Of a DNA stretch of 64,000 bases, positions 1 through 64,000 are shown piece after piece (position 1 is the first letter of the stretch; every line of letters starts with the position of its first letter). Location: NCBI GenBank assembly GCA_025943965.1, contig JAPCWD010000010.1, positions 29,110 through 93,109 on the forward strand. The letters are read 5' to 3'. The translations under genes and the position numbers were made by a program. The notes below the pieces were generated by a model, which saw only the letters and a program-made list of their open reading frames with translations, made no database searches and was not told the DNA's origin. Source of the DNA: Synergistaceae bacterium DZ-S4. GTDB taxonomy: Bacteria > Synergistota > Synergistia > Synergistales > Synergistaceae.

Positions 1-1377
1 ATCAGCTTTTCTGAGGGAAGACCTGATCAGTTCCGCAGCTGTCTTAAGGGCTTCATCTCCCTTCGCGTGTCCGTATCTGTCATTGATCGTCTTCAGACAG
101 TCCATGTCGCACACAAGGACAGAAACCGGCCTCTGTCCTTCATTCTGGGCCCTTTTCAGAGTGGCGTCGAAAAAGGCTTTGTTTGGAACACCGGTAAGAT
201 GATCATATAGGCTTAGCTGCTTAAGCTTCATTTCGTTTTCTATCCTCTTGTCTATGTTTCTTGCATTGCATATAAGAAAAGCCCTGCGGTTTTCGTCTGA
301 GATCTTTGATATGGTCACACCGTACCAGTGTTCAGTTCCGTCACGGTGCTCCATTCTGAAAGTCCCGTATGTGCTTGTGTCGTCAGAAAGCGAGGTCATG
401 AATGGATCTGTTGTTATTGCTTTTGCGGTATCTTTGGACAAAAAGAAATCTGACGTTTTTTTCCCGATAAAGTCATCCGCCGTGAAACCGCAGATCTTTT
501 CGCAGTTGGGCGAGATGTATGTTGTCTCTCCGTTGCCGTCTACGGTGAGGATCATGTCCGCGGAATTCTCAAGGTATGTTCTTAATTTTTTCTCGCTCAG
601 CCTCAGCTTTTCTTCCATTTCTTTTTTCTCGCTGATGTCACGGCATATGCACATTATTACGTCGTTTCCGTCACCGAAGACGTCAAAGCCTGAAGCTGAG
701 ACCGTCACGTGATAGGTGGTCCCGTCCTTTCTTCTGTGGATCGTGTCAAATGACGAATGCACCTCCGAAAGGTCGCAGAATTCCATTTCTATGTTTCTCT
801 TGTCCATTAGGAACTCCCAATCCCAAGTGTGGAGCTTCGAAATCTCTTCACGGGAGTAGCCCAGCATTTCGCAAAAACGCCCGTTCGCCTCCAGAACTTT
901 GTGGTGCTGATCGATGATCACGATCCCCAGGCTTGCGTTTTCGACCAGTCGGCAAATCATATTGAAGCGCCTGTTAAGTTCGTCTTCCCTATTCCTGAAA
1001 TCTGTTATGTCAACGAAAATGGCATATACACCGATTATTTTCCCGTTGTCCTTGACCGGCCCCAGTTTTGTCTGGAGGATGCAGAAGCCTTTCCCCTGCA
1101 AAGAGTCAAGCGTGATCTCCTTCATCAAGATATTGTCTTCTAGGACAGACAAAAAACTTTTTCTGTAATCCTCGTCACGGATAAGGTCAAAAATATTTCC
1201 AATATCTGTTGAGGATGAATAGTCTTTTGCGATCTCTATGAAGGGTTTGTTTGATCTTATGATATGCATTTCTGTGTCGAGGATGGCTATGGCATCCTGT
1301 GTGAAATTGAACATTGAGTCGTAGACGGAACGTACAAAAGCGTTTTCTTGATCTGGAATTTTTTTTTCTAGATCCAT
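1..1377 (-). CDS. PAS-PAS-PAS-GGDEF diguanylate-cyclase-type sensor, 3' end outside window
   Basis: Open frame of 459 codons that reads leftwards off the window edge with no stop. The ATG at 1377-1375 is preceded by GAGGGGG about 10 nt upstream. Three PAS-like segments are visible (roughly residues 15-120, 139-245 and 264-375), the later ones with typical PAS/PAC phrases such as WDWEFLMD and RMEHRDGTEHWYG. From about residue 387 comes the start of a GGDEF domain: YDHLTGVPNKAFFD, DMDCLKTIND and YGHAKGDEAL. The GG(D/E)EF active-site loop itself lies beyond position 1, so cyclase activity cannot be judged, nor whether an EAL or HD-GYP domain follows. No membrane segment is seen, which suggests a soluble sensor making c-di-GMP in response to a ligand or redox cue (inferred). 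Confidence 0.88.
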   Translation of the reverse strand, partial: MDLEKKIPDQENAFVRSVYDSMFNFTQDAIAILDTEMHIIRSNKPFIEIAKDYSSSTDIGNIFDLIRDEDYRKSFLSVLEDNILMKEITLDSLQGKGFCILQTKLGPVKDNGKIIGVYAIFVDITDFRNREDELNRRFNMICRLVENASLGIVIIDQHHKVLEANGRFCEMLGYSREEISKLHTWDWEFLMDKRNIEMEFCDLSEVHSSFDTIHRRKDGTTYHVTVSASGFDVFGDGNDVIMCICRDISEKKEMEEKLRLSEKKLRTYLENSADMILTVDGNGETTYISPNCEKICGFTADDFIGKKTSDFFLSKDTAKAITTDPFMTSLSDDTSTYGTFRMEHRDGTEHWYGVTISKISDENRRAFLICNARNIDKRIENEMKLKQLSLYDHLTGVPNKAFFDATLKRAQNEGQRPVSVLVCDMDCLKTINDRYGHAKGDEALKTAAELIRSSLRKAD

Positions 1378-1444
1378 CAAAAAGGATCCCCCTCAAATAT
1401 TCTGTGAATAGCACAAACTTTAAACTACATCAACGGAGGAACTA

Positions 1445-1487
1445 CGTCAACAGTAATTGACGCATAATATTATAAAGGCACTTTATA
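1445..1487. promoter_or_regulatory. Two palindromes in the divergent spacer 1378-1797
   Basis: The roughly 420-bp spacer between the GGDEF gene and the PDZ gene is AT-rich and holds no gene. It contains CGTCAA-N6-TTGACG (1445-1462) and TATAAAG-GCA-CTTTATA (1471-1487), with more GTTGACA half-sites near 1515-1545. The second palindrome carries -10-like TATAAT on both strands. These look like operator/promoter DNA for the leftward gene. No regulator can be named. Confidence 0.35.
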
Positions 1488-1727
1488 ATACGACCTGCAA
1501 CATTATGATTATCTTGTTGACACTATAAAAAATAGTTGACATCAAATGTTTATAATACCAAAAGTAATAATAGTTTGCTGTAGTTAAAAACCGAAAAATA
1601 TTTTTATTAAACTCCCACCCCCTTTTTAAATAGCATGAGAAAATAGCTTTAGTTCGGATAATTTCAAAAAATCATCACAAAATTCACACATTTCTGTCAT
1701 AAAATATTGGCATAGGATGGGATCCTT

Positions 1728-1755
1728 TTGATCAACGGCATGTCCGTACTATAAG
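1728..1755 (+). promoter_or_regulatory. Probable sigma70 promoter of the PDZ protein gene
   Basis: TTGATC (1728-1733) and TATAAG (1750-1755) are separated by 16 bp. The start codon of the downstream gene is 43 bp further on, with AAGGAG at 1783-1788. Confidence 0.5.
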
Positions 1756-1797
1756 TCCGATACATGCCAGGGCAGTGATGCAAAGGAGTGTTTGTTG

Positions 1798-2838
1798 ATG
1801 AGATCAAAAATAGTTTCGATCGCATTGTTGGTTTGTCTGTCTGCTGTTCCGGCCGCACAGGCTGCCCCTCATCCGGGTCCAAGACCGGGACATTTTCCCG
1901 GCCCCCCGCCAAGGCCGATCTACAGGCCCTATCACAGACCTTACTACAGGCCCGGGTATTATCACTATCCCGGATACAGGAGTTACAGATACTACAGCAA
2001 CAATGACATATGGATCAGCATAGGGGTAGGATTGCTCATTGGCAGCCTGATCTCGAATATGAACAGGACTCCGCAGTATTCGCCGCCTGTCACCGGCACT
2101 TACCCCGGCACGGACAGGGAGAGTTACTCCTATTCCAACAGCTATGACCGTGAAAGGGAGATCGGCTTGATCAGGTCCAGGGCCGGCGAGAAGGCGAGGG
2201 CTGAGGCAAGCCGGGCTGCGAAGATGGCATCAGAACATGGTTCCGAGCAGGCCGCCGCACTTCTGGCCGGTGCATGGGAAGGTGAAGGCAGAAGAACGTT
2301 CCTTGATGCATCTGCCGGGCTGCAGGTTCTTAAGGTGACCGGTTTCTATGACAGCAGCCAGATCACATATACCTTCCTGCCTGAGAACAGGAAGGTATAT
2401 GTCAGGATATCGGTGCCTGACTATTCGATCTCTGCCGAAGAGAACGATTACTACACAAGGGCCGTGGATCGGCCGGCGCCTACGCAGCCTTCCGAGGGGA
2501 TCCGCAACAAGGTACCTGCGCTCCCTAATTACACCAATGCCTCCATGGCTATGCAACAACAGGACGGAACACTGCGGTCAGCCGGGTTCGGATTTGACAG
2601 GTCTGCCCGAAGTTCTTCAGGCCATCTGGTCATAGGGGAAGTCGCGAAGGGTACGGCAGCATACTACGCAGGGATCAGGCCCGGCGATGTGCTGCTCTCG
2701 GTGGATGTCTACGAGACCAGAAACTTTGATCCCGCATGGTTCGACAATTACATTTCCGAGAGACAGAGGTCAGGGGCAATGATAACTCTTTCCATATCAC
2801 GAAAGGGCACGGAGAAAAAGTTAGAGATCCAGCTTTAA
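1798..2838 (+). CDS. Exported PDZ-domain protein with Pro/Tyr-rich N-terminus
   Basis: 346 residues. ATG 1798 is preferred over the in-frame TTGs at 1792 and 1795 because AAGGAG ends 9 nt before it. A signal peptide ends near AAQA-A (about residue 22). Then comes a low-complexity Pro/Tyr/Arg/His stretch (about 24-70), a hydrophobic glycine-rich segment (IWISIGVGLLIGSLI, about 73-88), a charged alanine-rich region, and a C-terminal PDZ domain (about 275-346; GEVAKGTAAYYAGIRPGDVL). The PDZ domain suggests that it binds peptide C-termini or unfolded proteins in the envelope. There is no protease domain. Monocistronic, with a terminator at 2898-2937. Substrate and role are unknown. Confidence 0.8.
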   Translation: MRSKIVSIALLVCLSAVPAAQAAPHPGPRPGHFPGPPPRPIYRPYHRPYYRPGYYHYPGYRSYRYYSNNDIWISIGVGLLIGSLISNMNRTPQYSPPVTGTYPGTDRESYSYSNSYDREREIGLIRSRAGEKARAEASRAAKMASEHGSEQAAALLAGAWEGEGRRTFLDASAGLQVLKVTGFYDSSQITYTFLPENRKVYVRISVPDYSISAEENDYYTRAVDRPAPTQPSEGIRNKVPALPNYTNASMAMQQQDGTLRSAGFGFDRSARSSSGHLVIGEVAKGTAAYYAGIRPGDVLLSVDVYETRNFDPAWFDNYISERQRSGAMITLSISRKGTEKKLEIQL

Positions 2839-2897
2839 TGCTCATATCAGGAAGAGAGCAACCCTTCCGGAATTGAATGGGAGGAGTCTAAAAATAT

Positions 2898-2937
2898 GTG
2901 GGAGGCCCGATGTTATGCCTCCCACTTTTTATTTTTG
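2898..2937 (+). terminator. Rho-independent terminator after the PDZ gene
   Basis: A 9-bp stem (GTGGGAGGC / GCCTCCCAC) with a 10-nt loop is followed by a long T tract. Confidence 0.9.
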
Positions 2938-3090
2938 TTGGTCAGGCCATATAAAAATGTCAAAGTCAGAGAAATATGGTATCCTAAAAAGCGGGCAATG
3001 AATTATTGCATGTTGTGAGTTATTATAAGAGACAAGAAAAAATAAAAAGGAAATTTTGGGGCTGGCCGTATTTTTTACTATCGGCTTTTC

Positions 3091-3107
3091 CCTGTTGAGA
3101 ACAGGAG
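3091..3107 (+). promoter_or_regulatory. Hairpin overlapping the SD of the 97-residue ORF
   Basis: CCTGTT (3091-3096) pairs with AACAGG (3100-3105) across a 3-nt loop. The SD AGGAG (3103-3107) is half inside the stem, so the ribosome site may be partly masked. The rest of 2938-3090 is AT-rich spacer in which I see no gene. Confidence 0.4.
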
Positions 3108-3114
3108 AATAATA

Positions 3115-3408
3115 ATGCTGTACGACGAAGCGAAAAGGATCGATGAAGAGATCAGGGAACTGTGCAAGGATTCAAAACATCCGTCAAGGACTATGTCCAA
3201 AGAAGTAATGAGGGCCCTCAATTCGGAGCTTGAAAAGATCAGAAAAAGATCTAAAGGCGGGGGCGGCGGCAGGTTTTCCGGATCGATGGATCAGACACAG
3301 ATTTTTAACATGGAAAAGCTAAAAAGCTTTGATGTCCCTCCCAAATATGAGAAGCAGATACTCAAGGCGCTGGAAAAGGCCAAAGAGTACGCAGGCATAG
3401 AAGAATGA
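3115..3408 (+). CDS. Small charged hypothetical protein
   Basis: 97 residues, ATG with AGGAG 7 nt upstream. The protein is hydrophilic with helical, Lys/Glu-rich ends and a central run of five glycines (about residues 47-51). The C-terminal part (FDVPPKYEKQILKALEKAKEYAG) looks like two amphipathic helices. There are no cysteines, signal peptide or membrane segment. I do not recognise the family. Good SD, its own terminator and neighbour-like codon use support it as real. Confidence 0.65.
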   Translation: MLYDEAKRIDEEIRELCKDSKHPSRTMSKEVMRALNSELEKIRKRSKGGGGGRFSGSMDQTQIFNMEKLKSFDVPPKYEKQILKALEKAKEYAGIEE

Positions 3409-3409
3409 C

Positions 3410-3442
3410 AAAATGGGCCTCCCGGCGAGGGAGGCCCATTTT
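3410..3442. terminator. Bidirectional terminator
   Basis: A perfect stem GGGCCTCCC / GGGAGGCCC is flanked by AAAA on the left and TTTT on the right. It serves the rightward small ORF and the leftward membrane ORF that converge here. Confidence 0.9.
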
Positions 3443-3473
3443 GAGCCTATAGTAAGCCGATAAGCACAAAAGG

Positions 3474-3686
3474 CTACTTCATGTGTTTTACGAAAGTCCT
3501 GTATATGATGTAGACATATGTGACAAGAAAGGCCGCCCACAGGAAGAGCGTGTGGCCGATGAAGAAACTGGAGAAGTATGTCCCTATTAATATGCCGAAA
3601 AAGAGGACCGTCGTCTTAAGAAAAAAGTAGTCCCAGAAAGTGTACCTGTTCGCTGCCCTTACCATTCTGTCAATAAAATCAAACAT
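3474..3686 (-). CDS. Small two-helix membrane protein
   Basis: 70 residues starting MFDFIDRMVRAANRYTFWDY, with GGAGGGA 6 nt before the ATG. An upstream in-frame ATG at 3737 lacks an SD and would overlap the preceding gene. Two hydrophobic segments (about 24-43 and 45-63) are joined by a short hydrophilic turn. A basic tail follows. It lies 37 bp downstream of the VanX-like gene and is probably co-transcribed with it. Function unknown. Confidence 0.65.
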   Translation of the reverse strand: MFDFIDRMVRAANRYTFWDYFFLKTTVLFFGILIGTYFSSFFIGHTLFLWAAFLVTYVYIIYRTFVKHMK

Positions 3687-3723
3687 TTTTATCCCTCCCT
3701 GCCTTTTGCTCCATTGAAACAGC

Positions 3724-4770
3724 TCATATCTCATCAAACCGGAGGTTCATTATCGGATATTTCTTCCATTCCCTGTAGTCGAAATGCCACCATTCGTTGT
3801 GAAATATTTTGAATCCATCTCCTTCCATTACGATGCGAAGCCTCTCCCTCAGTTCCCGCTGTTCCGAGGTCCCGCCGGGGTAGTCGGGATATGCACGGAT
3901 GGAGAACTCGTCATATCCGCTCCCCATATCCAGAGTTTTACCGGTCTTCAGGTCGTAGAGTCCTACATCGACAGCGCCGCCGCGGTTATGTCTCGATCCC
4001 TGCGATGGGTTAGCAACGAAATCCTTCTGATGGTCAGGGGTAGCGTCGTAGAACATCTTAGTGACGTACCAGGGACGGTATGCGTCGTAGACGATAAGTC
4101 CGAAGCCATATGCCGAAAGCTTGCCGCTGATCCTGACCAAAGCGGCGGCGGCTTCTCTCTGAAGGAATGCCCTGGGTTGGTCGTAGAGCCTGATCCCCAT
4201 GAAGTTGTTCGAAGTTGCATAACGAATGTCCAGCCTGATGGTCGGATCTAATTTTATTATCTCTACAAGGTCAGGTTTAATGAATTGGCCCTGCTCTGTC
4301 GGAGGCGCGGCTGCAAGTGCCCGTTTTCTCAGTTCATCTTCCGCCATAAGCGGTTTTATTTTGAAAGTCGTTCCCATTTCGGCGTCGAAGAACTTTCTTT
4401 TGAATTTCTTGCCCCCAACTGTCAGGACTGAACCTTCTCCCCGCGCATCTGCAGTGAAGTCGGCCTTAAGGCGTTCATTTTTCAAAGGGCTGCGGCATAA
4501 AAGAAGATATTTGTTCCCTCCGGTGTGGATGAGCGGAAAACTTGCATAGGTTCCAAACATTTTTTCCTCTTCATTCTCAGTGTCGCAGAGTACCTCCAGG
4601 ATGCCCCTGTTCTCCCTCACCATAAGCCTTTCACGGCCTGAAACGTAGAGACCCAGCAGGGATCCGCCCTGTTTGATGTCTGAGTACGAGAGTGAGGGGA
4701 CTCCCAGGATGATAAGTGAAGCCAGCGTTAAAATAAGACTCTTAATGATCCGCGACCTGACCTTGTGCAT
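3724..4770 (-). CDS. Exported D-alanyl-D-alanine dipeptidase, VanX/DdpX type (M15D)
   Basis: 348 residues from the ATG at 4770, which has GGAGGA 7 nt upstream; the ATG at 4785 has none. The signal peptide is about residues 1-30. An uncharacterised domain of about 130 residues precedes the catalytic region. VanX-family zinc peptidase motifs follow: SRHNRGGAVDVGLYD (SxHxxGxAxD with His and Asp ligands) and a C-terminal EWWHF with the catalytic Glu and third His ligand. The conserved YDAYRPWYV arginine is also present. It should cleave D-Ala-D-Ala in the envelope, for wall turnover or use of peptidoglycan dipeptides. No vanH, vanA or two-component genes are near, so glycopeptide resistance is not implied. 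Confidence 0.88.
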   Translation of the reverse strand: MHKVRSRIIKSLILTLASLIILGVPSLSYSDIKQGGSLLGLYVSGRERLMVRENRGILEVLCDTENEEEKMFGTYASFPLIHTGGNKYLLLCRSPLKNERLKADFTADARGEGSVLTVGGKKFKRKFFDAEMGTTFKIKPLMAEDELRKRALAAAPPTEQGQFIKPDLVEIIKLDPTIRLDIRYATSNNFMGIRLYDQPRAFLQREAAAALVRISGKLSAYGFGLIVYDAYRPWYVTKMFYDATPDHQKDFVANPSQGSRHNRGGAVDVGLYDLKTGKTLDMGSGYDEFSIRAYPDYPGGTSEQRELRERLRIVMEGDGFKIFHNEWWHFDYREWKKYPIMNLRFDEI

Positions 4771-4959
4771 TATTCTGTCCTCCATTCATGACCTTAGCAT
4801 GCATTATATTTTAATCTTTCCGATATCTATTTACATCGGTGAAATAGCATTGTCAGATGTCAAGGAATATTACGAAATGGTTTTTGCATAGAATACTATT
4901 TGGGGTATTCATCTTAATGATAGAATATTCAAGGATATCCACCTCAGAGAGGACTGATA

Positions 4960-5730
4960 TTGGGAATGTGCTTTTTTTACGTCACGATGAGAGTGCGCTT
5001 TTTTCATCTTTTTTTGTTTTTCGCCTTTCTTGCTGCAGCTATTTTCGTTGGTCCCCACATATCAGACGCTCAGGAACGCATAGAGGAAAAGGTAGGCAAG
5101 CTTCTTGTAAAAGAGTTTGACCCTGAAAAACTCACTGTCCAGGCTACAGGGGGTGGGAGCTTCCTGTACGCAAAGGCGACCGGGATAGTTATCAAAGGGG
5201 TAAGGATCGAGAGCGTCTCTCTCTATGCAATGATGAAAGAACCCCCCAACAATATTAAGGAAGACGACGAAGACCATAAATACAAGCTCGCAGACCTCAT
5301 CCACTATTCAAGAGGTGAAGTTGTCCTCCTCGAAAAAGATTTTACCGAGTACACAAGCAAGGAGATCGAAGATATAAAAGGATTTAAAAACCTCGAATGT
5401 GACTTTTCCAAGAACGGCATAAGGGTCTCCGGATCTTACGTTGCCACATTTCTGTTCACATTCAATATAAGGATGGAAGTCCTTTCAAAACTGGCATTTG
5501 ACGAGAGGGGCCTCTGTCTTACTGATACTACCCTCTTAGTTGCAGGAGTGAAACAGCCTGAGTACCTGACATCACAGCTTCTTGAACGCATAAATCCGCT
5601 CATCGAAAGGGAAAGGATCCCGTTTCCGGTCAGGATAACAAGGATAGATTTTTCAGACGACAGGATCGTCATAACAGGAAACCCGCAGCCTCTGAAAGAC
5701 GCAAACGTCTGGAATTACAAAAGACCATGA
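4960..5730 (+). CDS. Exported DUF2993-like (LmeA-type) lipid-binding protein
   Basis: 256 residues if the TTG at 4960 is used (AGAGG 7 nt upstream); the ATG at 4966 and the ATG heading MRVRFFHLFLFF are alternatives. An N-terminal hydrophobic segment ends near ISDAQ and is likely a signal peptide. The body has the alternating beta pattern of DUF2993 proteins (ATGIVIKGVRIESVSLYAM, then a second half ending PFPVRITRIDFSDDRIVITG). By family analogy it may bind lipid in the envelope. Single gene facing right between two leftward blocks. No catalytic motif is visible. Confidence 0.6.
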   Translation: MGMCFFYVTMRVRFFHLFLFFAFLAAAIFVGPHISDAQERIEEKVGKLLVKEFDPEKLTVQATGGGSFLYAKATGIVIKGVRIESVSLYAMMKEPPNNIKEDDEDHKYKLADLIHYSRGEVVLLEKDFTEYTSKEIEDIKGFKNLECDFSKNGIRVSGSYVATFLFTFNIRMEVLSKLAFDERGLCLTDTTLLVAGVKQPEYLTSQLLERINPLIERERIPFPVRITRIDFSDDRIVITGNPQPLKDANVWNYKRP

Positions 5731-5831
5731 CAGATCACAGCCTGTTCACTCTGTGTTGAGTGTAATAATTTTCTCCGGTATTAACGCAAAAAATAACTTT
5801 GGTTTGAGACCGAAGCCATCTTATAATTTTT

Positions 5832-6512
5832 TCAGTCCTGTTTCTCAATGACAAGGAATATGCTTGAGTCATCGACTTCAGCTATCTGCCAGCGACAGCC
5901 CGTGGAACGCCCGATCTTTTCAAAGTCAGTTATGGAGTGTGTGGTGGCACGGAAGCCGTCTTTGCAGATAATGACCCCATTTTTTGTCTTTTCCATGTCA
6001 ATCTCTCCGATCAGCCCTTTTTTTGCCTGTTCCTGAAACCAAGCCAATCTATGTTCCCAGAATTTTGGGTGATATGTGCTGAAATAGGCTTTGCCCCCAT
6101 TTTTCAGGGCTTTCATTACTTTTGCGGCCAAGATTTCAGGGACTTCGGCTTTTACTGCGGAAAGGCCGTTCTGCAGGCAGAGCACGGCGTCGAATGAGTT
6201 GCTGCAGTCTATATCATGTACATCCATTGTCAGTAATGAAGTATTTGGTATGTTTTTGAGATATTGCTCTCCGAAATGCACGTTGTCGTCTGATATCTCG
6301 ATCCCTGTAATACTCCGCACAAAGGGAGCCAGCTCTTTCATGATACGACCGTAACCGGCCGCAAGCTCAAGAACTGTGTCAGTTTTTTTCAGGCGCTCAC
6401 GAACAAAGGCCGTCTCCCGTTCAAGGTACCGTGATATCCTCGGTATCTCGGTGTCATAGACCTGCCATAGCTTTTGGGCGTTAAGGCTCTTCGCATAATA
6501 GTTGTTTTGCAT
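5832..6512 (-). CDS. Class I SAM-dependent methyltransferase
   Basis: 226 residues from the ATG at 6512, which has GGGGAT just upstream. The frame stays open to an ATG at 6581, but that has no SD and lies inside the upstream gene. Motif I is VLELAAGYGRIM, then the acidic residue of GIEISDDN and MDVHDIDCSNSFDAVLCLQNGL. The rest fits a small-molecule methyltransferase (STYHPKFWEHR). The substrate cannot be told. It starts 34 bp after the flavin reductase and probably belongs to the same leftward operon. Confidence 0.8.
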   Translation of the reverse strand: MQNNYYAKSLNAQKLWQVYDTEIPRISRYLERETAFVRERLKKTDTVLELAAGYGRIMKELAPFVRSITGIEISDDNVHFGEQYLKNIPNTSLLTMDVHDIDCSNSFDAVLCLQNGLSAVKAEVPEILAAKVMKALKNGGKAYFSTYHPKFWEHRLAWFQEQAKKGLIGEIDMEKTKNGVIICKDGFRATTHSITDFEKIGRSTGCRWQIAEVDDSSIFLVIEKQD

Positions 6513-6546
6513 TTTATCCCCGGCTTTCTGCTCCCGCAGTTTGGGA

Positions 6547-7173
6547 TCAGCGTATGAAGCTCGTGAAGATTCTTTTTTCATCAGGAGGCAGTGGGACTGT
6601 CTTCTTACCCTCGGCGATCACCTTGATCAGCCATGCCATGGCCCTTGCATTTCTCCTGATCGTCTGTACGCCTTCACTGTCTTGTGTCATTTCCCCCTCA
6701 GCTCTACCGTAGACGACTGTCCAGTACTGGGACGGGGGAGTCACGGTCTGCGCGAGGTCAAGGTAGTTTTTCAGCTGATGGAGCGTATCTGTCCCGCCCG
6801 TTCGCCTTACGGCCGTCACAGCGGCTGCGGTCTTGTACTTAAAGTGCCTGGAACTTGAATAGAAGAGCCTGTCGAGGAATGATTTCATAGTACCCGCTAT
6901 ACCCGCGTAATAAGTGGGGGAGGCAAGTATGAACCCATCCGCCTCGCGAATCTTTGAGGCCGTCTCGTTGACAGGGTCATCTTTAAAAACACATTCGTTG
7001 TTTTCTGAAGTTGCGCAATAGCCGCATGCTGTGCAGCCCTGGATCGTCAGATGTCCGATATTTACAGTTTCGACAGCTATCCCCTCCTTTTCCAGTTCCT
7101 CCGCCATTATCTTCAGCGCGGCAGCTGTGTTTCCATCCTTGCGGGGACTTCCGTTCAGTGCTATTACTCTCAT
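6547..7173 (-). CDS. NADPH-dependent FMN reductase / flavodoxin-fold oxidoreductase
   Basis: 208 residues from the ATG at 7173, with AAGGAG 8 nt upstream. It begins MRVIALNGSPRKDGNTAAAL, the phosphate-binding loop of the family. Cysteines follow in CTACGYC (about 47-53) and NNECVFKDD, as in iron-sulfur flavoproteins that bind a [4Fe-4S] cluster. FMN-loop signatures ASPTYYAGIAGTMKSFLDR and AAVTAVRRTGG are present. It should pass electrons from NAD(P)H or ferredoxin to small acceptors. Its SD lies inside the extended end of the upstream TfoX/[2Fe-2S] gene, so the two are translationally close. Confidence 0.82.
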   Translation of the reverse strand: MRVIALNGSPRKDGNTAAALKIMAEELEKEGIAVETVNIGHLTIQGCTACGYCATSENNECVFKDDPVNETASKIREADGFILASPTYYAGIAGTMKSFLDRLFYSSSRHFKYKTAAAVTAVRRTGGTDTLHQLKNYLDLAQTVTPPSQYWTVVYGRAEGEMTQDSEGVQTIRRNARAMAWLIKVIAEGKKTVPLPPDEKRIFTSFIR

Positions 7174-7178
7174 CAGGA

Positions 7179-7748
7179 TCACTCCTTTTTTCCTGCTTTA
7201 TTGTGGTTTCTGTATTTTTCAAAGTGTTTCCCGAACACCCGGACTATGTCCTCGTAACATCAGGAACCCTTAGGGTTTTTGACTTTACAGTCCGGGTTTC
7301 TCATTGCTCCGGTAACCGTGATCACCTTTTCGGGAGAGTCTGCTCCGTCTCTTACGGCTTCGGCTATCATTTTTTCCGTCACCTTTGAACAGTAGCATAC
7401 GTACTCAGGATCCGCCGGCTCTTTTTTGTATTTTTTAGGTTTTGGGAAGGGCAGTTCACTCCAGGTCGCTCTGACAAGTTTTATCATATGCTCCCTGTCG
7501 TCAGTCGATGTTATCAGAAATGAGAGTTTTGCGCCCGCGTATGCCGGCGCTTCACACACTTCTTTAAGTAATTTACGTCCGGCATCTGTTTTTTTAAGAA
7601 AAAACTGACCATCACAGACGAGGCCGATGACCTTCGAGTCGCAATAGAGTACATACTCACCAAACATCTTCCTGTAAGTTATCTCGCCTGCGCCACTCAG
7701 CTGATCTGCCAGGTAGAACATGAACTCCTCTGATGTTGACATGTGCAA
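7179..7748 (-). CDS. TfoX_N domain fused to BFD/CopZ-like [2Fe-2S] domain; probable selenoprotein
   Basis: Read as a normal ORF it stops at TGA 7262-7260 after 162 residues. The N-terminal 100 residues are a TfoX N-terminal domain (TYRKMFGEYVLY, GQFFLKK). After a Pro/Lys linker comes a BFD/CopZ-like iron-sulfur domain: YVCYCSKVTEKMI, then TGAMRNPDCKVKNPKGS just before the TGA. In the relatives I recall, this point reads NPxGxCC followed by acidic residues. Reading TGA as selenocysteine gives NPKGS-U-CYEDIVRVFGKH and 26 further codons to a TGA at 7181-7179, in what is otherwise an unusually clean 86-bp gap holding the next SD. I therefore annotate the readthrough form. The fold is sure, the recoding an inference. 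Confidence 0.65.
7224..7262 (-). promoter_or_regulatory. Candidate bacterial SECIS region after the in-frame TGA
   Basis: Twenty nt after the TGA a small stem CCG/CGG (plus a U-G pair) presents a GGUGUU loop, within the usual distance for bacterial SECIS loops that start with G and U. Competing small stems (GGAC/GUCC and GUGUU/AACAC) overlap it, so the structure is weak evidence on its own. Confidence 0.35.
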
Positions 7749-7766
7749 TACTGCCTCCGTTGTGGA

Positions 7767-8888
7767 CTATGGCGTGACGTCCTCTATCTCCTGCTCCTTC
7801 ACCCGGTCAAGCGGCAGATGCCTTATGCCTGCTTTTGACTGTGTAAAGTCTATCCTTTTCAGGTCTATCATCCTGACCTTCCTGTTGTGCTGAGTATGAT
7901 AATAGTAGACCAGGCTTCCTGTGTCTATAGCGCTTGTCCAGATAGTGGAGCTGCGCATCCCGTCCTGTTTCTGAAGTTCTGTAACAGTTCCTTCACCTGT
8001 AGAGAGGGGATGGTTGAAGTTGTCCATAATACGGAATATCTCATATATAGTTTCAGGCCCGTCCGGTGTTTTTCGCGCGAGCATCGTCTGGGCAACAGCC
8101 CTTACAAAACGTGAAGGGGGGGTTATGTCTCCCGGAATGCCAAGGAGTCCGCTGCCTCCTCCCGAGGGCTCAACGGTCAGGTCTCCTATTTTTTTTGGAG
8201 GATAGGGGACCACTGAAAGATTTACGTAGTTGCTCAGATTGGTCAGGTGCCAGTCGAAGCTGGGAGCATTTGTGAGTACTCTCACAGGGTTGTCGCGGAT
8301 CTTCAGTTCACCTTCAAGATATTCTATAACTATTACCTTTCCGCTTTTGTCTGTCACCATGAGGTGCATAGGGGCAGGCGCGCCGCCGAGGGCAGGCTCA
8401 GGGATCGCAACAACACGGACTCTGCCCATACCCTTTTTTACTTCATCGGATGTGGCGAACTGTGTCAGGACATAGGTCGCCATAAGTGCGGGTCCCATGG
8501 ATATCTCTGCTTTGGACGGGTCATAGGACTGATACTCAGAAATTCCCGGGAGATAAAGATAGTTTACGGCAAGCCCCTTTTCATTCAGTCCGTCCGCAAA
8601 GCAGTTCTTCCCTATCATGTCCAGCGCCACAGCCCCGTAACGGGTCTTCCAAGTGAGCCCCTTTTTGCCGTCAGGCGTCTCTGAAGAAAATTCATGTCCG
8701 CGGGGTACTATAGCGACCCTGGAATTTAAGTCGAATGTACCCCATTCCATTGTCCTTCCGCATACGGCGGTTCCGTCGTCTGCAATAAGACATATCGAGG
8801 TACACGCAGAGGATGCAGAGGGAAATAAAATGGCAAAGCTTACGAGAGCCGCTGCTATAATAATTAGAACCTGTTTGATATCCAACAC
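7767..8888 (-). CDS. Exported choloylglycine-hydrolase-family (Ntn) amidase
   Basis: 373 residues, GTG start with GGAGGG 6 nt upstream. The signal peptide ends at SASSA, so processing exposes the Cys of CTSICLIADDGTAV as N-terminal nucleophile, as in bile salt hydrolases and penicillin V acylases (PF02275). Family residues visible: RTMEW, DGLNEKGLAVNYLYLPG, VLTNAPSFDWHLTNLSNY and MRSSTIWTSAIDT near the end. It should hydrolyse a linear amide, but bile salt, penicillin V or N-acyl signal specificity cannot be decided. An exported version rather than a cytosolic BSH suggests a Gram-negative acylase subtype. Confidence 0.85.
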   Translation of the reverse strand: MLDIKQVLIIIAAALVSFAILFPSASSACTSICLIADDGTAVCGRTMEWGTFDLNSRVAIVPRGHEFSSETPDGKKGLTWKTRYGAVALDMIGKNCFADGLNEKGLAVNYLYLPGISEYQSYDPSKAEISMGPALMATYVLTQFATSDEVKKGMGRVRVVAIPEPALGGAPAPMHLMVTDKSGKVIVIEYLEGELKIRDNPVRVLTNAPSFDWHLTNLSNYVNLSVVPYPPKKIGDLTVEPSGGGSGLLGIPGDITPPSRFVRAVAQTMLARKTPDGPETIYEIFRIMDNFNHPLSTGEGTVTELQKQDGMRSSTIWTSAIDTGSLVYYYHTQHNRKVRMIDLKRIDFTQSKAGIRHLPLDRVKEQEIEDVTP

Positions 8889-9053
8889 AAAAATCCCTCC
8901 TGTGTTCTGGCTTCAGCATACTAAATACAGATGGTCAGGCAATTGCATAATTGATCTATAGTACTCGGGCTATCATATCAAATCAGTAAAGAATGAGAAG
9001 CAAGAAGTGATAAAATTTAAACGAAAAAATATTAAAATTTAATTATCTGATGC

Positions 9054-9081
9054 TTGCTAATTAACTAAATTGATGTATAAA
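9054..9081 (+). promoter_or_regulatory. Probable promoter of the serine hydrolase gene
   Basis: TTGCTA (9054-9059), 16-bp spacer, TATAAA (9076-9081). The AT-rich divergent spacer 8889-9162 holds nothing else I can name. Confidence 0.45.
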
Positions 9082-9162
9082 TCAAAGAGATCCCGCATAA
9101 AATCTGAAAAAACAAATTATGGCGGACAATATCTCATATTTTTTCTCCGGGGAGAGGGTAAG

Positions 9163-11184
9163 ATGTCAAAATTTAAAAAGGCCATTGTCAATGTACTTGT
9201 TTTTTGCCTTCTGATCGCAGCCGCAGGGTCATTTGCTGAGGCGGCGGCTTCCTACAGGAACACAAAGGAGGCCGCGCGCGAAGCAGTCTGGAACGTTATA
9301 ACATCAGGGAAAGGCAGTTCCGCAACTGTTGCGGTAATGGACGGAGGCAAAATAGTATATTCGGAAGGCTTCGGAGCCGCCGAGAGGAAGACCGGCAAAA
9401 GTGTAGACAGATCGACCAGGTTCAACATAGGCTCAACAAGCAAGATGTTCGTTGCAACAGCGATCCTTCTTCTGGCAGACGACGGCAAAGTCTCCCTCGA
9501 CGAACCTGTCGTGAAATACATACCCGAATTTGAGATGAAGGATCAGAGATACAGGGACATCACCGTAAGGATGCTTTTCAATCACTCTTCAGGGCTGCCG
9601 GGTTCGACTTTCCTCTTTGGATATGAGCCGGAAGGGGACCCCCACAAGGAGTTTCTTCAGAGAATGAAGGGATCGAACCTGAAGCATGACCCTGGCGCCG
9701 TCGGGATCTACTGCAATGACGGATTCACCCTGGCAGAGATGATAGTCGAAAGGGTATCGGGGGAGAAATTTATTGATTTCCTCAGAGAGAGAGTCTTCAG
9801 GCCACTTGGCATGAAGGATACGGATACAAGCATAGGGGAAACGGGAGGGAACATATCGCATTTTTATGATCCCGAGACCGGAAAGAAGTATCCTCCCGAA
9901 GTGATCCTGGTGCACGCCGCGGGAGGTCTTTCATCAACCGCAGAAGATCTTTGCAGGTTTGCTGACAGCTTCTGCCCGGGAGGCAAAAAAATACTATCAC
10001 AGAGTTCGGTCGAAGAGATACTTAAAAGTCAGCCGACTCCCTTTTCAGCAGGGATGCGGGGTCCGGTCATAATGGACTCGTTCGGCTGGGACTACTCTTC
10101 TCTTCCGGCATACGAGGCAAACGGCATGAGGGTATATTCAAAAGGCGGGGGTACTGGCGCGTACTCGACCGGCCTGCAGGTAATACCTGAAAAGAGGCTT
10201 GTCGTTGCAGCAAGCATATCGGGAAGGATGAACGGGGAAGCCGTTACAAGAGCCATGCTGAATGCGCTTATGAAGGACAAAGGGCTTCCGGTTCCTTCCG
10301 AAAGGAAAAAGGAAAAGCCCGCTGATCCCAAGATCATCCCTGCCGACCTTGCTGCCTTCGAAGGCATCTACGCAAACGGCGGATCCTTCGTAAGGATCAG
10401 GTTTGACAAAGAGAGAAAAAAAATGGACATAATACGGCTGATGCCTGAAGGGGATAAAGTGCCTGCCGGAGATGGCGGATCTGTACTGATCTCCTTTGTC
10501 TACAACGGAGGTTCTTTCAGCTCCTTTGAAAAAGATCTGCGGGGCTATTTTATAAAGAATGGGAATATGCCCTGCTTTATTGCAGAGAAAGATCCCTTTT
10601 ACGGGATAGACAATCTGATGTTCCAGAAAGTACCCGAAGAGAAAAACTCAAAGAAGCTTATTGCGGATATTAAAAGCAAAGTCTGGCTTATCAGGAATAT
10701 GACGCCATCGATCCAGCTGTACAGAGAGACCGCCATATTATCTTCAGATACGTACAGAGAGCTCCCGGGATACCTTACATTTATGAGTCCTTTGAGGGTT
10801 GAGGATGAACACAGTGCCACATATGCCGCGCCTCTGTTCCGGGATCAGTTCGAGCTTGAGATGTACGAAAACGACGGGATCCTGTGGATCAGATCCGGGA
10901 TATTCCTTTTTTCCGATGCCGGGAAAACGAGGGTCCTAAGGAGCGGGCAAAACGCGGTGATGATAGGTGAAAAGGGATATAATGAATGGTACAGGACAGG
11001 TTCAGGTTCCATACTTTCATTTGAAAAACCCGAAAAGGGCAGGATAATGGTTCTGGCTGAAGAAGCCGAGGGCCTGGCGCTCTTTGACAGCATCACAGAC
11101 GAGGGTGAAGTCTATGCGCCTGAAGGCAGTTATGTCGTCTGCATAGGCCGTCCCGGAGAAATGTTCACCGTTAACGTAAAATAA
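9163..11184 (+). CDS. Exported beta-lactamase-family (class C-like) serine hydrolase with long C-terminal region
   Basis: 673 residues from the ATG at 9163 (GAGAGGG 4-5 nt upstream; the ATG at 9070 lacks an SD). Signal peptide to about residue 26 (FAEAAA). Domain of the beta-lactamase/DD-peptidase fold: SxxK in STSKMF (about residue 88), the YxN equivalent in GIYCNDGF and the third box near SKGGGTGAYS. A further 250 residues follow the catalytic domain in beta-rich segments, likely a substrate-binding module. Probably an esterase or D-aminopeptidase/carboxypeptidase-type enzyme; true beta-lactamase activity is not indicated. Single gene ending in a strong terminator. Confidence 0.85.
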   Translation: MSKFKKAIVNVLVFCLLIAAAGSFAEAAASYRNTKEAAREAVWNVITSGKGSSATVAVMDGGKIVYSEGFGAAERKTGKSVDRSTRFNIGSTSKMFVATAILLLADDGKVSLDEPVVKYIPEFEMKDQRYRDITVRMLFNHSSGLPGSTFLFGYEPEGDPHKEFLQRMKGSNLKHDPGAVGIYCNDGFTLAEMIVERVSGEKFIDFLRERVFRPLGMKDTDTSIGETGGNISHFYDPETGKKYPPEVILVHAAGGLSSTAEDLCRFADSFCPGGKKILSQSSVEEILKSQPTPFSAGMRGPVIMDSFGWDYSSLPAYEANGMRVYSKGGGTGAYSTGLQVIPEKRLVVAASISGRMNGEAVTRAMLNALMKDKGLPVPSERKKEKPADPKIIPADLAAFEGIYANGGSFVRIRFDKERKKMDIIRLMPEGDKVPAGDGGSVLISFVYNGGSFSSFEKDLRGYFIKNGNMPCFIAEKDPFYGIDNLMFQKVPEEKNSKKLIADIKSKVWLIRNMTPSIQLYRETAILSSDTYRELPGYLTFMSPLRVEDEHSATYAAPLFRDQFELEMYENDGILWIRSGIFLFSDAGKTRVLRSGQNAVMIGEKGYNEWYRTGSGSILSFEKPEKGRIMVLAEEAEGLALFDSITDEGEVYAPEGSYVVCIGRPGEMFTVNVK

Positions 11185-11205
11185 GAGCATCAATAAATCC
11201 ACAGC

Positions 11206-11246
11206 AAAGGAGCCGCCTGGTCAGGCGGCTCCTTTGCCTTTTTTAT
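11206..11246. terminator. Bidirectional terminator
   Basis: Perfect palindrome GGAGCCGCCT-GGTC-AGGCGGCTCC with AAA before and TTT after, then a T-rich tract. It separates the rightward hydrolase from the leftward pair at 11260-11827. Confidence 0.92.
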
Positions 11247-11259
11247 TAATGCTTCGTGG

Positions 11260-11610
11260 CTAGAGCACCACGCTCTCTTTAAGTTTTCCAAAGACGTTGC
11301 AGGTTGCCTCCACCTCTATCTTTGATCCCTTTTTCATATCTTTGATCTCAAATTGTACATGTTCTGTCCTGGAGTCGCTTTGGGATTTTAGTGTCTTTTC
11401 CTCTATGGCCTTTCCATCGACAGAGACCACGATCTTGCTTATATAGTGATTAGCAGTGTTTTTGACCGGATGGAGGATCGATACATCCAGTACAGAGACA
11501 GCCTCATTCCACTTCAGTTCGACCATTTCCGCGGGGTGTGCATATAGAGGCGTGCAGATGATTATGGCCGACATCAATGTCAAAAGCAGCTTTGCGAACT
11601 TACGCATCAT
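11260..11610 (-). CDS. Small exported protein of unknown function
   Basis: 116 residues from the ATG at 11610 with GGGGG 4 nt upstream. Signal peptide ends near PLYA-HPAE. The mature part is a small beta domain with motifs WNEAVSVLDVSILHPVKN and NHYISKIVVSVDGK, a pattern I associate with small anaerobe proteins distantly like the desulfoferrodoxin iron-binding fold. The usual His/Cys iron ligands are not clearly complete, so no metal function is claimed. It follows the small membrane protein by 19 bp, suggesting a two-gene unit. Confidence 0.65.
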   Translation of the reverse strand: MMRKFAKLLLTLMSAIIICTPLYAHPAEMVELKWNEAVSVLDVSILHPVKNTANHYISKIVVSVDGKAIEEKTLKSQSDSRTEHVQFEIKDMKKGSKIEVEATCNVFGKLKESVVL

Positions 11611-11629
11611 AATTCCCCCTTTATCAGCC

Positions 11630-11827
11630 CTAACCAAGATAGAGCATGTAGATCAGCCCATGCGTCAGTCCGCATGCTACAGCACCGAGACCGCACCAGC
11701 GGTGGACAGTGAAGACAAGCGGCCCCTTTATCCTCTTCCTGAGGCTGGGGCCGAAAAACCCCGTGAACCCGGATAAAGTCATCAGGATCCCTGCCAACAT
11801 GCCGGATAAGCGAAAAGCTTCGATCAT
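11630..11827 (-). CDS. Small two-helix membrane protein with paired histidines
   Basis: 65 residues from the ATG at 11827 (GGGAGGG 6 nt upstream; the ATG at 11833 touches the SD). Two transmembrane helices: about 6-24 and 38-62. The second has histidines at both ends (TVHRWCGLGAV and GLTHGLIYMLY), spaced as in b-type haem-binding helices of ferric reductase or cytochrome b561-like proteins. Haem binding is only an inference. Pairs with the exported protein downstream. Confidence 0.6.
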   Translation of the reverse strand: MIEAFRLSGMLAGILMTLSGFTGFFGPSLRKRIKGPLVFTVHRWCGLGAVACGLTHGLIYMLYLG

Positions 11828-11920
11828 GAGCATCCCTCCCTATAAAATTATAGCTGTTGATTTTTATAAAAAATATAAAACCGATATGTCTTACTATCCA
11901 CTATAAATTATAACTGAAAT

Positions 11921-11975
11921 TGTCGCATATATGCGACGGAGAATTTGCATTGCTTCGAGTCACGGAGAATTTGCC
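11921..11975. repeat. Hairpin-linker array, two units
   Basis: GTCGCAT/ATGCGAC is a perfect stem followed by GGAGAATTTGC, a second imperfect unit and another GGAGAATTTGC. It is the most upstream copy of the hairpin-linker repeat family and lies in the 233-bp spacer before the aldo/keto reductase gene. The remainder of that spacer is AT-rich, with no gene. Confidence 0.7.
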
Positions 11976-12060
11976 GCCCCGTCACCATAGTTACGTTTTT
12001 ATTGCGAAAGTGTATACTATAAACAAAATGACACGTTAACATGATGTGGGGGCATAAATT

Positions 12061-13170
12061 ATGGAGTATGTTGATTTTGGAAAAACAGGAATTAGGGTAT
12101 CCCGTTTTGGACTTGGATGCATGAGGTTTCCAGCTGATGAAAAAGTAGCCATAAAAATGGTCAGGCACGCTATCGACAGCGGAGTCAACTATATTGATAC
12201 GGCGTACACATATCCCGGCAGCGAAGAGATAGTCGGAAAGGCCCTTATGGACGGATACAGGGAAAAAGTCTGCCTTGTGACGAAATGCCCTGTGGCGATG
12301 TCATCGAGCCGCGAGGATATGGAGAGATACCTTGACGAGCAGCTAAAAAGGCTCCGGACGGACTACGTTGACATATACCTGCTGCACAACCTTAGCCCCG
12401 CGGTATGGGAAAAGGTCAGAAAGTTTGACGGAGCGGGATTTCTGGACAAGGCCGCAGCGGAAGGGAAGATACTGCATAAGGGCTTCTCGCTCCACAACAG
12501 TTTTGAAGCTTTTAAGGAGATAATCAGTTACTGTCCCTGGGATATGACACAGATACAGCTGAACATACTGGATGAAAAGAACCAGGCCGGGGGAGTTGAA
12601 GGACTGAAGTATGCCTCTTCAGCCGGACTGCCGGTCACAGTAATGGAACCGCTTCGGGGAGGTTCTCTCGTAAAGGACGCTCCAAACAGCGTACTTGATA
12701 TGGTCGGCGTCTACCGGGAAAAGCGGTCACTTGCGGAATGGTGCTTCAGGTGGCTATACGACAAGCCTGAGGTCACTGTCGTCCTAAGCGGTACCAGCAC
12801 AATGGAACAGCTCGACGATGACCTGAGGATATTCAGCGACTCAGGGTCCGGGGTCATGAGCGAAGAGGACGGGAAGTTTATAGAGGACATTGCAAAAGAA
12901 TACAAGAGCAGCACTGTCATTCCGTGCACTGACTGCAAGTACTGCATGCCCTGCTCTCAGGGAGTCATGATCACAGCGGTTTTCGCTCTTTTCAACAAAT
13001 ACAGGCTGACCGGCGAGGACGCCGTGAAAAACTTTTATGTCAAAAACTTTTACGAAAAGGGCAGGGGAGCAGACAGATGCATTTCCTGCGGTGTATGTGA
13101 AAGGCACTGTCCGCAGGGATTAAAAATTACCGGGCTGCTCTCATCGGCCCATGAAGAGCTGCTGAACTGA
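12061..13170 (+). CDS. Aldo/keto reductase with C-terminal ferredoxin-type domain
   Basis: 369 residues, ATG with GGGGG 8 nt upstream. The (beta/alpha)8 reductase part covers about 1-270: FGKTGIRVSRFGLGCMRFP, catalytic Asp/Tyr in NYIDTAYTYPGSEEIVG, Lys in VTKCPVAM and His in YLLHNL. The C-terminal 90 residues carry CTDCKYCMPCSQGV and CISCGVCERHCPQG, two Cys groups fitting a [4Fe-4S] cluster as in the 'predicted oxidoreductase of the aldo/keto reductase family' of anaerobes. Likely reduces a carbonyl using NAD(P)H or ferredoxin; substrate unknown. First gene of a rightward run with the decarboxylase and SDR genes. Confidence 0.88.
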   Translation: MEYVDFGKTGIRVSRFGLGCMRFPADEKVAIKMVRHAIDSGVNYIDTAYTYPGSEEIVGKALMDGYREKVCLVTKCPVAMSSSREDMERYLDEQLKRLRTDYVDIYLLHNLSPAVWEKVRKFDGAGFLDKAAAEGKILHKGFSLHNSFEAFKEIISYCPWDMTQIQLNILDEKNQAGGVEGLKYASSAGLPVTVMEPLRGGSLVKDAPNSVLDMVGVYREKRSLAEWCFRWLYDKPEVTVVLSGTSTMEQLDDDLRIFSDSGSGVMSEEDGKFIEDIAKEYKSSTVIPCTDCKYCMPCSQGVMITAVFALFNKYRLTGEDAVKNFYVKNFYEKGRGADRCISCGVCERHCPQGLKITGLLSSAHEELLN

Positions 13171-13241
13171 ATCAGATCTGCCTCGTTCATCCCCCTGCTC
13201 TAAAGCGGCTATCCGGAAGAAAATAAGGGGAGGTATATGCA

Positions 13242-14042
13242 ATGAAGGGAAAGTTCAGGATCAAGGAAGACCTTGTCTACAAAATGCCGGTCCATTTCAG
13301 CGGTGATCCCTTTTACCCGGTACGAACTGTTTACGGAGACATGACCACTATCTGCATCAGCTATGAGACGGAAGAGGAGGCACTATTAAGGTTTATCCCC
13401 GAGGATTTTGATTTGATAAGCCCGACCGTGAACATCCAGTTTGCTGAGAGCCGCGATATTGACTGGATGACAGGCGGGGAATACCGTCTTATCCAGGCCG
13501 GAGCTCCGGTAAGATACACTGGCGGCGGCGAAGCGGTTGAAGGCGAATATATCCTTGTTATATGGGAAAACAAGGCATGTCCAATAATTGGAGGAAGAGA
13601 AGAGGACGGAATGCCGAAGATCTTTGCAGATATCGCAGGATTGAGGCACAATGGGGATCATTGGTTTTCTGCGGCAAGTTATGAGTGCAACACATTCCTG
13701 AGGATCGGAATGCAGAGGGGAAGGCCTTTGCAGAATGAGGAGCTCGATCTGCTTAACCGTGATGTCAGGGTGAATTGTTTTGGATGGAGATACATACCGG
13801 AGCTGGGTAAGGCGGGAACTGCACTGAGCCATGCCACGCTCTACCCGCAGGAGATGAAGACAGATAAGGCGTGGGAAGGAGAAGGCAGCATCGAGTGGCT
13901 GAAGTTTGATCCGGAAATGAACATGCTTCAGATCAGGATAATCAGTGAGATGTCCCGGCTGCCGATCCTGAAATATGAAAGGGCGATGATGCTCAGGGGG
14001 TCTGCGCGCCTGAACGTTGGAGATTCAAGATCACTTGTCTGA
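13242..14042 (+). CDS. Acetoacetate decarboxylase family protein
   Basis: 266 residues, close to the family norm. ATG with GGGGAGG 8 nt upstream. The ADC active site is visible: GREEDGMPKIFADI, where the Lys after MP is the Schiff-base residue, preceded by the conserved acidic pair in REED. The N-terminal YPVRTVYGDMTT and the internal WENKACPIIGG also fit. It would release CO2 from acetoacetate or a related beta-keto acid, though many relatives are aldolase-like or uncharacterised. Follows the aldo/keto reductase by 71 bp with no terminator. Confidence 0.82.
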   Translation: MKGKFRIKEDLVYKMPVHFSGDPFYPVRTVYGDMTTICISYETEEEALLRFIPEDFDLISPTVNIQFAESRDIDWMTGGEYRLIQAGAPVRYTGGGEAVEGEYILVIWENKACPIIGGREEDGMPKIFADIAGLRHNGDHWFSAASYECNTFLRIGMQRGRPLQNEELDLLNRDVRVNCFGWRYIPELGKAGTALSHATLYPQEMKTDKAWEGEGSIEWLKFDPEMNMLQIRIISEMSRLPILKYERAMMLRGSARLNVGDSRSLV

Positions 14043-14132
14043 AAGTCGGTCAAAACGCATCAGATACCACAGGGCACAGACATCTTGACACTTATTGCGG
14101 AAGATAGTCTGACTAGCCGAAAGGAGCACGCC

Positions 14133-14939
14133 ATGAGCGGATATTTTGAGAACAGGACGGCAGTAGTGACAGGAGCGGCTTCGGGATTGGGTCTGGGAAT
14201 TACGGAAGAACTCCTGAAAAGGGGCGCGAACGCGGTATTTATGGGGGACTACAGTGAGGAGAACCTGAAGAGCGAGTCCGGGCGCCTTGAAAGGGACTAT
14301 CCCGGAAAAGTCTTCCCTATACTTACCGATGTGACAAAACTCGATCAGGTCCAAAGCCTGATTTCGACGGCAAAAAACAACTTGGGGCGTATAGATTTCC
14401 TCTTCAACAACGCAGGAATGGGACTGACTCTCCCGACTGAAAAGATAACATTTGACATATGGAGATATATTATCGACCTGAACCTGATGGGGGTCATTTA
14501 TGGAACCTATACTGCCATACCGGTAATGAGGGAACAGGGGGCAGGACACATCATCAACACAGGATCGATCGCAGGGAAAGTCCCTGTGCCTTATCAGGCA
14601 GTATACGCCGCCAGCAAAAGCGCCGTCATATCAATGACGGAATGTCTCCAGTATGAACTTCAGAACGAGGGGCTTCAGTTTTCTGTCTTCTGTCCCGGCA
14701 ACGTCAGGACCGCGATATTCAAAGACGTTACCCCTCCGGCAGATTCCGTAAGCGTCGAGGAAGCGGTCACATACATCTTTTCTGAGATAGAAAAAGGTTC
14801 GTTAGTCATAATCTTCCCTGAAACAGCCAGGTCTGCAGACTACCTTTACAGGGAAAAGAGAGATGAATTCGACAAGATGATGAAACAGATGGCTGACGAA
14901 AGGCGTGAAAATTACAGGACCAAAGGGACATATTGCTAG
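14133..14939 (+). CDS. Short-chain dehydrogenase/reductase (SDR)
   Basis: 268 residues from the ATG at 14133 with AAGGAG 6 nt upstream; the longer frame from 14085 has no SD. Classical SDR: TGAASGLG cofactor loop, FNNAGMG, active-site Ser in NTGSIAGK, YAASK catalytic Tyr/Lys. The Asp of MGDYSEEN after strand 2 suggests NAD preference. It likely oxidises or reduces an alcohol/ketone. Sits 90 bp after the decarboxylase gene, so ketone chemistry is a reasonable joint theme. Confidence 0.88.
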   Translation: MSGYFENRTAVVTGAASGLGLGITEELLKRGANAVFMGDYSEENLKSESGRLERDYPGKVFPILTDVTKLDQVQSLISTAKNNLGRIDFLFNNAGMGLTLPTEKITFDIWRYIIDLNLMGVIYGTYTAIPVMREQGAGHIINTGSIAGKVPVPYQAVYAASKSAVISMTECLQYELQNEGLQFSVFCPGNVRTAIFKDVTPPADSVSVEEAVTYIFSEIEKGSLVIIFPETARSADYLYREKRDEFDKMMKQMADERRENYRTKGTYC

Positions 14940-15011
14940 ATGTTCGGGCATTTGAAAGAGTTATCCTTATGCCTGAAAGACTTTTGATGCGGAGATGATG
15001 GTGAGGAAGCC

Positions 15012-16214
15012 TTGAATATGTCCGCCGGGTGGTATTCAAAAAGAGCAGACATACCGTCAGACCTTGTCATACTGCTTATCGCGGGTCTGACGATGGTCAT
15101 TGCGGGACTTTTGCTTTTTGCCGTTTACTCGGGCAAAGTGCCCTACTATGAAAACGGCCTGTACGGACTTCTGATATTCATATATGCGCTCCAGATCACT
15201 GTACTTGGCAAAACGCCGTTTGGCGGCATCTCCCAAAGGACGCTTCCGGTTTTGATGCTCGGCATTATCATTGCCTGTATAGGCATAGTCACATGTTTCG
15301 TTCCCGACCTTCTAAAAAGCATTCCGAGGGCCATGCTGTTTATGTGTTTCGGACCCGGAGGTATGATCCTTCTGCTGCAGATGCTCTTCTCCAAAGATAA
15401 ATTCCCGCTTTGGAAAAAGAAGGGGGGGATACTGATGAAGCTTGCAGTAAACTGTGCCGCCCTCTATTCCCTCTCAATAGTGATCTCCATACTGCTGCTC
15501 GATAAAGATTTCATCCCGGAATCTCTGACGGCATTTTCAGTGCTTCTGTACGGTTTGCTGATCCTTTCACTCACCGCGGTGCTCTATAAGGTCTACGCAC
15601 TCTATCCGGCCGCCGCAAAGAGGCCGCCGGGAGGCATAAGCCTTTCGGACGATAGGGCGGTCATCCTCATCACAGGTATATTCATGGTCTTGCTTGGGCT
15701 GCTGCTTATACCCGTTACTTTCGGCCTTCTGCCCTTTTCAGGGAGCGCCCAGCTTGGACTCCTTGTGGTCATAATGTCCATCCAGATGACAGCTTTTGGA
15801 AATACTCCGCTGAGGTCCTTCACAAGGACATGGCCGCTTGTTTTTCTTGGGCTCCTTTTTGCATCCATGGGGATAATCTCATGCATAGTCCCCGGGATAA
15901 TGCTCCCATGGCTGACTCTGATCATAGCGTTCCTGAATATCGGAGGAGGCGCCATACCGCTTGTAAAAATGCTCACTTCGCTGTTCAGCGGAGAGCAAAA
16001 GAAGACGGCTCAAATGCCGCCCGTGATCACAAAACTGCTCATTACCCAGACGACCCTGAACACCCTCTCTATAATTTTTGGGACATCTATGCTGATAAGG
16101 AACCTTATCCCGGGACCTGTCATTGGAATAGTCCTTACAGCGAACGGGGCGGTCCTTCTCTACCTGCTTTCACTCCTTTCCAAAATTGACATGCTTAATG
16201 AAGGAAGAGCCTGA
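15012..16214 (+). CDS. Multi-pass membrane protein with internal duplication
   Basis: 400 residues. Start unclear: TTG 15012 (GAGG 5 nt upstream) or ATG 15018. About ten to twelve hydrophobic segments in two homologous halves (about 17-190 and 215-390). Matching phrases are ALQITVLGKTPFGG and SIQMTAFGNTPLRS, then IIIACIGIVTCFVPD and LLFASMGIISCIVPG. No transporter or enzyme motif is recognised. The tandem-duplicated topology is typical of membrane carriers. Last gene of the 12-16 kb run, 72 bp after the SDR. The function is unknown. Confidence 0.75.
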   Translation: MNMSAGWYSKRADIPSDLVILLIAGLTMVIAGLLLFAVYSGKVPYYENGLYGLLIFIYALQITVLGKTPFGGISQRTLPVLMLGIIIACIGIVTCFVPDLLKSIPRAMLFMCFGPGGMILLLQMLFSKDKFPLWKKKGGILMKLAVNCAALYSLSIVISILLLDKDFIPESLTAFSVLLYGLLILSLTAVLYKVYALYPAAAKRPPGGISLSDDRAVILITGIFMVLLGLLLIPVTFGLLPFSGSAQLGLLVVIMSIQMTAFGNTPLRSFTRTWPLVFLGLLFASMGIISCIVPGIMLPWLTLIIAFLNIGGGAIPLVKMLTSLFSGEQKKTAQMPPVITKLLITQTTLNTLSIIFGTSMLIRNLIPGPVIGIVLTANGAVLLYLLSLLSKIDMLNEGRA

Positions 16215-16271
16215 TTATAATATACTTCCGATTGCTTTATCACTTTTCTTGTTTAAAAAGTATTTGCGCTC

Positions 16272-16308
16272 TTGCTTTGAAGAGATAACAATGTTATATA
16301 TCATTGTA
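16272..16308 (+). promoter_or_regulatory. Promoter with overlapping palindrome before the first universal stress gene
   Basis: TTGCTT (16272-16277), 17-bp spacer, TATATA (16295-16300). An inverted repeat ACAATG...CATTGT (about 16289-16308) brackets the -10 box and could be an operator. Confidence 0.5.
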
Positions 16309-16351
16309 GAACAATAAAAACATTTCAAATCTATCCAAGGGGGGAGCAGCA

Positions 16352-17221
16352 ATGTTCAAACGTGCAATAGTGGCATCTGATTTTACGAGGGAATCGTTGG
16401 CGTTGGTAAACTCTTCAGGAGGGCTCAAGGGATTTGGAACAGAAGAGATATTGCTCCTCCATTTCTGGGGGACCCTTGATGTGCTTGGAGTTGACAGTTT
16501 TTACAAACCTACTGTATTTGAGGATTTCAACAAGAATCTTGAGAATCAGAAGTCGGCGCTTGAAAGTCTGGGGTTCAAGGTGGAGACAAGGGTGCTTGAA
16601 GGTCTTTCAGCATCGCATGTTAACAAGATAGCGGTAGATGAAAAATATTCGATCATAGCAGTTGGGTCCGACAGGCATATTTTCGGCTCCATGGCGAACG
16701 AGCTCATACACAGTGCCAGGATACCGACCTACATATTCAAGTCAGCTGACGGAAAGACTTCTCAAGAATATGAGCGTTACAAACTGCCCGGGAACGTAGC
16801 GGGCCATGTGCTCTTCGCAACAGATTTCTCCAAAAATTCGGAGTATGCTTTCAATTATCTGATCAAAATGATACCTATGATCAAAGATAAGATCTCTCTG
16901 ATCCACATCCAGGATGAATACAGGATATCGCCTTACCTCGACGACAAGATAGAGGAGTTCAACCGGATAGATACCGGAAGGCTTGAGGCGATGAAAAAAC
17001 TGCTGCTGGAGAAGGGATGTCCCGAGGTACAAACAGTGCTCAAATATGGCTCGCCCTCTGCGGAGATCCTGAAAAGCGCAAGGGAACTATCTGCGGAAAT
17101 GGTGATGATGGGAAGCCAGGGCAGGGGGTTCGTCAACGAATTCTTCCTTGGAAGCGTTAGCCACAACATTGCCCGCCAGTTGCCCGTTCCGGTATTGCTG
17201 ATACCGGCAAAGAGGGACTGA
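16352..17221 (+). CDS. Two-domain universal stress protein, copy 1
   Basis: 289 residues, ATG after GGGGGAG. Tandem Usp domains: N-terminal about 1-135 (FKRAIVASDFTRESLALVN, GSDRHIFGSMANELIHSA) and C-terminal about 145-289. Only the second keeps the ATP-binding GxxGxG...GS pattern (MGSQGRGFVNEFFLGSVSHN). ATFS-type D in LFATDFSKNSEY. Such proteins bind ATP/AMP and modulate stress or starvation responses. It is the most divergent of three copies within 4 kb, and has its own promoter and terminator. Confidence 0.88.
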   Translation: MFKRAIVASDFTRESLALVNSSGGLKGFGTEEILLLHFWGTLDVLGVDSFYKPTVFEDFNKNLENQKSALESLGFKVETRVLEGLSASHVNKIAVDEKYSIIAVGSDRHIFGSMANELIHSARIPTYIFKSADGKTSQEYERYKLPGNVAGHVLFATDFSKNSEYAFNYLIKMIPMIKDKISLIHIQDEYRISPYLDDKIEEFNRIDTGRLEAMKKLLLEKGCPEVQTVLKYGSPSAEILKSARELSAEMVMMGSQGRGFVNEFFLGSVSHNIARQLPVPVLLIPAKRD

Positions 17222-17248
17222 TCCAGTTCAGGCTCGGCAACGCCAGGG

Positions 17249-17284
17249 AAAGCTCCCGCAAAGGGAGCTTTCTCTCTTTCTTTC
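17249..17284 (+). terminator. Rho-independent terminator
   Basis: AAAGCTCCC / GGGAGCTTT stem with a 5-nt loop, then a pyrimidine-rich tract. Confidence 0.85.
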
Positions 17285-17414
17285 AAAAAAACGGAAAGAG
17301 GGTGCATCTGTGCCGATTTTGGTGGATAATATACCCGCGTTGCCTGACAATGACCAATTTTGCTTTAATTGAAATTTTCAGCGCAGTGTAAATGAATGAT
17401 CCGGAGGTCTTTAT

Positions 17415-18389
17415 ATGTATGATATCGTCGTAGTCGAATGCGAAGTACGTGAACTCCATCTGTTGATGGATCAGGTCGGCAGTGTAAGGTTCGGAGATCC
17501 TGACAACAGTTACACTGATGAGAAGGAACTCATCGAACTGATAGGGGATGCGGATGCCGTGGTCTGTACAGCCAGGGGCAAATTTACAAGGAATGTCATA
17601 GCGGCCGCAACAAACCTCAAGATAATTGCCAAGTGCGGCTCTGTCCCAAACAATATTGATGTAGAAGCGGCGACTGACTATGGTGTTGCCGTAACTTACA
17701 CTCCGGGAGCCAACAGGGTCAGTGTAGCGGAACATGCCCTCACCCTGATGATGGCCCTTTTAAAGCTTATGCCAAAGTCGACGGAGATCCAGAAGAACGG
17801 GGGATGGAAGAGCGAAGCCCTCCAGGCATCTGAGCTGACTGGAAAGACAGTGGGTATAATAGGACTGGGCGCTGCGGGATCAAGCCTTGCCGAAATGCTT
17901 AAGCCCTTCAGGGTCGATCTTTTATGTTATGACCCCTATGCTGACCCCGAAAGGATCTCGGCTGCCGGGGCACTGTCAGTCGACATGGATACACTTCTTG
18001 AAAAGAGCGACGTCATTTCCATCCACTGTCAGCTATGCGACGAAACCTGCGGCTTCATAGACAGGGATAAACTCAGGAAGATGAAAAAGAGCGCATATCT
18101 TGTCAATACTGCAAGGGGAGCCCTTGTAGATGAGGAGGCCCTTGTTGAGGCACTGCGTGAAAACCGGATCGCCGGTGCCGGAATAGATGTATACAGCGTG
18201 GAACCCACATCAAAGGACAACCCGCTCTTTGCACTGGACAATGTCCTTTGCACGCCACACCTTGCAGGATGGACCATGGAATGCCTTGCCAGAGAGACAC
18301 AGGGGACATCTGATTCTGTAATACAGATACTGAAAGGCAAGACCCCCGACAGCCTCATAAACCCCGATTACGCAAAAAACCTCAAATAA
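17415..18389 (+). CDS. D-isomer-specific 2-hydroxyacid dehydrogenase
   Basis: 324 residues, ATG preceded by GGAGG 7 nt upstream. N- and C-terminal parts form the catalytic domain around an NAD-binding Rossmann domain (TVGIIGLGAAGSSLAEML; Asp of CYDPYAD). Catalytic Arg in NTARGALVDE, Glu in GIDVYSVEP and His in TPHLAGWT are all present. It resembles SerA/phosphoglycerate dehydrogenase without a regulatory ACT domain, so it may act on phosphoglycerate, hydroxypyruvate or another 2-keto acid. It lies alone between two stress protein genes with a terminator on each side. Confidence 0.87.
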   Translation: MYDIVVVECEVRELHLLMDQVGSVRFGDPDNSYTDEKELIELIGDADAVVCTARGKFTRNVIAAATNLKIIAKCGSVPNNIDVEAATDYGVAVTYTPGANRVSVAEHALTLMMALLKLMPKSTEIQKNGGWKSEALQASELTGKTVGIIGLGAAGSSLAEMLKPFRVDLLCYDPYADPERISAAGALSVDMDTLLEKSDVISIHCQLCDETCGFIDRDKLRKMKKSAYLVNTARGALVDEEALVEALRENRIAGAGIDVYSVEPTSKDNPLFALDNVLCTPHLAGWTMECLARETQGTSDSVIQILKGKTPDSLINPDYAKNLK

Positions 18390-18415
18390 GAGCATGCATC
18401 ATTAAAAGCAGTAAA

Positions 18416-18450
18416 GAGGACCGCCCTTTCTGGCAGGAAGGGCGGTCCTC
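18416..18450 (+). terminator. Strong hairpin after the dehydrogenase gene
   Basis: A 13-bp perfect stem (GAGGACCGCCCTT and its complement) with a 9-nt loop. The following bases are CTCTATGGG rather than a T run, so termination would be weaker than usual or may need Rho. Confidence 0.65.
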
Positions 18451-18514
18451 CTCTATGGGTGCAGGGGATGGGTATTTTCGATTTAATTGTTGTGCAATTA
18501 TTTTTTAAATAATG

Positions 18515-18557
18515 TATAATTACACTAACGAAGTAAAGAGATATCACATATCTCTTT
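18515..18557 (+). promoter_or_regulatory. -10 box and leader hairpin of stress protein copy 2
   Basis: TATAAT at 18515-18520 follows an AT-rich block with TTATTT/AAATAA symmetry. At 18535-18557 the leader carries AAAGAGATA/TATCTCTTT with a 5-nt loop, a likely mRNA 5' stabiliser or attenuator. No good -35 at standard spacing. Confidence 0.45.
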
Positions 18558-18604
18558 GCGAAAGTGGAGAAAGTTTCAGGTATCTCTGAAAGGAGGGGGT
18601 CAAG

Positions 18605-19492
18605 ATGTTCGAGAAGTTTATTGTAGCAACCGACATATCAAAGGACTTTGCAATATCGATGTCGTCAATAGGCGGATTGAAAACGTTCGGAGCGAAGAAA
18701 TGCCTTTTGCTTCAGTTCGTGGACCTGAACGAGATAGTCGATTTTTCCGGCATATACTCGAATGAACTCGTTTACGAGTATGAAAAAACTCTTTCAATGC
18801 ACAAGAAACAGATAGAGGCGGAGGGATTTGAAGTTGAAACAAGGACCCTCCCGGGCTTTTCTCCTGCCCATGTCAACAAGATATGCGAAGAAGAAGGTTA
18901 TTCTCTCACTGTCGTTGCGTCAAGGAAATATACTCCTTCGGGTGAGGTCTGCTTCGGGAGGATCGCAAATGACCTTATCCACTCGGCACAGTATCCGGTA
19001 ATGCAGATAAGGACTGATGATCCTGTCGGCGCAGATGAAGATGAACTTTCGGCAGTAGAAAAAGCGGATCTCAGCAGCCATATCCTCTATCCGACAGATT
19101 TCTCCGATAATGCGGACATCGCCTTCAGGTACATAAAGGAGATGGCAGCGGGCAGCGTGCAGAAGATAACTCTCCTTCACGTGCAGGACAAATCGAAGAT
19201 CAGTCCCCATTTGGAGAGCAGGATAAAGGAGTTCAACAAACTTGATGAGGCAAGGCTTAAAGGAATGAAGGACATGCTTGAAAAAGAAGGGAAGGCAGAA
19301 GTCGAAACGGCGGTCAGGTATGGGTCGCCTTCTCTTGAGATACTTAGACTTGTCGAGGATGCCGAAGTGAAACTCGTTGTAATGGGCAGCCAGGGAAGAG
19401 GATACGTCAAAGAGTTTTTCCTGGGCAGCGTGAGCCAGAACATTGCGAGACTAAGCCCCTCTTCGGTACTGCTGATACCGACAAGACGCTGA
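18605..19492 (+). CDS. Two-domain universal stress protein, copy 2
   Basis: 295 residues, ATG with AAAGGAGGGGG upstream. Same plan as copies 1 and 3: degenerate N-terminal Usp domain (FIVATDISKDFAISM, ARKYTPSGEV-like loop, DLIHSAQYPVMQI) and an ATP-site C-terminal domain (LYPTDFSDNADIAF, MGSQGRGYVKEFFLGSVSQN, LLIPTRR). The C-terminal half is close to copy 3 in sequence, so these two look like a recent tandem duplication. The N-terminal half has drifted faster, which suggests different sensing partners. Confidence 0.88.
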   Translation: MFEKFIVATDISKDFAISMSSIGGLKTFGAKKCLLLQFVDLNEIVDFSGIYSNELVYEYEKTLSMHKKQIEAEGFEVETRTLPGFSPAHVNKICEEEGYSLTVVASRKYTPSGEVCFGRIANDLIHSAQYPVMQIRTDDPVGADEDELSAVEKADLSSHILYPTDFSDNADIAFRYIKEMAAGSVQKITLLHVQDKSKISPHLESRIKEFNKLDEARLKGMKDMLEKEGKAEVETAVRYGSPSLEILRLVEDAEVKLVVMGSQGRGYVKEFFLGSVSQNIARLSPSSVLLIPTRR

Positions 19493-19575
19493 ACAGATCA
19501 CCGGGCGGACAAGTGAGCTATAGGTTTATTGACAATTTTTCTCTGTGAGTAAATATTGAGTAGGAGGAGAGAAAA

Positions 19576-20463
19576 ATGTTTGAAAAATTCGTGGTTGCTG
19601 TCGATCTGTCAGATGATTCCCTTGCGCTGATGGGCTGCGTGGAAAGGCTTAAGGCATACGGAGCGAAAAAGTGCCTGTTGATACAATACAGGACAATAGA
19701 AGAAGTGATCGATTACACAAGAGGGCAATCGAATGTTCCTCTCCAGAAATACGAGGACGCATTTGCAGACAATAAAAAGAAACTCATGGAGGCGGGATTT
19801 GAGGTAGAAACACGGGTACTGGCGGGGTATCCTGCCGGAGAAATCGAAAAGGTTGCCGCCTCCGAAGGGTATTCACTTATTGTCACGGGGGCAAGAAAGC
19901 GATCATCATCCGGCGACGTATACTTCAGCACCCTTGCAAACGACCTCATGCACTCAGTATCCATGCCCCTTCTGATAATGAGGACGAGGAGGGACGACAA
20001 AATCGAAGAGGATGGAAAGGTCGTAATAGACGGATGTCAGGTAGCAGACCACCTGCTATACCCGACCGACTTCTCAGAAAACGCTGATGTCGCGTTTTCC
20101 AAAGTTCTTGAAATCGCTCCCGGGAATGCCAGGAAGGTGACTCTCCTCCATGTCCAGGATGCAGCAAAAATAAGCCCTCATCTTGATGAGAGGGTCGAAG
20201 AATTCAACAGGATAGACAAAGCAAGGCTTGAAGGCATGAAAAAGCTGCTTCAGGACAGGGGAGAGATCGAAGTAGACGTGGTTGTAAAATACGGTTCGCC
20301 CGCTGTCGAGATAATAAAAACAGTAGAGGAAAACGGCATCCCGCTCGTAGTTATGGGAAGCCAGGGCAGAGGATACGTGAAGGAGTTCTTCCTTGGAAGC
20401 GTCAGCAGCAAAGTTGCGATAAAGGCCCCCTGTTCCATCCTGCTCATCCCTACAAAACGGTGA
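19576..20463 (+). CDS. Two-domain universal stress protein, copy 3
   Basis: 295 residues, ATG with AGGAGGAG upstream. A TTGACA at about 19533 with a TAAATA 15 bp on may give it a separate promoter. C-terminal ATP loop MGSQGRGYVKEFFLGSVSS, tail LLIPTKR. Domain linker region (DKIEEDGKVVIDGCQ) is longer and acidic as in copy 2. Downstream there is no terminator I can see before the hairpin-linker array at 20572. Confidence 0.88.
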   Translation: MFEKFVVAVDLSDDSLALMGCVERLKAYGAKKCLLIQYRTIEEVIDYTRGQSNVPLQKYEDAFADNKKKLMEAGFEVETRVLAGYPAGEIEKVAASEGYSLIVTGARKRSSSGDVYFSTLANDLMHSVSMPLLIMRTRRDDKIEEDGKVVIDGCQVADHLLYPTDFSENADVAFSKVLEIAPGNARKVTLLHVQDAAKISPHLDERVEEFNRIDKARLEGMKKLLQDRGEIEVDVVVKYGSPAVEIIKTVEENGIPLVVMGSQGRGYVKEFFLGSVSSKVAIKAPCSILLIPTKR

Positions 20464-20571
20464 GATGCTGCATTGAGCATTCCGATCAAAGAATAAGAAC
20501 ACCACAAATGGCAGCTTCTTTATAGGGGTTGCCATTTTATATTGATCATAAGTAAAATATTGGTATGGGTC

Positions 20572-20730
20572 TGCGACCGAGGGTCGTGAGGAAATTACAG
20601 CCTATTGGCTGCGGAGAATTTAAGGGCTGTGGCTTTTCAAGCCACTGAGAATTTGCGACAAAACCAGTTGTGGAGGATTTGCAACGCGTTGCGTTTCGGA
20701 GAAACTACAGCTTTGTAAGCTGCGGTGAAT
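20572..20730. repeat. Hairpin-linker array, about six degenerate units
   Basis: Units include ACAGCC/GGCTGC, GTGGCTT/AAGCCAC, ACAA/TTGT, CAACGC/GCGTTT-like and CAGCTT/AAGCTG stems, separated by linkers of type GGAGAATTT or GGAGGATTT. More degenerate than the arrays at 25793 and 40311. The rest of 20731-20936 has a CGTCCCG...ATCGGGGATTC module and short GC-rich inverted repeats but no gene. Confidence 0.75.
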
Positions 20731-20936
20731 GAAAACCTTGTGAACCGTCCCGCATTCTTAAATCGGGGATTCTACATGCCTTGAACGACTGCTTGTCTAT
20801 TACTCTCGCTTGCCGGCAGACCGGTATTTGATACCGCCGATTCGCAATAGATTTGCAGCTGATTACTGATCGACTCCAGACGGATGCAGTCCCCGTCTGT
20901 CTCTGACGTTTCTCTCTCAAATTGGGGATGTGTTGA

Positions 20937-21149
20937 ATGAACGAGAAAAACATAAAACTCTTTAAACAGATCAACATTTGTGTATACATTATCCCATTTT
21001 TCCTGATCACTGCCCTTTTTTCATTAAGGACATACAATGCGGTTGAGCAGAAGATCACCGACAGTTACGAGCACTTCACAGAAGATGCGGCCGATGCCGC
21101 GAGAAATTATTCATATACTTTAAAAAAAGCTAAGTTAACGCCGCTATAA
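20937..21149 (+). pseudogene. 5' remnant of a membrane sensor-type gene
   Basis: Seventy codons starting with ATG. The N-terminus has a transmembrane anchor (CVYIIPFFLITALFSL, about 15-31) followed by a periplasmic helix start (YEHFTEDAADAARNYSYTL), the layout of a sensor kinase or GGDEF protein. The frame runs into the right end of a 128-bp-type element at 21129, which supplies the last codons and stop. No continuation of the gene is seen, so it is probably a truncated fragment. Confidence 0.5.
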
Positions 21150-21160
21150 ATCCCAATTGC
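21129..21160. repeat. Remnant end of a 128-bp element
   Basis: Matches the right 32 bp of the element at 32073-32200 with two or so mismatches (GCTAAGTTAACGCCGCTATA then AATCCCAATTGC). No left partner within 130 bp upstream, so it is a partial copy. Confidence 0.75.
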
Positions 21161-21162
21161 AC

Positions 21163-21192
21163 TTGACAGGGGAATGAATGGAGTGATATTAT
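21163..21192 (+). promoter_or_regulatory. tRNA-Gly promoter
   Basis: Consensus TTGACA (21163-21168), 18-bp spacer, TATTAT (21187-21192), 11 bp before the tRNA. The -35 box begins 2 bp after the element remnant ends. Confidence 0.75.
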
Positions 21193-21203
21193 TCCCCCGT
21201 TGC

Positions 21204-21279
21204 GCGGAAATAGCTCAGCTGGTAGAGCGATGGCCTTCCAAGCCGTAGGTCGCGGGTTCGAGTCCCGTTTTCCGCTCCA
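21204..21279 (+). tRNA. tRNA-Gly(TCC)
   Basis: 76 nt including encoded CCA. Acceptor GCGGAAA/TTTCCGC, anticodon stem ATGGC/GCCGT with loop CTTCCAA giving anticodon TCC, T-loop TTCGAGT. Confidence 0.96.
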
Positions 21280-21287
21280 GAATGTTC

Positions 21288-21323
21288 AAAGCCCCCGCCT
21301 TTGGCAGGGGCTTTTTTCTTTCT
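21288..21323 (+). terminator. Terminator after tRNA-Gly
   Basis: AAAGCCCC / GGGGCTTT stem with an 11-nt loop and TTTTTTCTTTCTT. Confidence 0.9.
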
Positions 21324-21433
21324 TAAAAAGCTTATTGTGTGTATAGTATTGTGGCATGTTGAAGTAAAATTACCCGCTCTGTTGTTTTGTAAAATTGACC
21401 GAAGATAATTCAGCTGAGATCAGGAGAACTAGC

Positions 21434-22480
21434 ATGAAAAAGGATATATCTTATCATAATAAACTTACAGCAGCAGGAAAGCGCCAGGGCTGGTGGGATT
21501 CTGAGGGACTTGTTGCCGCGCTTTCGGGCGGCGGGGACTCTGTGGCAATGCTATGGCTCCTTCACCGTTTTTACAAAGGTAGGATCGTCGCCGCACATCT
21601 TGACCACTGTACGCGGGAGGGTATGTCCCACAGGGATGCGGAGTTCTCTGTTGAGCTATGCGAAAAGTGGGGCATCAAATGCATTGTCAAAACCGTCGAG
21701 GTATACAAGGAACGGCTGACGGGCGAGTCTTTTGAAATGGCGGGCAGAAGGGAGCGCTACACCCATTTCTATGAAACTGCGGAGGCGGAGGGGCTGCCCT
21801 TCATTGCTGTCGGCCACTCTGCTGACGACGTAGTAGAGACCCAGCTGATGAACCTTTTCAGAGGGACGGGACTGGAGGGACTGAGAGGGATCCCCGAGAG
21901 GAGGGGAATGATAGTCCGCCCGATAATAGATTTCCGAAGGGATGAGCTGAGGGAGATCCTCAGGGATAACGGGGTCGAATGGCGGGAGGACGCAAGCAAC
22001 GCCGACACCGTCTACAGGAGAAACAGGGTCAGGGAAGTGCTGATCCCGTGGATAAGGGAGAACATGAACCCGAACTTCGAGTCAGTTATGCTGGGGCTTT
22101 CCAAGCAGATAGACGCAGAACTTGAAAATAAAAAGAAAAACACGGAAAGGCTGATTTCAGAAGCTTCAATAACCATACCTCCGGCGATCGTATGCTGGTC
22201 TCCGGCATTCATAAAAAACGTCAAGGATACAGAACTGGCGGATATGCTCAGGCTCCAGGGCGTGCTGCTGGACCTCCCCAGGCTTGACAGAGACAGAACA
22301 ATGAAACTGCTCTCACTGATCCGAAAGGGCGGCAAATGGCGTTTCCAGTGGGCGAGAGATATTGAAATTTGTTGGTCGAACAGGGGTATGGGCTGGCTGC
22401 ATCGCAAAGATATCGCAAAAGGCGCAGACGAAAATAGGCAAAATGCCCGAAAAGAAGAGCTCCCATGGTGGGCGAGATAG
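21434..22480 (+). CDS. tilS: tRNA(Ile)-lysidine synthase TilS
   Basis: 348 residues from the ATG at 21434 with AGGAG 7 nt upstream. N-type ATP pyrophosphatase loop AALSGGGDSVAMLWLLHRF (about 25-43) and family motifs AAHLDHCTREG, MAGRRERYTHF, AVGHSADDVVETQLMNLFRG. It converts C34 of the CAU-anticodon tRNA-Ile to lysidine so that it reads AUA. The C-terminal domain is short compared with E. coli. Heads the tilS-hpt-ftsH cluster found in many bacteria. Confidence 0.93.
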   Translation: MKKDISYHNKLTAAGKRQGWWDSEGLVAALSGGGDSVAMLWLLHRFYKGRIVAAHLDHCTREGMSHRDAEFSVELCEKWGIKCIVKTVEVYKERLTGESFEMAGRRERYTHFYETAEAEGLPFIAVGHSADDVVETQLMNLFRGTGLEGLRGIPERRGMIVRPIIDFRRDELREILRDNGVEWREDASNADTVYRRNRVREVLIPWIRENMNPNFESVMLGLSKQIDAELENKKKNTERLISEASITIPPAIVCWSPAFIKNVKDTELADMLRLQGVLLDLPRLDRDRTMKLLSLIRKGGKWRFQWARDIEICWSNRGMGWLHRKDIAKGADENRQNARKEELPWWAR

Positions 22481-22549
22481 TAATAATTATGTTATTATGT
22501 CTAATGTTTTTGAGCAGAATAAACTTTGTCCTCAGGGAGTGTTTCTCAT

Positions 22550-23086
22550 TTGGAATATAAGATAGGCAAGACCCTTATTTCTGAAGAAAAACTTCAGGCG
22601 AAGATAAAGGAACTGGGAGAACAGCTGAGCAGGGATTACGCCGGTAAGCAGCTGATCTGTGTCTGTGTTCTTAAAGGCGCGGTGATATTCCTTGCCGACC
22701 TTATCAGGCACATAAGCCCTGAAGTGGATGTCAGGATCGACTTCCTGGCGATATCTTCATACGGGGCATCTACGAAGAGCAGCGGGGTAGTGCAAATACA
22801 GAAGGACCTGAGCACGGACATATACGGCAAAAATGTGCTTATAATAGAGGATATAGTTGATACCGGCCTTTCGCTGAAGTACATAAAGTCGCTGCTGCTC
22901 GAACGCAGGCCTCAGAGCCTTGCGATCTGCGTTCTGCTCGACAAGCCTGACCGCCGCAAGGAAACTGTGAAGGTCGAGTATACGGGGTTTACCATCCCTG
23001 ATGAATTTGTGATCGGCTACGGCCTGGATTACGCCGGAATGTTCCGCCATCTGCCGGCGGTCTTCATCGCCGAGCCCGTCGCGTAG
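22550..23086 (+). CDS. hpt: Hypoxanthine phosphoribosyltransferase
   Basis: 178 residues if started at TTG 22550 (AGGGAG 10 nt upstream), which matches the normal family length; a TTG at 22526 would add eight residues. PRPP loop VLIIEDIVDTGLSL is diagnostic, with VLKGAVIFLADL near the N-terminus and DEFVIGYGLDYAGMFRHLP at the C-terminus. Salvages hypoxanthine and guanine to IMP and GMP. Follows tilS by about 70 bp. A 128-bp element begins 2 bp after its stop codon. Confidence 0.93.
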   Translation: MEYKIGKTLISEEKLQAKIKELGEQLSRDYAGKQLICVCVLKGAVIFLADLIRHISPEVDVRIDFLAISSYGASTKSSGVVQIQKDLSTDIYGKNVLIIEDIVDTGLSLKYIKSLLLERRPQSLAICVLLDKPDRRKETVKVEYTGFTIPDEFVIGYGLDYAGMFRHLPAVFIAEPVA

Positions 23087-23088
23087 CG

Positions 23089-23216
23089 GCAATTGGGGTA
23101 TCTCGAAGCGCTAACTTAACAACATTCATTATCCGTCGCTTCGACGTATGACTAATACGTATTAGCTAGTACAATTTCATGTTGCGTCGTTATCATCTCC
23201 GATCTGCCCCAATTGC
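23089..23216. repeat. 128-bp terminal-inverted-repeat element, copy 1
   Basis: Ends GCAATTGGGG...CCCCAATTGC. Subterminal GCGCTAACTTAACAACAT on the left and ATGTTGCGTCGTTATCATC on the right; AACAT and ATGTT pair. Central hairpin CGTAT...ATACG. Same length as copies at 31878, 32073 and 42214. No ORF of note and no obvious target duplication. Confidence 0.85.
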
Positions 23217-23280
23217 AGGGGGAAATTGCGGAGCAAAACTCCGCGGAGAATTTGCAGCGCTTCGCATCCAAGAGGGGCGA
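23217..23280. repeat. Hairpin-linker array
   Basis: Abuts the element. Contains the perfect stem GCGGAG/CTCCGC with loop CAAAA, then GGAGAATTTGC and a GC-rich AGCGCTTCGCAT unit. Confidence 0.7.
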
Positions 23281-23450
23281 CTGAGCAATAGCTGAGCATG
23301 GCTAAGCAATAGCTGAGCGGTCGTCAGAACCAAAAGCACCGTCATTCCCGGACGAAACTTAACGGGAATCCAGCGGCTTAGATTTAAGATTTTTAAGGTT
23401 TCACGACTGCTTGCCAATCGCTTGCCAGTCTTTACAAACGTTCAGCTGCC
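23281..23450. repeat. 11-bp-period repeats and GGGAATCC module before ftsH
   Basis: At 23281-23322 GCTGAGC-type 7-mers alternate with short variable words (AATA, ATG, AATA, GGTC). A CGTCATTCCCGGACG...CGGGAATCCAGCGG inverted module follows at about 23339-23375. At 23400-23450 there are GCTTGCC 7-mers and the phrase GCCAGTCTTTACAAACG shared with three other spacers. The spacer 23087-23537 is otherwise without genes. Confidence 0.7.
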
Positions 23451-23537
23451 TTAAAAAACGGAATATCAAAAGCCACCATTTGTCGGATAGAAGAAGCAAC
23501 ACTTGAAAAACAATCGCACGAAAGTGAGGTCACACGT

Positions 23538-25523
23538 TTGAAGAAAACCTCTAAAAATGTAGGGATGTACATAATACTGATCGTCCTTGTCGTCAGCCTG
23601 GTCAATGTTTTTCTGACCCCTGACGGGAACAAGGCAGGTCAGACTGTCGAAGTGCTTCCTTATAGCCAGTTTCTGAATGAAGTCAACCTGGGCAATGTAA
23701 CGAAAGTAAAGATCGACCATGAACAGCTGAAAGGAACGCTCAAATCCGGCAAGGAGTTTACGACATACATCCTTGATCCCGGGACACTCCCGAGCGAGAT
23801 AGCCCAGAAGGGCGTTGAGGTCGAGGTGGTACCTCCTCCCAAGAACTCCTGGCTGACGGCACTTTTGACATCGCTGCTGCCCACTCTGCTCCTGATAGGC
23901 GTATGGATCTATTTCATATACAACATGCAGGGCGGCGGGAACAAGGTGATGGGCTTTGCGAAGAGCAAAGCAAAACTCTTCATGGACAACAGGCCCAAAG
24001 TTACTTTTGATGATGTTGCGGGCTGTGACGAGTCAAAAGAGGAACTTGAGGAGGTCGTGCAATTCCTCAGGGACCCGTCTAAGTTTACAAGGCTGGGAGC
24101 TAAAGTTCCTCGCGGTGTACTGCTGCTGGGCGCTCCGGGAACCGGAAAGACGCTGCTTTCCAGGGCAGTTGCAGGAGAGGCCAATGTTCCCTTCTTCAGC
24201 ATCAGCGGATCCGATTTTGTCGAAATGTTCGTTGGTGTCGGTGCTGCACGTGTGAGGGACCTATTTGAGCAGGCGCGCAAAAATCAGCCCTGCATCATTT
24301 TTATAGACGAGATCGATGCGGTCGGACGCCATCGCGGAGCAGGGCTCGGAGGCGGACACGATGAACGGGAGCAGACACTGAACCAGCTGCTGGTCGAGAT
24401 GGACGGTTTTGAGGCGGGAACAGGCATAATACTCCTCGCCGCGACCAACAGGCCTGACATTCTTGATCCGGCATTGCTCCGCCCGGGCCGTTTTGACAGA
24501 CAGATAGTAGTTGACAGGCCGGATGTAAACGGAAGACGGGATATTCTGAAGGTCCACCTCAAGGACAAGAAGATAAGCAAGGAAGTAGACCTTGATGTTA
24601 TCGCGAGAAGGACCCCGGGTTTTGTGGGCGCTGACATCGCGAACCTCGTTAATGAAGCTGCACTCCTTGCAGGCCGTAGAAACAAGGACAAGCTTGGCAT
24701 GGCCGAGTTCGAAGAGGCTATTGACAGGGTCATGGCAGGTCCTGAACGCAAGAGCCGCGTTATAAGCAAGAAAGAGCGAGAGATCATCGCCTATCATGAA
24801 GCCGGACATGCACTGGTGGCAAGCAAGATAGACGGCAGCGACCCTGTACACAAGATCTCAATAATACCGAGAGGCCACATGGCACTTGGTTACACACTGC
24901 AGCTGCCCGAAGAGGACCGGTTCCTCATCTCAAAGAAGGAACTTTCAGACAGGATAACGATATTGCTCAGCGGACGTGTGACTGAGCTGCTGAAATTTGG
25001 AGATGTCACAACAGGCGCTTCCAACGACCTTGAGAGGGCAACGCAGATAGCCCGGCAGATGGTCACACAGTTTGGGATGAGCGACAGGCTTGGACTGGTG
25101 ACTCTCGGCAGGAAGCAGCATGAGGTATTTCTTGGCAGGGATATCATGGAGGACCGGAACTACAGCGAAGAGATAGCATATGCGATAGACCAGGAAGTCC
25201 GCAGCATAATAGATGAATGCTTCAATCTTGCGAAGAATATCCTTACGGAACACAGCGAACGCCTGGAGGAGATAACAGCTCTGCTTCTTGAGAAGGAAGT
25301 CCTTGAGGGTGATGAGCTTGATGAGCTTCTCGGCTACCCGAAGAAAGAAGCTCCGGTAGTCCCTGCAGTGACGGACGAGGAGGAAGCTTATTCCGAAAAC
25401 GATGAGAACGGAACTGAAGAGGACAACGGCTCTGAGGGCGAAGAAGAGGAAAAAAAGAAGGCTCAGGAGAGTGCGGAAGACCCTGACGAAGACGACGAAG
25501 ATCCTGACGAGGAAGAAGAGTAA
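23538..25523 (+). CDS. ftsH: ATP-dependent membrane zinc metalloprotease FtsH
   Basis: 661 residues. TTG start with GAGG 8 nt upstream; no ATG is available nearby. TM1 about 9-27, periplasmic domain, TM2 about 114-131. AAA module: Walker A GAPGTGKT, Walker B IIFIDEID, second region of homology [21 protein letters not shown] split by the family arginine. M41 zinc site HEAGH with the distal Asp further on. It degrades short-lived and misassembled membrane proteins. The last 60 or so residues are a very acidic tail (runs of Glu/Asp with a few Lys), longer than in most homologues. A terminator follows closely. Confidence 0.96.
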
Positions 25524-25535
25524 AGAAACTACCCG

Positions 25536-25561
25536 AAAGGAGCCGAAAGGCTCCTTTTTTG
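25536..25561 (+). terminator. Terminator of the tilS-hpt-ftsH cluster
   Basis: AAAGGAGCC-GAAA-GGCTCCTTT, a GNRA-type tetraloop, then TTT. Confidence 0.93.
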
Positions 25562-25619
25562 TTGGAATGTATTTAAATCTAAATCACAGCCGTTCATTTC
25601 CCCACACAAGGATGATTTA

Positions 25620-25628
25620 TGCTATAAT
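25620..25628 (+). promoter_or_regulatory. Extended -10 promoter of tRNA-Pro
   Basis: TGCTATAAT, an extended -10, lies 11 bp before the tRNA. No convincing -35 at 17 bp. Confidence 0.6.
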
Positions 25629-25639
25629 GCCCATCGTCA

Positions 25640-25717
25640 CGGGATGTAGCGCAGCCTGGTTAGCGCACCTGCTTTGGGAGCAGGGGGTCGTCGGTTCGAA
25701 TCCGACTATCCCGACCA
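25640..25717 (+). tRNA. tRNA-Pro(TGG)
   Basis: 78 nt with encoded CCA. Acceptor CGGGATG/TATCCCG, anticodon stem CCTGC/GCAGG, loop TTTGGGA giving TGG, T-loop TTCGAAT. Confidence 0.95.
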
Positions 25718-25724
25718 AGAATTC

Positions 25725-25761
25725 AAAAAAGCTCAGCGAAATTTTTTTGCTGAGCTTTTTT
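25725..25761 (+). terminator. Terminator after tRNA-Pro
   Basis: AAAAAAGCTCAGC / GCTGAGCTTTTTT with an 11-nt T-rich loop. Confidence 0.9.
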
Positions 25762-25792
25762 GTTGTTCAGTTGTAGTTACAAGGCCAGGTTC

Positions 25793-25892
25793 GGGGAATT
25801 TGCAGCCTTTGGCTGCGGTGAATTCGCGACGTTCGTCGCTGGGGAATTTGCTCGCTTCGCTTTGCGGGGAATTGCGGCCAAAGGCCGCGAAG
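25793..25892. repeat. Hairpin-linker array, four clear units (type example)
   Basis: Successive stems GCAGCC/GGCTGC (loop TTT), GCGAC/GTCGC (loop GTTC), a TCGC/GCGA-like unit, and GCGGCC/GGCCGC (loop AAA), joined by GGTGAATTC, TGGGGAATTT and GGGGAATT. Unit length is 24-25 nt. The stems differ but each is self-complementary. Confidence 0.85.
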
Positions 25893-26035
25893 TTTCAAAA
25901 TCACCGTCTCCCCAGGCATTGGCCTTACTATCCGTCGTTCCCGGACGCTTCTTATCAGGAAAATGCCGCTTCCTGTTAAGGAAACATTTAAAAACTCCTT
26001 AGCATTTGAACTATTTCGAATGCGCTTTGAGATCG
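25893..26035. repeat. Long duplicated module, copy 1
   Basis: Runs from a CAAAATCACCGT phrase through CGTCGTTCCCGGACGCTT, AATGCCG, TTCCTGTTAAGGAAACAT (itself an inverted repeat) and AACTATTTCGAATGCGCTTT to GATCGGGAATCC. The same order with about 85-90% identity by eye is at 40421-40575. Position 26036-26165 holds another GGATCC/GGGGAAGACGG piece. No gene. Confidence 0.75.
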
Positions 26036-26167
26036 GGAATCCCGCTCTGGTTTTAGGGACTATAAGTTTAGTTATAGCAAGGATCTAGAGACAATGGATC
26101 CCCGATTTAGGCATTAGGGGAAGACGGTTTAAAAGACCTTGATTCGCCGCCTGACTTAGTCAGGCAA

Positions 26168-26235
26168 AATCTCTGCAGCACGGTCTCTTCTGCAAGTTCA
26201 CCGCAGCGTTGACGCTGCAAATTACCCGCGACATC
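26168..26235. repeat. Hairpin-linker array on the opposite strand
   Basis: Linkers appear as GTTCACC and AAATTACC, the reverse of GGTGAAC and GGTAATTT. A GCAGCG/CGCTGC stem with loop TTGA is between them. It lies about 100 bp before uvrB. Confidence 0.7.
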
Positions 26236-26332
26236 TTCATGCCGCTTCCCCCTTTCGGGGGAAACACGGATGACGCATTCCTTAAAAAGCTATATATTAT
26301 CAAGGTTGCATTTCTTCCGGAGGAGTGGACTT

Positions 26333-28375
26333 ATGTCTGAGGAATTCAAGCTCTTTTCACCCTGGCCTATGTCCGGGGATCAGCCTGAGGCTGTCGAGCG
26401 GCTTGTCAGGGGATTTGAAAAACAGGGGGCTGTGCAGACACTGCTTGGGGTCACCGGCAGCGGGAAGACGTTCACTATGGCAAATGTCATCCAGCGGCTG
26501 CAGAGGCCTACTCTTGTAATGGCCCACAATAAGACTCTGGCTGCGCAGCTTTACAGCGAGTTCAAGGAATTTTTCCCCGAGAACTCAGTGAATTATTTTG
26601 TCAGTTATTACGATTATTACCAGCCGGAGGCCTATATGCCGGCGCAGGACATTTATATTGAGAAGGATGCCTCTGTAAACGAACGCATCGAGAAGCTTCG
26701 CCTTGCCACGACAAAGGCCCTGCTCGAGCGGCGCGACGTCATCGTAGTTGCCAGTGTATCGTGCATATATGGCCTTGGAAAGAGAAAGAACTATGAGGAT
26801 GCCATTTTTCGTTTCGCAGTAGGCGAGCAGTGGGACCGCAGGACTTTCATGACGAGGCTTCTGGACAACTACTACCAGCGCAACGACCTGGTGCTCCAGC
26901 CCGGAAACTTCCGGAGCAGAGGAGAGTCGATGGAGATCTATCCGGCATACAGCGACACCGCCGTCAGAGTCATCTTCTTCGAAGACGAAATAGAGCGCAT
27001 CGAGGAGATCGACCCGGTAAGCGGGAAGGCTGTCCTCAGCAAAGATCACACAGGGATATTCCCTGCGCAGCACTATGTGACCTCTTCCGATGCCATAAAC
27101 AACGCAGCTGAGCTTATAGATAAGGAATTGACAGACAGAGTCACAGAACTTGAGTCATCAGGCAAGATCGTCGAGGCCCAGAGGCTCAAAATGAGGACCA
27201 AGTATGACCTCGAAATGCTGCTTGAGGTCGGATACTGTTCAGGGATAGAGAACTATTCCCGATTTCTGGATGGCCGCGAACCGGGAGACGCGCCGGGAAC
27301 ACTGATGGACTTCTTTCCCGATGATTCATTAAAATTTATTGACGAGTCGCACATGACGCTTCCCCAGGTCAGGGGAATGTACAACGGCGACAGGGCGAGG
27401 AAGGAAGTGCTGGTCGAACACGGATTCAGGCTTCCCTCCTGTCTCGACAACAGGCCCCTGAAATGGGAAGAGTATGAGCCCCTGCTTAAGAACGCACTCT
27501 TTATATCCGCCACTCCGGGTGATTATGAGTTCGCCCATTCGGAGAAGGTCGTCGAACAGCTTATACGGCCTACGGGTGTAACAGACCCCATAGTTGAGGT
27601 CCATCCTGCCACGGGGCAGGTAGATGACCTTCTCGCAGAGGTACGTCCGATAATAGACGCAGGGCAGCGGGTGCTGATATCAACTCTTACAAAGCGTTCT
27701 GCCGAGGACCTTGCTGAGTACATGGCTGAACTGGGAATAAAGGTCCGGTACATACACTCCGAGCTTGATACGTTTGAGCGGGCAGAGTTGCTTCGTGACC
27801 TGAGGCTTGGCGTATTTGCGGTGCTTGTCGGTGTCAACCTCCTGAGGGAAGGCATAGACCTGCCGGAGGTCTCGCTCGTCGCCATCCTGGATGCCGACCG
27901 TGAGGGATATCTGAGGTCCCACAGGTCGCTGATACAGATGATAGGAAGGGCGGCAAGAAACCAGGCGGGGAAAGTAATACTCTACGCCGACAGGATAACC
28001 GACAGCATTGAGGCTGCAATGAAGGAGACAGAAAGAAGAAGAAACCGCCAGATAGCATATAATGAAGAACACGGAATAATACCACGGACGATATCAAAGG
28101 CCGTAAAGGATCTCCTGCCCGCGGAACTCATCGGGGAAAACGGCTACGCAGGGATGAGGGCGGCTTCCCCGCTAAGGGGCGACGAGGGTACGCCTGACAT
28201 ACATGAACTTGAAAGGCAGATGTGGTCCGCGGTCGAAAAGCTGGACTTTGAGACGGCGGCTGAACTCAGGGATACTATACAGAGACTGAAAGGCGATGCG
28301 AAAATTGGAACAAAGCATAAAAATTACAGGGGCCAGACAGCACAACTTAAAAAACATAAACGCAGAAATTCCTAA
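26333..28375 (+). CDS. uvrB: Excinuclease ABC subunit B
   Basis: 680 residues from the ATG at 26333 with GGAGGAG 7 nt upstream; the extra 21 codons upstream lie in repeat-flank DNA. Starts [20 protein letters not shown]. Walker [11 protein letters not shown], beta-hairpin [12 protein letters not shown], helicase motif [22 protein letters not shown]-terminal UVR domain [24 protein letters not shown] for UvrC contact. Verifies damage and recruits UvrC in nucleotide excision repair. uvrA follows and overlaps its end. Confidence 0.96.
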
Positions 28376-31133
28376 AAACAAGCTTGTTGTGGTCACCGGG
28401 CCTTCGGGCTCCGGCAAATCCTCGCTTGCGTTCGATACCATATATGCAGAGGGACAGAGACGATATGTGGAATCACTCTCCTCATACGCAAGGCAGTTCC
28501 TGGGGATGTCCGACAAGCCCGATGTTGATGACATAAGCGGGCTTTCTCCGGCCATATCCATAGAGCAGAAGGGGTCGGGGCACAATCCGCGGTCAACGGT
28601 TGGGACTGTAACAGAAATCTACGACTATCTGAGGCTTCTTTTCGGGCGAGCCGGTACCCCGCACTGCCCAAGCTGTGGCAAAGAAGTTCGCCGTTACAGC
28701 GTGGACGAGATAGTTGACAAGATCTACAGAGATTATGACGGCAAACCCCTTGAGATTCTTTCTCCCCTGATCAAGGGTAAAAAGGGAGAGTATAAGAATC
28801 TTCTCATAAAGCTCCGTCAGCAGGGGTATCTAAAGGCCAGGGTGGACGGGACGGTGCTTTGGCTTGAAGAGGATATCGATCTTGACAAGAAAAAAAAGCA
28901 TTCGATCGAATGTGTGATCGACAGGCTAAGAGTAAGGGAAGAGAACCGCCAGCGCCTCTCAGAGGCTGTCGAAATGGCGATGAAACTGTCGGAAGGTTTT
29001 GTCCTTCTTATATCCGAAGGCATGGAGGACCTGGAACTTACAGAAAAGTACATATGCCCGGACTGCGAGATCAGCCTTCCGGAGATCGAGCCCAGGCTAT
29101 TCTCATTCAACAACCCATACGGCGCCTGTCCCGACTGTTCCGGGCTGGGCGTACACCTCCACTTTTCTGAAGATCTTGCGGTAAACCCTGATTACCCGAT
29201 CGGTGACGGAGGTTTCTTACCCTGGAAGAGCATGAAGTACATGATCCAGAAGGCTGAACTTCTGGCTGCCCGACACGGGTGGGATCTTTCAAAACCCTTT
29301 AAAGATCTTCCGGAAGGGGCTAAAGATGCACTTTTGAACGGGTCCGACGAGGTCATCCCGATGATATTCAGCGACAGAAACGGCGACTGGGAGTACAACG
29401 GACATTATCCGGGACTTTTGCCGTGGCTGGAGAAACGGCTGGGGGAAACTGAATCGGAAAGCTACAGGGAAGAACTGCTTCGCTACCGCGCGGAGGACAT
29501 ATGTCAGACCTGCAGCGGGGCAAGGCTGAAGCCCGAGGTGCTTGCGGTAACACTTGGCGGATACAATATTGCACAGCTTACGGAGATGCCTATTGAGGAG
29601 CTCATCAAAATCCTGGATTCGATGGAGCTGGGGGCCAGGGAGCAGAAGATAGTAGGGCAGGCACTGACAGAGGTACGCAAAAGGCTCGCTTTCCTCAACA
29701 ACGTAGGGGCGGGATATTTGAGCCTTTCCAGGCGGGCGGACACTTTGAGCGGCGGGGAGAGCCAGAGGATAAGGCTTGCGACCCAGATAGGCTCACAACT
29801 GACCGGTGTGCTTTACGTGCTTGACGAACCGACGATCGGCCTGCATCCGAAGGACACGAACAGGCTTCTTGATACGCTGAAGGATATCAGGGATATCGGG
29901 AACACTGTCATAGTCGTTGAACATGACAGGGATACGATGATGGCGGCAGACTACATCCTGGAACTTGGTCCCGGTGCGGGAGAGAACGGCGGCGACCTTA
30001 TCGCCTGCGGCAGCTACTCTGACATACTCAACGGAGACACCCCGACGGCTCTCTACCTCAGAGGTGAGGCAGACGGCACGTACAGGCCCAAACTCAAAAG
30101 AAGGAAGCCTAAGGGCAAAATCAGGGTGACGGGATGCCGTGAAAATAACCTTAAGAATATTGACATAGATGTCCCGCTCGGGGTATTTGCCGCGCTCAGC
30201 GGAGTTTCAGGCTCGGGCAAAAGTACGTTCTTATACGAGATACTCTATAAGGGGCTGAAGGGAAGGTTTGACAGGGAATACAGGGACCGCGCAGGGAAAT
30301 TTGAGAGCATATCCGGATATGAGTCCCTGAAAAACGTTGTCCTCGTCGATCAGAGCCCGATAGGTCGCACGCCGCGCTCGAACCCCGCAACATACACGGG
30401 CGTCTTTACCCCGATAAGGGAGTTTTACGCTCAGCTTCCCGAATCAAAACTGAGGGGATATCTGCCGGGGCGTTTCAGCTTCAATGTAAAGGGCGGACGC
30501 TGCGAGTCCTGCAAAGGTGACGGTGAACTTAAGGTCTCAATGCTCTTCCTGCAGGATGTATATGTTAAATGCGACGTCTGCAAAGGGACAAGGTACAACA
30601 GGGAGACTCTCGAAGTGAAGTACAAGGAGCTCTCGATAGCTGATGTGCTCGATCTCACCGTTGACGAGGCAGCGGAGCATTTCAAGGACATTCCCAGGAT
30701 CGCCAACAAACTGAAGGTAATACAGGAAGCGGGGCTTGGCTACATCAGGCTCGGACAGCCAGCGCCGACACTGAGCGGCGGCGAGGCGCAGAGGGTGAAG
30801 CTGGCCACGGAACTCGGCAAGAAGTTCAGGGGCAACACCCTCTATCTTCTTGACGAACCGACGACAGGCCTTCACTACAATGATGTGAAGAAGCTGCTGA
30901 AGCTGCTGCACAAACTGGTCGACCACGGAAGCTCAGTCCTTGTGATAGAACATAACCTGGATGTGCTTGCATCGACAGACTATATTATGGATCTCGGCCC
31001 GGAAGGAGGACGAAGGGGCGGGGACCTTATCGCAAAGGGAACTCCCGAGGAGATCGCCGCTTCCGGCGGACCTACGGGAAAGTACCTCGCGGCATTCTTC
31101 AACGACACGAGGGAAGGCAGGAAGGCCGGATGA
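28296..31133 (+). CDS. uvrA: Excinuclease ABC subunit A
   Basis: 945 residues. Overlaps uvrB by 80 nt if the ATG at 28296 is used; a TTG at 28305 would give the more typical [15 protein letters not shown] start. Two ABC ATPase halves: first Walker [10 protein letters not shown] and signature [16 protein letters not shown], second [15 protein letters not shown] and [16 protein letters not shown]. Zinc fingers at [18 protein letters not shown] with CPDC, and [15 protein letters not shown]. Damage-recognition dimer of excision repair. ATGA overlap links it to the rRNA methyltransferase. Confidence 0.96.
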
Positions 31134-31903
31134 GGGAAGAAAAGGCAACAATAAACGAAGATATATGCTGGGGAAGAAACCCGGTATTCTCACTGCTTGA
31201 GGAGTCGCCTGAGAGGTGCATGAAGGTGATCATCTCGAAGACAGTCCAGCCCCACATAAGGGCCAGATTGCAGGAACTCTGCCGGTCTGCCAACATCGTC
31301 CTCCAGACGGTCGAATCCGCTGCAATGGACAAGATGACCGGCAAGGAGAACCATCAGGGCGTAGTTGCTTACATGGCTCCGATGAAGCTGTGGGAGGCGG
31401 AGGAACTCATCCAAATGCTTCCAGAGGCGCCTGAGCCTGCCATGGTCATCCTGTGCGACCATCTTCAGGACCCGCACAATCTGGGCGCCGTCATAAGGAG
31501 CGCCGAAGCAGCGGGTGCGTCCGCAGTGATGATACCCAAACGGGGAGGAGCCCTTCCCACGGGGACAGTCGTCAAGACGAGCGCAGGGGCTGCGCTGAGG
31601 CTGCCTATAGCAAAGACAGGCAATGTTTCCCAAACAATAAGGCTGCTCCAGGAGGCCAACTTCTGGGTGGTGGGCCTTTCAATGGACGCAGAGGAGACCC
31701 TCTTCAAGGAAGACATGCCCCCAAGGCTGGCCATAGTGATAGGCGCAGAAGGCGCCGGCCTGGGCCAGTCAGTTGCAAAGTCATGCGACGAGCTGAGGTA
31801 TATACCCATGGCCGGAAAGACGGGGTCGCTGAATGCATCCGTGGCGGCGGCACTTGCACTTTTCGAATACACTCGCAGCAATTGGGGCATCTCGGAGCGC
31901 TAA
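31130..31903 (+). CDS. rlmB: TrmH/SpoU family 23S rRNA 2'-O-methyltransferase, RlmB type
   Basis: 257 residues, starting in the ATGA overlap with uvrA. N-terminal L30e-like substrate-binding domain (about 1-95; GRNPVFSLLEES) and SPOUT knot domain with DPHNLGAVIRSAEAAGA, VIGAEGAGLG and GSLNASVAAALALFEY. Should methylate G2251-type ribose in 23S rRNA. The natural end appears to be near FEYTRS; the last residues (NWGISER) and the stop codon come from a 128-bp element that begins at 31878. Confidence 0.92.
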   Translation: MREEKATINEDICWGRNPVFSLLEESPERCMKVIISKTVQPHIRARLQELCRSANIVLQTVESAAMDKMTGKENHQGVVAYMAPMKLWEAEELIQMLPEAPEPAMVILCDHLQDPHNLGAVIRSAEAAGASAVMIPKRGGALPTGTVVKTSAGAALRLPIAKTGNVSQTIRLLQEANFWVVGLSMDAEETLFKEDMPPRLAIVIGAEGAGLGQSVAKSCDELRYIPMAGKTGSLNASVAAALALFEYTRSNWGISER

Positions 31904-32005
31904 CTTAGCAACATTTGCGATCCTGCGCTTAGACGTATGTCCAATACGCCTTCGCTTGGACCACTGCATGTTGCGTCGCTATCATCTCCGATCTGCCCCA
32001 ATTGC
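31878..32005. repeat. 128-bp element, copy 2, overlapping the end of rlmB
   Basis: GCAATTGGGGCATCTCGGAG on the left, GCCCCAATTGC on the right. Same subterminal motifs (GCTAACTTAGCAACAT, ATGTTGCGTCGCTATCATC) and central CGTATGTCCAATACG. It is followed at once by one hairpin-linker unit, GCGGAAG-GTA-CTTCCGC then CGTTGAATTTG (32001-32030). Confidence 0.85.
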
Positions 32006-32072
32006 GGAAGGTACTTCCGCCGTTGAATTTGTCCCTTGCCCCTTGGACATGCTCAACAAAGGCAAAAAGTGT

Positions 32073-32200
32073 GCAATTGGGATTTAGAGTGAGTGATAAC
32101 GACGCAATACGTAGCGGAACATGCCGAAGGCGTATACCAATACGTCGAAGTGGGGATCCGCAAGCCTTGCTAAGTTAACGCTGCTATAAATCACAATTGC
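32073..32200. repeat. 128-bp element, copy 4, inverted and of a variant subtype
   Basis: Left GCAATTGGGATTTAGAGTGA, right TATAAATCACAATTGC. Its left subterminal GATAACGACGCAA equals the reverse of the right side of copies 1-3, so it points the other way. Central GCGTATACCAATACGTC is kept. The first 16-20 bp differ from the GGGGCATCTCG subtype. With copy 2 it frames 67 bp. Confidence 0.82.
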
Positions 32201-32228
32201 TTGCTTTTTTGGGGATTAATGCTACAAT
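32201..32228 (+). promoter_or_regulatory. rimP operon promoter
   Basis: TTGCTT (32201-32206), 16-bp spacer, TACAAT (32223-32228). The -35 begins at the base after the element end. Confidence 0.65.
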
Positions 32229-32257
32229 TTATATACTAATTCAGGGGCAAGTTCTGG

Positions 32258-32280
32258 AAGAGTGGGTCGTGCCCACTCTT
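32258..32280 (+). promoter_or_regulatory. rimP leader hairpin
   Basis: AAGAGTGGG-TCGTG-CCCACTCTT, perfect 9-bp stem followed by CTTGCTTT and then the rimP SD. Hairpins of just this GAGTGGG/CCCACTC type often precede rimP in anaerobes; may be an attenuator or autoregulatory site. Confidence 0.65.
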
Positions 32281-32302
32281 CTTGCTTTAAGGGGGGTGCC
32301 TG

Positions 32303-32797
32303 ATGGAAAAGTTCAGCCTCAACGACATTTACAGCGGACTGAGAGAACGGATCGAGTCGCTGGGTTACGACTGTGTCGGGCTTGAGAACGTGACCGAGGA
32401 CGAGATGAAGATCCTCCGCATCTATGTAGACCTTCCCGGAGGAGTCAACCTTTCGGACTGCGAGGCGGTCGCCAGGGAGGTCAACGTTTATCTTGACGGA
32501 ATGGAAAGTTACCTTCCGGAGAGATATTACCTTGAAGTGAGTTCACCCGGTATCGAAAGGCCCCTTTTCACTTTGGAGGACTACAGGGCTTTTTCAGGCA
32601 GAGAAGCTCAGATCTTGCTGAAGGGCGGCAAAAAGGTTTCGGGGATCATAAACGGCGTTGATGAAGAGAGCAGAGTCCATCTTCTTTCAGCAGACGGAGA
32701 GAGTTTGGTGCCATTTTCTGACATAAAAAAGGGGAAGCTCGTATATAAAGAGGAAAAGGGGCAGAAAAAGACTTTCAAAAAGATAAAGAAAAAGTAG
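32303..32797 (+). CDS. rimP: Ribosome maturation factor RimP
   Basis: 164 residues, ATG after GGGGGG. Two-domain RimP: N-terminal alpha/beta (LGYDCVGLENVTEDEMKILRIYVD, DCEAVAREVNVYLD), the signature YYLEVSSPGIERPL, then an SH3-like C-terminal domain. The tail is Lys-rich. Needed for 30S subunit maturation. First gene of a ten-gene translation operon reaching ribF at 40155. Confidence 0.95.
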   Translation: MEKFSLNDIYSGLRERIESLGYDCVGLENVTEDEMKILRIYVDLPGGVNLSDCEAVAREVNVYLDGMESYLPERYYLEVSSPGIERPLFTLEDYRAFSGREAQILLKGGKKVSGIINGVDEESRVHLLSADGESLVPFSDIKKGKLVYKEEKGQKKTFKKIKKK

Positions 32798-32871
32798 GAG
32801 CCTTAAATAAGCCTGCTTCTTACAAAAAAGAATTAGCGCGACGGAATAATTCATGAGAGGAGTCTAAATAG

Positions 32872-33987
32872 ATGCAGCTTGGGAAAGACATCAGGAAAGT
32901 GCTTAAGCAGATAGAGGAAGAGAAGGGGCTTTCAGAAGAGATCATTGTAGCAAGCCTTGAGGCCGCAATGGTATCTGCTTATAAGAAGTACAAGGGCGGG
33001 AATCAGACGGCGGAGGTCCACATCGACCTTGAGAGCGGCGATTTCACCCTTTATGAGGTGAGGATGGTCGTAGACGGTGAGACGTCCGATGAATCGGAGA
33101 TATCCATAGCCGAGGCAAAACGGAGGGGAAACGACGACGTAGAGGTCGGCGATGTTATAAGGAAGGAAGTATTTCCGGAAGACTTTGGCCGTATCGCTGC
33201 ACAGACTGCCCGGCAGGTGATCATACAAAGGTTGAAGGATGCAGAACGCCAGGTGATCTACGAGCAGTTCTCGGACAAGATCGGCAACATAATCACAGGG
33301 ACGATATTCAAGGCTGAAGGTGATCAGATCCTTGTCCGTCTCAACGAGAAGACTGAAGCTATAATGCCCAAGGAAGAGCGGATTATCGGAGAGAAATGCC
33401 TTCCCGGCTCAAGGATGAAGTTCTATCTGCTTGACGTAAGACAGACCACGAGGGGCCCGCGTATAATCGTTTCGAGGACCCATCCCAAGCTCCTTCACAA
33501 GTTGCTTGAACTTGAAGTGCCGGAGATACAGGACGGCGTGGTCGAGATCCGCAACATAGTCAGGGAGGCAGGGACCCGCGCCAAAATTGCCGTGGCGAGC
33601 CTTGATGCGAACGTCGAACCGCTGGGTGCCTGCGTGGGCAAGCAAGGAGCCCGCATCAAGTCGATCAGCAACGAACTGCACGGAGAAAGGATAGACATCA
33701 TCGTCTGGAGCCAGGATATCCTTACATATATCAGGAATTCCCTCTCTCCCGCGAAGGTGCTTAAGATAGAACCTCTGCTCGACCAGGACCGCTCTGTACT
33801 TGTCTATGTCCGTTCCGACCAGCTCTCTCTGGCCATAGGGAAGGCCGGACAGAACGTCAGGCTTGCGGCGCGGCTTACCGGCTGGAAGATAGACATCAAG
33901 GTCAAAGAAGATGAAAAGCTTCCGACGATGAAAGATCTTTTCGAGGATCTTAGCAGCGTCATCGAGGATCAGGAAGACGAAGGATAG
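32872..33987 (+). CDS. nusA: Transcription termination/antitermination factor NusA
   Basis: 371 residues, ATG after GAGGAG. N-terminal RNA-polymerase-binding domain about 1-125, S1 domain about 133-200 (GTIFKAEGDQILVRL), KH1 and KH2 (CVGKQGARIKSISNEL and AIGKAGQNVRLAARLTGW). It lacks the acidic C-terminal repeats of E. coli NusA, which is normal outside Proteobacteria. Modulates pausing and termination. Confidence 0.96.
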   Translation: MQLGKDIRKVLKQIEEEKGLSEEIIVASLEAAMVSAYKKYKGGNQTAEVHIDLESGDFTLYEVRMVVDGETSDESEISIAEAKRRGNDDVEVGDVIRKEVFPEDFGRIAAQTARQVIIQRLKDAERQVIYEQFSDKIGNIITGTIFKAEGDQILVRLNEKTEAIMPKEERIIGEKCLPGSRMKFYLLDVRQTTRGPRIIVSRTHPKLLHKLLELEVPEIQDGVVEIRNIVREAGTRAKIAVASLDANVEPLGACVGKQGARIKSISNELHGERIDIIVWSQDILTYIRNSLSPAKVLKIEPLLDQDRSVLVYVRSDQLSLAIGKAGQNVRLAARLTGWKIDIKVKEDEKLPTMKDLFEDLSSVIEDQEDEG

Positions 33988-33993
33988 AGGACC

Positions 33994-34290
33994 ATGGCGG
34001 GTGAGGAACGCAGGACTGATAAGAGAAAGCGTCCCCGCACCTGCGTAGGATGCGGCGAAGAGTCTCCCAAGCGGGAACTTATGAGGATCATAAGGACTCC
34101 AGAGGGCGAAGTTCAGTATGACTCCACGGGGAAGGCGAATGGCCGCGGAGCTTATTTGTGCAGGTGCAGCGATTGTGTGGTGCTCGCTAAGAAAAAAAAG
34201 GCCCTTTCGAGGGCCCTCAGGACAGAGGTCAGCGAAGATGTATATGACAGCCTGCTGGCGCTTTGTGCCGGGGAAGATGGGGAGGCCTGA
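33994..34290 (+). CDS. ylxR: YlxR family (DUF448) RNA-binding protein
   Basis: 98 residues; ATG with AGAGG close upstream. Family core RKRPRTCVGCGEESPKRELM and GRGAYLCRCSDCVVLAKKKK carries four cysteines that could hold a metal. Basic and small, normally found just after nusA. Bacterial relatives are reported as nucleoid or RNase P-associated regulators; role here inferred. Confidence 0.93.
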   Translation: MAGEERRTDKRKRPRTCVGCGEESPKRELMRIIRTPEGEVQYDSTGKANGRGAYLCRCSDCVVLAKKKKALSRALRTEVSEDVYDSLLALCAGEDGEA

Positions 34291-34291
34291 G

Positions 34292-34642
34292 ATGTCTCAG
34301 TCAAAAAATGAGGAACTGATGAATATACTGGGGCTTTCCAGAAGAGCAGGGATCCTTCTGATAGGACAGGATCATGTATTTGCCGCCGGCAGACACAATG
34401 AAAAGCTGGTAGTCATAGTTACATCTGACTGTTCAGCAAGTGTTCTGCGTTCACTGAAGCCAAAGGTGGAGCGCGGAGAAGCAGTTCTGCTCAAATTGGA
34501 TGATACGGATAGGACCGCCCTGGGATCACATCTCGGGGTAGGATCAGCACAGGTCGTCGCACTTCCTCAGGGCGGACTGGCTAAAAAAGTTTTGGCAATT
34601 TATGACAGGAGTGATGCCGATGAGCAAAATAAGAGTATATAA
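34292..34642 (+). CDS. L7Ae/L30e-like ribosomal protein family, YlxQ type
   Basis: 116 residues from the ATG at 34292, two bases after the ylxR stop, with GGAGG upstream. Family sequence LMNILGLSRRAGILLIGQDHVF, then LVVIVTSDCSASVLRSLKPK. Kink-turn RNA-binding fold. Its last 23 nt overlap infB, so the two are translationally coupled. Confidence 0.88.
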   Translation: MSQSKNEELMNILGLSRRAGILLIGQDHVFAAGRHNEKLVVIVTSDCSASVLRSLKPKVERGEAVLLKLDDTDRTALGSHLGVGSAQVVALPQGGLAKKVLAIYDRSDADEQNKSI

Positions 34643-36650
34643 TCTCGCGAAAATGTTTGAGATGAGCAACACGGAGATGGTGGACCTGCTTACAGAGATA
34701 GGGGTCAGCATCAAATCGCATATGAGTTCGATCGACGAGGAAGTTTACCAGCTGGTCGAAGAGGAACTCAAAAGAAGGAAAGAAGAGGAAGAAAAGAAAG
34801 CGGTAGAGGCCATAACTACATATCCGGTGGTGAGGATCGAAGAAGGCGCCTCTGTATCGGATGTTGCCGCGAGCATCGGTGAAAAGCCGGGAAGCGCGGT
34901 CAGGATACTGATGTCAGAGGGACTTATGGTGCCTGCAACAGTTGCTGCAGACGAGAAGATACTTGAGATCCTTGGAAAAGGCTTCGAGAAGCACTTCGTA
35001 TTCGGAACGCTGGAAAGACAAGAGGCCGTTGAAGAGAGGCATGGACCTAAGGAAGTAAAGAAAGAAGAGAAGCCTCTTTCAGCCAAGAAAGGGATCAAAA
35101 AGGGGAAGGAAGCTGTTGCCAAAGACCCCTCCGACCTGCCCTTCAGGCCTCCCATAATAACTGTCATGGGCCATGTTGACCACGGTAAGACGACACTTCT
35201 GGACTACATAAGGAAGACAAGAGTGACAGAGAAGGAAGCAGGCGGGATAACGCAGCACATAGGCGCCTCAAGGGTAAATTATGAAGGAAACACCCTGGTA
35301 TTTCTTGACACACCGGGCCATGAGGCCTTTACCTCGATGCGCGCCAGAGGAGCACAAGTGACTGATATCGCTATTCTTGTAGTCGCTGCGGACGACGGCA
35401 TCATGCCCCAGACCATAGAAGCCATGAACCATGCTAAAGCGGCCGGAGTTCCCATCGTTGTCGCTGTCAACAAGGTAGACAAACCCGCAGCCAAGCCCGA
35501 GAGGGTACGCCAGCAGCTTTCCGATTACGGACTCGTCCCTGAGGAGTGGGGCGGGGACACGATCATGGTGGACGTCGCTGCGAAAACGGGTGTAAACGTA
35601 GACCAGCTGCTTGAGATGGTGATACTGGTCGCCGAAATGCAGGAACTGAAGGCAGATCCGAACGCGGCACCCGAAGGGACCGTAATCGAAGCCAACCTTG
35701 ACAAGGGAAAGGGTCCGGTAGCTACTGTCATAGTACAGAACGGGACGCTTCGCCGAGGGAACATAATACACACCGATACAGCCTGGGGAAAGATCAGGGC
35801 AATGATCGACGACTCCGGACGTAACGTTGACAGCGCGGGGCCAAGCATGCCCGTTGAGATCCTCGGACTTGAGAACGTGCCCCAGCCCGGAGAAAAGTTC
35901 TCGGTCATAGGATCCGAGCGTGAAGCGCGCGACATAATGTCACACTATGAGCTTGAGAGAAGGGAGCAGGACCAGGGCAAGTCAAAGCGTCTGACCCTTG
36001 AGGAACTCTACGAAAAGATGCAGACAGAAGAGGTCCCTCAGCTGCGCATAGTCCTGAAGACAGACGTACAGGGATCGCTTGAGGCGTTCCACTCTTCGCT
36101 CATGAAGATGAACACCGAAGCTGTCACTGTAAATATTGTTCATGAAGGTGTCGGAAGGATCTCGGAATCCGATGTCATGCTCGCATCAGCTTCAAACGCG
36201 ATAATAGTGGGTTTCAATGTAAGGCCGGACAGCAACGCTAAGAAGATCGCCGAAGCTGAAGGGATCCAGATACGCCTCTACCAGGTCATCTATGACATGC
36301 TGGACGATGTCCATGCCGCCATGGAAGGTATGCTTGCGCCCGAACTGCGCGAGAACACACTTGGGACCGCAGAGATAAGGGAGATGTTCAGGGTGCCTAA
36401 GGTCGGCAATATAGCGGGATGCCGTGTCATGGAGGGCCTTCTCAAGAGGAGCGCTAAGGTTCGTCTGATACGCGACGGAGTTGTCTTCTGGAACGGCGAG
36501 CTTTCAAGCCTCAAGCACTTCAAGGATGACGTCAGGGAGATCCGCGCAGGCAATGAATGCGGACTCAGTTTTGACAGGTTCCAGGACTTCCGTGTAGGCG
36601 ACGTGATCGAAGCTTACGAGATAGTCAAGGAAAAGAAGACTCTCGACTAA
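34620..36650 (+). CDS. infB: Translation initiation factor IF-2
   Basis: 676 residues from the ATG at 34620 ([18 protein letters not shown] 8 nt upstream; the ATG at 34602 precedes the SD). N-terminal IF2_N segments are followed by a short Lys/Glu linker (about 150-175). GTPase domain: [12 protein letters not shown], switch 2 [13 protein letters not shown]. Domains II, III and the fMet-tRNA-binding C-terminal domain ([21 protein letters not shown]) complete it. Shorter than E. coli IF-2 because the N-terminal linker is reduced. Confidence 0.97.
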
Positions 36651-36659
36651 GGTACAAAC

Positions 36660-36971
36660 ATGCCTTTCTGGATAGGAGTCGCCAAGTGTTCACTGAGGCT
36701 GCCCTATGCGGGAAGCCTCAAGGAACGGAGGCATATCGTCCGCTCGATAGTGGACGGCGTGCGGATCCGTTTCAGCCTTTCTTGCTCCGACCTGGGACCT
36801 GCAGATAAATGGCAGGATGCAGAACTCGGCTTTGCCGGAGCCGGGTCTTCCCCTTCCGAACTTGAAGAGAGGCTCAGGAATCTGGAGAGCTTTCTCGCAA
36901 GGAAGGAAGGGGAGGGAGAGTTTGAGACGGTACGTTTTGACTGGGAGGTTTTCGCCTATGGTGACTTATAG
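36660..36971 (+). CDS. ylxP: DUF503 family protein YlxP
   Basis: 103 residues starting MPFWIGVAKCSLRLPYAGSL, followed by KERRHIVRSIVDGVR, the DUF503 signature. Ferredoxin-like small fold, reported to work with RbfA/Era in ribosome assembly in Bacillus relatives. Lies 9 bp after infB and overlaps rbfA by 14 nt. Confidence 0.9.
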   Translation: MPFWIGVAKCSLRLPYAGSLKERRHIVRSIVDGVRIRFSLSCSDLGPADKWQDAELGFAGAGSSPSELEERLRNLESFLARKEGEGEFETVRFDWEVFAYGDL

Positions 36972-37338
36972 GATAGACCGTATAAACAAGGAGTTTCTGA
37001 GGGCGATATCGGAGATGCTCCAGAGCCGCATAAAGAAAGAGGGCGTCAGTGAAGCCATCCTCACAAAGGTTAATACGTCAAAGGATCTAAGCTATGCAAA
37101 GGTCTTTTACACCCTTATCGACACCTCCCGACGCGTAGAAATACAGAATGCCCTTGACTCCGTTGCCGGACAGATCAGATCTATGCTTGGCAGGGAGATG
37201 CACCTTCGCACGATACCGGAATTTCACTTCCTGTATGATGATTCCGAAGCCAAGGCCAGAGCGATGGACGAGCTGCTTGACAGGGTCGCCGCGATGGAAG
37301 CAGAAAAAAGCCACCGGGAGACAACTGATAATGGGTAA
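36958..37338 (+). CDS. rbfA: Ribosome-binding factor A
   Basis: 126 residues from the ATG at 36958 with GGGAGG 9 nt upstream, inside the ylxP end. KH-type fold: YRIDRINKEFLRAISEML, SKDLSYAKVFYTLID, IRSMLGREMHLRTIPEFHF. Matures the 16S rRNA 5' end in 30S assembly. Overlaps the DHH gene by 8 nt. Confidence 0.94.
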   Translation: MVTYRIDRINKEFLRAISEMLQSRIKKEGVSEAILTKVNTSKDLSYAKVFYTLIDTSRRVEIQNALDSVAGQIRSMLGREMHLRTIPEFHFLYDDSEAKARAMDELLDRVAAMEAEKSHRETTDNG

Positions 37339-38326
37339 GGCAGCAATGAGAGAAATAATTGAAAAGTTTGACTCCGGCGAGAAATGGGTGATCCTTTGTC
37401 ATGAGAACCCTGATGGAGATACTATCGGCTGTGGGCTGGCGCTCTATTCGCTTGGAAAGAGGCTTGGGAAAAACGTACGTATAATGGGCAGGGATCCCTT
37501 ACCTTCAAGGTATTGGTTCCTTCCTTATTACAACGATTTCGAATGCTGTAAAGAGATCAGGGGAGATGATGTGAAGGATGCCCTGCTTATCTGTGTCGAT
37601 ACAAGCACTGCTGCGAGGAGCATGCCCGGTCTGAAAGAGGTCCTTTCATATGCCGACAGTATAAATATCGATCATCACGGAGACAATCATCTCTACTGCA
37701 GACTCAATCTGGTCGATCCTGATGCGTCGGCTTCAGCCGAGATAATAACCGATCTGCTCACCGAAGGTGGGTGGGGGATCGAAAAGCGTGAGGCCATTTG
37801 TCTTTACACAGGTCTTTCCACCGACAACGGCAATTTCAGGTTTGGGACGACAACGGCCAGAAGCCACCTCTGTGCGGCAAGGCTCCTGGAGGCTGGAGTA
37901 GAGCCTGCGATCATTGACGAGTATGTCAACGAAAACATGACTCCCGAGATACTTAAGCTCTGGGGAGTCGCCTACACGAGGACCGAGATCTTTTCCAACG
38001 GCAGTGGAGCTCTCTTTTGGCTGAGGAAGGAAGATTTCACCTCCGCCGGAGCAGACTCAAGCGCCGTTGACGGACTGGTCAACGTCCTGCTTCGGATCAC
38101 CGGTGTCAGGGTGGCGCTCTTCCTGACAGAAGTTAACGGAGAGAACAAGGTCAGCATTAGGACAAAGGCGCCCTACTCAGCCAGGGATATTGCCTCCGCA
38201 TTCGGCGGCGGCGGCCATCTTCAGGCAGCAGGAGCTAAAATCGAGGGCAACTTTTGTGATGTCATAGACTCTGTGAAGTCAGAGGCGGAGAAATATATAC
38301 ATGACAGGACTTTTGCTGCTAAGTAA
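37331..38326 (+). CDS. DHH/DHHA1 phosphoesterase, NrnA-like nanoRNase/pAp phosphatase
   Basis: 331 residues from the ATG at 37331; an ATG at 37346 with AAGG is also possible. DHH domain metal motifs: ILCHENPDGDTIGCGLAL, CVDTS, NIDHHGDN, and TGLSTDNGNFRF. C-terminal DHHA1 domain ends FGGGGHLQAAGAKI. It should hydrolyse short oligoribonucleotides or 3'-phosphoadenosine phosphate. Standard position between rbfA and truB. Confidence 0.92.
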   Translation: MGKAAMREIIEKFDSGEKWVILCHENPDGDTIGCGLALYSLGKRLGKNVRIMGRDPLPSRYWFLPYYNDFECCKEIRGDDVKDALLICVDTSTAARSMPGLKEVLSYADSINIDHHGDNHLYCRLNLVDPDASASAEIITDLLTEGGWGIEKREAICLYTGLSTDNGNFRFGTTTARSHLCAARLLEAGVEPAIIDEYVNENMTPEILKLWGVAYTRTEIFSNGSGALFWLRKEDFTSAGADSSAVDGLVNVLLRITGVRVALFLTEVNGENKVSIRTKAPYSARDIASAFGGGGHLQAAGAKIEGNFCDVIDSVKSEAEKYIHDRTFAAK

Positions 38327-39227
38327 GCCGGTAGATATGCGCAGCACTAAATGTGTCGAGTTGGTGCGCAATAAGCTTGGCAGGAAGACCAAAGTAGGAC
38401 ACGGAGGAACCCTCGATTCCACGGCCTCCGGCCTTCTTATTATCCTTGTAGGGGCAGCTACCAGGCTCAGCAGTTTCGTAATGGACATGCCCAAGTGCTA
38501 TGAGACGACAGCATCCCTGGGTGTCGAGACATCGACGGATGATGCTTCCGGCGAAGTGATCAGACGGGATGAATGGAGACAAATAAAGGAAAAGGATATC
38601 GACCTGGTTCTCGCATCCTTCATGGGATGGAGGATGCAAGCCCCTCCGGATGTATCAGCTGTCCACATCGATGGACGCAGGGCACATGAGCTTGCAAGGG
38701 AAGGTCATGAGGTAAAAACTGAGAAGAAGCCGGTCTTTTTTTGCTCCATTGTCAGGACGGGAGAGATCTCCGAAGAGGGCAGAGTCTCATTCAGGATAAG
38801 CTGCAGGAAAGGAACATACATCAGAAGCTTCGTAAGGGACCTTGGACGGATGCTTGGATGCGGAGCTCATGTATGTGAACTTAAGAGGGTGAGCTGCGGG
38901 CCATTTAAAGTCGATGGTGCGATCGATGCAGCCTCACTTGAGGAGAGAGCAAGGGAAGAAATTACAGATAATCTTCTCCGGGTCGAAAGCCTTTCTCCGG
39001 CTGCTGCCACATACCTCTGCGGCGAGGAAGAGGCGGATAGGCTCATAAACGGACTTAACGTCCCACTGCAGAAACTTAAAAGGGAGAATTTTGCCCGATG
39101 GTCGACGACAGCGGGAGAGGTCGTAGTAAGGTCCGGAAAGATATTTTCAATATGCAGATTCAGGGACAACTGCAGATCATACGATCTTTTGCCTGCAGTA
39201 AACATAATCAGCGACAGGAGTAATTGA
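38301..39227 (+). CDS. truB: tRNA pseudouridine(55) synthase TruB
   Basis: 308 residues, overlapping the DHH gene by 26 nt. Starts LLLLSKPVDMRSTKCVE; catalytic Asp in GHGGTLDSTASGLL; CSCRKGTYIRS-type motif (ISCRKGTYIRSFVRDLG). The C-terminal PUA-like part is present. Makes pseudouridine 55 in the T-loop of tRNAs. Confidence 0.94.
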   Translation: MTGLLLLSKPVDMRSTKCVELVRNKLGRKTKVGHGGTLDSTASGLLIILVGAATRLSSFVMDMPKCYETTASLGVETSTDDASGEVIRRDEWRQIKEKDIDLVLASFMGWRMQAPPDVSAVHIDGRRAHELAREGHEVKTEKKPVFFCSIVRTGEISEEGRVSFRISCRKGTYIRSFVRDLGRMLGCGAHVCELKRVSCGPFKVDGAIDAASLEERAREEITDNLLRVESLSPAAATYLCGEEEADRLINGLNVPLQKLKRENFARWSTTAGEVVVRSGKIFSICRFRDNCRSYDLLPAVNIISDRSN

Positions 39228-39228
39228 A

Positions 39229-40155
39229 ATGATTTTTGCACTAGGAGCCTTTGATGGATTTCACCTCGGTCATCAGCGTCTGCTTGAGACCGCTAGAGAG
39301 CGTGCGATAAAGTCTGGCAGGGAATGGGGAGTCATTACCTTTGAGGGACACCCGCAGCTGCTTTTTAATAAAGATTCATTCAAACTTCTCTTTACCCCCG
39401 AAGAGAGGGAAATGCTGATCAGGTATCTTGATATTCCTGTCGTGGACAAGATCCCATTCAACATAACACTGGCAGACATGCTTCCGGCGGACTTTTTAGA
39501 TCACATCTCAAAGAGGGTCCCGATAGACGGGCTTGTCATAGGAGAAAACTTCCGGTTTGGAAGAGCCAGGATAGGCACCCCGGAGATGCTGTCCGGATTA
39601 TGTGAAGAACGTGGCTGGAGCCTTGACGTGATAGGATCTTACAGGCTGAACGGCGGGATCGTAAGCAGCACGACAGTGCGGGAGGCTATATTGAGAGGAC
39701 AGGTAGAGGCTGCGTGTGAAATGCTCGGCTACCCCTTTATGATCCAAAGCAAAGTCATAAAGGGTGACGGCAGGGGAAGGGTGCTGGGTTTTCCGACTGC
39801 TAACCTCTCACTCAGGCCAAACAAGATATATCCTGCAAGAGGCAGCTATGCCGGTTTTTCACATATAAACGGCTTTTGGTATCCCATTGCACTGAACATC
39901 GGATATAACCCGACTTTTGAAGCAGCAAGGGGCCTTCACTGCGAAGCTCATATCGTGGGTTTTGAAGGTGATCTTTACGAGAAGACGATAACTCTTCACA
40001 TCATTTCCAGAAACAGGGAAGAGATGAAATTTGCCGGTGCAGATGCTCTTGTCCATCAGCTGAAGAAAGACATAAAACATGCCAAAGGCAAAGCTGCCGA
40101 ATACATGAGGGACAATGCCAAAATGCTGGATAAGTTTGCCCGGCTGGCTCTTTGA
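39229..40155 (+). CDS. ribF: Bifunctional riboflavin kinase / FAD synthetase RibF
   Basis: 308 residues, one base after truB. N-terminal nucleotidyltransferase GAFDGFHLGHQRLL with the HxGH site and SSTTVREAI; C-terminal flavokinase GDGRGRVLGFPTANL and YNPTFE. Converts riboflavin to FMN and FAD. Last gene of the rimP operon. No terminator is obvious; the 723-bp spacer 40156-40878 is filled with repeats. Confidence 0.94.
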   Translation: MIFALGAFDGFHLGHQRLLETARERAIKSGREWGVITFEGHPQLLFNKDSFKLLFTPEEREMLIRYLDIPVVDKIPFNITLADMLPADFLDHISKRVPIDGLVIGENFRFGRARIGTPEMLSGLCEERGWSLDVIGSYRLNGGIVSSTTVREAILRGQVEAACEMLGYPFMIQSKVIKGDGRGRVLGFPTANLSLRPNKIYPARGSYAGFSHINGFWYPIALNIGYNPTFEAARGLHCEAHIVGFEGDLYEKTITLHIISRNREEMKFAGADALVHQLKKDIKHAKGKAAEYMRDNAKMLDKFARLAL

Positions 40156-40182
40156 CAGGCGGGGCCAGCTGACGTATTATTG

Positions 40183-40300
40183 TCCGGTGTGACAAGTCAG
40201 GTGAGACTGCATATACAATTGTGAAGCTGCGAATAAGGTGGCGTGAAGTGATAGTTAAGCAGTTTAAGGGCGGATAAACGATAGTCAAACGGTTGTGAGG
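40183..40300. repeat. 11-bp-period repeats, reverse orientation
   Basis: Words GTGAAGC, GTTAAGC, GATAGTCAAAC and GGTTGTGAGG recur with about 11-bp spacing, the reverse of GCTTCAC/GTTTGAC. Degenerate. Confidence 0.55.
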
Positions 40301-40310
40301 GCACATGGGC

Positions 40311-40420
40311 CAGGGTCGGGGAATTTGCAGCCTTTGGGCTGCGAAGAATTCGCGGTCTTCGGTTGCTGGAGAATTCGCTCGCTTCGCATCGCGGAGAATT
40401 GCGGCCAAAGGCCGCGGAGG
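40311..40420. repeat. Hairpin-linker array, four units
   Basis: Same unit order as 25793-25892: GCAGCC/GGCTGC, then GCGGTC/GGTTGC (paired with G-U wobble where the other copy has GCGAC/GTCGC), a TCGC/GCGA unit, and GCGGCC/GGCCGC. Changed stems keep pairing. Confidence 0.85.
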
Positions 40421-40575
40421 CTCAAAATTACCGTTGTTTCTGCCATTAGCCTAACTCTCTGTCGTTTCCGGACGCTTCCCCCCTGATCAGGAGAATGCCG
40501 TTTCCTGTTAAGGAAACATCTAAAAACTCCTTAGCATTCGAACTATTTCGAATGCGCTTTGAGATCGGGAATCCA
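40421..40575. repeat. Long duplicated module, copy 2
   Basis: Collinear with 25893-26035, including TTCCTGTTAAGGAAACAT and AACTATTTCGAATGCGCTTT. Ends in GATCGGGAATCCAGCG. Another ATCGGGATCCAGCGG piece follows at about 40655-40672. Confidence 0.75.
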
Positions 40576-40682
40576 GCGTCTTTTGGTTAGGTTTTGAAAA
40601 GCCGGTGAAATACTAAGTTCAGAGACACTCGTATCCCCAAGTGCTTAAATCGGGATCCAGCGGCTTCGGTTTAAAGGTTTTT

Positions 40683-40822
40683 AGATTTTACAACTGCTTA
40701 GCGACCGCTTAGCTATTGCTCAGCAACCCGCTCAGCCGATTTTTACGACTGCTTGCCAACTGCCAGTCTTTACAACCGCTTCACCATTGTTTCACGCGGT
40801 GCTGAGCACCGCAGTTTCACAT
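40683..40822. repeat. 11-bp-period array before the surA-like gene
   Basis: First block GCTTAGC/GCTCAGC words (40690-40738), second GCTTGCC and the CCAGTCTTTACAA phrase, third GCTTCAC/GTTTCAC, then a GCGGTGCTGAGCACCGC palindrome. It ends 40 bp before the SD of the next gene. Confidence 0.75.
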
Positions 40823-40878
40823 CGGATGTGCCATCCGATCGCACCCAGGCTTTTTATTTTGAAGGAGGACGATTTTCC

Positions 40879-41919
40879 TTGTTAAGATATCTAAGGTCAC
40901 ATGTGAAGGCGATAATGATAGCAGTAATACTTTTGTTCGTGCTTTCCTGTTTCGCAGGATATGGACTGTATGCCAGATCCGGCAGAAGCGCTGACGGTTC
41001 GAAAGACTATGCTGTTGCGAAAATAGACGGGAAAGACGTCATGCGTTCTGACATTGAAAAAGGAACGATGCAGCTTGCTGAACAGCTTGGTTCTGACAGA
41101 GAAGTAACGTCTGCAGACATCCCGTTTATGAGAAAGGCGATCCTCGACAGTACGGCGATAGAAGCCGAGCTTGAAAAGGAGATCAAAAGCCGCAAAATCG
41201 ATGTGACCGGGGACGAGATCGAGGAAGCCTACAAAAACATAATGGACAGTTATCCCACCAGAGAAGAGTTCAAGGCTTTTATGGAACGTTCGGGTATCAC
41301 CGAGAAGCAGATAAAGGACGACTTAAAAAAACAGATCTCGCAGAAGAAAGTCATGGATGCCCTTTCGGCTGAGATAAGTGTCCCTGACGACGAAGCCCGC
41401 AAGTTCTATGACTCTGCAAAGACATTTATGTACAAGCAGCCTGCAGGCTTCAAAGTAAACCTCGCCACCTTCAGGAGCAACGAAGCTGCCGAGGCTGCGC
41501 AGAAGTCCCTTGAAGGGGGAGAGGGCTGGGATAAGGTAATGGAATCACACAAGTCCGACATAATGTCTTCGACTCCTTACGACAAGCCGGTGCTGATAAC
41601 TGAGCAGATGATGGTCGATTCACTTGCGGCTCTCAAGGCCCTTCCTTTCAACAAGGTCTCTCCTGTTATGCCGGTGACCAGCAGTGATTCTTATCTTGCT
41701 ATCAAGAGGAGCAAAGAGGCTGAGAAGCAGCTGAGCTACGAAGAAGTCAGTGCAGATGTCGTTGCCATGATAAGGAGCCAGAAGGCACAGGAAAAGCAGC
41801 AGCAGTTCTACGAAGAACTTCTCAAGAGGGCTAAGGTAAAGGTCCTTGATCCGGAGATCTTCCCCGCGACTGCGTCAGCTGATGTTGATCCTGAGGCGAA
41901 ATCTGAAGATAAGCAGTAA
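40879..41919 (+). CDS. Membrane-anchored SurA/PpiD-like periplasmic chaperone
   Basis: 346 residues from the TTG at 40879, with AAGGAGG 10 nt upstream. A longer open frame from 40753 lies in repeat DNA and is rejected. N-terminal anchor about 12-34 (AIMIAVILLFVLSCFAGYGLY), then a SurA_N-type helical chaperone domain (VAKIDGKDVMRSDIEKG, MDSYPTREEFKAFMERSG, IKDDLKKQISQKKVMDAL). The following about 100 residues sit where a parvulin isomerase domain would be but lack its clear motifs. Likely holds outer-membrane or exported proteins in transit. Single gene, followed by tRNAs. Confidence 0.8.
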   Translation: MLRYLRSHVKAIMIAVILLFVLSCFAGYGLYARSGRSADGSKDYAVAKIDGKDVMRSDIEKGTMQLAEQLGSDREVTSADIPFMRKAILDSTAIEAELEKEIKSRKIDVTGDEIEEAYKNIMDSYPTREEFKAFMERSGITEKQIKDDLKKQISQKKVMDALSAEISVPDDEARKFYDSAKTFMYKQPAGFKVNLATFRSNEAAEAAQKSLEGGEGWDKVMESHKSDIMSSTPYDKPVLITEQMMVDSLAALKALPFNKVSPVMPVTSSDSYLAIKRSKEAEKQLSYEEVSADVVAMIRSQKAQEKQQQFYEELLKRAKVKVLDPEIFPATASADVDPEAKSEDKQ

Positions 41920-41936
41920 CAGCGCTGTCAAAGGTA

Positions 41937-41965
41937 TTGACAAAGCCGGTAAGGAGAAATAAAAT
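41937..41965 (+). promoter_or_regulatory. Promoter of tRNA-Ser/tRNA-Arg
   Basis: TTGACA (41937-41942), 17-bp spacer, TAAAAT (41960-41965), 10 bp before tRNA-Ser. Confidence 0.8.
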
Positions 41966-41975
41966 AGCCCCTGTT

Positions 41976-42071
41976 GGTGAGGTGGCCGAGCTAGGCTGAA
42001 GGCGCTCGCCTGCTAAGCGGGTAGGGTGGCCAAAACCGCCCTCCAGGGTTCAAATCCCTGCCTCACCGCCA
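41976..42071 (+). tRNA. tRNA-Ser(GCT)
   Basis: 96 nt with a long variable arm and encoded CCA. Acceptor GGTGAGG/CCTCACC, anticodon loop CTGCTAA giving GCT. Confidence 0.95.
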
Positions 42072-42084
42072 TCAATAACGAACT

Positions 42085-42161
42085 GCGCCGGTAGCTCAAC
42101 TGGATAGAGCATCGGACTACGGATCCGAAGGTTACGAGTTCAAATCTTGTCCGGCGCGCCA
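42085..42161 (+). tRNA. tRNA-Arg(ACG)
   Basis: 77 nt with encoded CCA. Acceptor GCGCCGG/CCGGCGC, anticodon stem TCGGA/TCCGA, loop CTACGGA giving ACG (A34 would be read as inosine). Confidence 0.95.
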
Positions 42162-42172
42162 TTGAAAGCAAC

Positions 42173-42209
42173 AAATCCCCGAGGGGTGTCTAATCCCTCG
42201 GGGATTTTT
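42173..42209 (+). terminator. Terminator of the tRNA pair
   Basis: AAATCCCCGAGGG / CCCTCGGGGATTT with a 9-nt loop, then TT. Confidence 0.92.
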
Positions 42210-42213
42210 GTAT

Positions 42214-42341
42214 GCAATTGGGGCATCTCGCGGCGCTGACTTAGCAACATGCGATGCTCCATCACCTCAACGTATTAATATACGCCTCGGTTCGGAGCAT
42301 CACAAGTTGCGTCGTCATCACTCGCGATCTGCCCCAATTGC
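42214..42341. repeat. 128-bp element, copy 3
   Basis: GCAATTGGGGCATCTCGCGG to GCCCCAATTGC. Nested palindromes: GATGCTCC/GGAGCATC around CGTATTAATATACG. It starts 4 bp after the tRNA terminator. Confidence 0.85.
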
Positions 42342-42464
42342 GATATTGGTGAAGGTATCGCTAAAATCTAAAAGCGCGGCGCTGACTTACCGACATGCAA
42401 TTCTGTAACTGCGGCAGAAGAAATGCCGCGTGAAGCGGCGATCTTTATCGCCGTGAAACAATTG

Positions 42465-42570
42465 TGAAGCAATTGTTTTTAAAGACATCTGAATTATTGT
42501 TTTATCTTAAACAACTGCTTCACCACTGTTTCACAACCGTTTCACGCCGGAGACTTTACGGCAGCTTCAC
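42465..42570. repeat. 11-bp-period repeats
   Basis: CAATTGTGAAGCAATTG palindrome, then GCTTCAC-CACT-GTTTCAC-AACC-GTTTCAC-GCC with exact 11-bp steps at about 42518-42550. Nothing else is seen in 42342-42618. Confidence 0.7.
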
Positions 42571-42618
42571 AACAACCCCTTGCTGAGTAATGAGCTTTAG
42601 ATTACTTATAGCTTAATA

Positions 42619-42653
42619 CAAAAAAAAGCAGTTCCGTCAAGAGACGGAACTGC
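42619..42653 (-). terminator. Terminator of the symporter gene
   Basis: On the minus strand GCAGTTCCGTC / GACGGAACTGC followed by eight T. Confidence 0.9.
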
Positions 42654-42672
42654 CGGCCGGATCGATGGTAAG

Positions 42673-43902
42673 TTAGAACTTTTCTCCTTCGGATCTGGCG
42701 ACGACTGCTGATACGCACATGTCCCCGGTCACGTTGATGGAGGTTCGGGCCATGTCCAGGACTGCGTCAATGCCTGCCACAAGGCCGATACCCTCAATGG
42801 GAAGCCCTGCTGAAGTGAGGACCATGGACAGCATTATCAGTCCTGCTCCGGGCACTCCGGCTGTACCGATCGAAGCCAAAGTAGCTGTGATAAGGATGCC
42901 TACCTGGGCTCCCATTGAAAGAGGGATCCCGAAGGCCTGTGCTACAAAGAGGGCACATACACCCTGATATAGTGCTGTTCCGTCCATGTTGATGGTAGCG
43001 CCGAGCGGAAGGACGAATGAGGAAACTTTCTCAGAGACTCCGAGATTATCCTGTACGTTTCTCATGGATATCGGAAGGACCGCCGAGCTCGAGCGGGTAA
43101 CGAAGGCTGCAAGCATTGCCTCTTTAACTCCGCCAAAGAACCAGAGCGGTGATTTTTTCACTACGGCCATGATCAGGCTCGAGTAAACAACGACAGCCTG
43201 AAGAGCGCAGCCAAGGTAAACGGCAAATATGACCTTTGCGAAGGGGGCAAGGACGGCAGGACCGTACTTAGCCGCAGTTACTGCGATCAATGCGAGGATG
43301 CCGAGCGGTGCGAATTTCATAACGATCCCGGTCATCTTGTACATGGTTTCAGCCAAAGACTCGTTGAACTTAAGGAAGGCCTTTCCCTTTTCACCGATCA
43401 ATGTGGCCGATACGCCGAGGAATAGAGCGAATACTATGATCTGGAGCATTGAACCGCTTACAAGGGCCTGCAGCGGGTTGACGGGGATGATCCCCATCAG
43501 GACATCTACCATTCCGGCCGCCGCCTTGGCTTCACCGGCAGCTCCTTCAATGCTGAGTCCCAATCCGGGCTGTATGATGTTGCCTAGAACGAGCCCAAAG
43601 AATATTGCTACGACAGTAGTGGAAAGGTATAGAAGTATTGTCTTGATCCCTATGCGCCCAAGCACTTTAGGATCGCCTATCGACGCTGCGCCTGTGATGA
43701 TACTGGCAAAGACAAGGGGAACGATGAGCATTTTCAATAGACCGAGGAAGATCTTACCGATGAGGTCGAGGAGAGGTATAAGGAAATTAGAGATGAAAGT
43801 GCTTGACTGCTGCATCGGCCCGATCACAAAGCCAAGCACGATACCTATCACGAACCCGATCGCGATCTTCCAGATAAGTGGCATTTCCTTCTTATTCTGC
43901 AT
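42673..43902 (-). CDS. Dicarboxylate/amino acid:cation symporter (DAACS, GltP/GltT type)
   Basis: 409 residues from the ATG at 43902, AAGGAG 8 nt upstream; the GTG at 43911 overlaps the SD. Eight-helix plus two-hairpin fold: serine-rich hairpin TRSSSAVLPISMRNV, the NMDGT motif in ATINMDGTALYQGV, second hairpin ASIGTAGVPGAGLIML, and DMARTSINVTGD near the C-terminus. These are the glutamate/aspartate/dicarboxylate-binding residues. Imports acidic amino acids or C4-dicarboxylates with Na+ or H+. Single gene. Confidence 0.93.
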   Translation of the reverse strand: MQNKKEMPLIWKIAIGFVIGIVLGFVIGPMQQSSTFISNFLIPLLDLIGKIFLGLLKMLIVPLVFASIITGAASIGDPKVLGRIGIKTILLYLSTTVVAIFFGLVLGNIIQPGLGLSIEGAAGEAKAAAGMVDVLMGIIPVNPLQALVSGSMLQIIVFALFLGVSATLIGEKGKAFLKFNESLAETMYKMTGIVMKFAPLGILALIAVTAAKYGPAVLAPFAKVIFAVYLGCALQAVVVYSSLIMAVVKKSPLWFFGGVKEAMLAAFVTRSSSAVLPISMRNVQDNLGVSEKVSSFVLPLGATINMDGTALYQGVCALFVAQAFGIPLSMGAQVGILITATLASIGTAGVPGAGLIMLSMVLTSAGLPIEGIGLVAGIDAVLDMARTSINVTGDMCVSAVVARSEGEKF

Positions 43903-43958
43903 TCGTTTCACTCCTTATGAGATTATGATTTTTGATAAAGATGAATCCAAAAGTTTTT

Positions 43959-43980
43959 AGAGATACAGCCCTATATCTCT
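43959..43980. promoter_or_regulatory. Inverted repeat in the divergent spacer
   Basis: AGAGATA-N8-TATCTCT, about 60 bp before the symporter start; possible operator or leader stem. The spacer 43903-44214 has no gene. Confidence 0.4.
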
Positions 43981-44156
43981 TACGTTGATTTTAGCATAAA
44001 TCTAAGATCGAGAGGTAAAAAACTGCAAATGATTTAAAGAACTTAAAACTTTTCTTAGTTGTTTATGGTTGTTATAATCTTAACGCCCCATGCTGATAAT
44101 TGCAGGCATCAGGCTGGTTCCGGGCTTCTTTTTAGCTCTTGACCGGCATCCTGCCT

Positions 44157-44190
44157 TATAATAGGGGACGGGTCTCATAGAGGCCCTGTC
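44157..44190 (+). promoter_or_regulatory. -10 box and leader hairpin before the metal transporter
   Basis: TATAAT (44157-44162); a TTGACC lies only 12 bp upstream, so the true -35 is unclear. Just after the expected start the RNA can fold GAC-GGG-TCTC / GAGG-CCC-T-GTC (44167-44190) with an ATA loop and one bulge, ending 10 nt before AAGGAG. Could be a metal-responsive leader, but I cannot match it to a known riboswitch. Confidence 0.35.
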
Positions 44191-44214
44191 AACAGTTAAA
44201 GGAGATGTTTAAAA

Positions 44215-45207
44215 ATGCATATGGCTGACGCGCTTGTTTCTCCTGCCGTTGGAGGGTTATTTTGGGCTGCGAGCGCATTTCTGACGGCAAAAAGCTCCGC
44301 TGCGGCAAAGAATGACAACATGAGCGGAGGTGCGGCGCTTATGGGTGTCTTAGCCGCATTTGTCTTCGCATCTCAGATGATAAATTTCTCGATCCCTGGA
44401 ACAGGTTCGAGCGGACATATCGGAGGAGGGCTCCTCTTGGCAATACTGCTGGGTCCGGAAAGGGCATTCCTTTCCATGGTCTCCATATTGACAGTACAGG
44501 CTCTCTTCTTTGCCGACGGCGGTCTGCTTGCATTGGGATGCAACATTTTCAACATGGGTTTTTTCCCCTGTTTCATAGCATATCCCCACATTTATAAAAG
44601 GATAACAGAGAGGGTGGATGGACCCAAAGGCATAATGTCCGGAGCGATCTCAGCTTCGGTGGCAGGGCTTCTGATGGGCGCATTCTTTGTGGTCCTCCAG
44701 ACGACACTTTCCCGGATTACCGCCCTTCCGGTCGGAGTATTTATGATGCTGATGCTTCCTGTACATTTCGCGATAGGCGCAGTTGAAGGTTTTGCTACGG
44801 CAATGGTGATCATATATGTATATGCAAGAATGCCGGAGGTCCTTAACGGCGGAAGCCCAGATAAGCCGGAAAATGGAATGAAGCGTGCTGTGGCTGTTTT
44901 TTCGGTACTGGCATTACTGACAGGTGGCTTTTTTGCCTGGTACGCATCTTCTTCCCCTGACGGGCTGGAGTGGTCGATAGTAAATGTAACGGGAACCGCG
45001 GAGCTGGATGCACCTCATACCCTTATCCACTCACTACTCTCTTCCCTCCAGGATATGATCGCGCCCCTGCCCGATTATTCCATCAAGGGGGAAACATATT
45101 CCGAAAATATGGGGACAACGGTCTCCGGTATTGTGGGCAGCATCATTACCCTGACGTTTGCAGTCTTCATGGGAATGATGTTCAGCAAAAGAAAAAACCG
45201 TCAGTGA
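44215..45207 (+). CDS. cbiM: CbiM/NikM permease with fused PDGLE (CbiN/NikN-like) domain
   Basis: 330 residues. AAGGAG precedes the ATG; the mature protein begins MHMADALVSPAVGG, where the N-terminal His supplies the metal-binding amine/imidazole in this family. S-component membrane part about 1-215 (GTGSSGHIGGGLL). C-terminal addition with the PDGLE signature (SSSPDGLEWSI) and two helices corresponds to the separate CbiN/NikN. Imports Co2+ or Ni2+; sequence alone does not say which. First of six genes running to 49676. Confidence 0.88.
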   Translation: MHMADALVSPAVGGLFWAASAFLTAKSSAAAKNDNMSGGAALMGVLAAFVFASQMINFSIPGTGSSGHIGGGLLLAILLGPERAFLSMVSILTVQALFFADGGLLALGCNIFNMGFFPCFIAYPHIYKRITERVDGPKGIMSGAISASVAGLLMGAFFVVLQTTLSRITALPVGVFMMLMLPVHFAIGAVEGFATAMVIIYVYARMPEVLNGGSPDKPENGMKRAVAVFSVLALLTGGFFAWYASSSPDGLEWSIVNVTGTAELDAPHTLIHSLLSSLQDMIAPLPDYSIKGETYSENMGTTVSGIVGSIITLTFAVFMGMMFSKRKNRQ

Positions 45208-45989
45208 GGCTCAGGGATCTTTACAGGACAGAAATATATGACGAGAGGAGAGAGACAGCCCTCTCCCCAATGTTGTTGTTATGCTTGACTTCAGCCTACA
45301 TCATAACCGTTGTTTCCTTTGACAGGTATCAGACTCTTAGGATCATTCCACTTGCCGCTTATCCGATCTTCGTCGGTCTTTTCTCAGGCGTATCAGGCAG
45401 GGATCTTTTCAGAAAGATGACAGCAGTGATGCCTTTCGTGATCCTTATAGGGATATGGAACCCATTTTTTGACAGGATCGGTACAGAGCACCTTGGGATC
45501 ATTATCTCAAGGGGATGGATATCCTTTTTTTCATTAATGATAAAATTTCTGATGATCACGGCTTCGACGCTTATAATGGTATCTGCTGCGGGTTTCGACG
45601 GACTATGCAGGTGCGCCGCCGCTGCGGGCCTGCCGGAAGTGCTTGCTACCCAGCTTTTTCTGTTGAACCGCTATATAAGGCTTATTGTGGAAGAGGCGCA
45701 CAACACCCTAAGGGCCAGGGTATTCAGGGGTGGCAAAATAACACTGTCAAACGCAGGCAACGTATGCGGACCGCTGCTTATGCGTTCGGTCAGCAGATCT
45801 GAGAAGATACACAATGCCCTTTTGTGCAGGGGGTTCGACGGGGCCCTTTGGCGGGGAAAACGTGATATGAACAGGCTGTCGCGGCAGGATATCATATTTG
45901 GGATCTTTTGGACGGCATATTTTCTGGTCGTTAGGTTCTTTGACATTTCAAGGGCTATTGGCGATCTGACTGTAAGGTGTGTAATTTGA
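45204..45989 (+). CDS. cbiQ: ECF transporter T component CbiQ/NikQ
   Basis: 261 residues starting at the GTG in the GTGA overlap with the permease gene. Membrane helices about 25-115 and 230-250. The coupling helices carry the family's Ala-Arg-Gly-type motifs in ARVFRGG and LCRGFDG. Joins the permease to the ATPase. Weak SD suggests translational coupling. Confidence 0.85.
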   Translation: MRLRDLYRTEIYDERRETALSPMLLLCLTSAYIITVVSFDRYQTLRIIPLAAYPIFVGLFSGVSGRDLFRKMTAVMPFVILIGIWNPFFDRIGTEHLGIIISRGWISFFSLMIKFLMITASTLIMVSAAGFDGLCRCAAAAGLPEVLATQLFLLNRYIRLIVEEAHNTLRARVFRGGKITLSNAGNVCGPLLMRSVSRSEKIHNALLCRGFDGALWRGKRDMNRLSRQDIIFGIFWTAYFLVVRFFDISRAIGDLTVRCVI

Positions 45990-46720
45990 AGGTTTTTGAA
46001 ATCGAAAAAATCTGCTATTCTTACCCGGACGGCACAAAAGCCCTCGACGAACTTTCCTTTTCGGTAAGCGAGGGTGATGTACTAGGGATCGCAGGAGCAA
46101 ACGGTTCGGGCAAATCTACCCTTCTGATGCTCATGATGGGATGCCTTACTCCCTTAAAGGGAAGGATAGCTTATTTGGGCAAGAGTTTTGACAGGGATAC
46201 GGTAAGGTCGATGAGAAAAGAGACGGGACTTCTCTTCCAGGATCCTGACGATCAGCTCTTCCTGCCGACAGTTTGGGAGGATGTTGCTTTTGGCCCCCGC
46301 AATCTAGGCCTAAGCGAGAAAGAAGTGGCATCAAGGGTCGAGGGTGCGCTTCATGATACGGGGATCGAGGAACTTTCAAAAAAAGCGCCATGGAAGCTCT
46401 CCGGCGGGGAAAAGACTCTTGCTGCACTGGCGGGACTTTTCGCAATGAAGCCGAAAACGCTTCTACTTGACGAACCTACTTCGGGGCTTGATCCCAGGAG
46501 CAGGTGCCGGCTTATAAGTATCATCGGCAAGACAGAGATGACCGCTGTGATCGCCACGCATGACCTGGACATGGTGCTGGATGTCTGTAAAAGGGTGATC
46601 ATAATGAAAAATGGAAAGATAGAGAGCGACGGTGAAGTCCCCGGAGTTCTCAGCGACAGAGAGTATATGAGATCGTGCGGGCTGGAACTGCCATTAAGCT
46701 TTGCAGGGCGTTCAAGTTAG
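45977..46720 (+). CDS. cbiO: ECF transporter ATPase CbiO/NikO
   Basis: 247 residues from the GTG at 45977; a TTG at 45986 (AAGG 7 nt upstream) is an equally likely start. Walker A GANGSGKSTLL, Q-loop FQDPDDQLF typical of ECF ATPases, signature LSGGEKTLAAL, Walker B TLLLDEPTSGLD, switch His in IATHDLDM. Powers metal import. Confidence 0.93.
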   Translation: MCNLKVFEIEKICYSYPDGTKALDELSFSVSEGDVLGIAGANGSGKSTLLMLMMGCLTPLKGRIAYLGKSFDRDTVRSMRKETGLLFQDPDDQLFLPTVWEDVAFGPRNLGLSEKEVASRVEGALHDTGIEELSKKAPWKLSGGEKTLAALAGLFAMKPKTLLLDEPTSGLDPRSRCRLISIIGKTEMTAVIATHDLDMVLDVCKRVIIMKNGKIESDGEVPGVLSDREYMRSCGLELPLSFAGRSS

Positions 46721-46729
46721 GAGATAAAA

Positions 46730-48337
46730 ATGTTTTTATACAGATCACTGCCAGGAATACCGTTACCCGTACTGTGCCTGCTGTTGCCTCTCGCAGCAGC
46801 CTTTGTCCCCTTTGGTTTTTTTCTATACAAAAAAATAAAGTGCTGGCACAAAGGTGCGGATTTTGTTTGCGATATTAATCTGAGGCCTCTAAAGATATTT
46901 TTCATCGTTGTTCTTACTGCGAACATCATACTTTCATGGTCAGTATGGACGGGTATGGACAAGGGGGGAACAGAATTGTTTGTACTCAGCAGCGGAGGTT
47001 GGTCGCAAACACTCTCTCCTGGCAGTCCAATGCTCATAAAAGCGGTTTTGCAGGTCGATGTATTTGGAGCCATGTCAGCCTTTCTGATGGGGTGCGTTGC
47101 CTTCATTGCGGGACTTGCTGCAATGGCTGATAAAAATGACACGTTAAACCTTTCGAAAGTAAGTTTTTTCCTGACGACACTTGCCGGAATACAGGGGATC
47201 TTTTACTCCGGAGGGATCTTTTCACTCTTTTTTTTCATACTGATCTCGCAGATCGGGGCATCCGGACTTATTTATGGGATCATAAAAACTAAAGAAAAGT
47301 TTAGGGAGCTTTTATGGTATTACATTTCAAGGATCACGGCTATGCTGATGTTTTTAACAGGATCAATTATACTTTATTATAATTATAGGACAACAAATAT
47401 TGCAGTTTTATCAACTATAATAAAACTTGGAACCAACGAAAAATTAGCATATGCTTTTCTTGTGGTCCCGCTTCTTTTCCTCTTTGTAAAATCTTCCTCG
47501 TATGTGACAGATGGATCAAAAAGGGTATTTTTTGCCATTAGGGCGCAGGCGGCACTTTTTGTTGTCTTCAGGATCGTCTTTTCTCTCTATGGTCCACTGC
47601 CGGGACTTGAAAAGATACCGAATCTTTTTATATTGCTCGGACTGGTTTTGATATTCGTGTCACTGATACTTACAGCAAATGAAAAAGACCCGGTTAAATT
47701 TGCTGAGGCTGTCGAACTTTTTATGAAAGGATTCCTCATGCTGTCGATGGGGATCAGCATAAGCGGGACATACACCGCGCAGGCAGCTGCCGAATATGGT
47801 TTTGGAGCCATAGAAAGCATGGTGGCCATGTGGATACTTTTTCTTCCGACATCTGCGGCGCTGTCATTCGTTTGCTGCACATTAAAGCAGCAGACCGAGG
47901 ACGGTGAGATGTGGCAGCATACAGGGCTATTCAGGAAGATACCGCTGTCAGGAGCCGCGTTTTTCTTTGCGATATGCGTTATTGCAGGTATTCCGCCGTT
48001 TGTCGGTTTCCCGGCAAAGCAGTTTCTGTACAGATCTTCCAGTTACGTAACACCTCTTTTGACTATCTTTCTTCTGGTCTCAGCAATGCTGATCCTTTTG
48101 ATCTCAGTCAGGTACATATCAAGGGTAATGTTCGGAAAACCTACGGAGGCCGCAGAAAAGGTCAGGAACGGTGATATTCAGGTGATGATACCCCTGATAA
48201 TGCTTTTTGTATTCCTATTTTATTCGACGATAACACCTTCGCTCTTCATAAACTCAATGGTCTCTCCGTCTGTCTATTCCCTCCTTAACAAGGGACAGCT
48301 GGTCAACGCTATCCATCAGGGAGGAAATTCCGAATGA
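46730..48337 (+). CDS. Divergent complex-I/hydrogenase-type proton-channel subunit (NuoN/HyfB-like)
   Basis: 535 residues, ATG after AGGAG, 9 bp downstream of cbiO. About 14 helices. Proton_antipo_M-like features survive: VKSSSYVTDGSKR (at the site of the usual K...PFH.W.PDA loop, but the HxW part is gone), and IAGIPPFVGFPAKQFL, a well-kept helix-broken element with its Lys. Divergence from NuoL/M/N is strong, so proton pumping is uncertain. ATGA overlap with the next gene. Confidence 0.7.
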   Translation: MFLYRSLPGIPLPVLCLLLPLAAAFVPFGFFLYKKIKCWHKGADFVCDINLRPLKIFFIVVLTANIILSWSVWTGMDKGGTELFVLSSGGWSQTLSPGSPMLIKAVLQVDVFGAMSAFLMGCVAFIAGLAAMADKNDTLNLSKVSFFLTTLAGIQGIFYSGGIFSLFFFILISQIGASGLIYGIIKTKEKFRELLWYYISRITAMLMFLTGSIILYYNYRTTNIAVLSTIIKLGTNEKLAYAFLVVPLLFLFVKSSSYVTDGSKRVFFAIRAQAALFVVFRIVFSLYGPLPGLEKIPNLFILLGLVLIFVSLILTANEKDPVKFAEAVELFMKGFLMLSMGISISGTYTAQAAAEYGFGAIESMVAMWILFLPTSAALSFVCCTLKQQTEDGEMWQHTGLFRKIPLSGAAFFFAICVIAGIPPFVGFPAKQFLYRSSSYVTPLLTIFLLVSAMLILLISVRYISRVMFGKPTEAAEKVRNGDIQVMIPLIMLFVFLFYSTITPSLFINSMVSPSVYSLLNKGQLVNAIHQGGNSE

Positions 48338-48651
48338 TCTCGACACTGGAGACAGGCTATTTCATTTGGAATTTTACTGCGTGGATAAAGATATTTCTTT
48401 TATCCGCGGTCATTTTTTGTTTTTTGATTTATGTGATCAAAAAGAAAACAGGCGGGAACCTTATAAGCAGCAAAAAGATGCGCGAGTACGGAGAAGATCA
48501 AGACGAAGTTATATCTGAACAGAGGACGGCAATGTTGAGAAGCAAAATAATGGGACCATGGTTTGATTTCCCCTTTTTGCACCTTCTTTCGATGGTCTTA
48601 CTCTTCCTCCTTTTTGCAGTTGCGCTCTTTTCTGGCAGCGGGGTCGAATAA
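48334..48651 (+). CDS. Small two-helix membrane protein of the complex-I-like set
   Basis: 105 residues with a start in ATGA. TM about 15-36 and 80-100 with a charged cytoplasmic loop between (KKMREYGEDQDEVISEQR). Not recognised; it may equal the small accessory subunit often lying between large membrane subunits of Ech/Mrp-like complexes. Confidence 0.65.
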   Translation: MISTLETGYFIWNFTAWIKIFLLSAVIFCFLIYVIKKKTGGNLISSKKMREYGEDQDEVISEQRTAMLRSKIMGPWFDFPFLHLLSMVLLFLLFAVALFSGSGVE

Positions 48652-48653
48652 AA

Positions 48654-49676
48654 ATGCAGAACTTGTTCATTAGTTTGCTTGGATATTTTTCATCATGGGT
48701 ACTGATGCTGGTAACGCTTGCCGTAGCACTTTTCGCTGAGGCCATCCATACATTTCTGTCAAGCAAAAGCCTGAGCAGGCGCGGCACGGTCGTCTCGTTT
48801 ATCCCTCTTCGTGATATCTTCAGGTCCATTACGGTCCCTGTAAGTCTTCCGGAGAACGCTGCGGTCAGGCTTTCGATATACTTGCCCTGCCTGGCTCTTG
48901 CCGGACTGATCCCTATTGCAGCAAGCATACCTTTCTTTTCTTTTGTACCTGTTATGGACAACGGAGGAGACCTCATGCAGATACTGCAGTTTGCTCTCCT
49001 TTCGGAGACACTGGCGATACTCTCAGTCCTGTCACTTGGAACTCCCGCCGCCGAGGCAACTGCAAAGAGGATGATGAATGAGCTTATCGGCCTTATCGTG
49101 CCGATGATGGCTGCTTTTGTATCAATAGGTTTTTACTATTCGGCAAGCGGAGTTCAGGGAGACCCGTTCAGCCTCAACACTTTCACGAAAGCTCAACACA
49201 TGTCAGCATCAGTGCCTTTTTCACTTACCGGTACACTGATGTTCATTTTTGTAATATTCAGCCGTATACCTCACAGCAACGCCGGTTTCGGCTGTTCTCT
49301 GCTTGAAAACTGCGAACTTCCGGACTTCAACGGAGCGCCTAGGTCGACGCTCCAGCTTTGGTCAATATTCAGAGCTTTTCTTGTGGTAGCGTTGGTGACT
49401 CACATATTTTTCCCGTGGGTTTTTTTCAAGGGACTCAATGCCGGATTCAGCATCTCATGGTGGGCCCAGTCGGTCAACTTTGCAGCATTCTGGTCAACGG
49501 TACTGTTGATCAGGGTATTCGGAGTCACTCTCTGCTGGAAAGTGCATGAGCTGCTTGAAAGATCGATCAAAATAAAGAGCTGCGGAACATGGCTATATAT
49601 AATACTGACAGTTACAGCGACACTTCTGGTCGTATATGAGGGAATAAAGATATCAATGGAAACAGCGGCGTTCTGA
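48654..49676 (+). CDS. Divergent NuoH/HyfC-like membrane subunit
   Basis: 340 residues, 2 bp after the preceding stop. About eight helices. The loop LSRRGTVVSFIPLRDIFRSI resembles the NuoH motif after TM1 (GRxGPxG...D..K), and ENCELPDFNGAPRS resembles its E-P-D acidic loop, but key Glu residues are not all kept. Together with the two upstream genes it makes a membrane module with no NADH, quinone or NiFe-hydrogenase subunit in the window. Confidence 0.65.
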   Translation: MQNLFISLLGYFSSWVLMLVTLAVALFAEAIHTFLSSKSLSRRGTVVSFIPLRDIFRSITVPVSLPENAAVRLSIYLPCLALAGLIPIAASIPFFSFVPVMDNGGDLMQILQFALLSETLAILSVLSLGTPAAEATAKRMMNELIGLIVPMMAAFVSIGFYYSASGVQGDPFSLNTFTKAQHMSASVPFSLTGTLMFIFVIFSRIPHSNAGFGCSLLENCELPDFNGAPRSTLQLWSIFRAFLVVALVTHIFFPWVFFKGLNAGFSISWWAQSVNFAAFWSTVLLIRVFGVTLCWKVHELLERSIKIKSCGTWLYIILTVTATLLVVYEGIKISMETAAF

Positions 49677-49700
49677 GACATGGCTGAGCTGTTCTTAAGT

Positions 49701-49893
49701 CGGGGAGGAACTTCATCCGCTGGGAATTTGCAACTTCTATGCTGTGGAGAATTTGCTTCGCATCGCGGAGCATTGCCTCCAAAGGCCGTGGAGATCCAAT
49801 TTTTAAGAATTATATGGTCCAATTCACCGCAACGTGATCTTTGCTGCAAATTTACCGCGACAGGATTTTCGTCGCAAATTCACCGGCGGGAGC
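49701..49893. repeat. Two hairpin-linker arrays facing each other
   Basis: Forward half (49701-49785) with GCTGGGAATTTGC, GTGGAGAATTTGC and GCGGAGCATTGCC linkers, a centre at about 49795-49835 (TTTTTAAGAATTATATGG then TCCAATTCACC), then a reverse half with GCAAATTTACC and GCAAATTCACC linkers and a GCGAC...GTCGC stem. The centre resembles that of the pair at 53514-53781. The rest of 49677-50002 shows nothing else. Confidence 0.78.
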
Positions 49894-50002
49894 ATTATCC
49901 GCTTGCTTTAACGGCTGGTGGCATGATTGGTTTTATATGGTAAACTTTGTATTTGACATGCTTTGATCAGCAATAATGAAAGCAGTATTGGAGGAATTTA
50001 CA

Positions 50003-51679
50003 ATGGCTTCTGACGATGGAACAAAGAGCCTTAACTTTCTTGAAGAGATAATTACAAAAGACCTTGAAAACGGATTGGTGGAGAGCATCATTACCCGATT
50101 TCCGCCTGAACCCAACGGCTATTTGCACATCGGGCATGCGAAATCGATCTGCCTTAACTTTGGACTTGCGAAACAGTTCGGCGGAGAGTGCAACCTTCGT
50201 TTCGACGACACGAATCCTGCGAAAGAGGAGACCGAGTACGTCGAATCCATCATGGAAGATGTCAGGTGGCTCGGATTCGAATGGGCCAACCTTTGCTACG
50301 CCTCTGATTACTTTGATCAGTTTCACCGGTGGGCGATAGATCTTATCAAGGCAGGCAAAGCCTATGTTGATGATCAGAACGCTGAGGACATGCGGCAGAA
50401 TAGGGGCACGCTGACAAAGCCCGGAGAGGACTCTCCCTTCAGGAACAGAAGCGTTGAGGAAAACCTGGAGCTCTTTATGAGGATGACTGAAGGTGAGTTT
50501 GAAGAGGGCTCGAGGGTGCTGCGCGCTAAGATAGACATGTCCAGCAGCAACCTCAACATGAGGGATCCCGTTATCTACAGGATACTTAAGAGAAGCCATC
50601 ACAGGACCGAAGACAAGTGGTGCGTCTATCCGATGTACGACTTCGCGCACGGATATGAGGATGCCATAGAGGGTGTCACACACTCTATATGCACACTGGA
50701 ATTCCAGGATCACAGGCCGCTTTATGACTGGTTCATAGAGAACGTTGACGTTCCGCACGTACCCCATCAGTACGAGTTTGCGCGCCTCAACCTCACATAT
50801 ACGCTTATGAGCAAACGGAAGCTGCTGGAACTGGTCACGACGGGGATCGTATCAGGGTGGGATGACCCAAGGATGCCCACCATCTGCGGATTCAGGCGCA
50901 GGGGGTATACTCCCGAGTCCATCAGGCGATTCTGCAGAGAGATCGGTGTTGCAAAGGCGGACAGCATGGTCGAGGTCGAACTTCTGCAGCACTGTCTGAG
51001 AGAAGAGCTCAACAGGACAGCGCAACGGGGAATGGCCGTGCTCCGTCCTCTTAAGGTCGTCCTGGAGAACTGGCCCGAGGATTTTGTTGACGAGCTTGAG
51101 GCCGAAAACAACCCAGAAGACGACAATGCCGGAAGCAGAAAGGTCAGGATCGGGAAAGAGATATATATTGAACGCGACGACTTCATGGAGGAACCTGTGA
51201 AGGGCTTCTTCCGTCTGGCTCCTGACAAAGAGGTCCGCCTCAAATATGCTTACATTATCAAATGTAGGGAAGTTATCAAGGATGAAAATGGAGAAGTTGT
51301 CGAGCTCCGTTGCTCGGTCGACATGGAGAGCAGGGGAGGAGACGCCCCCGACGGCAGGAAGATAAAGGGGACCCTCCACTGGGCATGGGCGGGAGAAGCG
51401 GTTAAAGCTAAGGTCAACCTCTACGGGCACCTCTTCACCCTTAAAAACATGAGCGATATGGAAGAGGGGAAGGACTACAAGGATTACCTTGACCCCCAAT
51501 CGCTTGTTGTGATCGAAGATGCCTTGCTAGAGCCCATCCTGGCTCAGGCAAAACCAATGGATAAATTCCAGTTCCTTCGCCACGGCTATTTCTGCGCAGA
51601 TAACGGAAGCACGGCAGACAAACCTGTTTTCAACCTGACGGTTCCATTAAAGGATTCGTGGGGGAAGCAGAATAGATAA
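50003..51679 (+). CDS. glnS: Glutaminyl-tRNA synthetase
   Basis: 558 residues from the ATG at 50003, GGAGG 8 nt upstream. HIGH-type motif [46 protein letters not shown], and KMSKS variant LMSKRKL. C-terminal GlnRS beta-barrels ([40 protein letters not shown]). Charges tRNA-Gln directly. Bacterial GlnRS genes are patchy, so its presence next to gltX is informative about Gln-tRNA route. Repeats lie on both sides. Confidence 0.95.
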
Positions 51680-51715
51680 AAACTTCGCTGAGCAATCGCT
51701 ATGCAGTTGTAAGTT

Positions 51716-51834
51716 CAGGGAATTTGTAGTCTCTCGACTGCGGTGAATTTACGGCAAGGATCATGCCACGGGGAATTTGCGACAAAACCGGTCGCGGAGA
51801 ATTTGCATCGCTTCGCATCGCGGAGAATTCAGGC
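51716..51834. repeat. Hairpin-linker array
   Basis: Four to five units: GTAGTC/GACTGC, a GGCA/TGCC unit, GCGAC/GTCGC with loop AAAACCG, GCATCGC/GCATCGC-like, each followed by GGTGAATTT or GGAGAATTTGC. Confidence 0.8.
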
Positions 51835-51854
51835 TTTGAAAAAGAATCCAAAAG

Positions 51855-52136
51855 TACCGTCGTTCCCGAATGCTTAAATCGGGAATCCAGCGGCTTTGGG
51901 TTTAGAGCCGATAAACCCTGTCATAGTCAGAACCTAGAGACACTCTGGATCGATTGACCCACTCGGGGAAGACGGGAATGGTTGATTTTACGGTTTTACG
52001 ACTGCTCAGCTATTGCTCGACAACCGACAACAGTTCAGCCGCATTTTAAAACGACTGTCTGACAACCGTTTGGCCATAGTTTGACAGTATTTTTAAACTA
52101 TTGCTTGCCAGTCTTTACAAACGCTCAGCCGCATTT
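51855..52136. repeat. GGGAATCC module and 11-bp-period array before gltX
   Basis: CGTCGTTCCCGAATGC then ATCGGGAATCCAGCGG at 51858-51895, an ACTCGGGGAAGACGG piece near 51960, then from about 51998 GCTCAGC, GCTCGAC, GTTTGGC, GTTTGAC and GCTTGCC words at 11-bp-like steps, ending in CCAGTCTTTACAAACGCTCAGCC. Confidence 0.7.
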
Positions 52137-52160
52137 AAAAAACTACCGGAGGTCTTTAGG

Positions 52161-53498
52161 ATGTCAAGTAATGTCCGCGTCAGATTTGCTCCAAGCCCCA
52201 CAGGATCACTTCATATAGGGGGAGCTCACACAGCCCTTTTTAACTGGCTGTACGCCCGCCACAACGGGGGGACTTTTGTACTCCGTATAGAAGACACAGA
52301 CAAAGAACGTTCGACCGCTGAGTACGAGCGGTCGATAATGGATGGTATGAGATGGATGGGGCTTGACTGGGACGAAGGCCCCGACAAGCCCGGAAAGTTT
52401 GGTCCCTATAGACAGTCTGAACGGATGGAGTCATATACGAAATACGCAGACCGGCTCATGGAAGCCGGACTTGCCTATAAAGACGACGGGGCAGTCCTCT
52501 TTAAAGTCCCATCAGGTAAGCTTGTCACCTTTGATGATGAAGTATACGGGCATATTGAGGTGATGAGCGAGAATGCCTCAGTCAGTCAGGACGGAACGAT
52601 CAAGGATATCGTCATCCTCAAAAGGGACGGCATGCCAACATATAACTACGCCGTTGTTATAGACGACTATACGATGAACATAAACATGGTCATCCGCGGA
52701 GAGGACCACATAATCAACACTCCCAAGCAGCTGTTGATCTATCAGGCCCTTGGGTTCGAGGCCCCTAATTTTGCTCACCTCCCCATGATCCTTGGCAAGG
52801 ACAAGAAAAAACTTTCCAAACGACAGGGTGCTACGAGCGTCTTCGAGTACAACGATCTCGGATATCTCCCCGATGGAGTATTCAATTTCCTTGCGCTGCT
52901 TGGATGGTCGCCTAAGAACGGACAGGAGGTCTTTACGCGCGAGGAGGCCATTAAGCTCTTCGAACTCTCCTCTGTAACAAAGAAACCCGCGGTACTGGAC
53001 ATGGACAAGCTCAACCACATCAACCAGGAACAGATGAAGATCATGGATCCAATTAAACTCCTTGAGATAATCAAGCCATTCTGGAAAGACATGGGATTCG
53101 ATATCAGCGGCTATTCAGACGATTACCTCGCCTCCTCCCTTCAGGCAATGGGCGGCAGAGGCCAGACAACGCTCCAGCTCGCCGAATACAGCGACTACTT
53201 CATCAGCTTTGACGCCGTAAAGGAGAGATACAAGGCAGACGACATACAGGAAGAGCGCCGTCCCGTCCTCAAGAAATTCTACGGGGAACTGCTTGATACA
53301 GAAAACTTCACCTCAGAGGGCATGGAAGCCTTCACAAAATCTTGGGTCGAAGTCAACGAAAGCAGCATGAAAGAGGTAGCTCTCCCTCTCAGATGGGCAC
53401 TGACAGGAAGAAAAGTCAGCCCAGGTGTATTCGAAGTAGCCGCACAGCTCGGAAAAGAAGAGTGCCGGAAAAGGCTGGCTTATTACGGACTGGTCTAA
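52161..53498 (+). CDS. gltX: Glutamyl-tRNA synthetase
   Basis: 445 residues from the ATG at 52161, GGAGG 8 nt upstream; the longer frame from 52101 is in repeats. Class I motifs RFAPSPTGSLHIGGAHTA, LRIEDTDKERS and KKLSKRQG (KMSKS). Shorter than many GluRS (about 470-490), mostly in the anticodon-binding part. With a separate GlnRS present it is probably a discriminating enzyme specific for tRNA-Glu. Confidence 0.94.
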   Translation: MSSNVRVRFAPSPTGSLHIGGAHTALFNWLYARHNGGTFVLRIEDTDKERSTAEYERSIMDGMRWMGLDWDEGPDKPGKFGPYRQSERMESYTKYADRLMEAGLAYKDDGAVLFKVPSGKLVTFDDEVYGHIEVMSENASVSQDGTIKDIVILKRDGMPTYNYAVVIDDYTMNINMVIRGEDHIINTPKQLLIYQALGFEAPNFAHLPMILGKDKKKLSKRQGATSVFEYNDLGYLPDGVFNFLALLGWSPKNGQEVFTREEAIKLFELSSVTKKPAVLDMDKLNHINQEQMKIMDPIKLLEIIKPFWKDMGFDISGYSDDYLASSLQAMGGRGQTTLQLAEYSDYFISFDAVKERYKADDIQEERRPVLKKFYGELLDTENFTSEGMEAFTKSWVEVNESSMKEVALPLRWALTGRKVSPGVFEVAAQLGKEECRKRLAYYGLV

Positions 53499-53513
53499 AG
53501 ATAAGGCGGCCGA

Positions 53514-53781
53514 GCGGCTGTGAAAACAGCCGGAGAATGTGTCCGCCGGTGAATTTGCGACGAAAATCTTGACGCGGTGAATTTGCAGCGTCTGCGCTGC
53601 GGGGAATTTGCAGCAAGGATCACGCTGAGTTGAATTGGACCATAATCCTTAAAGATTGCAACTCCGCGGCCTTTGGCCGCAATTTTCCGCGATGCGAAGC
53701 GATGCAAATTCTCCAGCGACGAGTGTCGCGAATTCTCCGCAGCCCGGGGGATGCAAATTCCCCGCGGCCTTTGGCCTCACG
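53514..53781. repeat. Large inverted pair of hairpin-linker arrays
   Basis: Forward units to about 53630 (GGCTGT/ACAGCC, GCGAC-type, GCAGCG/CGCTGC with loop TCTG), a centre TGAATTGGACCATAATCCTT then AAAGATTGCAACTCC, then reverse units GCGGCC/GGCCGC, GCATCGC-type, GCGAC/GTCGC and a final GCGGCC/GGCC. The spacer 53499-53861 contains no gene beyond this. Confidence 0.82.
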
Positions 53782-53810
53782 TTGTCTCTCTCTTCCCTTG
53801 CATTTACAAT
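53782..53810 (+). promoter_or_regulatory. polA promoter
   Basis: TTGTCT (53782-53787), 17-bp spacer, TACAAT (53805-53810). The -35 starts right after the last hairpin unit. Confidence 0.6.
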
Positions 53811-53861
53811 GTATTGCGTACATGGATGAAGTAACCTTTTATTATGCAGAGGATGGTAATT

Positions 53862-56456
53862 ATGAGCAAAGACATGCTTCTTATAGACGGGCACGGGCTT
53901 GCCTTCAGGGGATTTTACGCGCTTCCCGAGACTCTGGCAGCTGCTGACGGGACACCTACCAACGCCGTTGTAGGATTCACCACAATGCTTCTGAATGGGC
54001 TTGACAAGTGGAAACCTGATAGGGTGGGCCTCTTCTTTGATCCTAAGGGGCCTACGAGGCGTCACGAACTCTTTAAGGAGTACAAGGAGGGCAGGAAGCC
54101 TACGCCGGAGGGTTTTAAGGTACAGCTGCCGCTTATAATCGACATAAGCAGGGCCATGGGCATACCTGTGTTCGTAAGGGATGGCATGGAGGCCGACGAC
54201 TACATAGTCTCAACTGCCAAAAGCGCTTCGGATGAGGGATGGAACGTCTCTATCTTTTCCGCCGACAAGGACCTCTTCCAGGTCATAAACGGCAACATAA
54301 AGATAATCCGCCCCTCAAAAGGAGTAAGCGACTTTAAGGTATATGACAAGGAAAATTTTGTAGATGAATATGGGTTCAGACCGGAGGCAATGGCCGATTA
54401 TCTTGCACTTGTAGGGGACGCAGTCGACAATATCCCCGGAGTACCAGGCATAGGGGACAAGACGGCGAAGGAGCTTATCGGCAGATTCGGCTCTCTGGAA
54501 GGCATCTTTGAAAACCTGGACGAAATGCCGAAGGGCAGAAGGTCAAAGCTTGAAGAGAACAGAGAACTGGCCTATTCCAGCAGGGACCTGATAATTCCAC
54601 AGCTGACCGAAAGCGTGCCTCTTGAAGAGCTTATCATGAAAGACCCTGACGAAGAGATCCTGGCGGAGATGTGTACAAGATTAAGCCTTAGGAGGCTTAT
54701 GGAGCGTATGATGCTGGGAACTAAAACCCTATCAAGTAAAATAAGTATGAAGAAACCTGCTGTAAATCTGAAGAATAAAGGCCCGGCAGTTACACCTATG
54801 ATCGAGATAAGAGCTACACCTGAGAGCCTTGAAACAGGATATGATGATCTTTTCGAGGCGCCGGAACTTGCAATATCTGCGGCGATCGATGGAAAAACTG
54901 TTTTCTGTCTCTTTGATAAAGCGGGCAGGAGCGCCGTGCTTGACCCTGACGAAAACGATACCATGGGTAAGTGGTCTGCCTGGTGCGGAAAAGGCAGCCT
55001 TACTCTCTTCGGATACAGGGAAATGCTTGCAAAATATGACATTCCGCTGCCCCCTGCGGAAAGGATAAAGGATGTTGAGGTGGCTCATTACCTTCTGCAC
55101 CCAGACAGAGGCGGGAGCGCGATAGAGAAGACTCTGGGCAGAAAACTTCCCACAGGGAAAGAGCTTGCCTCGGAGCTTTTTGCAATGTGGGATGCATTCG
55201 AGCCTGAAATAATGAAATTCGGCCTGGACAAACTTATGACTGAGCTGGACCTTCCTCTTTCGGCAGCCCTTGCCAACCTGGAACGGAACGGAATATATGC
55301 TGACACAGCCAGACTTGTTTCGATGGAGAAGGATCTGGCAAAAGCTATCGCGCAGTCAGAGAATGATATTGAAAAATTAGTGGGGGAAAGTATTAACCTT
55401 AACTCACCAAAGCAGGTTGGATGGCTGCTCTTTGAACATCTCCACCTGCCTCCTATAAAGAAAACACAGACCGGATATTCTACCGACATGAGTGTCCTTG
55501 AGGAGCTGGCTCGGCTCCCGGAGCCGCTTTGCGATGTTCCGAACAAGATAATAGAGTACCGTGAAGAGGCAAAAATACTGTCCGGTTTTGTGCAGCCTTT
55601 CCTTGCTGCAGCAAAAGAGGGAGATGGGATGATCCACTCCACCTTTGACCACCTTTCCACCGGCACCGGTCGCCTCTCAAGCAGGGATCCCAACGTTCAG
55701 AACATGCCGGTATTCGGCAGATGGGCTTCGAGGTTCAGGGACTGCTTTATACCCTCGGGCGAAGGAAAAATCTTTGTCGCGGCAGACTATTCACAGATAG
55801 AGCTAAGGGTGCTTGCTCATCTTTCCGGAGAGAAGATGCTGGTAAGCGCATTCTCCGAGGGACGTGACGTTCATATGGAGACGGCCTCCTGGGTATTCGG
55901 ACTTCCTTCTGAAGAGATAACCCAGGAACAGAGAAGGTTCGCCAAGGTGGTCAACTTCGGGCTGCTTTACGGCATGGGTGCCCACGGACTCGCTCAGAGG
56001 CTCGGCATATCACGGCCACAAGCGGCCGCGATGGTCGAAAGGTACTTCAGCGTCCTTCCAAACGTTAAAGGTTATCTTGAAAAGAGTGTAAGGGAAGCAA
56101 AGGAGGCCGGCTATACTCGTTCGATATTCGGGCGCATAAGGCCGCTCGCCGAGGTTGCAACAACTGCCGGAAGAGGCAACAACCCCATAGACAGGGTGGC
56201 AGTAAACACTCCCATACAGAGCGCCGCGTCTGACATCGCCAAAATAGCCATTATGAGGTTCGACAAGGTCATCAGTGAAGAGTTCAAAGGGGCGAAAACA
56301 GTACTTCAGATACATGACTCGATCGTCTGCGAATGTATGCAGGAAGATGCTGACATGCTTGAAAAGAGGCTGGTAGAAGTCATGGAGGGCGTCGATGTGC
56401 TGAACGTACCTGTAAAGGCCGAACCCAAACGGGGAAATTCGCTGAGCAAAGTGTAA
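53862..56456 (+). CDS. polA: DNA polymerase I
   Basis: 864 residues from the ATG at 53862 (GAGG 9 nt upstream). N-terminal 5' nuclease: LLIDGHGLAFRGFYALP, EADDYI, GDAVDNIPGVPGIGDKTA. The middle 3'-5' exonuclease domain has lost its Asp-x-Glu and other metal residues (ISAAIDGKTVFCLFD where DTET is expected), as in Bacillus Pol I. Polymerase motif A ADYSQIELRVLAHLSG, motif B RRFAKVVNFGLLYGM, motif C LQIHDSIVCE, in which the usual HDE is HDS. Replicates and repairs gaps, removes Okazaki RNA. Confidence 0.95.
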   Translation: MSKDMLLIDGHGLAFRGFYALPETLAAADGTPTNAVVGFTTMLLNGLDKWKPDRVGLFFDPKGPTRRHELFKEYKEGRKPTPEGFKVQLPLIIDISRAMGIPVFVRDGMEADDYIVSTAKSASDEGWNVSIFSADKDLFQVINGNIKIIRPSKGVSDFKVYDKENFVDEYGFRPEAMADYLALVGDAVDNIPGVPGIGDKTAKELIGRFGSLEGIFENLDEMPKGRRSKLEENRELAYSSRDLIIPQLTESVPLEELIMKDPDEEILAEMCTRLSLRRLMERMMLGTKTLSSKISMKKPAVNLKNKGPAVTPMIEIRATPESLETGYDDLFEAPELAISAAIDGKTVFCLFDKAGRSAVLDPDENDTMGKWSAWCGKGSLTLFGYREMLAKYDIPLPPAERIKDVEVAHYLLHPDRGGSAIEKTLGRKLPTGKELASELFAMWDAFEPEIMKFGLDKLMTELDLPLSAALANLERNGIYADTARLVSMEKDLAKAIAQSENDIEKLVGESINLNSPKQVGWLLFEHLHLPPIKKTQTGYSTDMSVLEELARLPEPLCDVPNKIIEYREEAKILSGFVQPFLAAAKEGDGMIHSTFDHLSTGTGRLSSRDPNVQNMPVFGRWASRFRDCFIPSGEGKIFVAADYSQIELRVLAHLSGEKMLVSAFSEGRDVHMETASWVFGLPSEEITQEQRRFAKVVNFGLLYGMGAHGLAQRLGISRPQAAAMVERYFSVLPNVKGYLEKSVREAKEAGYTRSIFGRIRPLAEVATTAGRGNNPIDRVAVNTPIQSAASDIAKIAIMRFDKVISEEFKGAKTVLQIHDSIVCECMQEDADMLEKRLVEVMEGVDVLNVPVKAEPKRGNSLSKV

Positions 56457-56499
56457 AAAAAGAGGCCGGCAAGATAGGCACTACCTTAAGGCCCATACG

Positions 56500-56590
56500 A
56501 CCGTTTCACTATTGTTTGACAACGTTTGACGATCGTTTGACCGCCTTTACAACTGTTCAATTACCGCTCAGCCATGCTCAGCAAATTCTT
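56500..56590. repeat. 11-bp-period array before rpmE
   Basis: GTTTCAC-TATT-GTTTGAC-AAC-GTTTGAC-GATC-GTTTGAC-CGCC, then TTTACAACT and GCTCAGC words. Confidence 0.8.
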
Positions 56591-56636
56591 CTCCATTTTC
56601 AATCAAACATATCGGAAAAACAGAGTGTAAATTTAC

Positions 56637-56665
56637 TTGCGTCTTTATGAAACCTGCAATATAAT
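56637..56665 (+). promoter_or_regulatory. rpmE promoter
   Basis: TTGCGT (56637-56642), 17-bp spacer, TATAAT (56660-56665). Confidence 0.7.
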
Positions 56666-56712
56666 GTACAGCTGTATGTTAGACGTATCAGAACATCTGG
56701 AGGTGCAATACA

Positions 56713-56952
56713 TTGAAAAAGGATATACATCCGAAATATGAAACCTGCAAGGTCACCTGCGCCTGCGGCAATACATTCGAGACCAGGTCGACCACAGGAG
56801 ACATGAGGGTTTCGATCTGCAACGCATGTCACCCCTTCTACACAGGTAAGAAGGGCCGCGTAATAGAAGCCGGACGACTCGAGAAATTCCGTCAGAAGTA
56901 CGCAGGCATGAACTACGGACAGAAGAGCGCAAAAGAGGGTACAGAAGAATAG
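56713..56952 (+). CDS. rpmE: Ribosomal protein bL31
   Basis: 79 residues, TTG start with GGAGGTG 7 nt upstream. Begins [20 protein letters not shown] with the zinc-type cysteines (CxC and [11 protein letters not shown]), so the Zn-containing form. C-terminal helix [11 protein letters not shown] plus a short extra tail. Own promoter and terminator. Confidence 0.95.
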
Positions 56953-56963
56953 CTTTCACCCAC

Positions 56964-56992
56964 GAGGGGAGCATGCCGCTCCCCTCTTTTTT
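56964..56992 (+). terminator. Terminator of rpmE
   Basis: GAGGGGAGC-ATGCC-GCTCCCCTC followed by TTTTTT. Confidence 0.93.
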
Positions 56993-57052
56993 CTAGTAAT
57001 TCCCGACCTGCATCAGTTGAGATATTCCACATGACGAAAGGAGGTTCTCTCC

Positions 57053-57745
57053 TTGCCGATAGAAGTTGAATTGATCGCAAGCACCCCGGATGCCGCAAAA
57101 GTGGTCGCTGCCGCTGCTAAAATTTGCTACAGCCCTTCAGGGGCTATGGACATCCTTGAAGGACTTGACGAAAAAAAGACCGTCTCATTTTTGAAGATGC
57201 TGAGGGAGTCAGGTCATCTTTCGCCATTCGAGCATGTCTCATTTACATTTGCCATAGAGGGAGTAAGCAGGGTCGCAACACACCAGCTCGTCAGGCACAG
57301 ACTTGCAAGCTATTCCCAGCAGAGCCAGCGGTATGTGGGCATGTCGGGACAGACGTGCATTGTGCCTCCTTCGGTACTTGAAAATAAAGAGGCGCACGCG
57401 CTCTTTATGAAGCAGACAGAAGATGCCTGGAAATGTTATGAGGAACTTGTCTCACTTGGGATCTCGAAAGAGGACGCGCGCTTCATATTGCCTCACGGGA
57501 CTGAGACAAGGCTCGTGATGACAATGAACGCCCGCGAACTGCACCATTTCTTCTCTCTGAGGCTTTGCAGAAGAGCTCAGTGGGAGATAAGGGAACTGGC
57601 ACGAAAAATGCTGATACTGGCAAGAGACGCAGCTCCCGACATATTTGATGTCGCGGGACCTTCCTGTGTCGTTGAAGGAGTATGCAAAGAGGCTCACCCA
57701 TGCGGTGAGCCGTATGTGAGCATGGAGAAGATGTTGTCTGAATGA
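57053..57745 (+). CDS. thyX: Flavin-dependent thymidylate synthase ThyX
   Basis: 230 residues, TTG start with AGGAGG 8 nt upstream. ThyX signature RHRLASYSQQSQR is complete, with SPFEHVSFTFAIEGVSR before it and LPHGTETRLVMTMNARELHHFFSLR after. Makes dTMP from dUMP with methylenetetrahydrofolate, NADPH and FAD. Ends in ATGA overlap with the DUF1385 gene. Confidence 0.96.
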   Translation: MPIEVELIASTPDAAKVVAAAAKICYSPSGAMDILEGLDEKKTVSFLKMLRESGHLSPFEHVSFTFAIEGVSRVATHQLVRHRLASYSQQSQRYVGMSGQTCIVPPSVLENKEAHALFMKQTEDAWKCYEELVSLGISKEDARFILPHGTETRLVMTMNARELHHFFSLRLCRRAQWEIRELARKMLILARDAAPDIFDVAGPSCVVEGVCKEAHPCGEPYVSMEKMLSE

Positions 57746-58719
57746 AGAATATCAGAATTGCTCTGCGGCGGATGACCATATCCGCTGCGTTGGGTGTTCC
57801 GAAGAGGATACCGGTAGGCGGTCAGGCAGTTATAGAGGGAGTGCTTATGAAGGGTCCGGAACATTGGGGGCTGGCGGTCAGGGAACCGGGAGGTTCCATC
57901 TGGCTCACGGCGTGGCTCGGTTCCGGTTGGCTCAAAAGGGGCATATGGAAATATCCGGTCATCCGTGGTTTTGCAACTATGGTAGAGATGATGAGGATAG
58001 GCATGAGGGCCCTCTCCCTTTCCGCGGAGATCAGCCTCGGTGAGGAGGACAACATCACTCCGCTTGAGATGGCAGGAGCGATAGCCGTTGCCATCTTTGC
58101 AGTCGCGGGACTTTTTGTCGCGCTGCCGATGCTTGTTTCGGAATACCTCACATCCCTCTTGGGCCTTGCACATCTGACAAAAAACATCGCAGAGGGCATA
58201 CTGAGGGGTATAATTTTTGTCGGTTATGTCGCAATGATAGGACTTTGGAAGGATATACAGCAGGTCTTTGCATACCATGGAGCGGAGCACAAAACGATAA
58301 ACGCTTATGAGAACGAAGCCGAGCTCGCGCCTGAGAACGTGGCAAAGTTTTCGAGGATACACAGGCGCTGCGGTACCTCTTTCCTGCTGGTAGTGATCTT
58401 GGTCAGCATAATAGTATTTTCCGCAATAGGGGGAGGGTCACTGCTGTGGAGGATAGGAAGCAGGGTACTTCTGCTGCCTCTGGTGATAGGCATCTCATAT
58501 GAGTTCATAAAAGGTGCGTCAAACTCTGATACTTGGGGAAGATACTGCATAATGCCGGCCCTTTCGCTCCAGTACATCACAACAAGGGAACCAAGGATCG
58601 ACCAGATAGAAGTTGCCCTGGCCGCGCTGGATTTGGCTTTGCACCCGGATACAGCCGCGGAAAACACGCAGAGTGAAGCAGTTGGGAACAATATTGAAGC
58701 AGTGGTGAAGCAGTTGTAA
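57742..58719 (+). CDS. DUF1385 (YqhQ) membrane protein
   Basis: 325 residues. N-terminal GGQAVIEGVLMKGPEHWGLAV is the family signature, with AYHGAEHKTINAYEN and RCGTSFL further on; about five helices. Often found just before prfA-prmC, as here. Function unknown; some relatives are linked to PRPP or envelope physiology. The last ten or so codons (EAVVKQL) lie in an 11-bp-period repeat array that supplies the stop. Confidence 0.88.
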   Translation: MKNIRIALRRMTISAALGVPKRIPVGGQAVIEGVLMKGPEHWGLAVREPGGSIWLTAWLGSGWLKRGIWKYPVIRGFATMVEMMRIGMRALSLSAEISLGEEDNITPLEMAGAIAVAIFAVAGLFVALPMLVSEYLTSLLGLAHLTKNIAEGILRGIIFVGYVAMIGLWKDIQQVFAYHGAEHKTINAYENEAELAPENVAKFSRIHRRCGTSFLLVVILVSIIVFSAIGGGSLLWRIGSRVLLLPLVIGISYEFIKGASNSDTWGRYCIMPALSLQYITTREPRIDQIEVALAALDLALHPDTAAENTQSEAVGNNIEAVVKQL

Positions 58720-58832
58720 GGGTGGACAAAAATCTGGCAACGACTGCTTGCCAATTGCTCACGCTTGCCGATCGCTTGCCAGTCTTTACAACTGGTTCAC
58801 GCGGCAGATACTGCCGCAGTTTCACGCAGGAA
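58690..58832. repeat. 11-bp-period array overlapping the end of the DUF1385 gene
   Basis: On the minus strand GCTTCAC-CACT-GCTTCAA words in the coding end, then on the plus strand GCTTGCC-AATT-GCTCACGCTTGCC-GATC-GCTTGCC, the CCAGTCTTTACAACTG phrase and a GCGGCAG-ATA-CTGCCGC hairpin. Confidence 0.7.
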
Positions 58833-58870
58833 GGACCATCCTGCAACTAAAACAGGTGGTGTAACAACAT

Positions 58871-59944
58871 ATGGAATTGATGAATAAGTTAAGGGAGATC
58901 GAACAGAGTTATAAGGAGATCGAGACGCGCATGGCTGATCCGGAGGTCGCTAACGACCCCCAGGAGATGCAGTCGCTTGGAAAGAAGCACGTTGACCTGA
59001 CCCCGATCGTAGATGCATTCATGCAGTACGAATCCGTACTGCAGGGGATCAAGGACTCGAAGGAAATGATCGCGGGGGACGACAGGGAGATGGCCGAGCT
59101 TGCAAAGGAAGAGCTGGCTCTCCTGGAATCTCAGGTCGAGGGCCTGGAAAGGCAGATCCAGATCCTCCTGCTGCCGAAGGACATCAACGATGACAGAAGC
59201 GTCATCATTGAGATAAGGGGAGGTGCGGGAGGAGACGAGGCAGCCCTCTTTGCCGCCAACCTTTTCCGAATGTATACGAGATTTGCCGAACGCCAGAGGT
59301 GGAAGACAGAGATCATATCGGGAAGCGAGACTGGCATAGGCGGATATAAGGAAATAATCTTCAGGATCGACGGAACAGGGGCATACAGCAGCCTGAAGTT
59401 CGAAAGCGGTGTCCACAGGGTACAGCGCGTGCCCGAGACAGAAGCAAGCGGACGCATACACACATCTACGGCGACTGTAGCAGTCCTCCCTGAAGCAGCG
59501 GACGTCGACATCGAAGTCCGTACCGAGGATCTTAAGATCGACACCTACCGAGCCAGCGGAGCAGGCGGACAGCACGTCAACATGACGGACTCGGCTGTAA
59601 GGATCACACACCTTCCGACTGGTATAGTCGTGACGTGCCAGGACGAGAGATCACAGATCAAGAACAGGGCAAAGGCGATGCAGTTCCTGAGAACGAAGCT
59701 CTACGACGCAGAGCTGCAGAAGCAGAACGCCGAAATGGCCGCGGAGAGAAAGGGGCAGGTCGGGACAGGAGACCGCTCAGAACGCATCAGGACTTACAAT
59801 TATCCGCAGAACAGGATATCAGACCACAGGATAAATCTCACACTTTACAAACTTGACCAGGTCATGGACGGAGACATCTATGAGCTAATACGCGCACTCT
59901 CAGATGCAGATCAGGCGGAAAAGCTTAAAATGCTGACCGTTTAA
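58871..59944 (+). CDS. prfA: Peptide chain release factor 1
   Basis: 357 residues, ATG after AGGTGGTG. Codon-recognition P-x-T motif as PET in [14 protein letters not shown] (RF1, reads UAA/UAG); GGQ in [10 protein letters not shown]. The Gln is the target of the PrmC methylase encoded next. Confidence 0.96.
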
Positions 59945-59954
59945 GGAGTAAAAT

Positions 59955-60800
59955 TTGAAACTCTCCGAACTTCGTTCCGAATGTCTCAGCATGCTCCTGA
60001 AAGAAGGGATAGAGAGGCCCTTCTACACAGTTGACCTGATCCTCTCGAAAGCGCTCGGGATAGAAAGGGCGCTCCTTATAGCCAAAGGCTATATGGAAAT
60101 TCCCGCGCAGAAATGTGTGGGAATTTTGTCTATGACAGAGAAGCGATCTGCGAGGGTCCCCCTCTCATATATACTGGGCGAAGCGGAATTTTACGGCAGG
60201 CCTTTTGAAGTAGGTGAAGGCTGTCTGATCCCCCGACCCGAAACGGAATTGCTTGTAGAAGAAATGCTGAATGCCTGTCCTGATGCTGAAAGATTTGCGG
60301 ACTGGTGCACGGGGAGCGGATGCATAGGTTTAACACTGCTTCTGGAAAATCAGAATTTATCAGGCTATGGAATAGATTCAAGTCAAAATGCCCTAAATTG
60401 GGCAGATTTAAATACCTATAAATATAATTTAAAATCAAGATTTAGTTTAATATTGAATTCAGATCCCTCTGTATGCGATATTCCACCGGGATCACTTGAT
60501 TTCATAGTTGCCAATCCGCCATATATTCCTTCCAAAGAGGTCAACAGGCTCATGTCAGATGTTAAGGACCACGAACCCATTGAAGCACTGGACGGCGGAG
60601 AGGACGGGACTAAACTCTACAGGCTCTTTTTTGAGAGTTTTCCGAGGTTTCTTAAGGATGGAGGCTTTATGGGATTCGAGACAGGCGGGGACGAACAGGC
60701 GGATATACTCATATCCATGGCCCCGGGCAATTTTGTTCTAATGAACAGGATTTTCGACTATAACGGCATATTACGGCACCTGACGTGGAAAAAGAATTGA
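59955..60800 (+). CDS. prmC: Release factor glutamine methyltransferase PrmC
   Basis: 281 residues, 10 bp after prfA. N-terminal helical RF-binding domain, SAM motif WCTGSGCIGLTLLLE, and catalytic NPPY in VANPPYIPSKEV. Methylates the GGQ Gln. A short stretch (about 60330-60460) is visibly AT-richer than the rest, but the frame and motifs are intact. Confidence 0.95.
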   Translation: MKLSELRSECLSMLLKEGIERPFYTVDLILSKALGIERALLIAKGYMEIPAQKCVGILSMTEKRSARVPLSYILGEAEFYGRPFEVGEGCLIPRPETELLVEEMLNACPDAERFADWCTGSGCIGLTLLLENQNLSGYGIDSSQNALNWADLNTYKYNLKSRFSLILNSDPSVCDIPPGSLDFIVANPPYIPSKEVNRLMSDVKDHEPIEALDGGEDGTKLYRLFFESFPRFLKDGGFMGFETGGDEQADILISMAPGNFVLMNRIFDYNGILRHLTWKKN

Positions 60801-60861
60801 AAATAATATAGAATTCGGAAAGTTATATCAGATAAAAAAATTTCGTGAAGGAGCGTTTTTT

Positions 60862-62058
60862 ATGGAAAAAAGAGAACTTGTCATAATAGGAGCGGGACCT
60901 GCTGGTCTCACCTCCGCGATTTACGGACGCCGCGCCGGCCTTGATGTGCTGCTTCTCGAGAAAGGCATCCCCGGCGGTCAGATCAACATAACAGACGAAA
61001 TAGAAAACTGGCCGGGTGTTATACATTCTTCAGGTTCAGAACTTGGTGTTTCTTTCAGGAAGCATGCCGAACACTTCAAAACGGAATTCAGGGACTGCAC
61101 AGTATCCGGGATCGAGATAAGGAACGGAAGCAAGATCGTTATCACTGATAAAGGCGAAGTTGAAGCCGAAGCTATAATCCTTGCCACAGGGGCAAGCTTC
61201 CGCAAGCTAGGCTGCAAAGGCGAAGCTGAATTTACCGGCGGGGGAGTCAGCTATTGTGCTGTCTGTGATGCGGCATTCTTTGAAGATGAAACTATTGCCG
61301 TGGTAGGCGGCGGGAATGTTGCCGTAGAAGAGGCCGGATACCTTACCCGTTTTGCATCAAAAGTTTATATAATCCACAGGCGCGATGAATTCAGGGCGGA
61401 CAGGCTTGCAATAGAACAGGCACTCTCCAACCCAAAGATAGAGCCGATATGGAACTCTGTTGTTGAATCAATAGAGGGAGAAGGGCTTGTTGAAAAATTG
61501 GTGCTGAAGAACGTAAAGACTGGAGAAATTTCGGACCTGCCCGTTGCCGGAGTCTTTGTCTTTGTCGGCACTGAGCCCAACATATCTTATCTCGGTGAGC
61601 ACGGATCACTTGTCAAGCAGACCCGCGGGGGCTGGATCGATACGAACGACAAGATGGAGACATCGGTGGAAGGCATATTCGCCGCAGGAGACATCCGCGA
61701 AAAGTATCTGCGCCAGGTAGTTACTGCTGCAGGGGACGGCGCTGTTGCATCGATGGCAGCCTACTCCTACATTACTGAGCAGCTGCATCTCCGCTCTGTC
61801 CTGATAGACCCGGACCATGTCTGTGCGCTGATGACTTCGAGCATTGACCAGAGCCAGATAAACCTTCAGGTCGAGACAGAGAAATATGCAAAAGAGAGCG
61901 GAGTAAAGATCGTCCTAATAGATGGCTACAGAAATGCCAGAATGGTAGAAAAACTTGGCATAAAAGAACTTCCCGCACTCCTAGAGCTTAAAAAAGGAGA
62001 GATAGTCCGCAGCCTAAAACCCCAGGATCTGAATGCGGTCAAAGAGTTTGTTAAGTAA
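60862..62058 (+). CDS. trxB: Thioredoxin reductase with fused, redox-inactive thioredoxin-like tail
   Basis: 398 residues, AAGGAG 8 nt before the ATG. FAD loop GAGPAGLTSAIYGRRAG, redox YCAVCDAAFF, NADPH GGGNVAVEEAGYL and HRRDEFRA, second FAD motif GIFAAGDIREK: a full low-Mr TrxR through about residue 308. The last 85 residues look like thioredoxin (VEKLGIKELPALLELKKGEIV with the cis-Pro site), but the CGPC position reads SSIDQS. So the tail should bind, not reduce. Confidence 0.9.
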   Translation: MEKRELVIIGAGPAGLTSAIYGRRAGLDVLLLEKGIPGGQINITDEIENWPGVIHSSGSELGVSFRKHAEHFKTEFRDCTVSGIEIRNGSKIVITDKGEVEAEAIILATGASFRKLGCKGEAEFTGGGVSYCAVCDAAFFEDETIAVVGGGNVAVEEAGYLTRFASKVYIIHRRDEFRADRLAIEQALSNPKIEPIWNSVVESIEGEGLVEKLVLKNVKTGEISDLPVAGVFVFVGTEPNISYLGEHGSLVKQTRGGWIDTNDKMETSVEGIFAAGDIREKYLRQVVTAAGDGAVASMAAYSYITEQLHLRSVLIDPDHVCALMTSSIDQSQINLQVETEKYAKESGVKIVLIDGYRNARMVEKLGIKELPALLELKKGEIVRSLKPQDLNAVKEFVK

Positions 62059-62099
62059 GAAAGGCTGAGGAGTTGTAAAGACTGGCAATTGGCGAGCGG

Positions 62100-62180
62100 C
62101 CGTAGGGGCCAAAGGGCGGGGATTTGCGGCCAAGGGCCGCGGGGAATTCGCGTCCTTCGGCCGCTGGAGAATTTGTTCGC
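62100..62180. repeat. Hairpin-linker array, forward
   Basis: GCGGCC/GGCCGC with loop AAG, a GCGTCC/GGCCGC-like unit, and a TCGC/GCGA unit, linked by GGGGAATTC and TGGAGAATTTG. Confidence 0.78.
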
Positions 62181-62283
62181 TTCGCATCCAGGAGGGGCGG
62201 CTGAGCAGGGACACAGGCCCCCGATTTAAGCACTCGGGGAAGACGATATAAAAAACTTTTATTCACAGCCGGATGGGTCTTCC

Positions 62284-62352
62284 TGCAAAATTCTCCGCGA
62301 TGCGAAGCAAGCAAATTCTCCGCGGCATGTCCCACTCCGCAATTCCCCGAGG
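62284..62352. repeat. Hairpin-linker array, reverse
   Basis: Linkers AAAATTCTCCGC and CAAATTCTCCGC, then CAATTCCCCG. A CCGATTTAAGCACTCGGGG-type module (about 62219-62240) lies between this and the forward array, and one more reverse unit is at about 62448-62480. Confidence 0.75.
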
Positions 62353-62366
62353 TGGCTTTTCAAAAG

Positions 62367-62436
62367 CTCTTACGATCGTTTGACGACTGTTTGACAACCG
62401 TTCGACTATCGTTTGACCGCCTCTGCGTCCTCACCA
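62367..62436. repeat. 11-bp-period array (type example)
   Basis: GATC-GTTTGAC-GACT-GTTTGAC-AACC-GTTCGAC-TATC-GTTTGAC-CGCC: four consecutive 11-bp steps with one mismatch in the 7-mer. Confidence 0.85.
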
Positions 62437-62548
62437 TTGTTAAGCTGTAAATTCTCTGCGGTTTAAAAGCCGCAATTCCCCCAATTGTTTCATCTCTGCC
62501 AAACAGCTAGAATAATCGAATATCTAAACAACTCATGGGGGAAGCTTA

Positions 62549-63769
62549 ATGAAAAAGTTCCTGGTATTGCTTTTTTATATATTAATATCCTCTGCTGTAA
62601 TTATTTCTCAGAGCTCAGCCTCTGATGATAACTCCGTAAACTCAGATGATATCCGTGAGAAGGAGCAGAAGATCACTGAAAACATATCAGAACAGGTGGA
62701 AAAGCAGATACCGAGGGTAACAGATCCCCAAATGGAGAAAAAACTCTCTGAAGTGGCAGCAAAAATAAAGCCTTATATGGGAAGAGACCTGAATTACGAG
62801 GTTCGCATAATCAAAAGGAACGATCCTCATGCTTTTTCCCTTCCGGGCGGACTGACATATATAACTACAGGAATGCTTGATTTCCTGAAAAGCGACCATG
62901 AGATCTCGGCTGTACTTGCACGTGAGTTTACCCATTCAGACCTCTCGCATTGGCTGATCCAGTCATCCCGAAATGAAAAAATTGACTTCCAGACGATGGC
63001 AGAGGTCGCTGCTGCGACCCAAAGCGGCAAGGTAGCGGGGAACATGGTGAGGTCATATCTGAACAGAGCTGTTATAAATTTTTACGACATCGACCTTGAA
63101 AAAGAGACGGACCTGAAGGCACTGGACATCATGCAAAAGGCAGGATACAACAACGTAGGTCTCCTGACCTATCTTGAACGTATGAGGGTAGAGAGACTTA
63201 AGCAGCTTTATGTCAAAGGAATAGACATTCGCTACAAAAGCGGTTTCAAGCCGCTGGAGACGGTCCTTGATACTATGAAGTTCATCAAGCCAAGGGATGA
63301 CAACCGGAAACCGACCGATCCTGTGCAGACTGATATGATACGGGCCAATACTGACATGGAAGAAAGAGTCGGTGCTGTTTTGGATTATTTTCAAGAAAAC
63401 GATATCGAGATCAGAAGGAAGTATGTCTTGAATATCCTGATACCAAACGTTAAAGAAGTAACGGGCAAGAGTGTCCTGACCCTTGACGACACTGTGGTCA
63501 TGAGAGGAGAAGAATGGGGCGGCAGCCCAAGCGATTTTGAAGTTTATAAGGAAAGGCTTAACAGGGACCTTCAGCTTGAAACACCTCAATATGACATTCA
63601 GGTCCAAAACTTCAACGGTGCAAAAGCTTTGCTGTTATCAGGCAGACCCCTGATCTATGAGAAGGATATCCCAGACGGATCCCCTGGCCTTTCCCACATA
63701 AGGAACATGATAATTAAGGCTCTGACAGATGCAAGAAGAGAAAACTTTCTGACTGATTATTACGAGTAA
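62549..63769 (+). CDS. Exported M48-like metalloprotease homologue lacking the first zinc His
   Basis: 406 residues, ATG with GGGGGAAG upstream. Signal peptide ends near SSASDD. Peptidase M48 layout (BepA/LoiP-like): NDPHAFSLPGGLTYITTGML, then LAREFTHSDLSH, where HExxH would be expected, and ETDLKALDIMQKAGYN (third-ligand Glu region). Here the first His is Arg (CGT). The other residues are kept, so probably a non-catalytic chaperone-like member, unless the zinc site is rearranged. The remaining about 150 residues are unassigned. Confidence 0.8.
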   Translation: MKKFLVLLFYILISSAVIISQSSASDDNSVNSDDIREKEQKITENISEQVEKQIPRVTDPQMEKKLSEVAAKIKPYMGRDLNYEVRIIKRNDPHAFSLPGGLTYITTGMLDFLKSDHEISAVLAREFTHSDLSHWLIQSSRNEKIDFQTMAEVAAATQSGKVAGNMVRSYLNRAVINFYDIDLEKETDLKALDIMQKAGYNNVGLLTYLERMRVERLKQLYVKGIDIRYKSGFKPLETVLDTMKFIKPRDDNRKPTDPVQTDMIRANTDMEERVGAVLDYFQENDIEIRRKYVLNILIPNVKEVTGKSVLTLDDTVVMRGEEWGGSPSDFEVYKERLNRDLQLETPQYDIQVQNFNGAKALLLSGRPLIYEKDIPDGSPGLSHIRNMIIKALTDARRENFLTDYYE

Positions 63770-63826
63770 GGGCGGGCAAACGATAGTCAAACAGTAGTCA
63801 AACTATCGTCAAACTATCGTGAAAAC
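63770..63826. repeat. 11-bp-period array, reverse orientation
   Basis: GATAGTCAAAC, AGTAGTCAAAC, TATCGTCAAAC and TATCGTGAAAA in a row, reverse of the GTTTGAC array. A CGTCGTTCCCTGG...CGGGAATCCAG module follows at about 63852-63884. Confidence 0.8.
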
Positions 63827-63956
63827 CCTAATACCGGGAAGCTGAATAACCGTCGTTCCCTGGCGCAACTTGACGGGAATCCAGATACCGTCTCAGCTGT
63901 CAAGTATAAAAGTAAACTTTGTTTCTTGTATCTCGAAAGTAATGATCCATCTTGCG

Positions 63957-63985
63957 GCCGCCGGTTTTTCGGCGGCTGTCTTATT
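63957..63985. terminator. Possible terminator at the window end
   Basis: GCCGCCG-GTTTTT-CGGCGGC followed by TGTCTTATTTG. No gene is visible between 63886 and 64000. Confidence 0.45.
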
Positions 63986-64000
63986 TGCTGCCTTACGTTA

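What the first reader, a model, noticed from the sequence alone, without database searches (positions are those of the whole stretch)
20572..62548. Recurring modular mosaics fill most long intergenic spaces
Seen: four module types (hairpin-linker arrays, 128-bp elements, 11-bp-period arrays, CGTCGTTCCCGG...CGGGAATCC units) recur in nearly all spacers over 300 bp from 20.5 kb on, in similar order (hairpin array, GGGAATCC module, 11-bp array, SD, gene) before ftsH, the surA-like gene, gltX and the M48-type gene. They are absent from 1-11.9 kb and from inside operons. Inference: a genome-wide interdependent repeat system, either parasitic or used in RNA/DNA structure, that I cannot match to a described family.
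Basis: partly seen in the sequence, partly recalled or inferred. Interest (0 to 1): 0.8.

Follow-up and report, generated by a model that had tools for sequence, protein, structure and literature searches.

The report
Fold-back repeat mosaics between bacterial genes
Many long gaps between genes in this Synergistaceae bacterium hold pieces of nested mirror-image arrays of short repeats, and in sister species a small "intervening-sequence" protein gene sits inside such arrays, so the gaps are likely littered with worn, gene-less copies of a little-known kind of fold-back mobile element.

Summary
The window is from a Synergistaceae genome. Its modules recur in that genome and its genus, in an order far from random: half of a mirror-image plan of reversed 11-bp array, hairpin array, CGTC repeat, inverted hairpin array, forward 11-bp array. 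Hairpin arms converge in 17 of 17 spacers, 11-bp arrays are mirrored in 25 of 27.

One module is known (CGTC-tagged REP). The hairpin-linker arrays reverse REP logic: the linker is constant, the stems vary but stay complementary.

The lead comes from sister species. All 4 IVP (PF05635) genes found in 8 genomes of the genus lie among arrays of this style. Across the phylum, 22 of 24 tested IVP genes have inverted repeats in their flanks, against 5 of 241 controls; in other phyla 10 of 23.

I read the mosaics as nested, gene-less relatives of IVP-type fold-back elements (inferred). No transposition, target duplication or arm-protein contact is shown; the window's own genome has no PF05635 match; arms at one locus do not match each other beyond chance. 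The RAYT transposase is not the shared driver.

The parts
11938..11972 (+). hairpin-linker pair (two linkers, one unit), the first in the window
20572..20735 (+). degenerate hairpin-linker array (L+); 3 linkers at 20613-20680
   Evidence: sequence
23089..23216 (+). 128-bp palindromic element
   Evidence: 84% to 31876-32006
23220..23253 (+). hairpin-linker pair (L+)
23281..23322 (-). 11-bp array, reversed (u-)
23340..23371 (+). CGTC-tagged REP-like unit
23405..23426 (+). 11-bp array, forward (u+), before ftsH
25793..25874 (+). hairpin-linker array, 4 linkers (L+)
25933..26042 (+). CGTC-tagged REP-like unit with a long interior holding palindromes
31876..32006 (+). 128-bp palindromic element (query copy)
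32094..32201 (-). second 128-bp-type element, inverted, 74% identical
40321..40401 (+). hairpin-linker array (L+)
40460..40574 (+). CGTC-tagged REP-like unit with a long interior; its surroundings 40308-40577 repeat 25783-26045
40692..40795 (+). 11-bp arrays, forward (u+), two flavours
42214..42342 (+). 128-bp palindromic element
42453..42474 (-). 11-bp array, reversed (u-)
42513..42545 (+). 11-bp array, forward (u+)
49721..49754 (+). hairpin-linker array, left arm (L+)
49820..49884 (-). hairpin-linker array, right arm (L-)
51717..51830 (+). hairpin-linker array, 5 linkers (L+)
51858..51888 (+). CGTC-tagged REP-like unit
52000..52085 (+). 11-bp arrays, forward (u+)
53548..53609 (+). hairpin-linker array, left arm (L+); the same spacer in G008 holds u-/u+ arrays instead
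53680..53763 (-). hairpin-linker array, right arm (L-)
56499..56520 (+). 11-bp array, forward (u+)
62117..62174 (+). hairpin-linker array, left arm (L+)
62288..62348 (-). hairpin-linker array, right arm (L-)
62374..62417 (+). 11-bp array, 4 units, forward (u+)
62449..62481 (-). further hairpin-linker pair (L-) to the right of the u+ array, an exception to the nested order
63775..63818 (-). 11-bp array, 4 units, reversed (u-), followed by a CGTC-type 3' end at 63874-63882

Best explanation
The spacer mosaics are mirror-image nests of short-unit arrays, and they are likely worn, gene-less relatives of fold-back mobile elements whose coding members would carry a small four-helix-bundle gene (23S rRNA-IVP family, PF05635) between the arms. 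Shown: the mirror-image order; hairpin units with varying but complementary stems; near-restriction of the hairpin arrays to one genus; IVP genes of the same genus lying among such arrays, and IVP genes of other genera lying between inverted repeats; the same spacer holding different module types in different species. Inferred: elements spread by copying; new ones land near the axis (loop) of older ones, which yields the order 11-bp array > hairpin array > CGTC repeat; arrays turn over by unequal exchange or slippage; the fold-back shape, rather than a fixed sequence, is what the element's protein or the host's replication and RNA-processing enzymes act on. Transcribed copies would be substrates for RNase III, as rRNA intervening sequences are. 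The CGTC repeats and the 128-bp palindromes are probably separate repeat families caught in the same nests.
For: Mirror order: L+ left of L- in 17 of 17 spacers that hold both, u- left of u+ 25 of 27, L+ left of C+ 15 of 15, C+ left of L- 9 of 9, u- left of C+ 11 of 11 (106 spacers with L, u or C modules). Single pairs: 60 u-/u+ against 3 u+/u-.
Stems: class A, pair 3 is paired in 74 of 92 distinct units (38.0 expected if the sides were independent), pair 5 in 79 of 92 (39.2 expected); own-partner stem scores exceed all 200 shuffles in each of three species.
IVP link: PF05635 has 4 copies in 3 of 8 genomes of the genus. L160 and L159 lie between a 4-unit u- and a 4-unit u+ array; L157 has u-4, L+4, u+2, the gene, u+4; L158 lies in a second hairpin-linker array, linker GAGAAGTG with varying stems. 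Phylum: 22 of 24 IVP genes with a fetched locus (26 matches over the cut-off) have inverted flanks that 0 of 100 shuffles reach, 18 of 20 without the four that gave the idea; controls 5 of 241. Other phyla: 10 of 23. Outside the genus the flanks have a period of 7 or a multiple on both sides in 13 of 20 loci. Arrays away from IVP genes: 39 exact array words (about 26 places) in G183, which has 1 IVP gene; 10 in G184, which has 2, none on their contigs.
Gain and turnover: of 11 syntenic spacers compared with G041, an outgroup genus, 0 carry L, u or C modules there, against 5, 5 and 4 in G000. At hpt-ftsH, G007 and G009 carry the IVP gene, while ORF-less G008 and a further species end in nearly the same last unit and hairpin as G007.
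Against: The window's own genome has no PF05635 match. No transposition, excision or target duplication was seen. Same-locus arms of hairpin arrays are no more alike than arms of different loci (permutations as high: 776, 123 and 506 of 1000 in G000, G008, G007; 10, 5 and 2 loci), and the two 11-bp arms of a spacer do not share flavour beyond chance (33 of 60, shuffle mean 30.2), so pairing between arms is not visibly maintained. Two phylum loci (L171, L172) and 13 of 23 in other phyla fail the flank test. In L157 the array next to the gene on the left has the same orientation as the one on the right; the mirrored one lies further left. In L185 the flanks are inverted but not an evident array. 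One of two genes flanked u-|gene|u+ among 733 is not the IVP gene. L- left of u+ is only 8 of 12. The CGTC and 128-bp modules have no shown tie to IVP. Four genes in one genus is a small number.
Confidence: 0.5

Rival explanations
1. REP/BIME-type repeats mobilised by a RAYT (Y1 tyrosine transposase) in trans.
For: Two 320-aa Y1_Tnp genes in G000, with 11-bp and hairpin arrays within about 0.7 kb; the CGTC module resembles a REP; BIMEs are also mosaics of inverted REPs.
Against: G006-G011 carry linkers (12, 36, 36, 27, 5, 2) but no Y1_Tnp match, two of them 99% complete. The G000 copies have a repeat of their own, GGGGTCAGACCTACACA: 13 of its 23 copies lie within 2 kb upstream of them. Stems vary, whereas in REP families the stem is part of the consensus. 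The CGTC repeats of PMC3733652 have no transposase link (passages seen).
Confidence: 0.13
2. Host-owned structural elements: the hairpins and 11-bp arrays are kept because they act in RNA (mRNA ends, processing) or as helical-phase protein-binding arrays.
For: Stem covariation; modules in 13 of 18, 5 of 12 and 8 of 8 convergent spacers of 150 bp or more; 11 bp is about one helical turn (recalled).
Against: Presence and type differ at orthologous spacers between species about 82% identical in DNA; absent from the syntenic outgroup; all strand arrangements of neighbouring genes are used.
Confidence: 0.15
3. In-place growth without mobility: slippage and template switching at replication hairpins create and correct palindromes locally.
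For: Would explain complementary but varying stems, unit-number changes and the lack of seen target duplications; array units within one array tend to share a flavour.
Against: Dispersed composites share ordered units between loci, e.g. window 25783-26045 and 40308-40577; the same units recur across loci and in several species.
Confidence: 0.14
4. IVP genes are passengers: they insert into loops of palindromic arrays that already exist for another reason.
For: L157 shows the gene inside a larger composite; rRNA intervening sequences replace loops of helices (PMC4990558, passages seen).
Against: In other genera arms differ in sequence from locus to locus yet are short-period arrays at most IVP genes, including one inside what looks like a coding gene (L162), where no prior array is expected.
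Confidence: 0.2

Closest known systems
CGTC-tagged REP repeats (Di Nocera et al. 2013, PMC3733652)
   Same: The C module starts CGTC, has a stem beginning with A-T pairs (ATTCCCG...CGGGAAT) and a CCA tail; the paper finds no dedicated transposase (passages).
   Different: Loop of about a dozen nt or a long interior, against 4-5 nt there; Synergistota is not among the five phyla named in the passages, and 'synergist' does not occur in the text; here it sits at the axis of other arrays.
rRNA intervening sequences (IVS) with S23/IVP ORF (e.g. PMC4990558, passages seen)
   Same: A small IVP/S23 ORF bordered by complementary ends that fold back; sporadic distribution; 428 nt there, about 0.66 kb for the G007 spacer.
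   Different: Here in spacers; arms are built of short repeated units; many ORF-less copies; RNase III processing not tested.
BIMEs and REPINs with RAYT (PMC2817692, PMC3116915; search listing with start of abstract only)
   Same: Intergenic mosaics of inverted palindromic repeats.
   Different: Linker constant and stem variable here; no RAYT match in 6 of 8 genomes of the genus.
Foldback (FB) transposons of eukaryotes (recalled, no call)
   Same: Long inverted ends built of tandem short repeats, with or without a coding middle.
   Different: Unrelated organisms and proteins; analogy only.

Membership tests
CGTC-tagged REP | CGTC tag, stem with A-T first pairs, CCA tail | tested here: met
   sequence of 23340-23372, against passages of PMC3733652
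CGTC-tagged REP | stem 8-9 bp and loop 4-5 nt | tested here: not met
   sequence: longer loops or a long interior; a variant at most
REPIN/BIME with RAYT | a RAYT gene in the genome, flanked by the same repeat | tested here: not met
   no Y1_Tnp match in 6 of 8 genomes of the genus, one broken copy in G005; in G000 the RAYTs have their own repeat beside them, with module arrays somewhat further off
REPIN/BIME with RAYT | conserved stem sequence | tested here: not met
   76 distinct units among 93 in G000, 135 distinct over three species
IVP-type intervening sequence | IVP ORF between inverted arms | tested here: inconclusive
   met in sister species and most of the phylum; not met for the window's own copies, which have no ORF, as the genome has no PF05635 match
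IVP-type intervening sequence | location inside an rRNA gene | tested here: inconclusive
   window copies lie in spacers; no rRNA match in the window; the genome's rRNA genes were not examined
IVP-type intervening sequence | excision by RNase III | not testable with these tools
   needs RNA
MITE (128-bp element) | terminal inverted repeats, target duplication and a full-length parent | tested here: inconclusive
   GCAATTGGGG...CCCCAATTGC ends; duplications and a parent were not searched for systematically
Diversity-generating retroelement (Avd resembles PF05635, PMC10053308 passages) | a reverse transcriptase with the IVP/Avd gene | tested here: not met
   RVT_1 only in G008, about 93 kb from its IVP gene; no match in G007 or G009

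The most novel reading that the evidence does not exclude
IVP/four-helix-bundle genes are the coding cores of an unrecognised, phylum-spanning superfamily of fold-back mobile elements defined by shape rather than sequence: arms are arrays of short units (7 bp, 11 bp or hairpin-linker) in mirror orientation. The rRNA intervening sequences are its best-known residents, and spacer mosaics such as this one are its non-autonomous swarm.
Probability: 0.35. Interest if true: 0.9.

Novelty: new variant of a known kind. Interest (0 to 1): 0.68.

Why it matters
The IVP/S23 family has a solved relative (2gsc) but is called functionally uncharacterised (PMC11270868, passage seen). If its genes usually sit between inverted arms, often built of short-unit arrays, that ties the protein, the rRNA intervening sequences and a large class of spacer repeats into one testable system. 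It would also help explain spacers that take up about 14-19% of the sampled DNA in three species of this genus, against 12% in G041 (approximate gene calls). Units with constant linkers and freely varying, self-complementary stems are unusual: what is copied there seems to be a shape.

Tried and rejected
RAYT as the driver: rejected, no match in most of the genus. Horizontal transfer to G041: rejected, its module-bearing contigs C65 and C94 look like contamination from a species of this genus (C65 carries an ftsH about 92% identical to G008's, while G041's contig C2 has another). Rfam at gathering thresholds: only four tRNAs in the window. Reverse transcriptase as shared partner: only in G008. 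Arm-to-arm homogenisation: not seen.

First flank statistic (raw alignment score) was uninformative: control ORFs reached high scores and 5 of 29 loci passed the control 99% level (10 of 29 the 95% level). I replaced it by per-locus dinucleotide shuffles after seeing that. In one search the left flank of IVP loci is up to 30 nt longer than in controls and starts at the domain rather than the start codon. Controls mix called genes of G041 and regex ORFs from 32 ftsH loci; 9 of 250 drawn were dropped for short or N flanks. Module and unit patterns were drawn from the sequences before counting, so absolute counts lean towards them.

Sampling: stretches of contigs C4, C6, C7, C9, C12, C16 and C17 of G000, and many of G007 and G008, were chosen because they held linker matches, so the shares of spacers with modules are not genome averages. 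My gene caller is home-made and misses some genes, so spacer totals are approximate. 40 of the 80 ftsH-locus genomes were given. All 10 paper searches are used.
Full report
WHAT WAS CHECKED. The window lies at G000:C10:29110-93109 of a 2,148,913-bp, 41-contig assembly. I compared about 461 kb of this genome with 300 kb of G008, 185 kb of G007 and smaller pieces of G006, G010 and G041. Part of these stretches was chosen for linker matches, so shares are not genome averages.

THE MODULES. L, hairpin-linker arrays: a linker (GGAGAATT, also GGTGAATT and GGGGAATT) alternates with hairpins, 86 of 93 of them 16-20 nt; 93 consecutive linker pairs, none in called genes, 76 distinct hairpins. Across three species 135 distinct hairpins show stem covariation: in class A, pair 3 is paired in 74 of 92 against 38.0 expected, pair 4 73 against 55.4, pair 5 79 against 39.2, pair 6 59 against 35.2; in class B (23 units) pair 5 16 against 10.5 and pair 6 16 against 8.3, the outer pairs being nearly invariant. 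Some hairpins (the GCTTCGCATCGC group) fold poorly. u, 11-bp arrays: units NAYYGNYYNNC in short runs, in flavours (GATTNCC, GCTCAGC, GCTTGCC, GTTTGAC, GCTTCAC) that differ in frequency between species. C: CGTC-tagged REP-like units. E: 128-bp palindromes, 24 matches in G000 and 11-26 in five more genomes of the genus, none in G010 and G011, 4 in G041 and 1 weak one in G040.

DISTRIBUTION. Linker GGAGAATTTGC: 51 in G000, 2-36 in the seven other genomes of the genus, 0-5 in the 44 others of the family. The L-unit pattern rings in 8 of 185 genomes of the phylum: six of the eight of this genus, one single match in G083, one in G041. The G041 match is on contig C65, which also holds an hpt-ftsH stretch 90-92% identical to G008, although G041 has another ftsH on C2; contigs C65 and C94 therefore look like contamination. 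Sampled spacers of 300 bp or more with at least one module: 42 of 77 (G000), 27 of 52 (G008), 28 of 41 (G007), 1 of 9 (G041).

ORDER. In 106 spacers with L, u or C modules the order is mirror-symmetric: u-, L+, C, L-, u+ (L+ left of L- 17:0, u- left of u+ 25:2, u- left of L+ 11:2, u- left of L- 12:1, L+ left of C+ 15:0, C+ left of L- 9:0, u- left of C+ 11:0, C+ left of u+ 10:0, L+ left of u+ 15:0; weaker: L- left of u+ 8:4, L+ left of C- 3:2). Spacers were counted once each, but loci may share ancestry, so the binomial values overstate surprise. One composite as single-stranded DNA is predicted to fold far better than shuffles, z -15.3, with a long hairpin. Dispersed composites share hairpins in the same order (read by eye).

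HISTORY. Against G041, an outgroup with synteny, 0 of 11 spacers have L, u or C modules there, while G000 has L in 5, u in 5 and C in 4 of them. Against G008 (82% DNA identity in one gene), u arrays are in both species in 5 of 22 spacers and in one only in 5; L in both in 1, in one only in 6. The spacer at 53499-53861 has L+/L- arms here and u-/u+ arrays in G008. Window segments 25783-26045 and 40308-40577 belong to an 85%-identical, 270-bp dispersed copy of an L-C composite.

THE IVP LINK. Reading the G007 hpt-ftsH spacer I met a small ORF between u- and u+ arrays. It is PF05635, 23S_rRNA_IVP; the related product of L157 matches the solved protein 2gsc (E 1.9e-18). Eight genomes of the genus, some incomplete, gave four such genes (G007 two, G008, G009; none in G000, G005, G006, G010, G011). 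L160 and L159 are bracketed by u- and u+ arrays of four units each. L157 lies in a larger composite, u-4, L+4, u+2, gene, u+4, so that its nearest arrays have the same orientation. L158 lies in a second hairpin-linker family, linker GAGAAGTG, about 20 units with varying stems, on both sides of the gene. In the phylum, 26 matches pass the cut-off; 24 had loci; 22 of these have inverted flanks that none of 100 shuffles reaches, L171 and L172 do not; without the four genes of this genus 18 of 20; controls 5 of 241. Outside the genus, 13 of 20 loci show a period of 7 or a multiple in both flanks, for example GTGAATC or GACAGCT units. In 40 genomes reached through ftsH loci of other phyla, 25 matches pass; 24 had loci, 23 could be tested, 10 are positive. 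In G183 the exact word CGTGACTCGTGACTCG occurs 39 times at about 26 places with one IVP gene; in G184 10 times with two IVP genes, none on their contigs; none in G176, G177, G000 and G008, two in G175.

HOW IT LIKELY WORKS. Inferred: elements of this kind have fold-back arms; a coding form carries the IVP gene; forms without it persist and multiply, possibly helped in trans. Insertion near the axis of older elements builds the nests, in the way rRNA intervening sequences replace helix loops (PMC4990558, passages seen). PF05635 resembles Avd, the accessory protein of diversity-generating retroelements (PMC10053308, passages seen), so nucleic-acid binding is plausible, but a reverse transcriptase is found only in G008. 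What moves the gene-less copies in G000 is not known.

LIMITS. No RNA or protein data. Arms of one locus are not more alike than arms of different loci. The IVP test in other phyla is positive in fewer than half. The C and E modules may be unrelated families. Statements on what is not in print rest in one open-access library.

Noticed in passing
L162:150-2306 (G109): An IVP gene with its arms lies inside what looks like a type III DNA methyltransferase gene (name recalled from the sequence), and that frame stays open right through the element (718 codons), so the element would be read in two frames.
   Followed up: partly
L092:14260-15112 (G000:C3:74260-75112): Upstream of one RAYT gene, GGGGTCAGACCTACACA recurs 11 times in under 1 kb; 23 exact copies in the genome. 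A further cluster of 5 on contig C5 has no Y1_Tnp match on that contig.
   Followed up: partly
L158 (G008:C4 near 233 kb): A second hairpin-linker repeat family (linker GAGAAGTG, many different stems) around an IVP gene; spacers at 231.0, 232.8 and 233.5 kb resemble each other.
   Followed up: partly
L148 (G007:C14:289069-289456): Three 128-bp elements stand head to tail with almost no gap, the first two reading the same.
   Followed up: no
L151 and L130 (G041:C65, C94): Contigs of the G041 assembly that look like contamination from another species of the window's genus.
   Followed up: yes
PMC10910872, figure legend: A survey of CRISPR-linked proteins lists a 23S rRNA IVP domain among its labels; repeat arrays beside IVP genes might be taken for CRISPR arrays by such pipelines (my inference; legend passage only).
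   Followed up: no
window 25951-26045 and 40483-40577: The interiors of two C modules share a 95-bp stretch, 94% identical, with inner palindromes.
   Followed up: no
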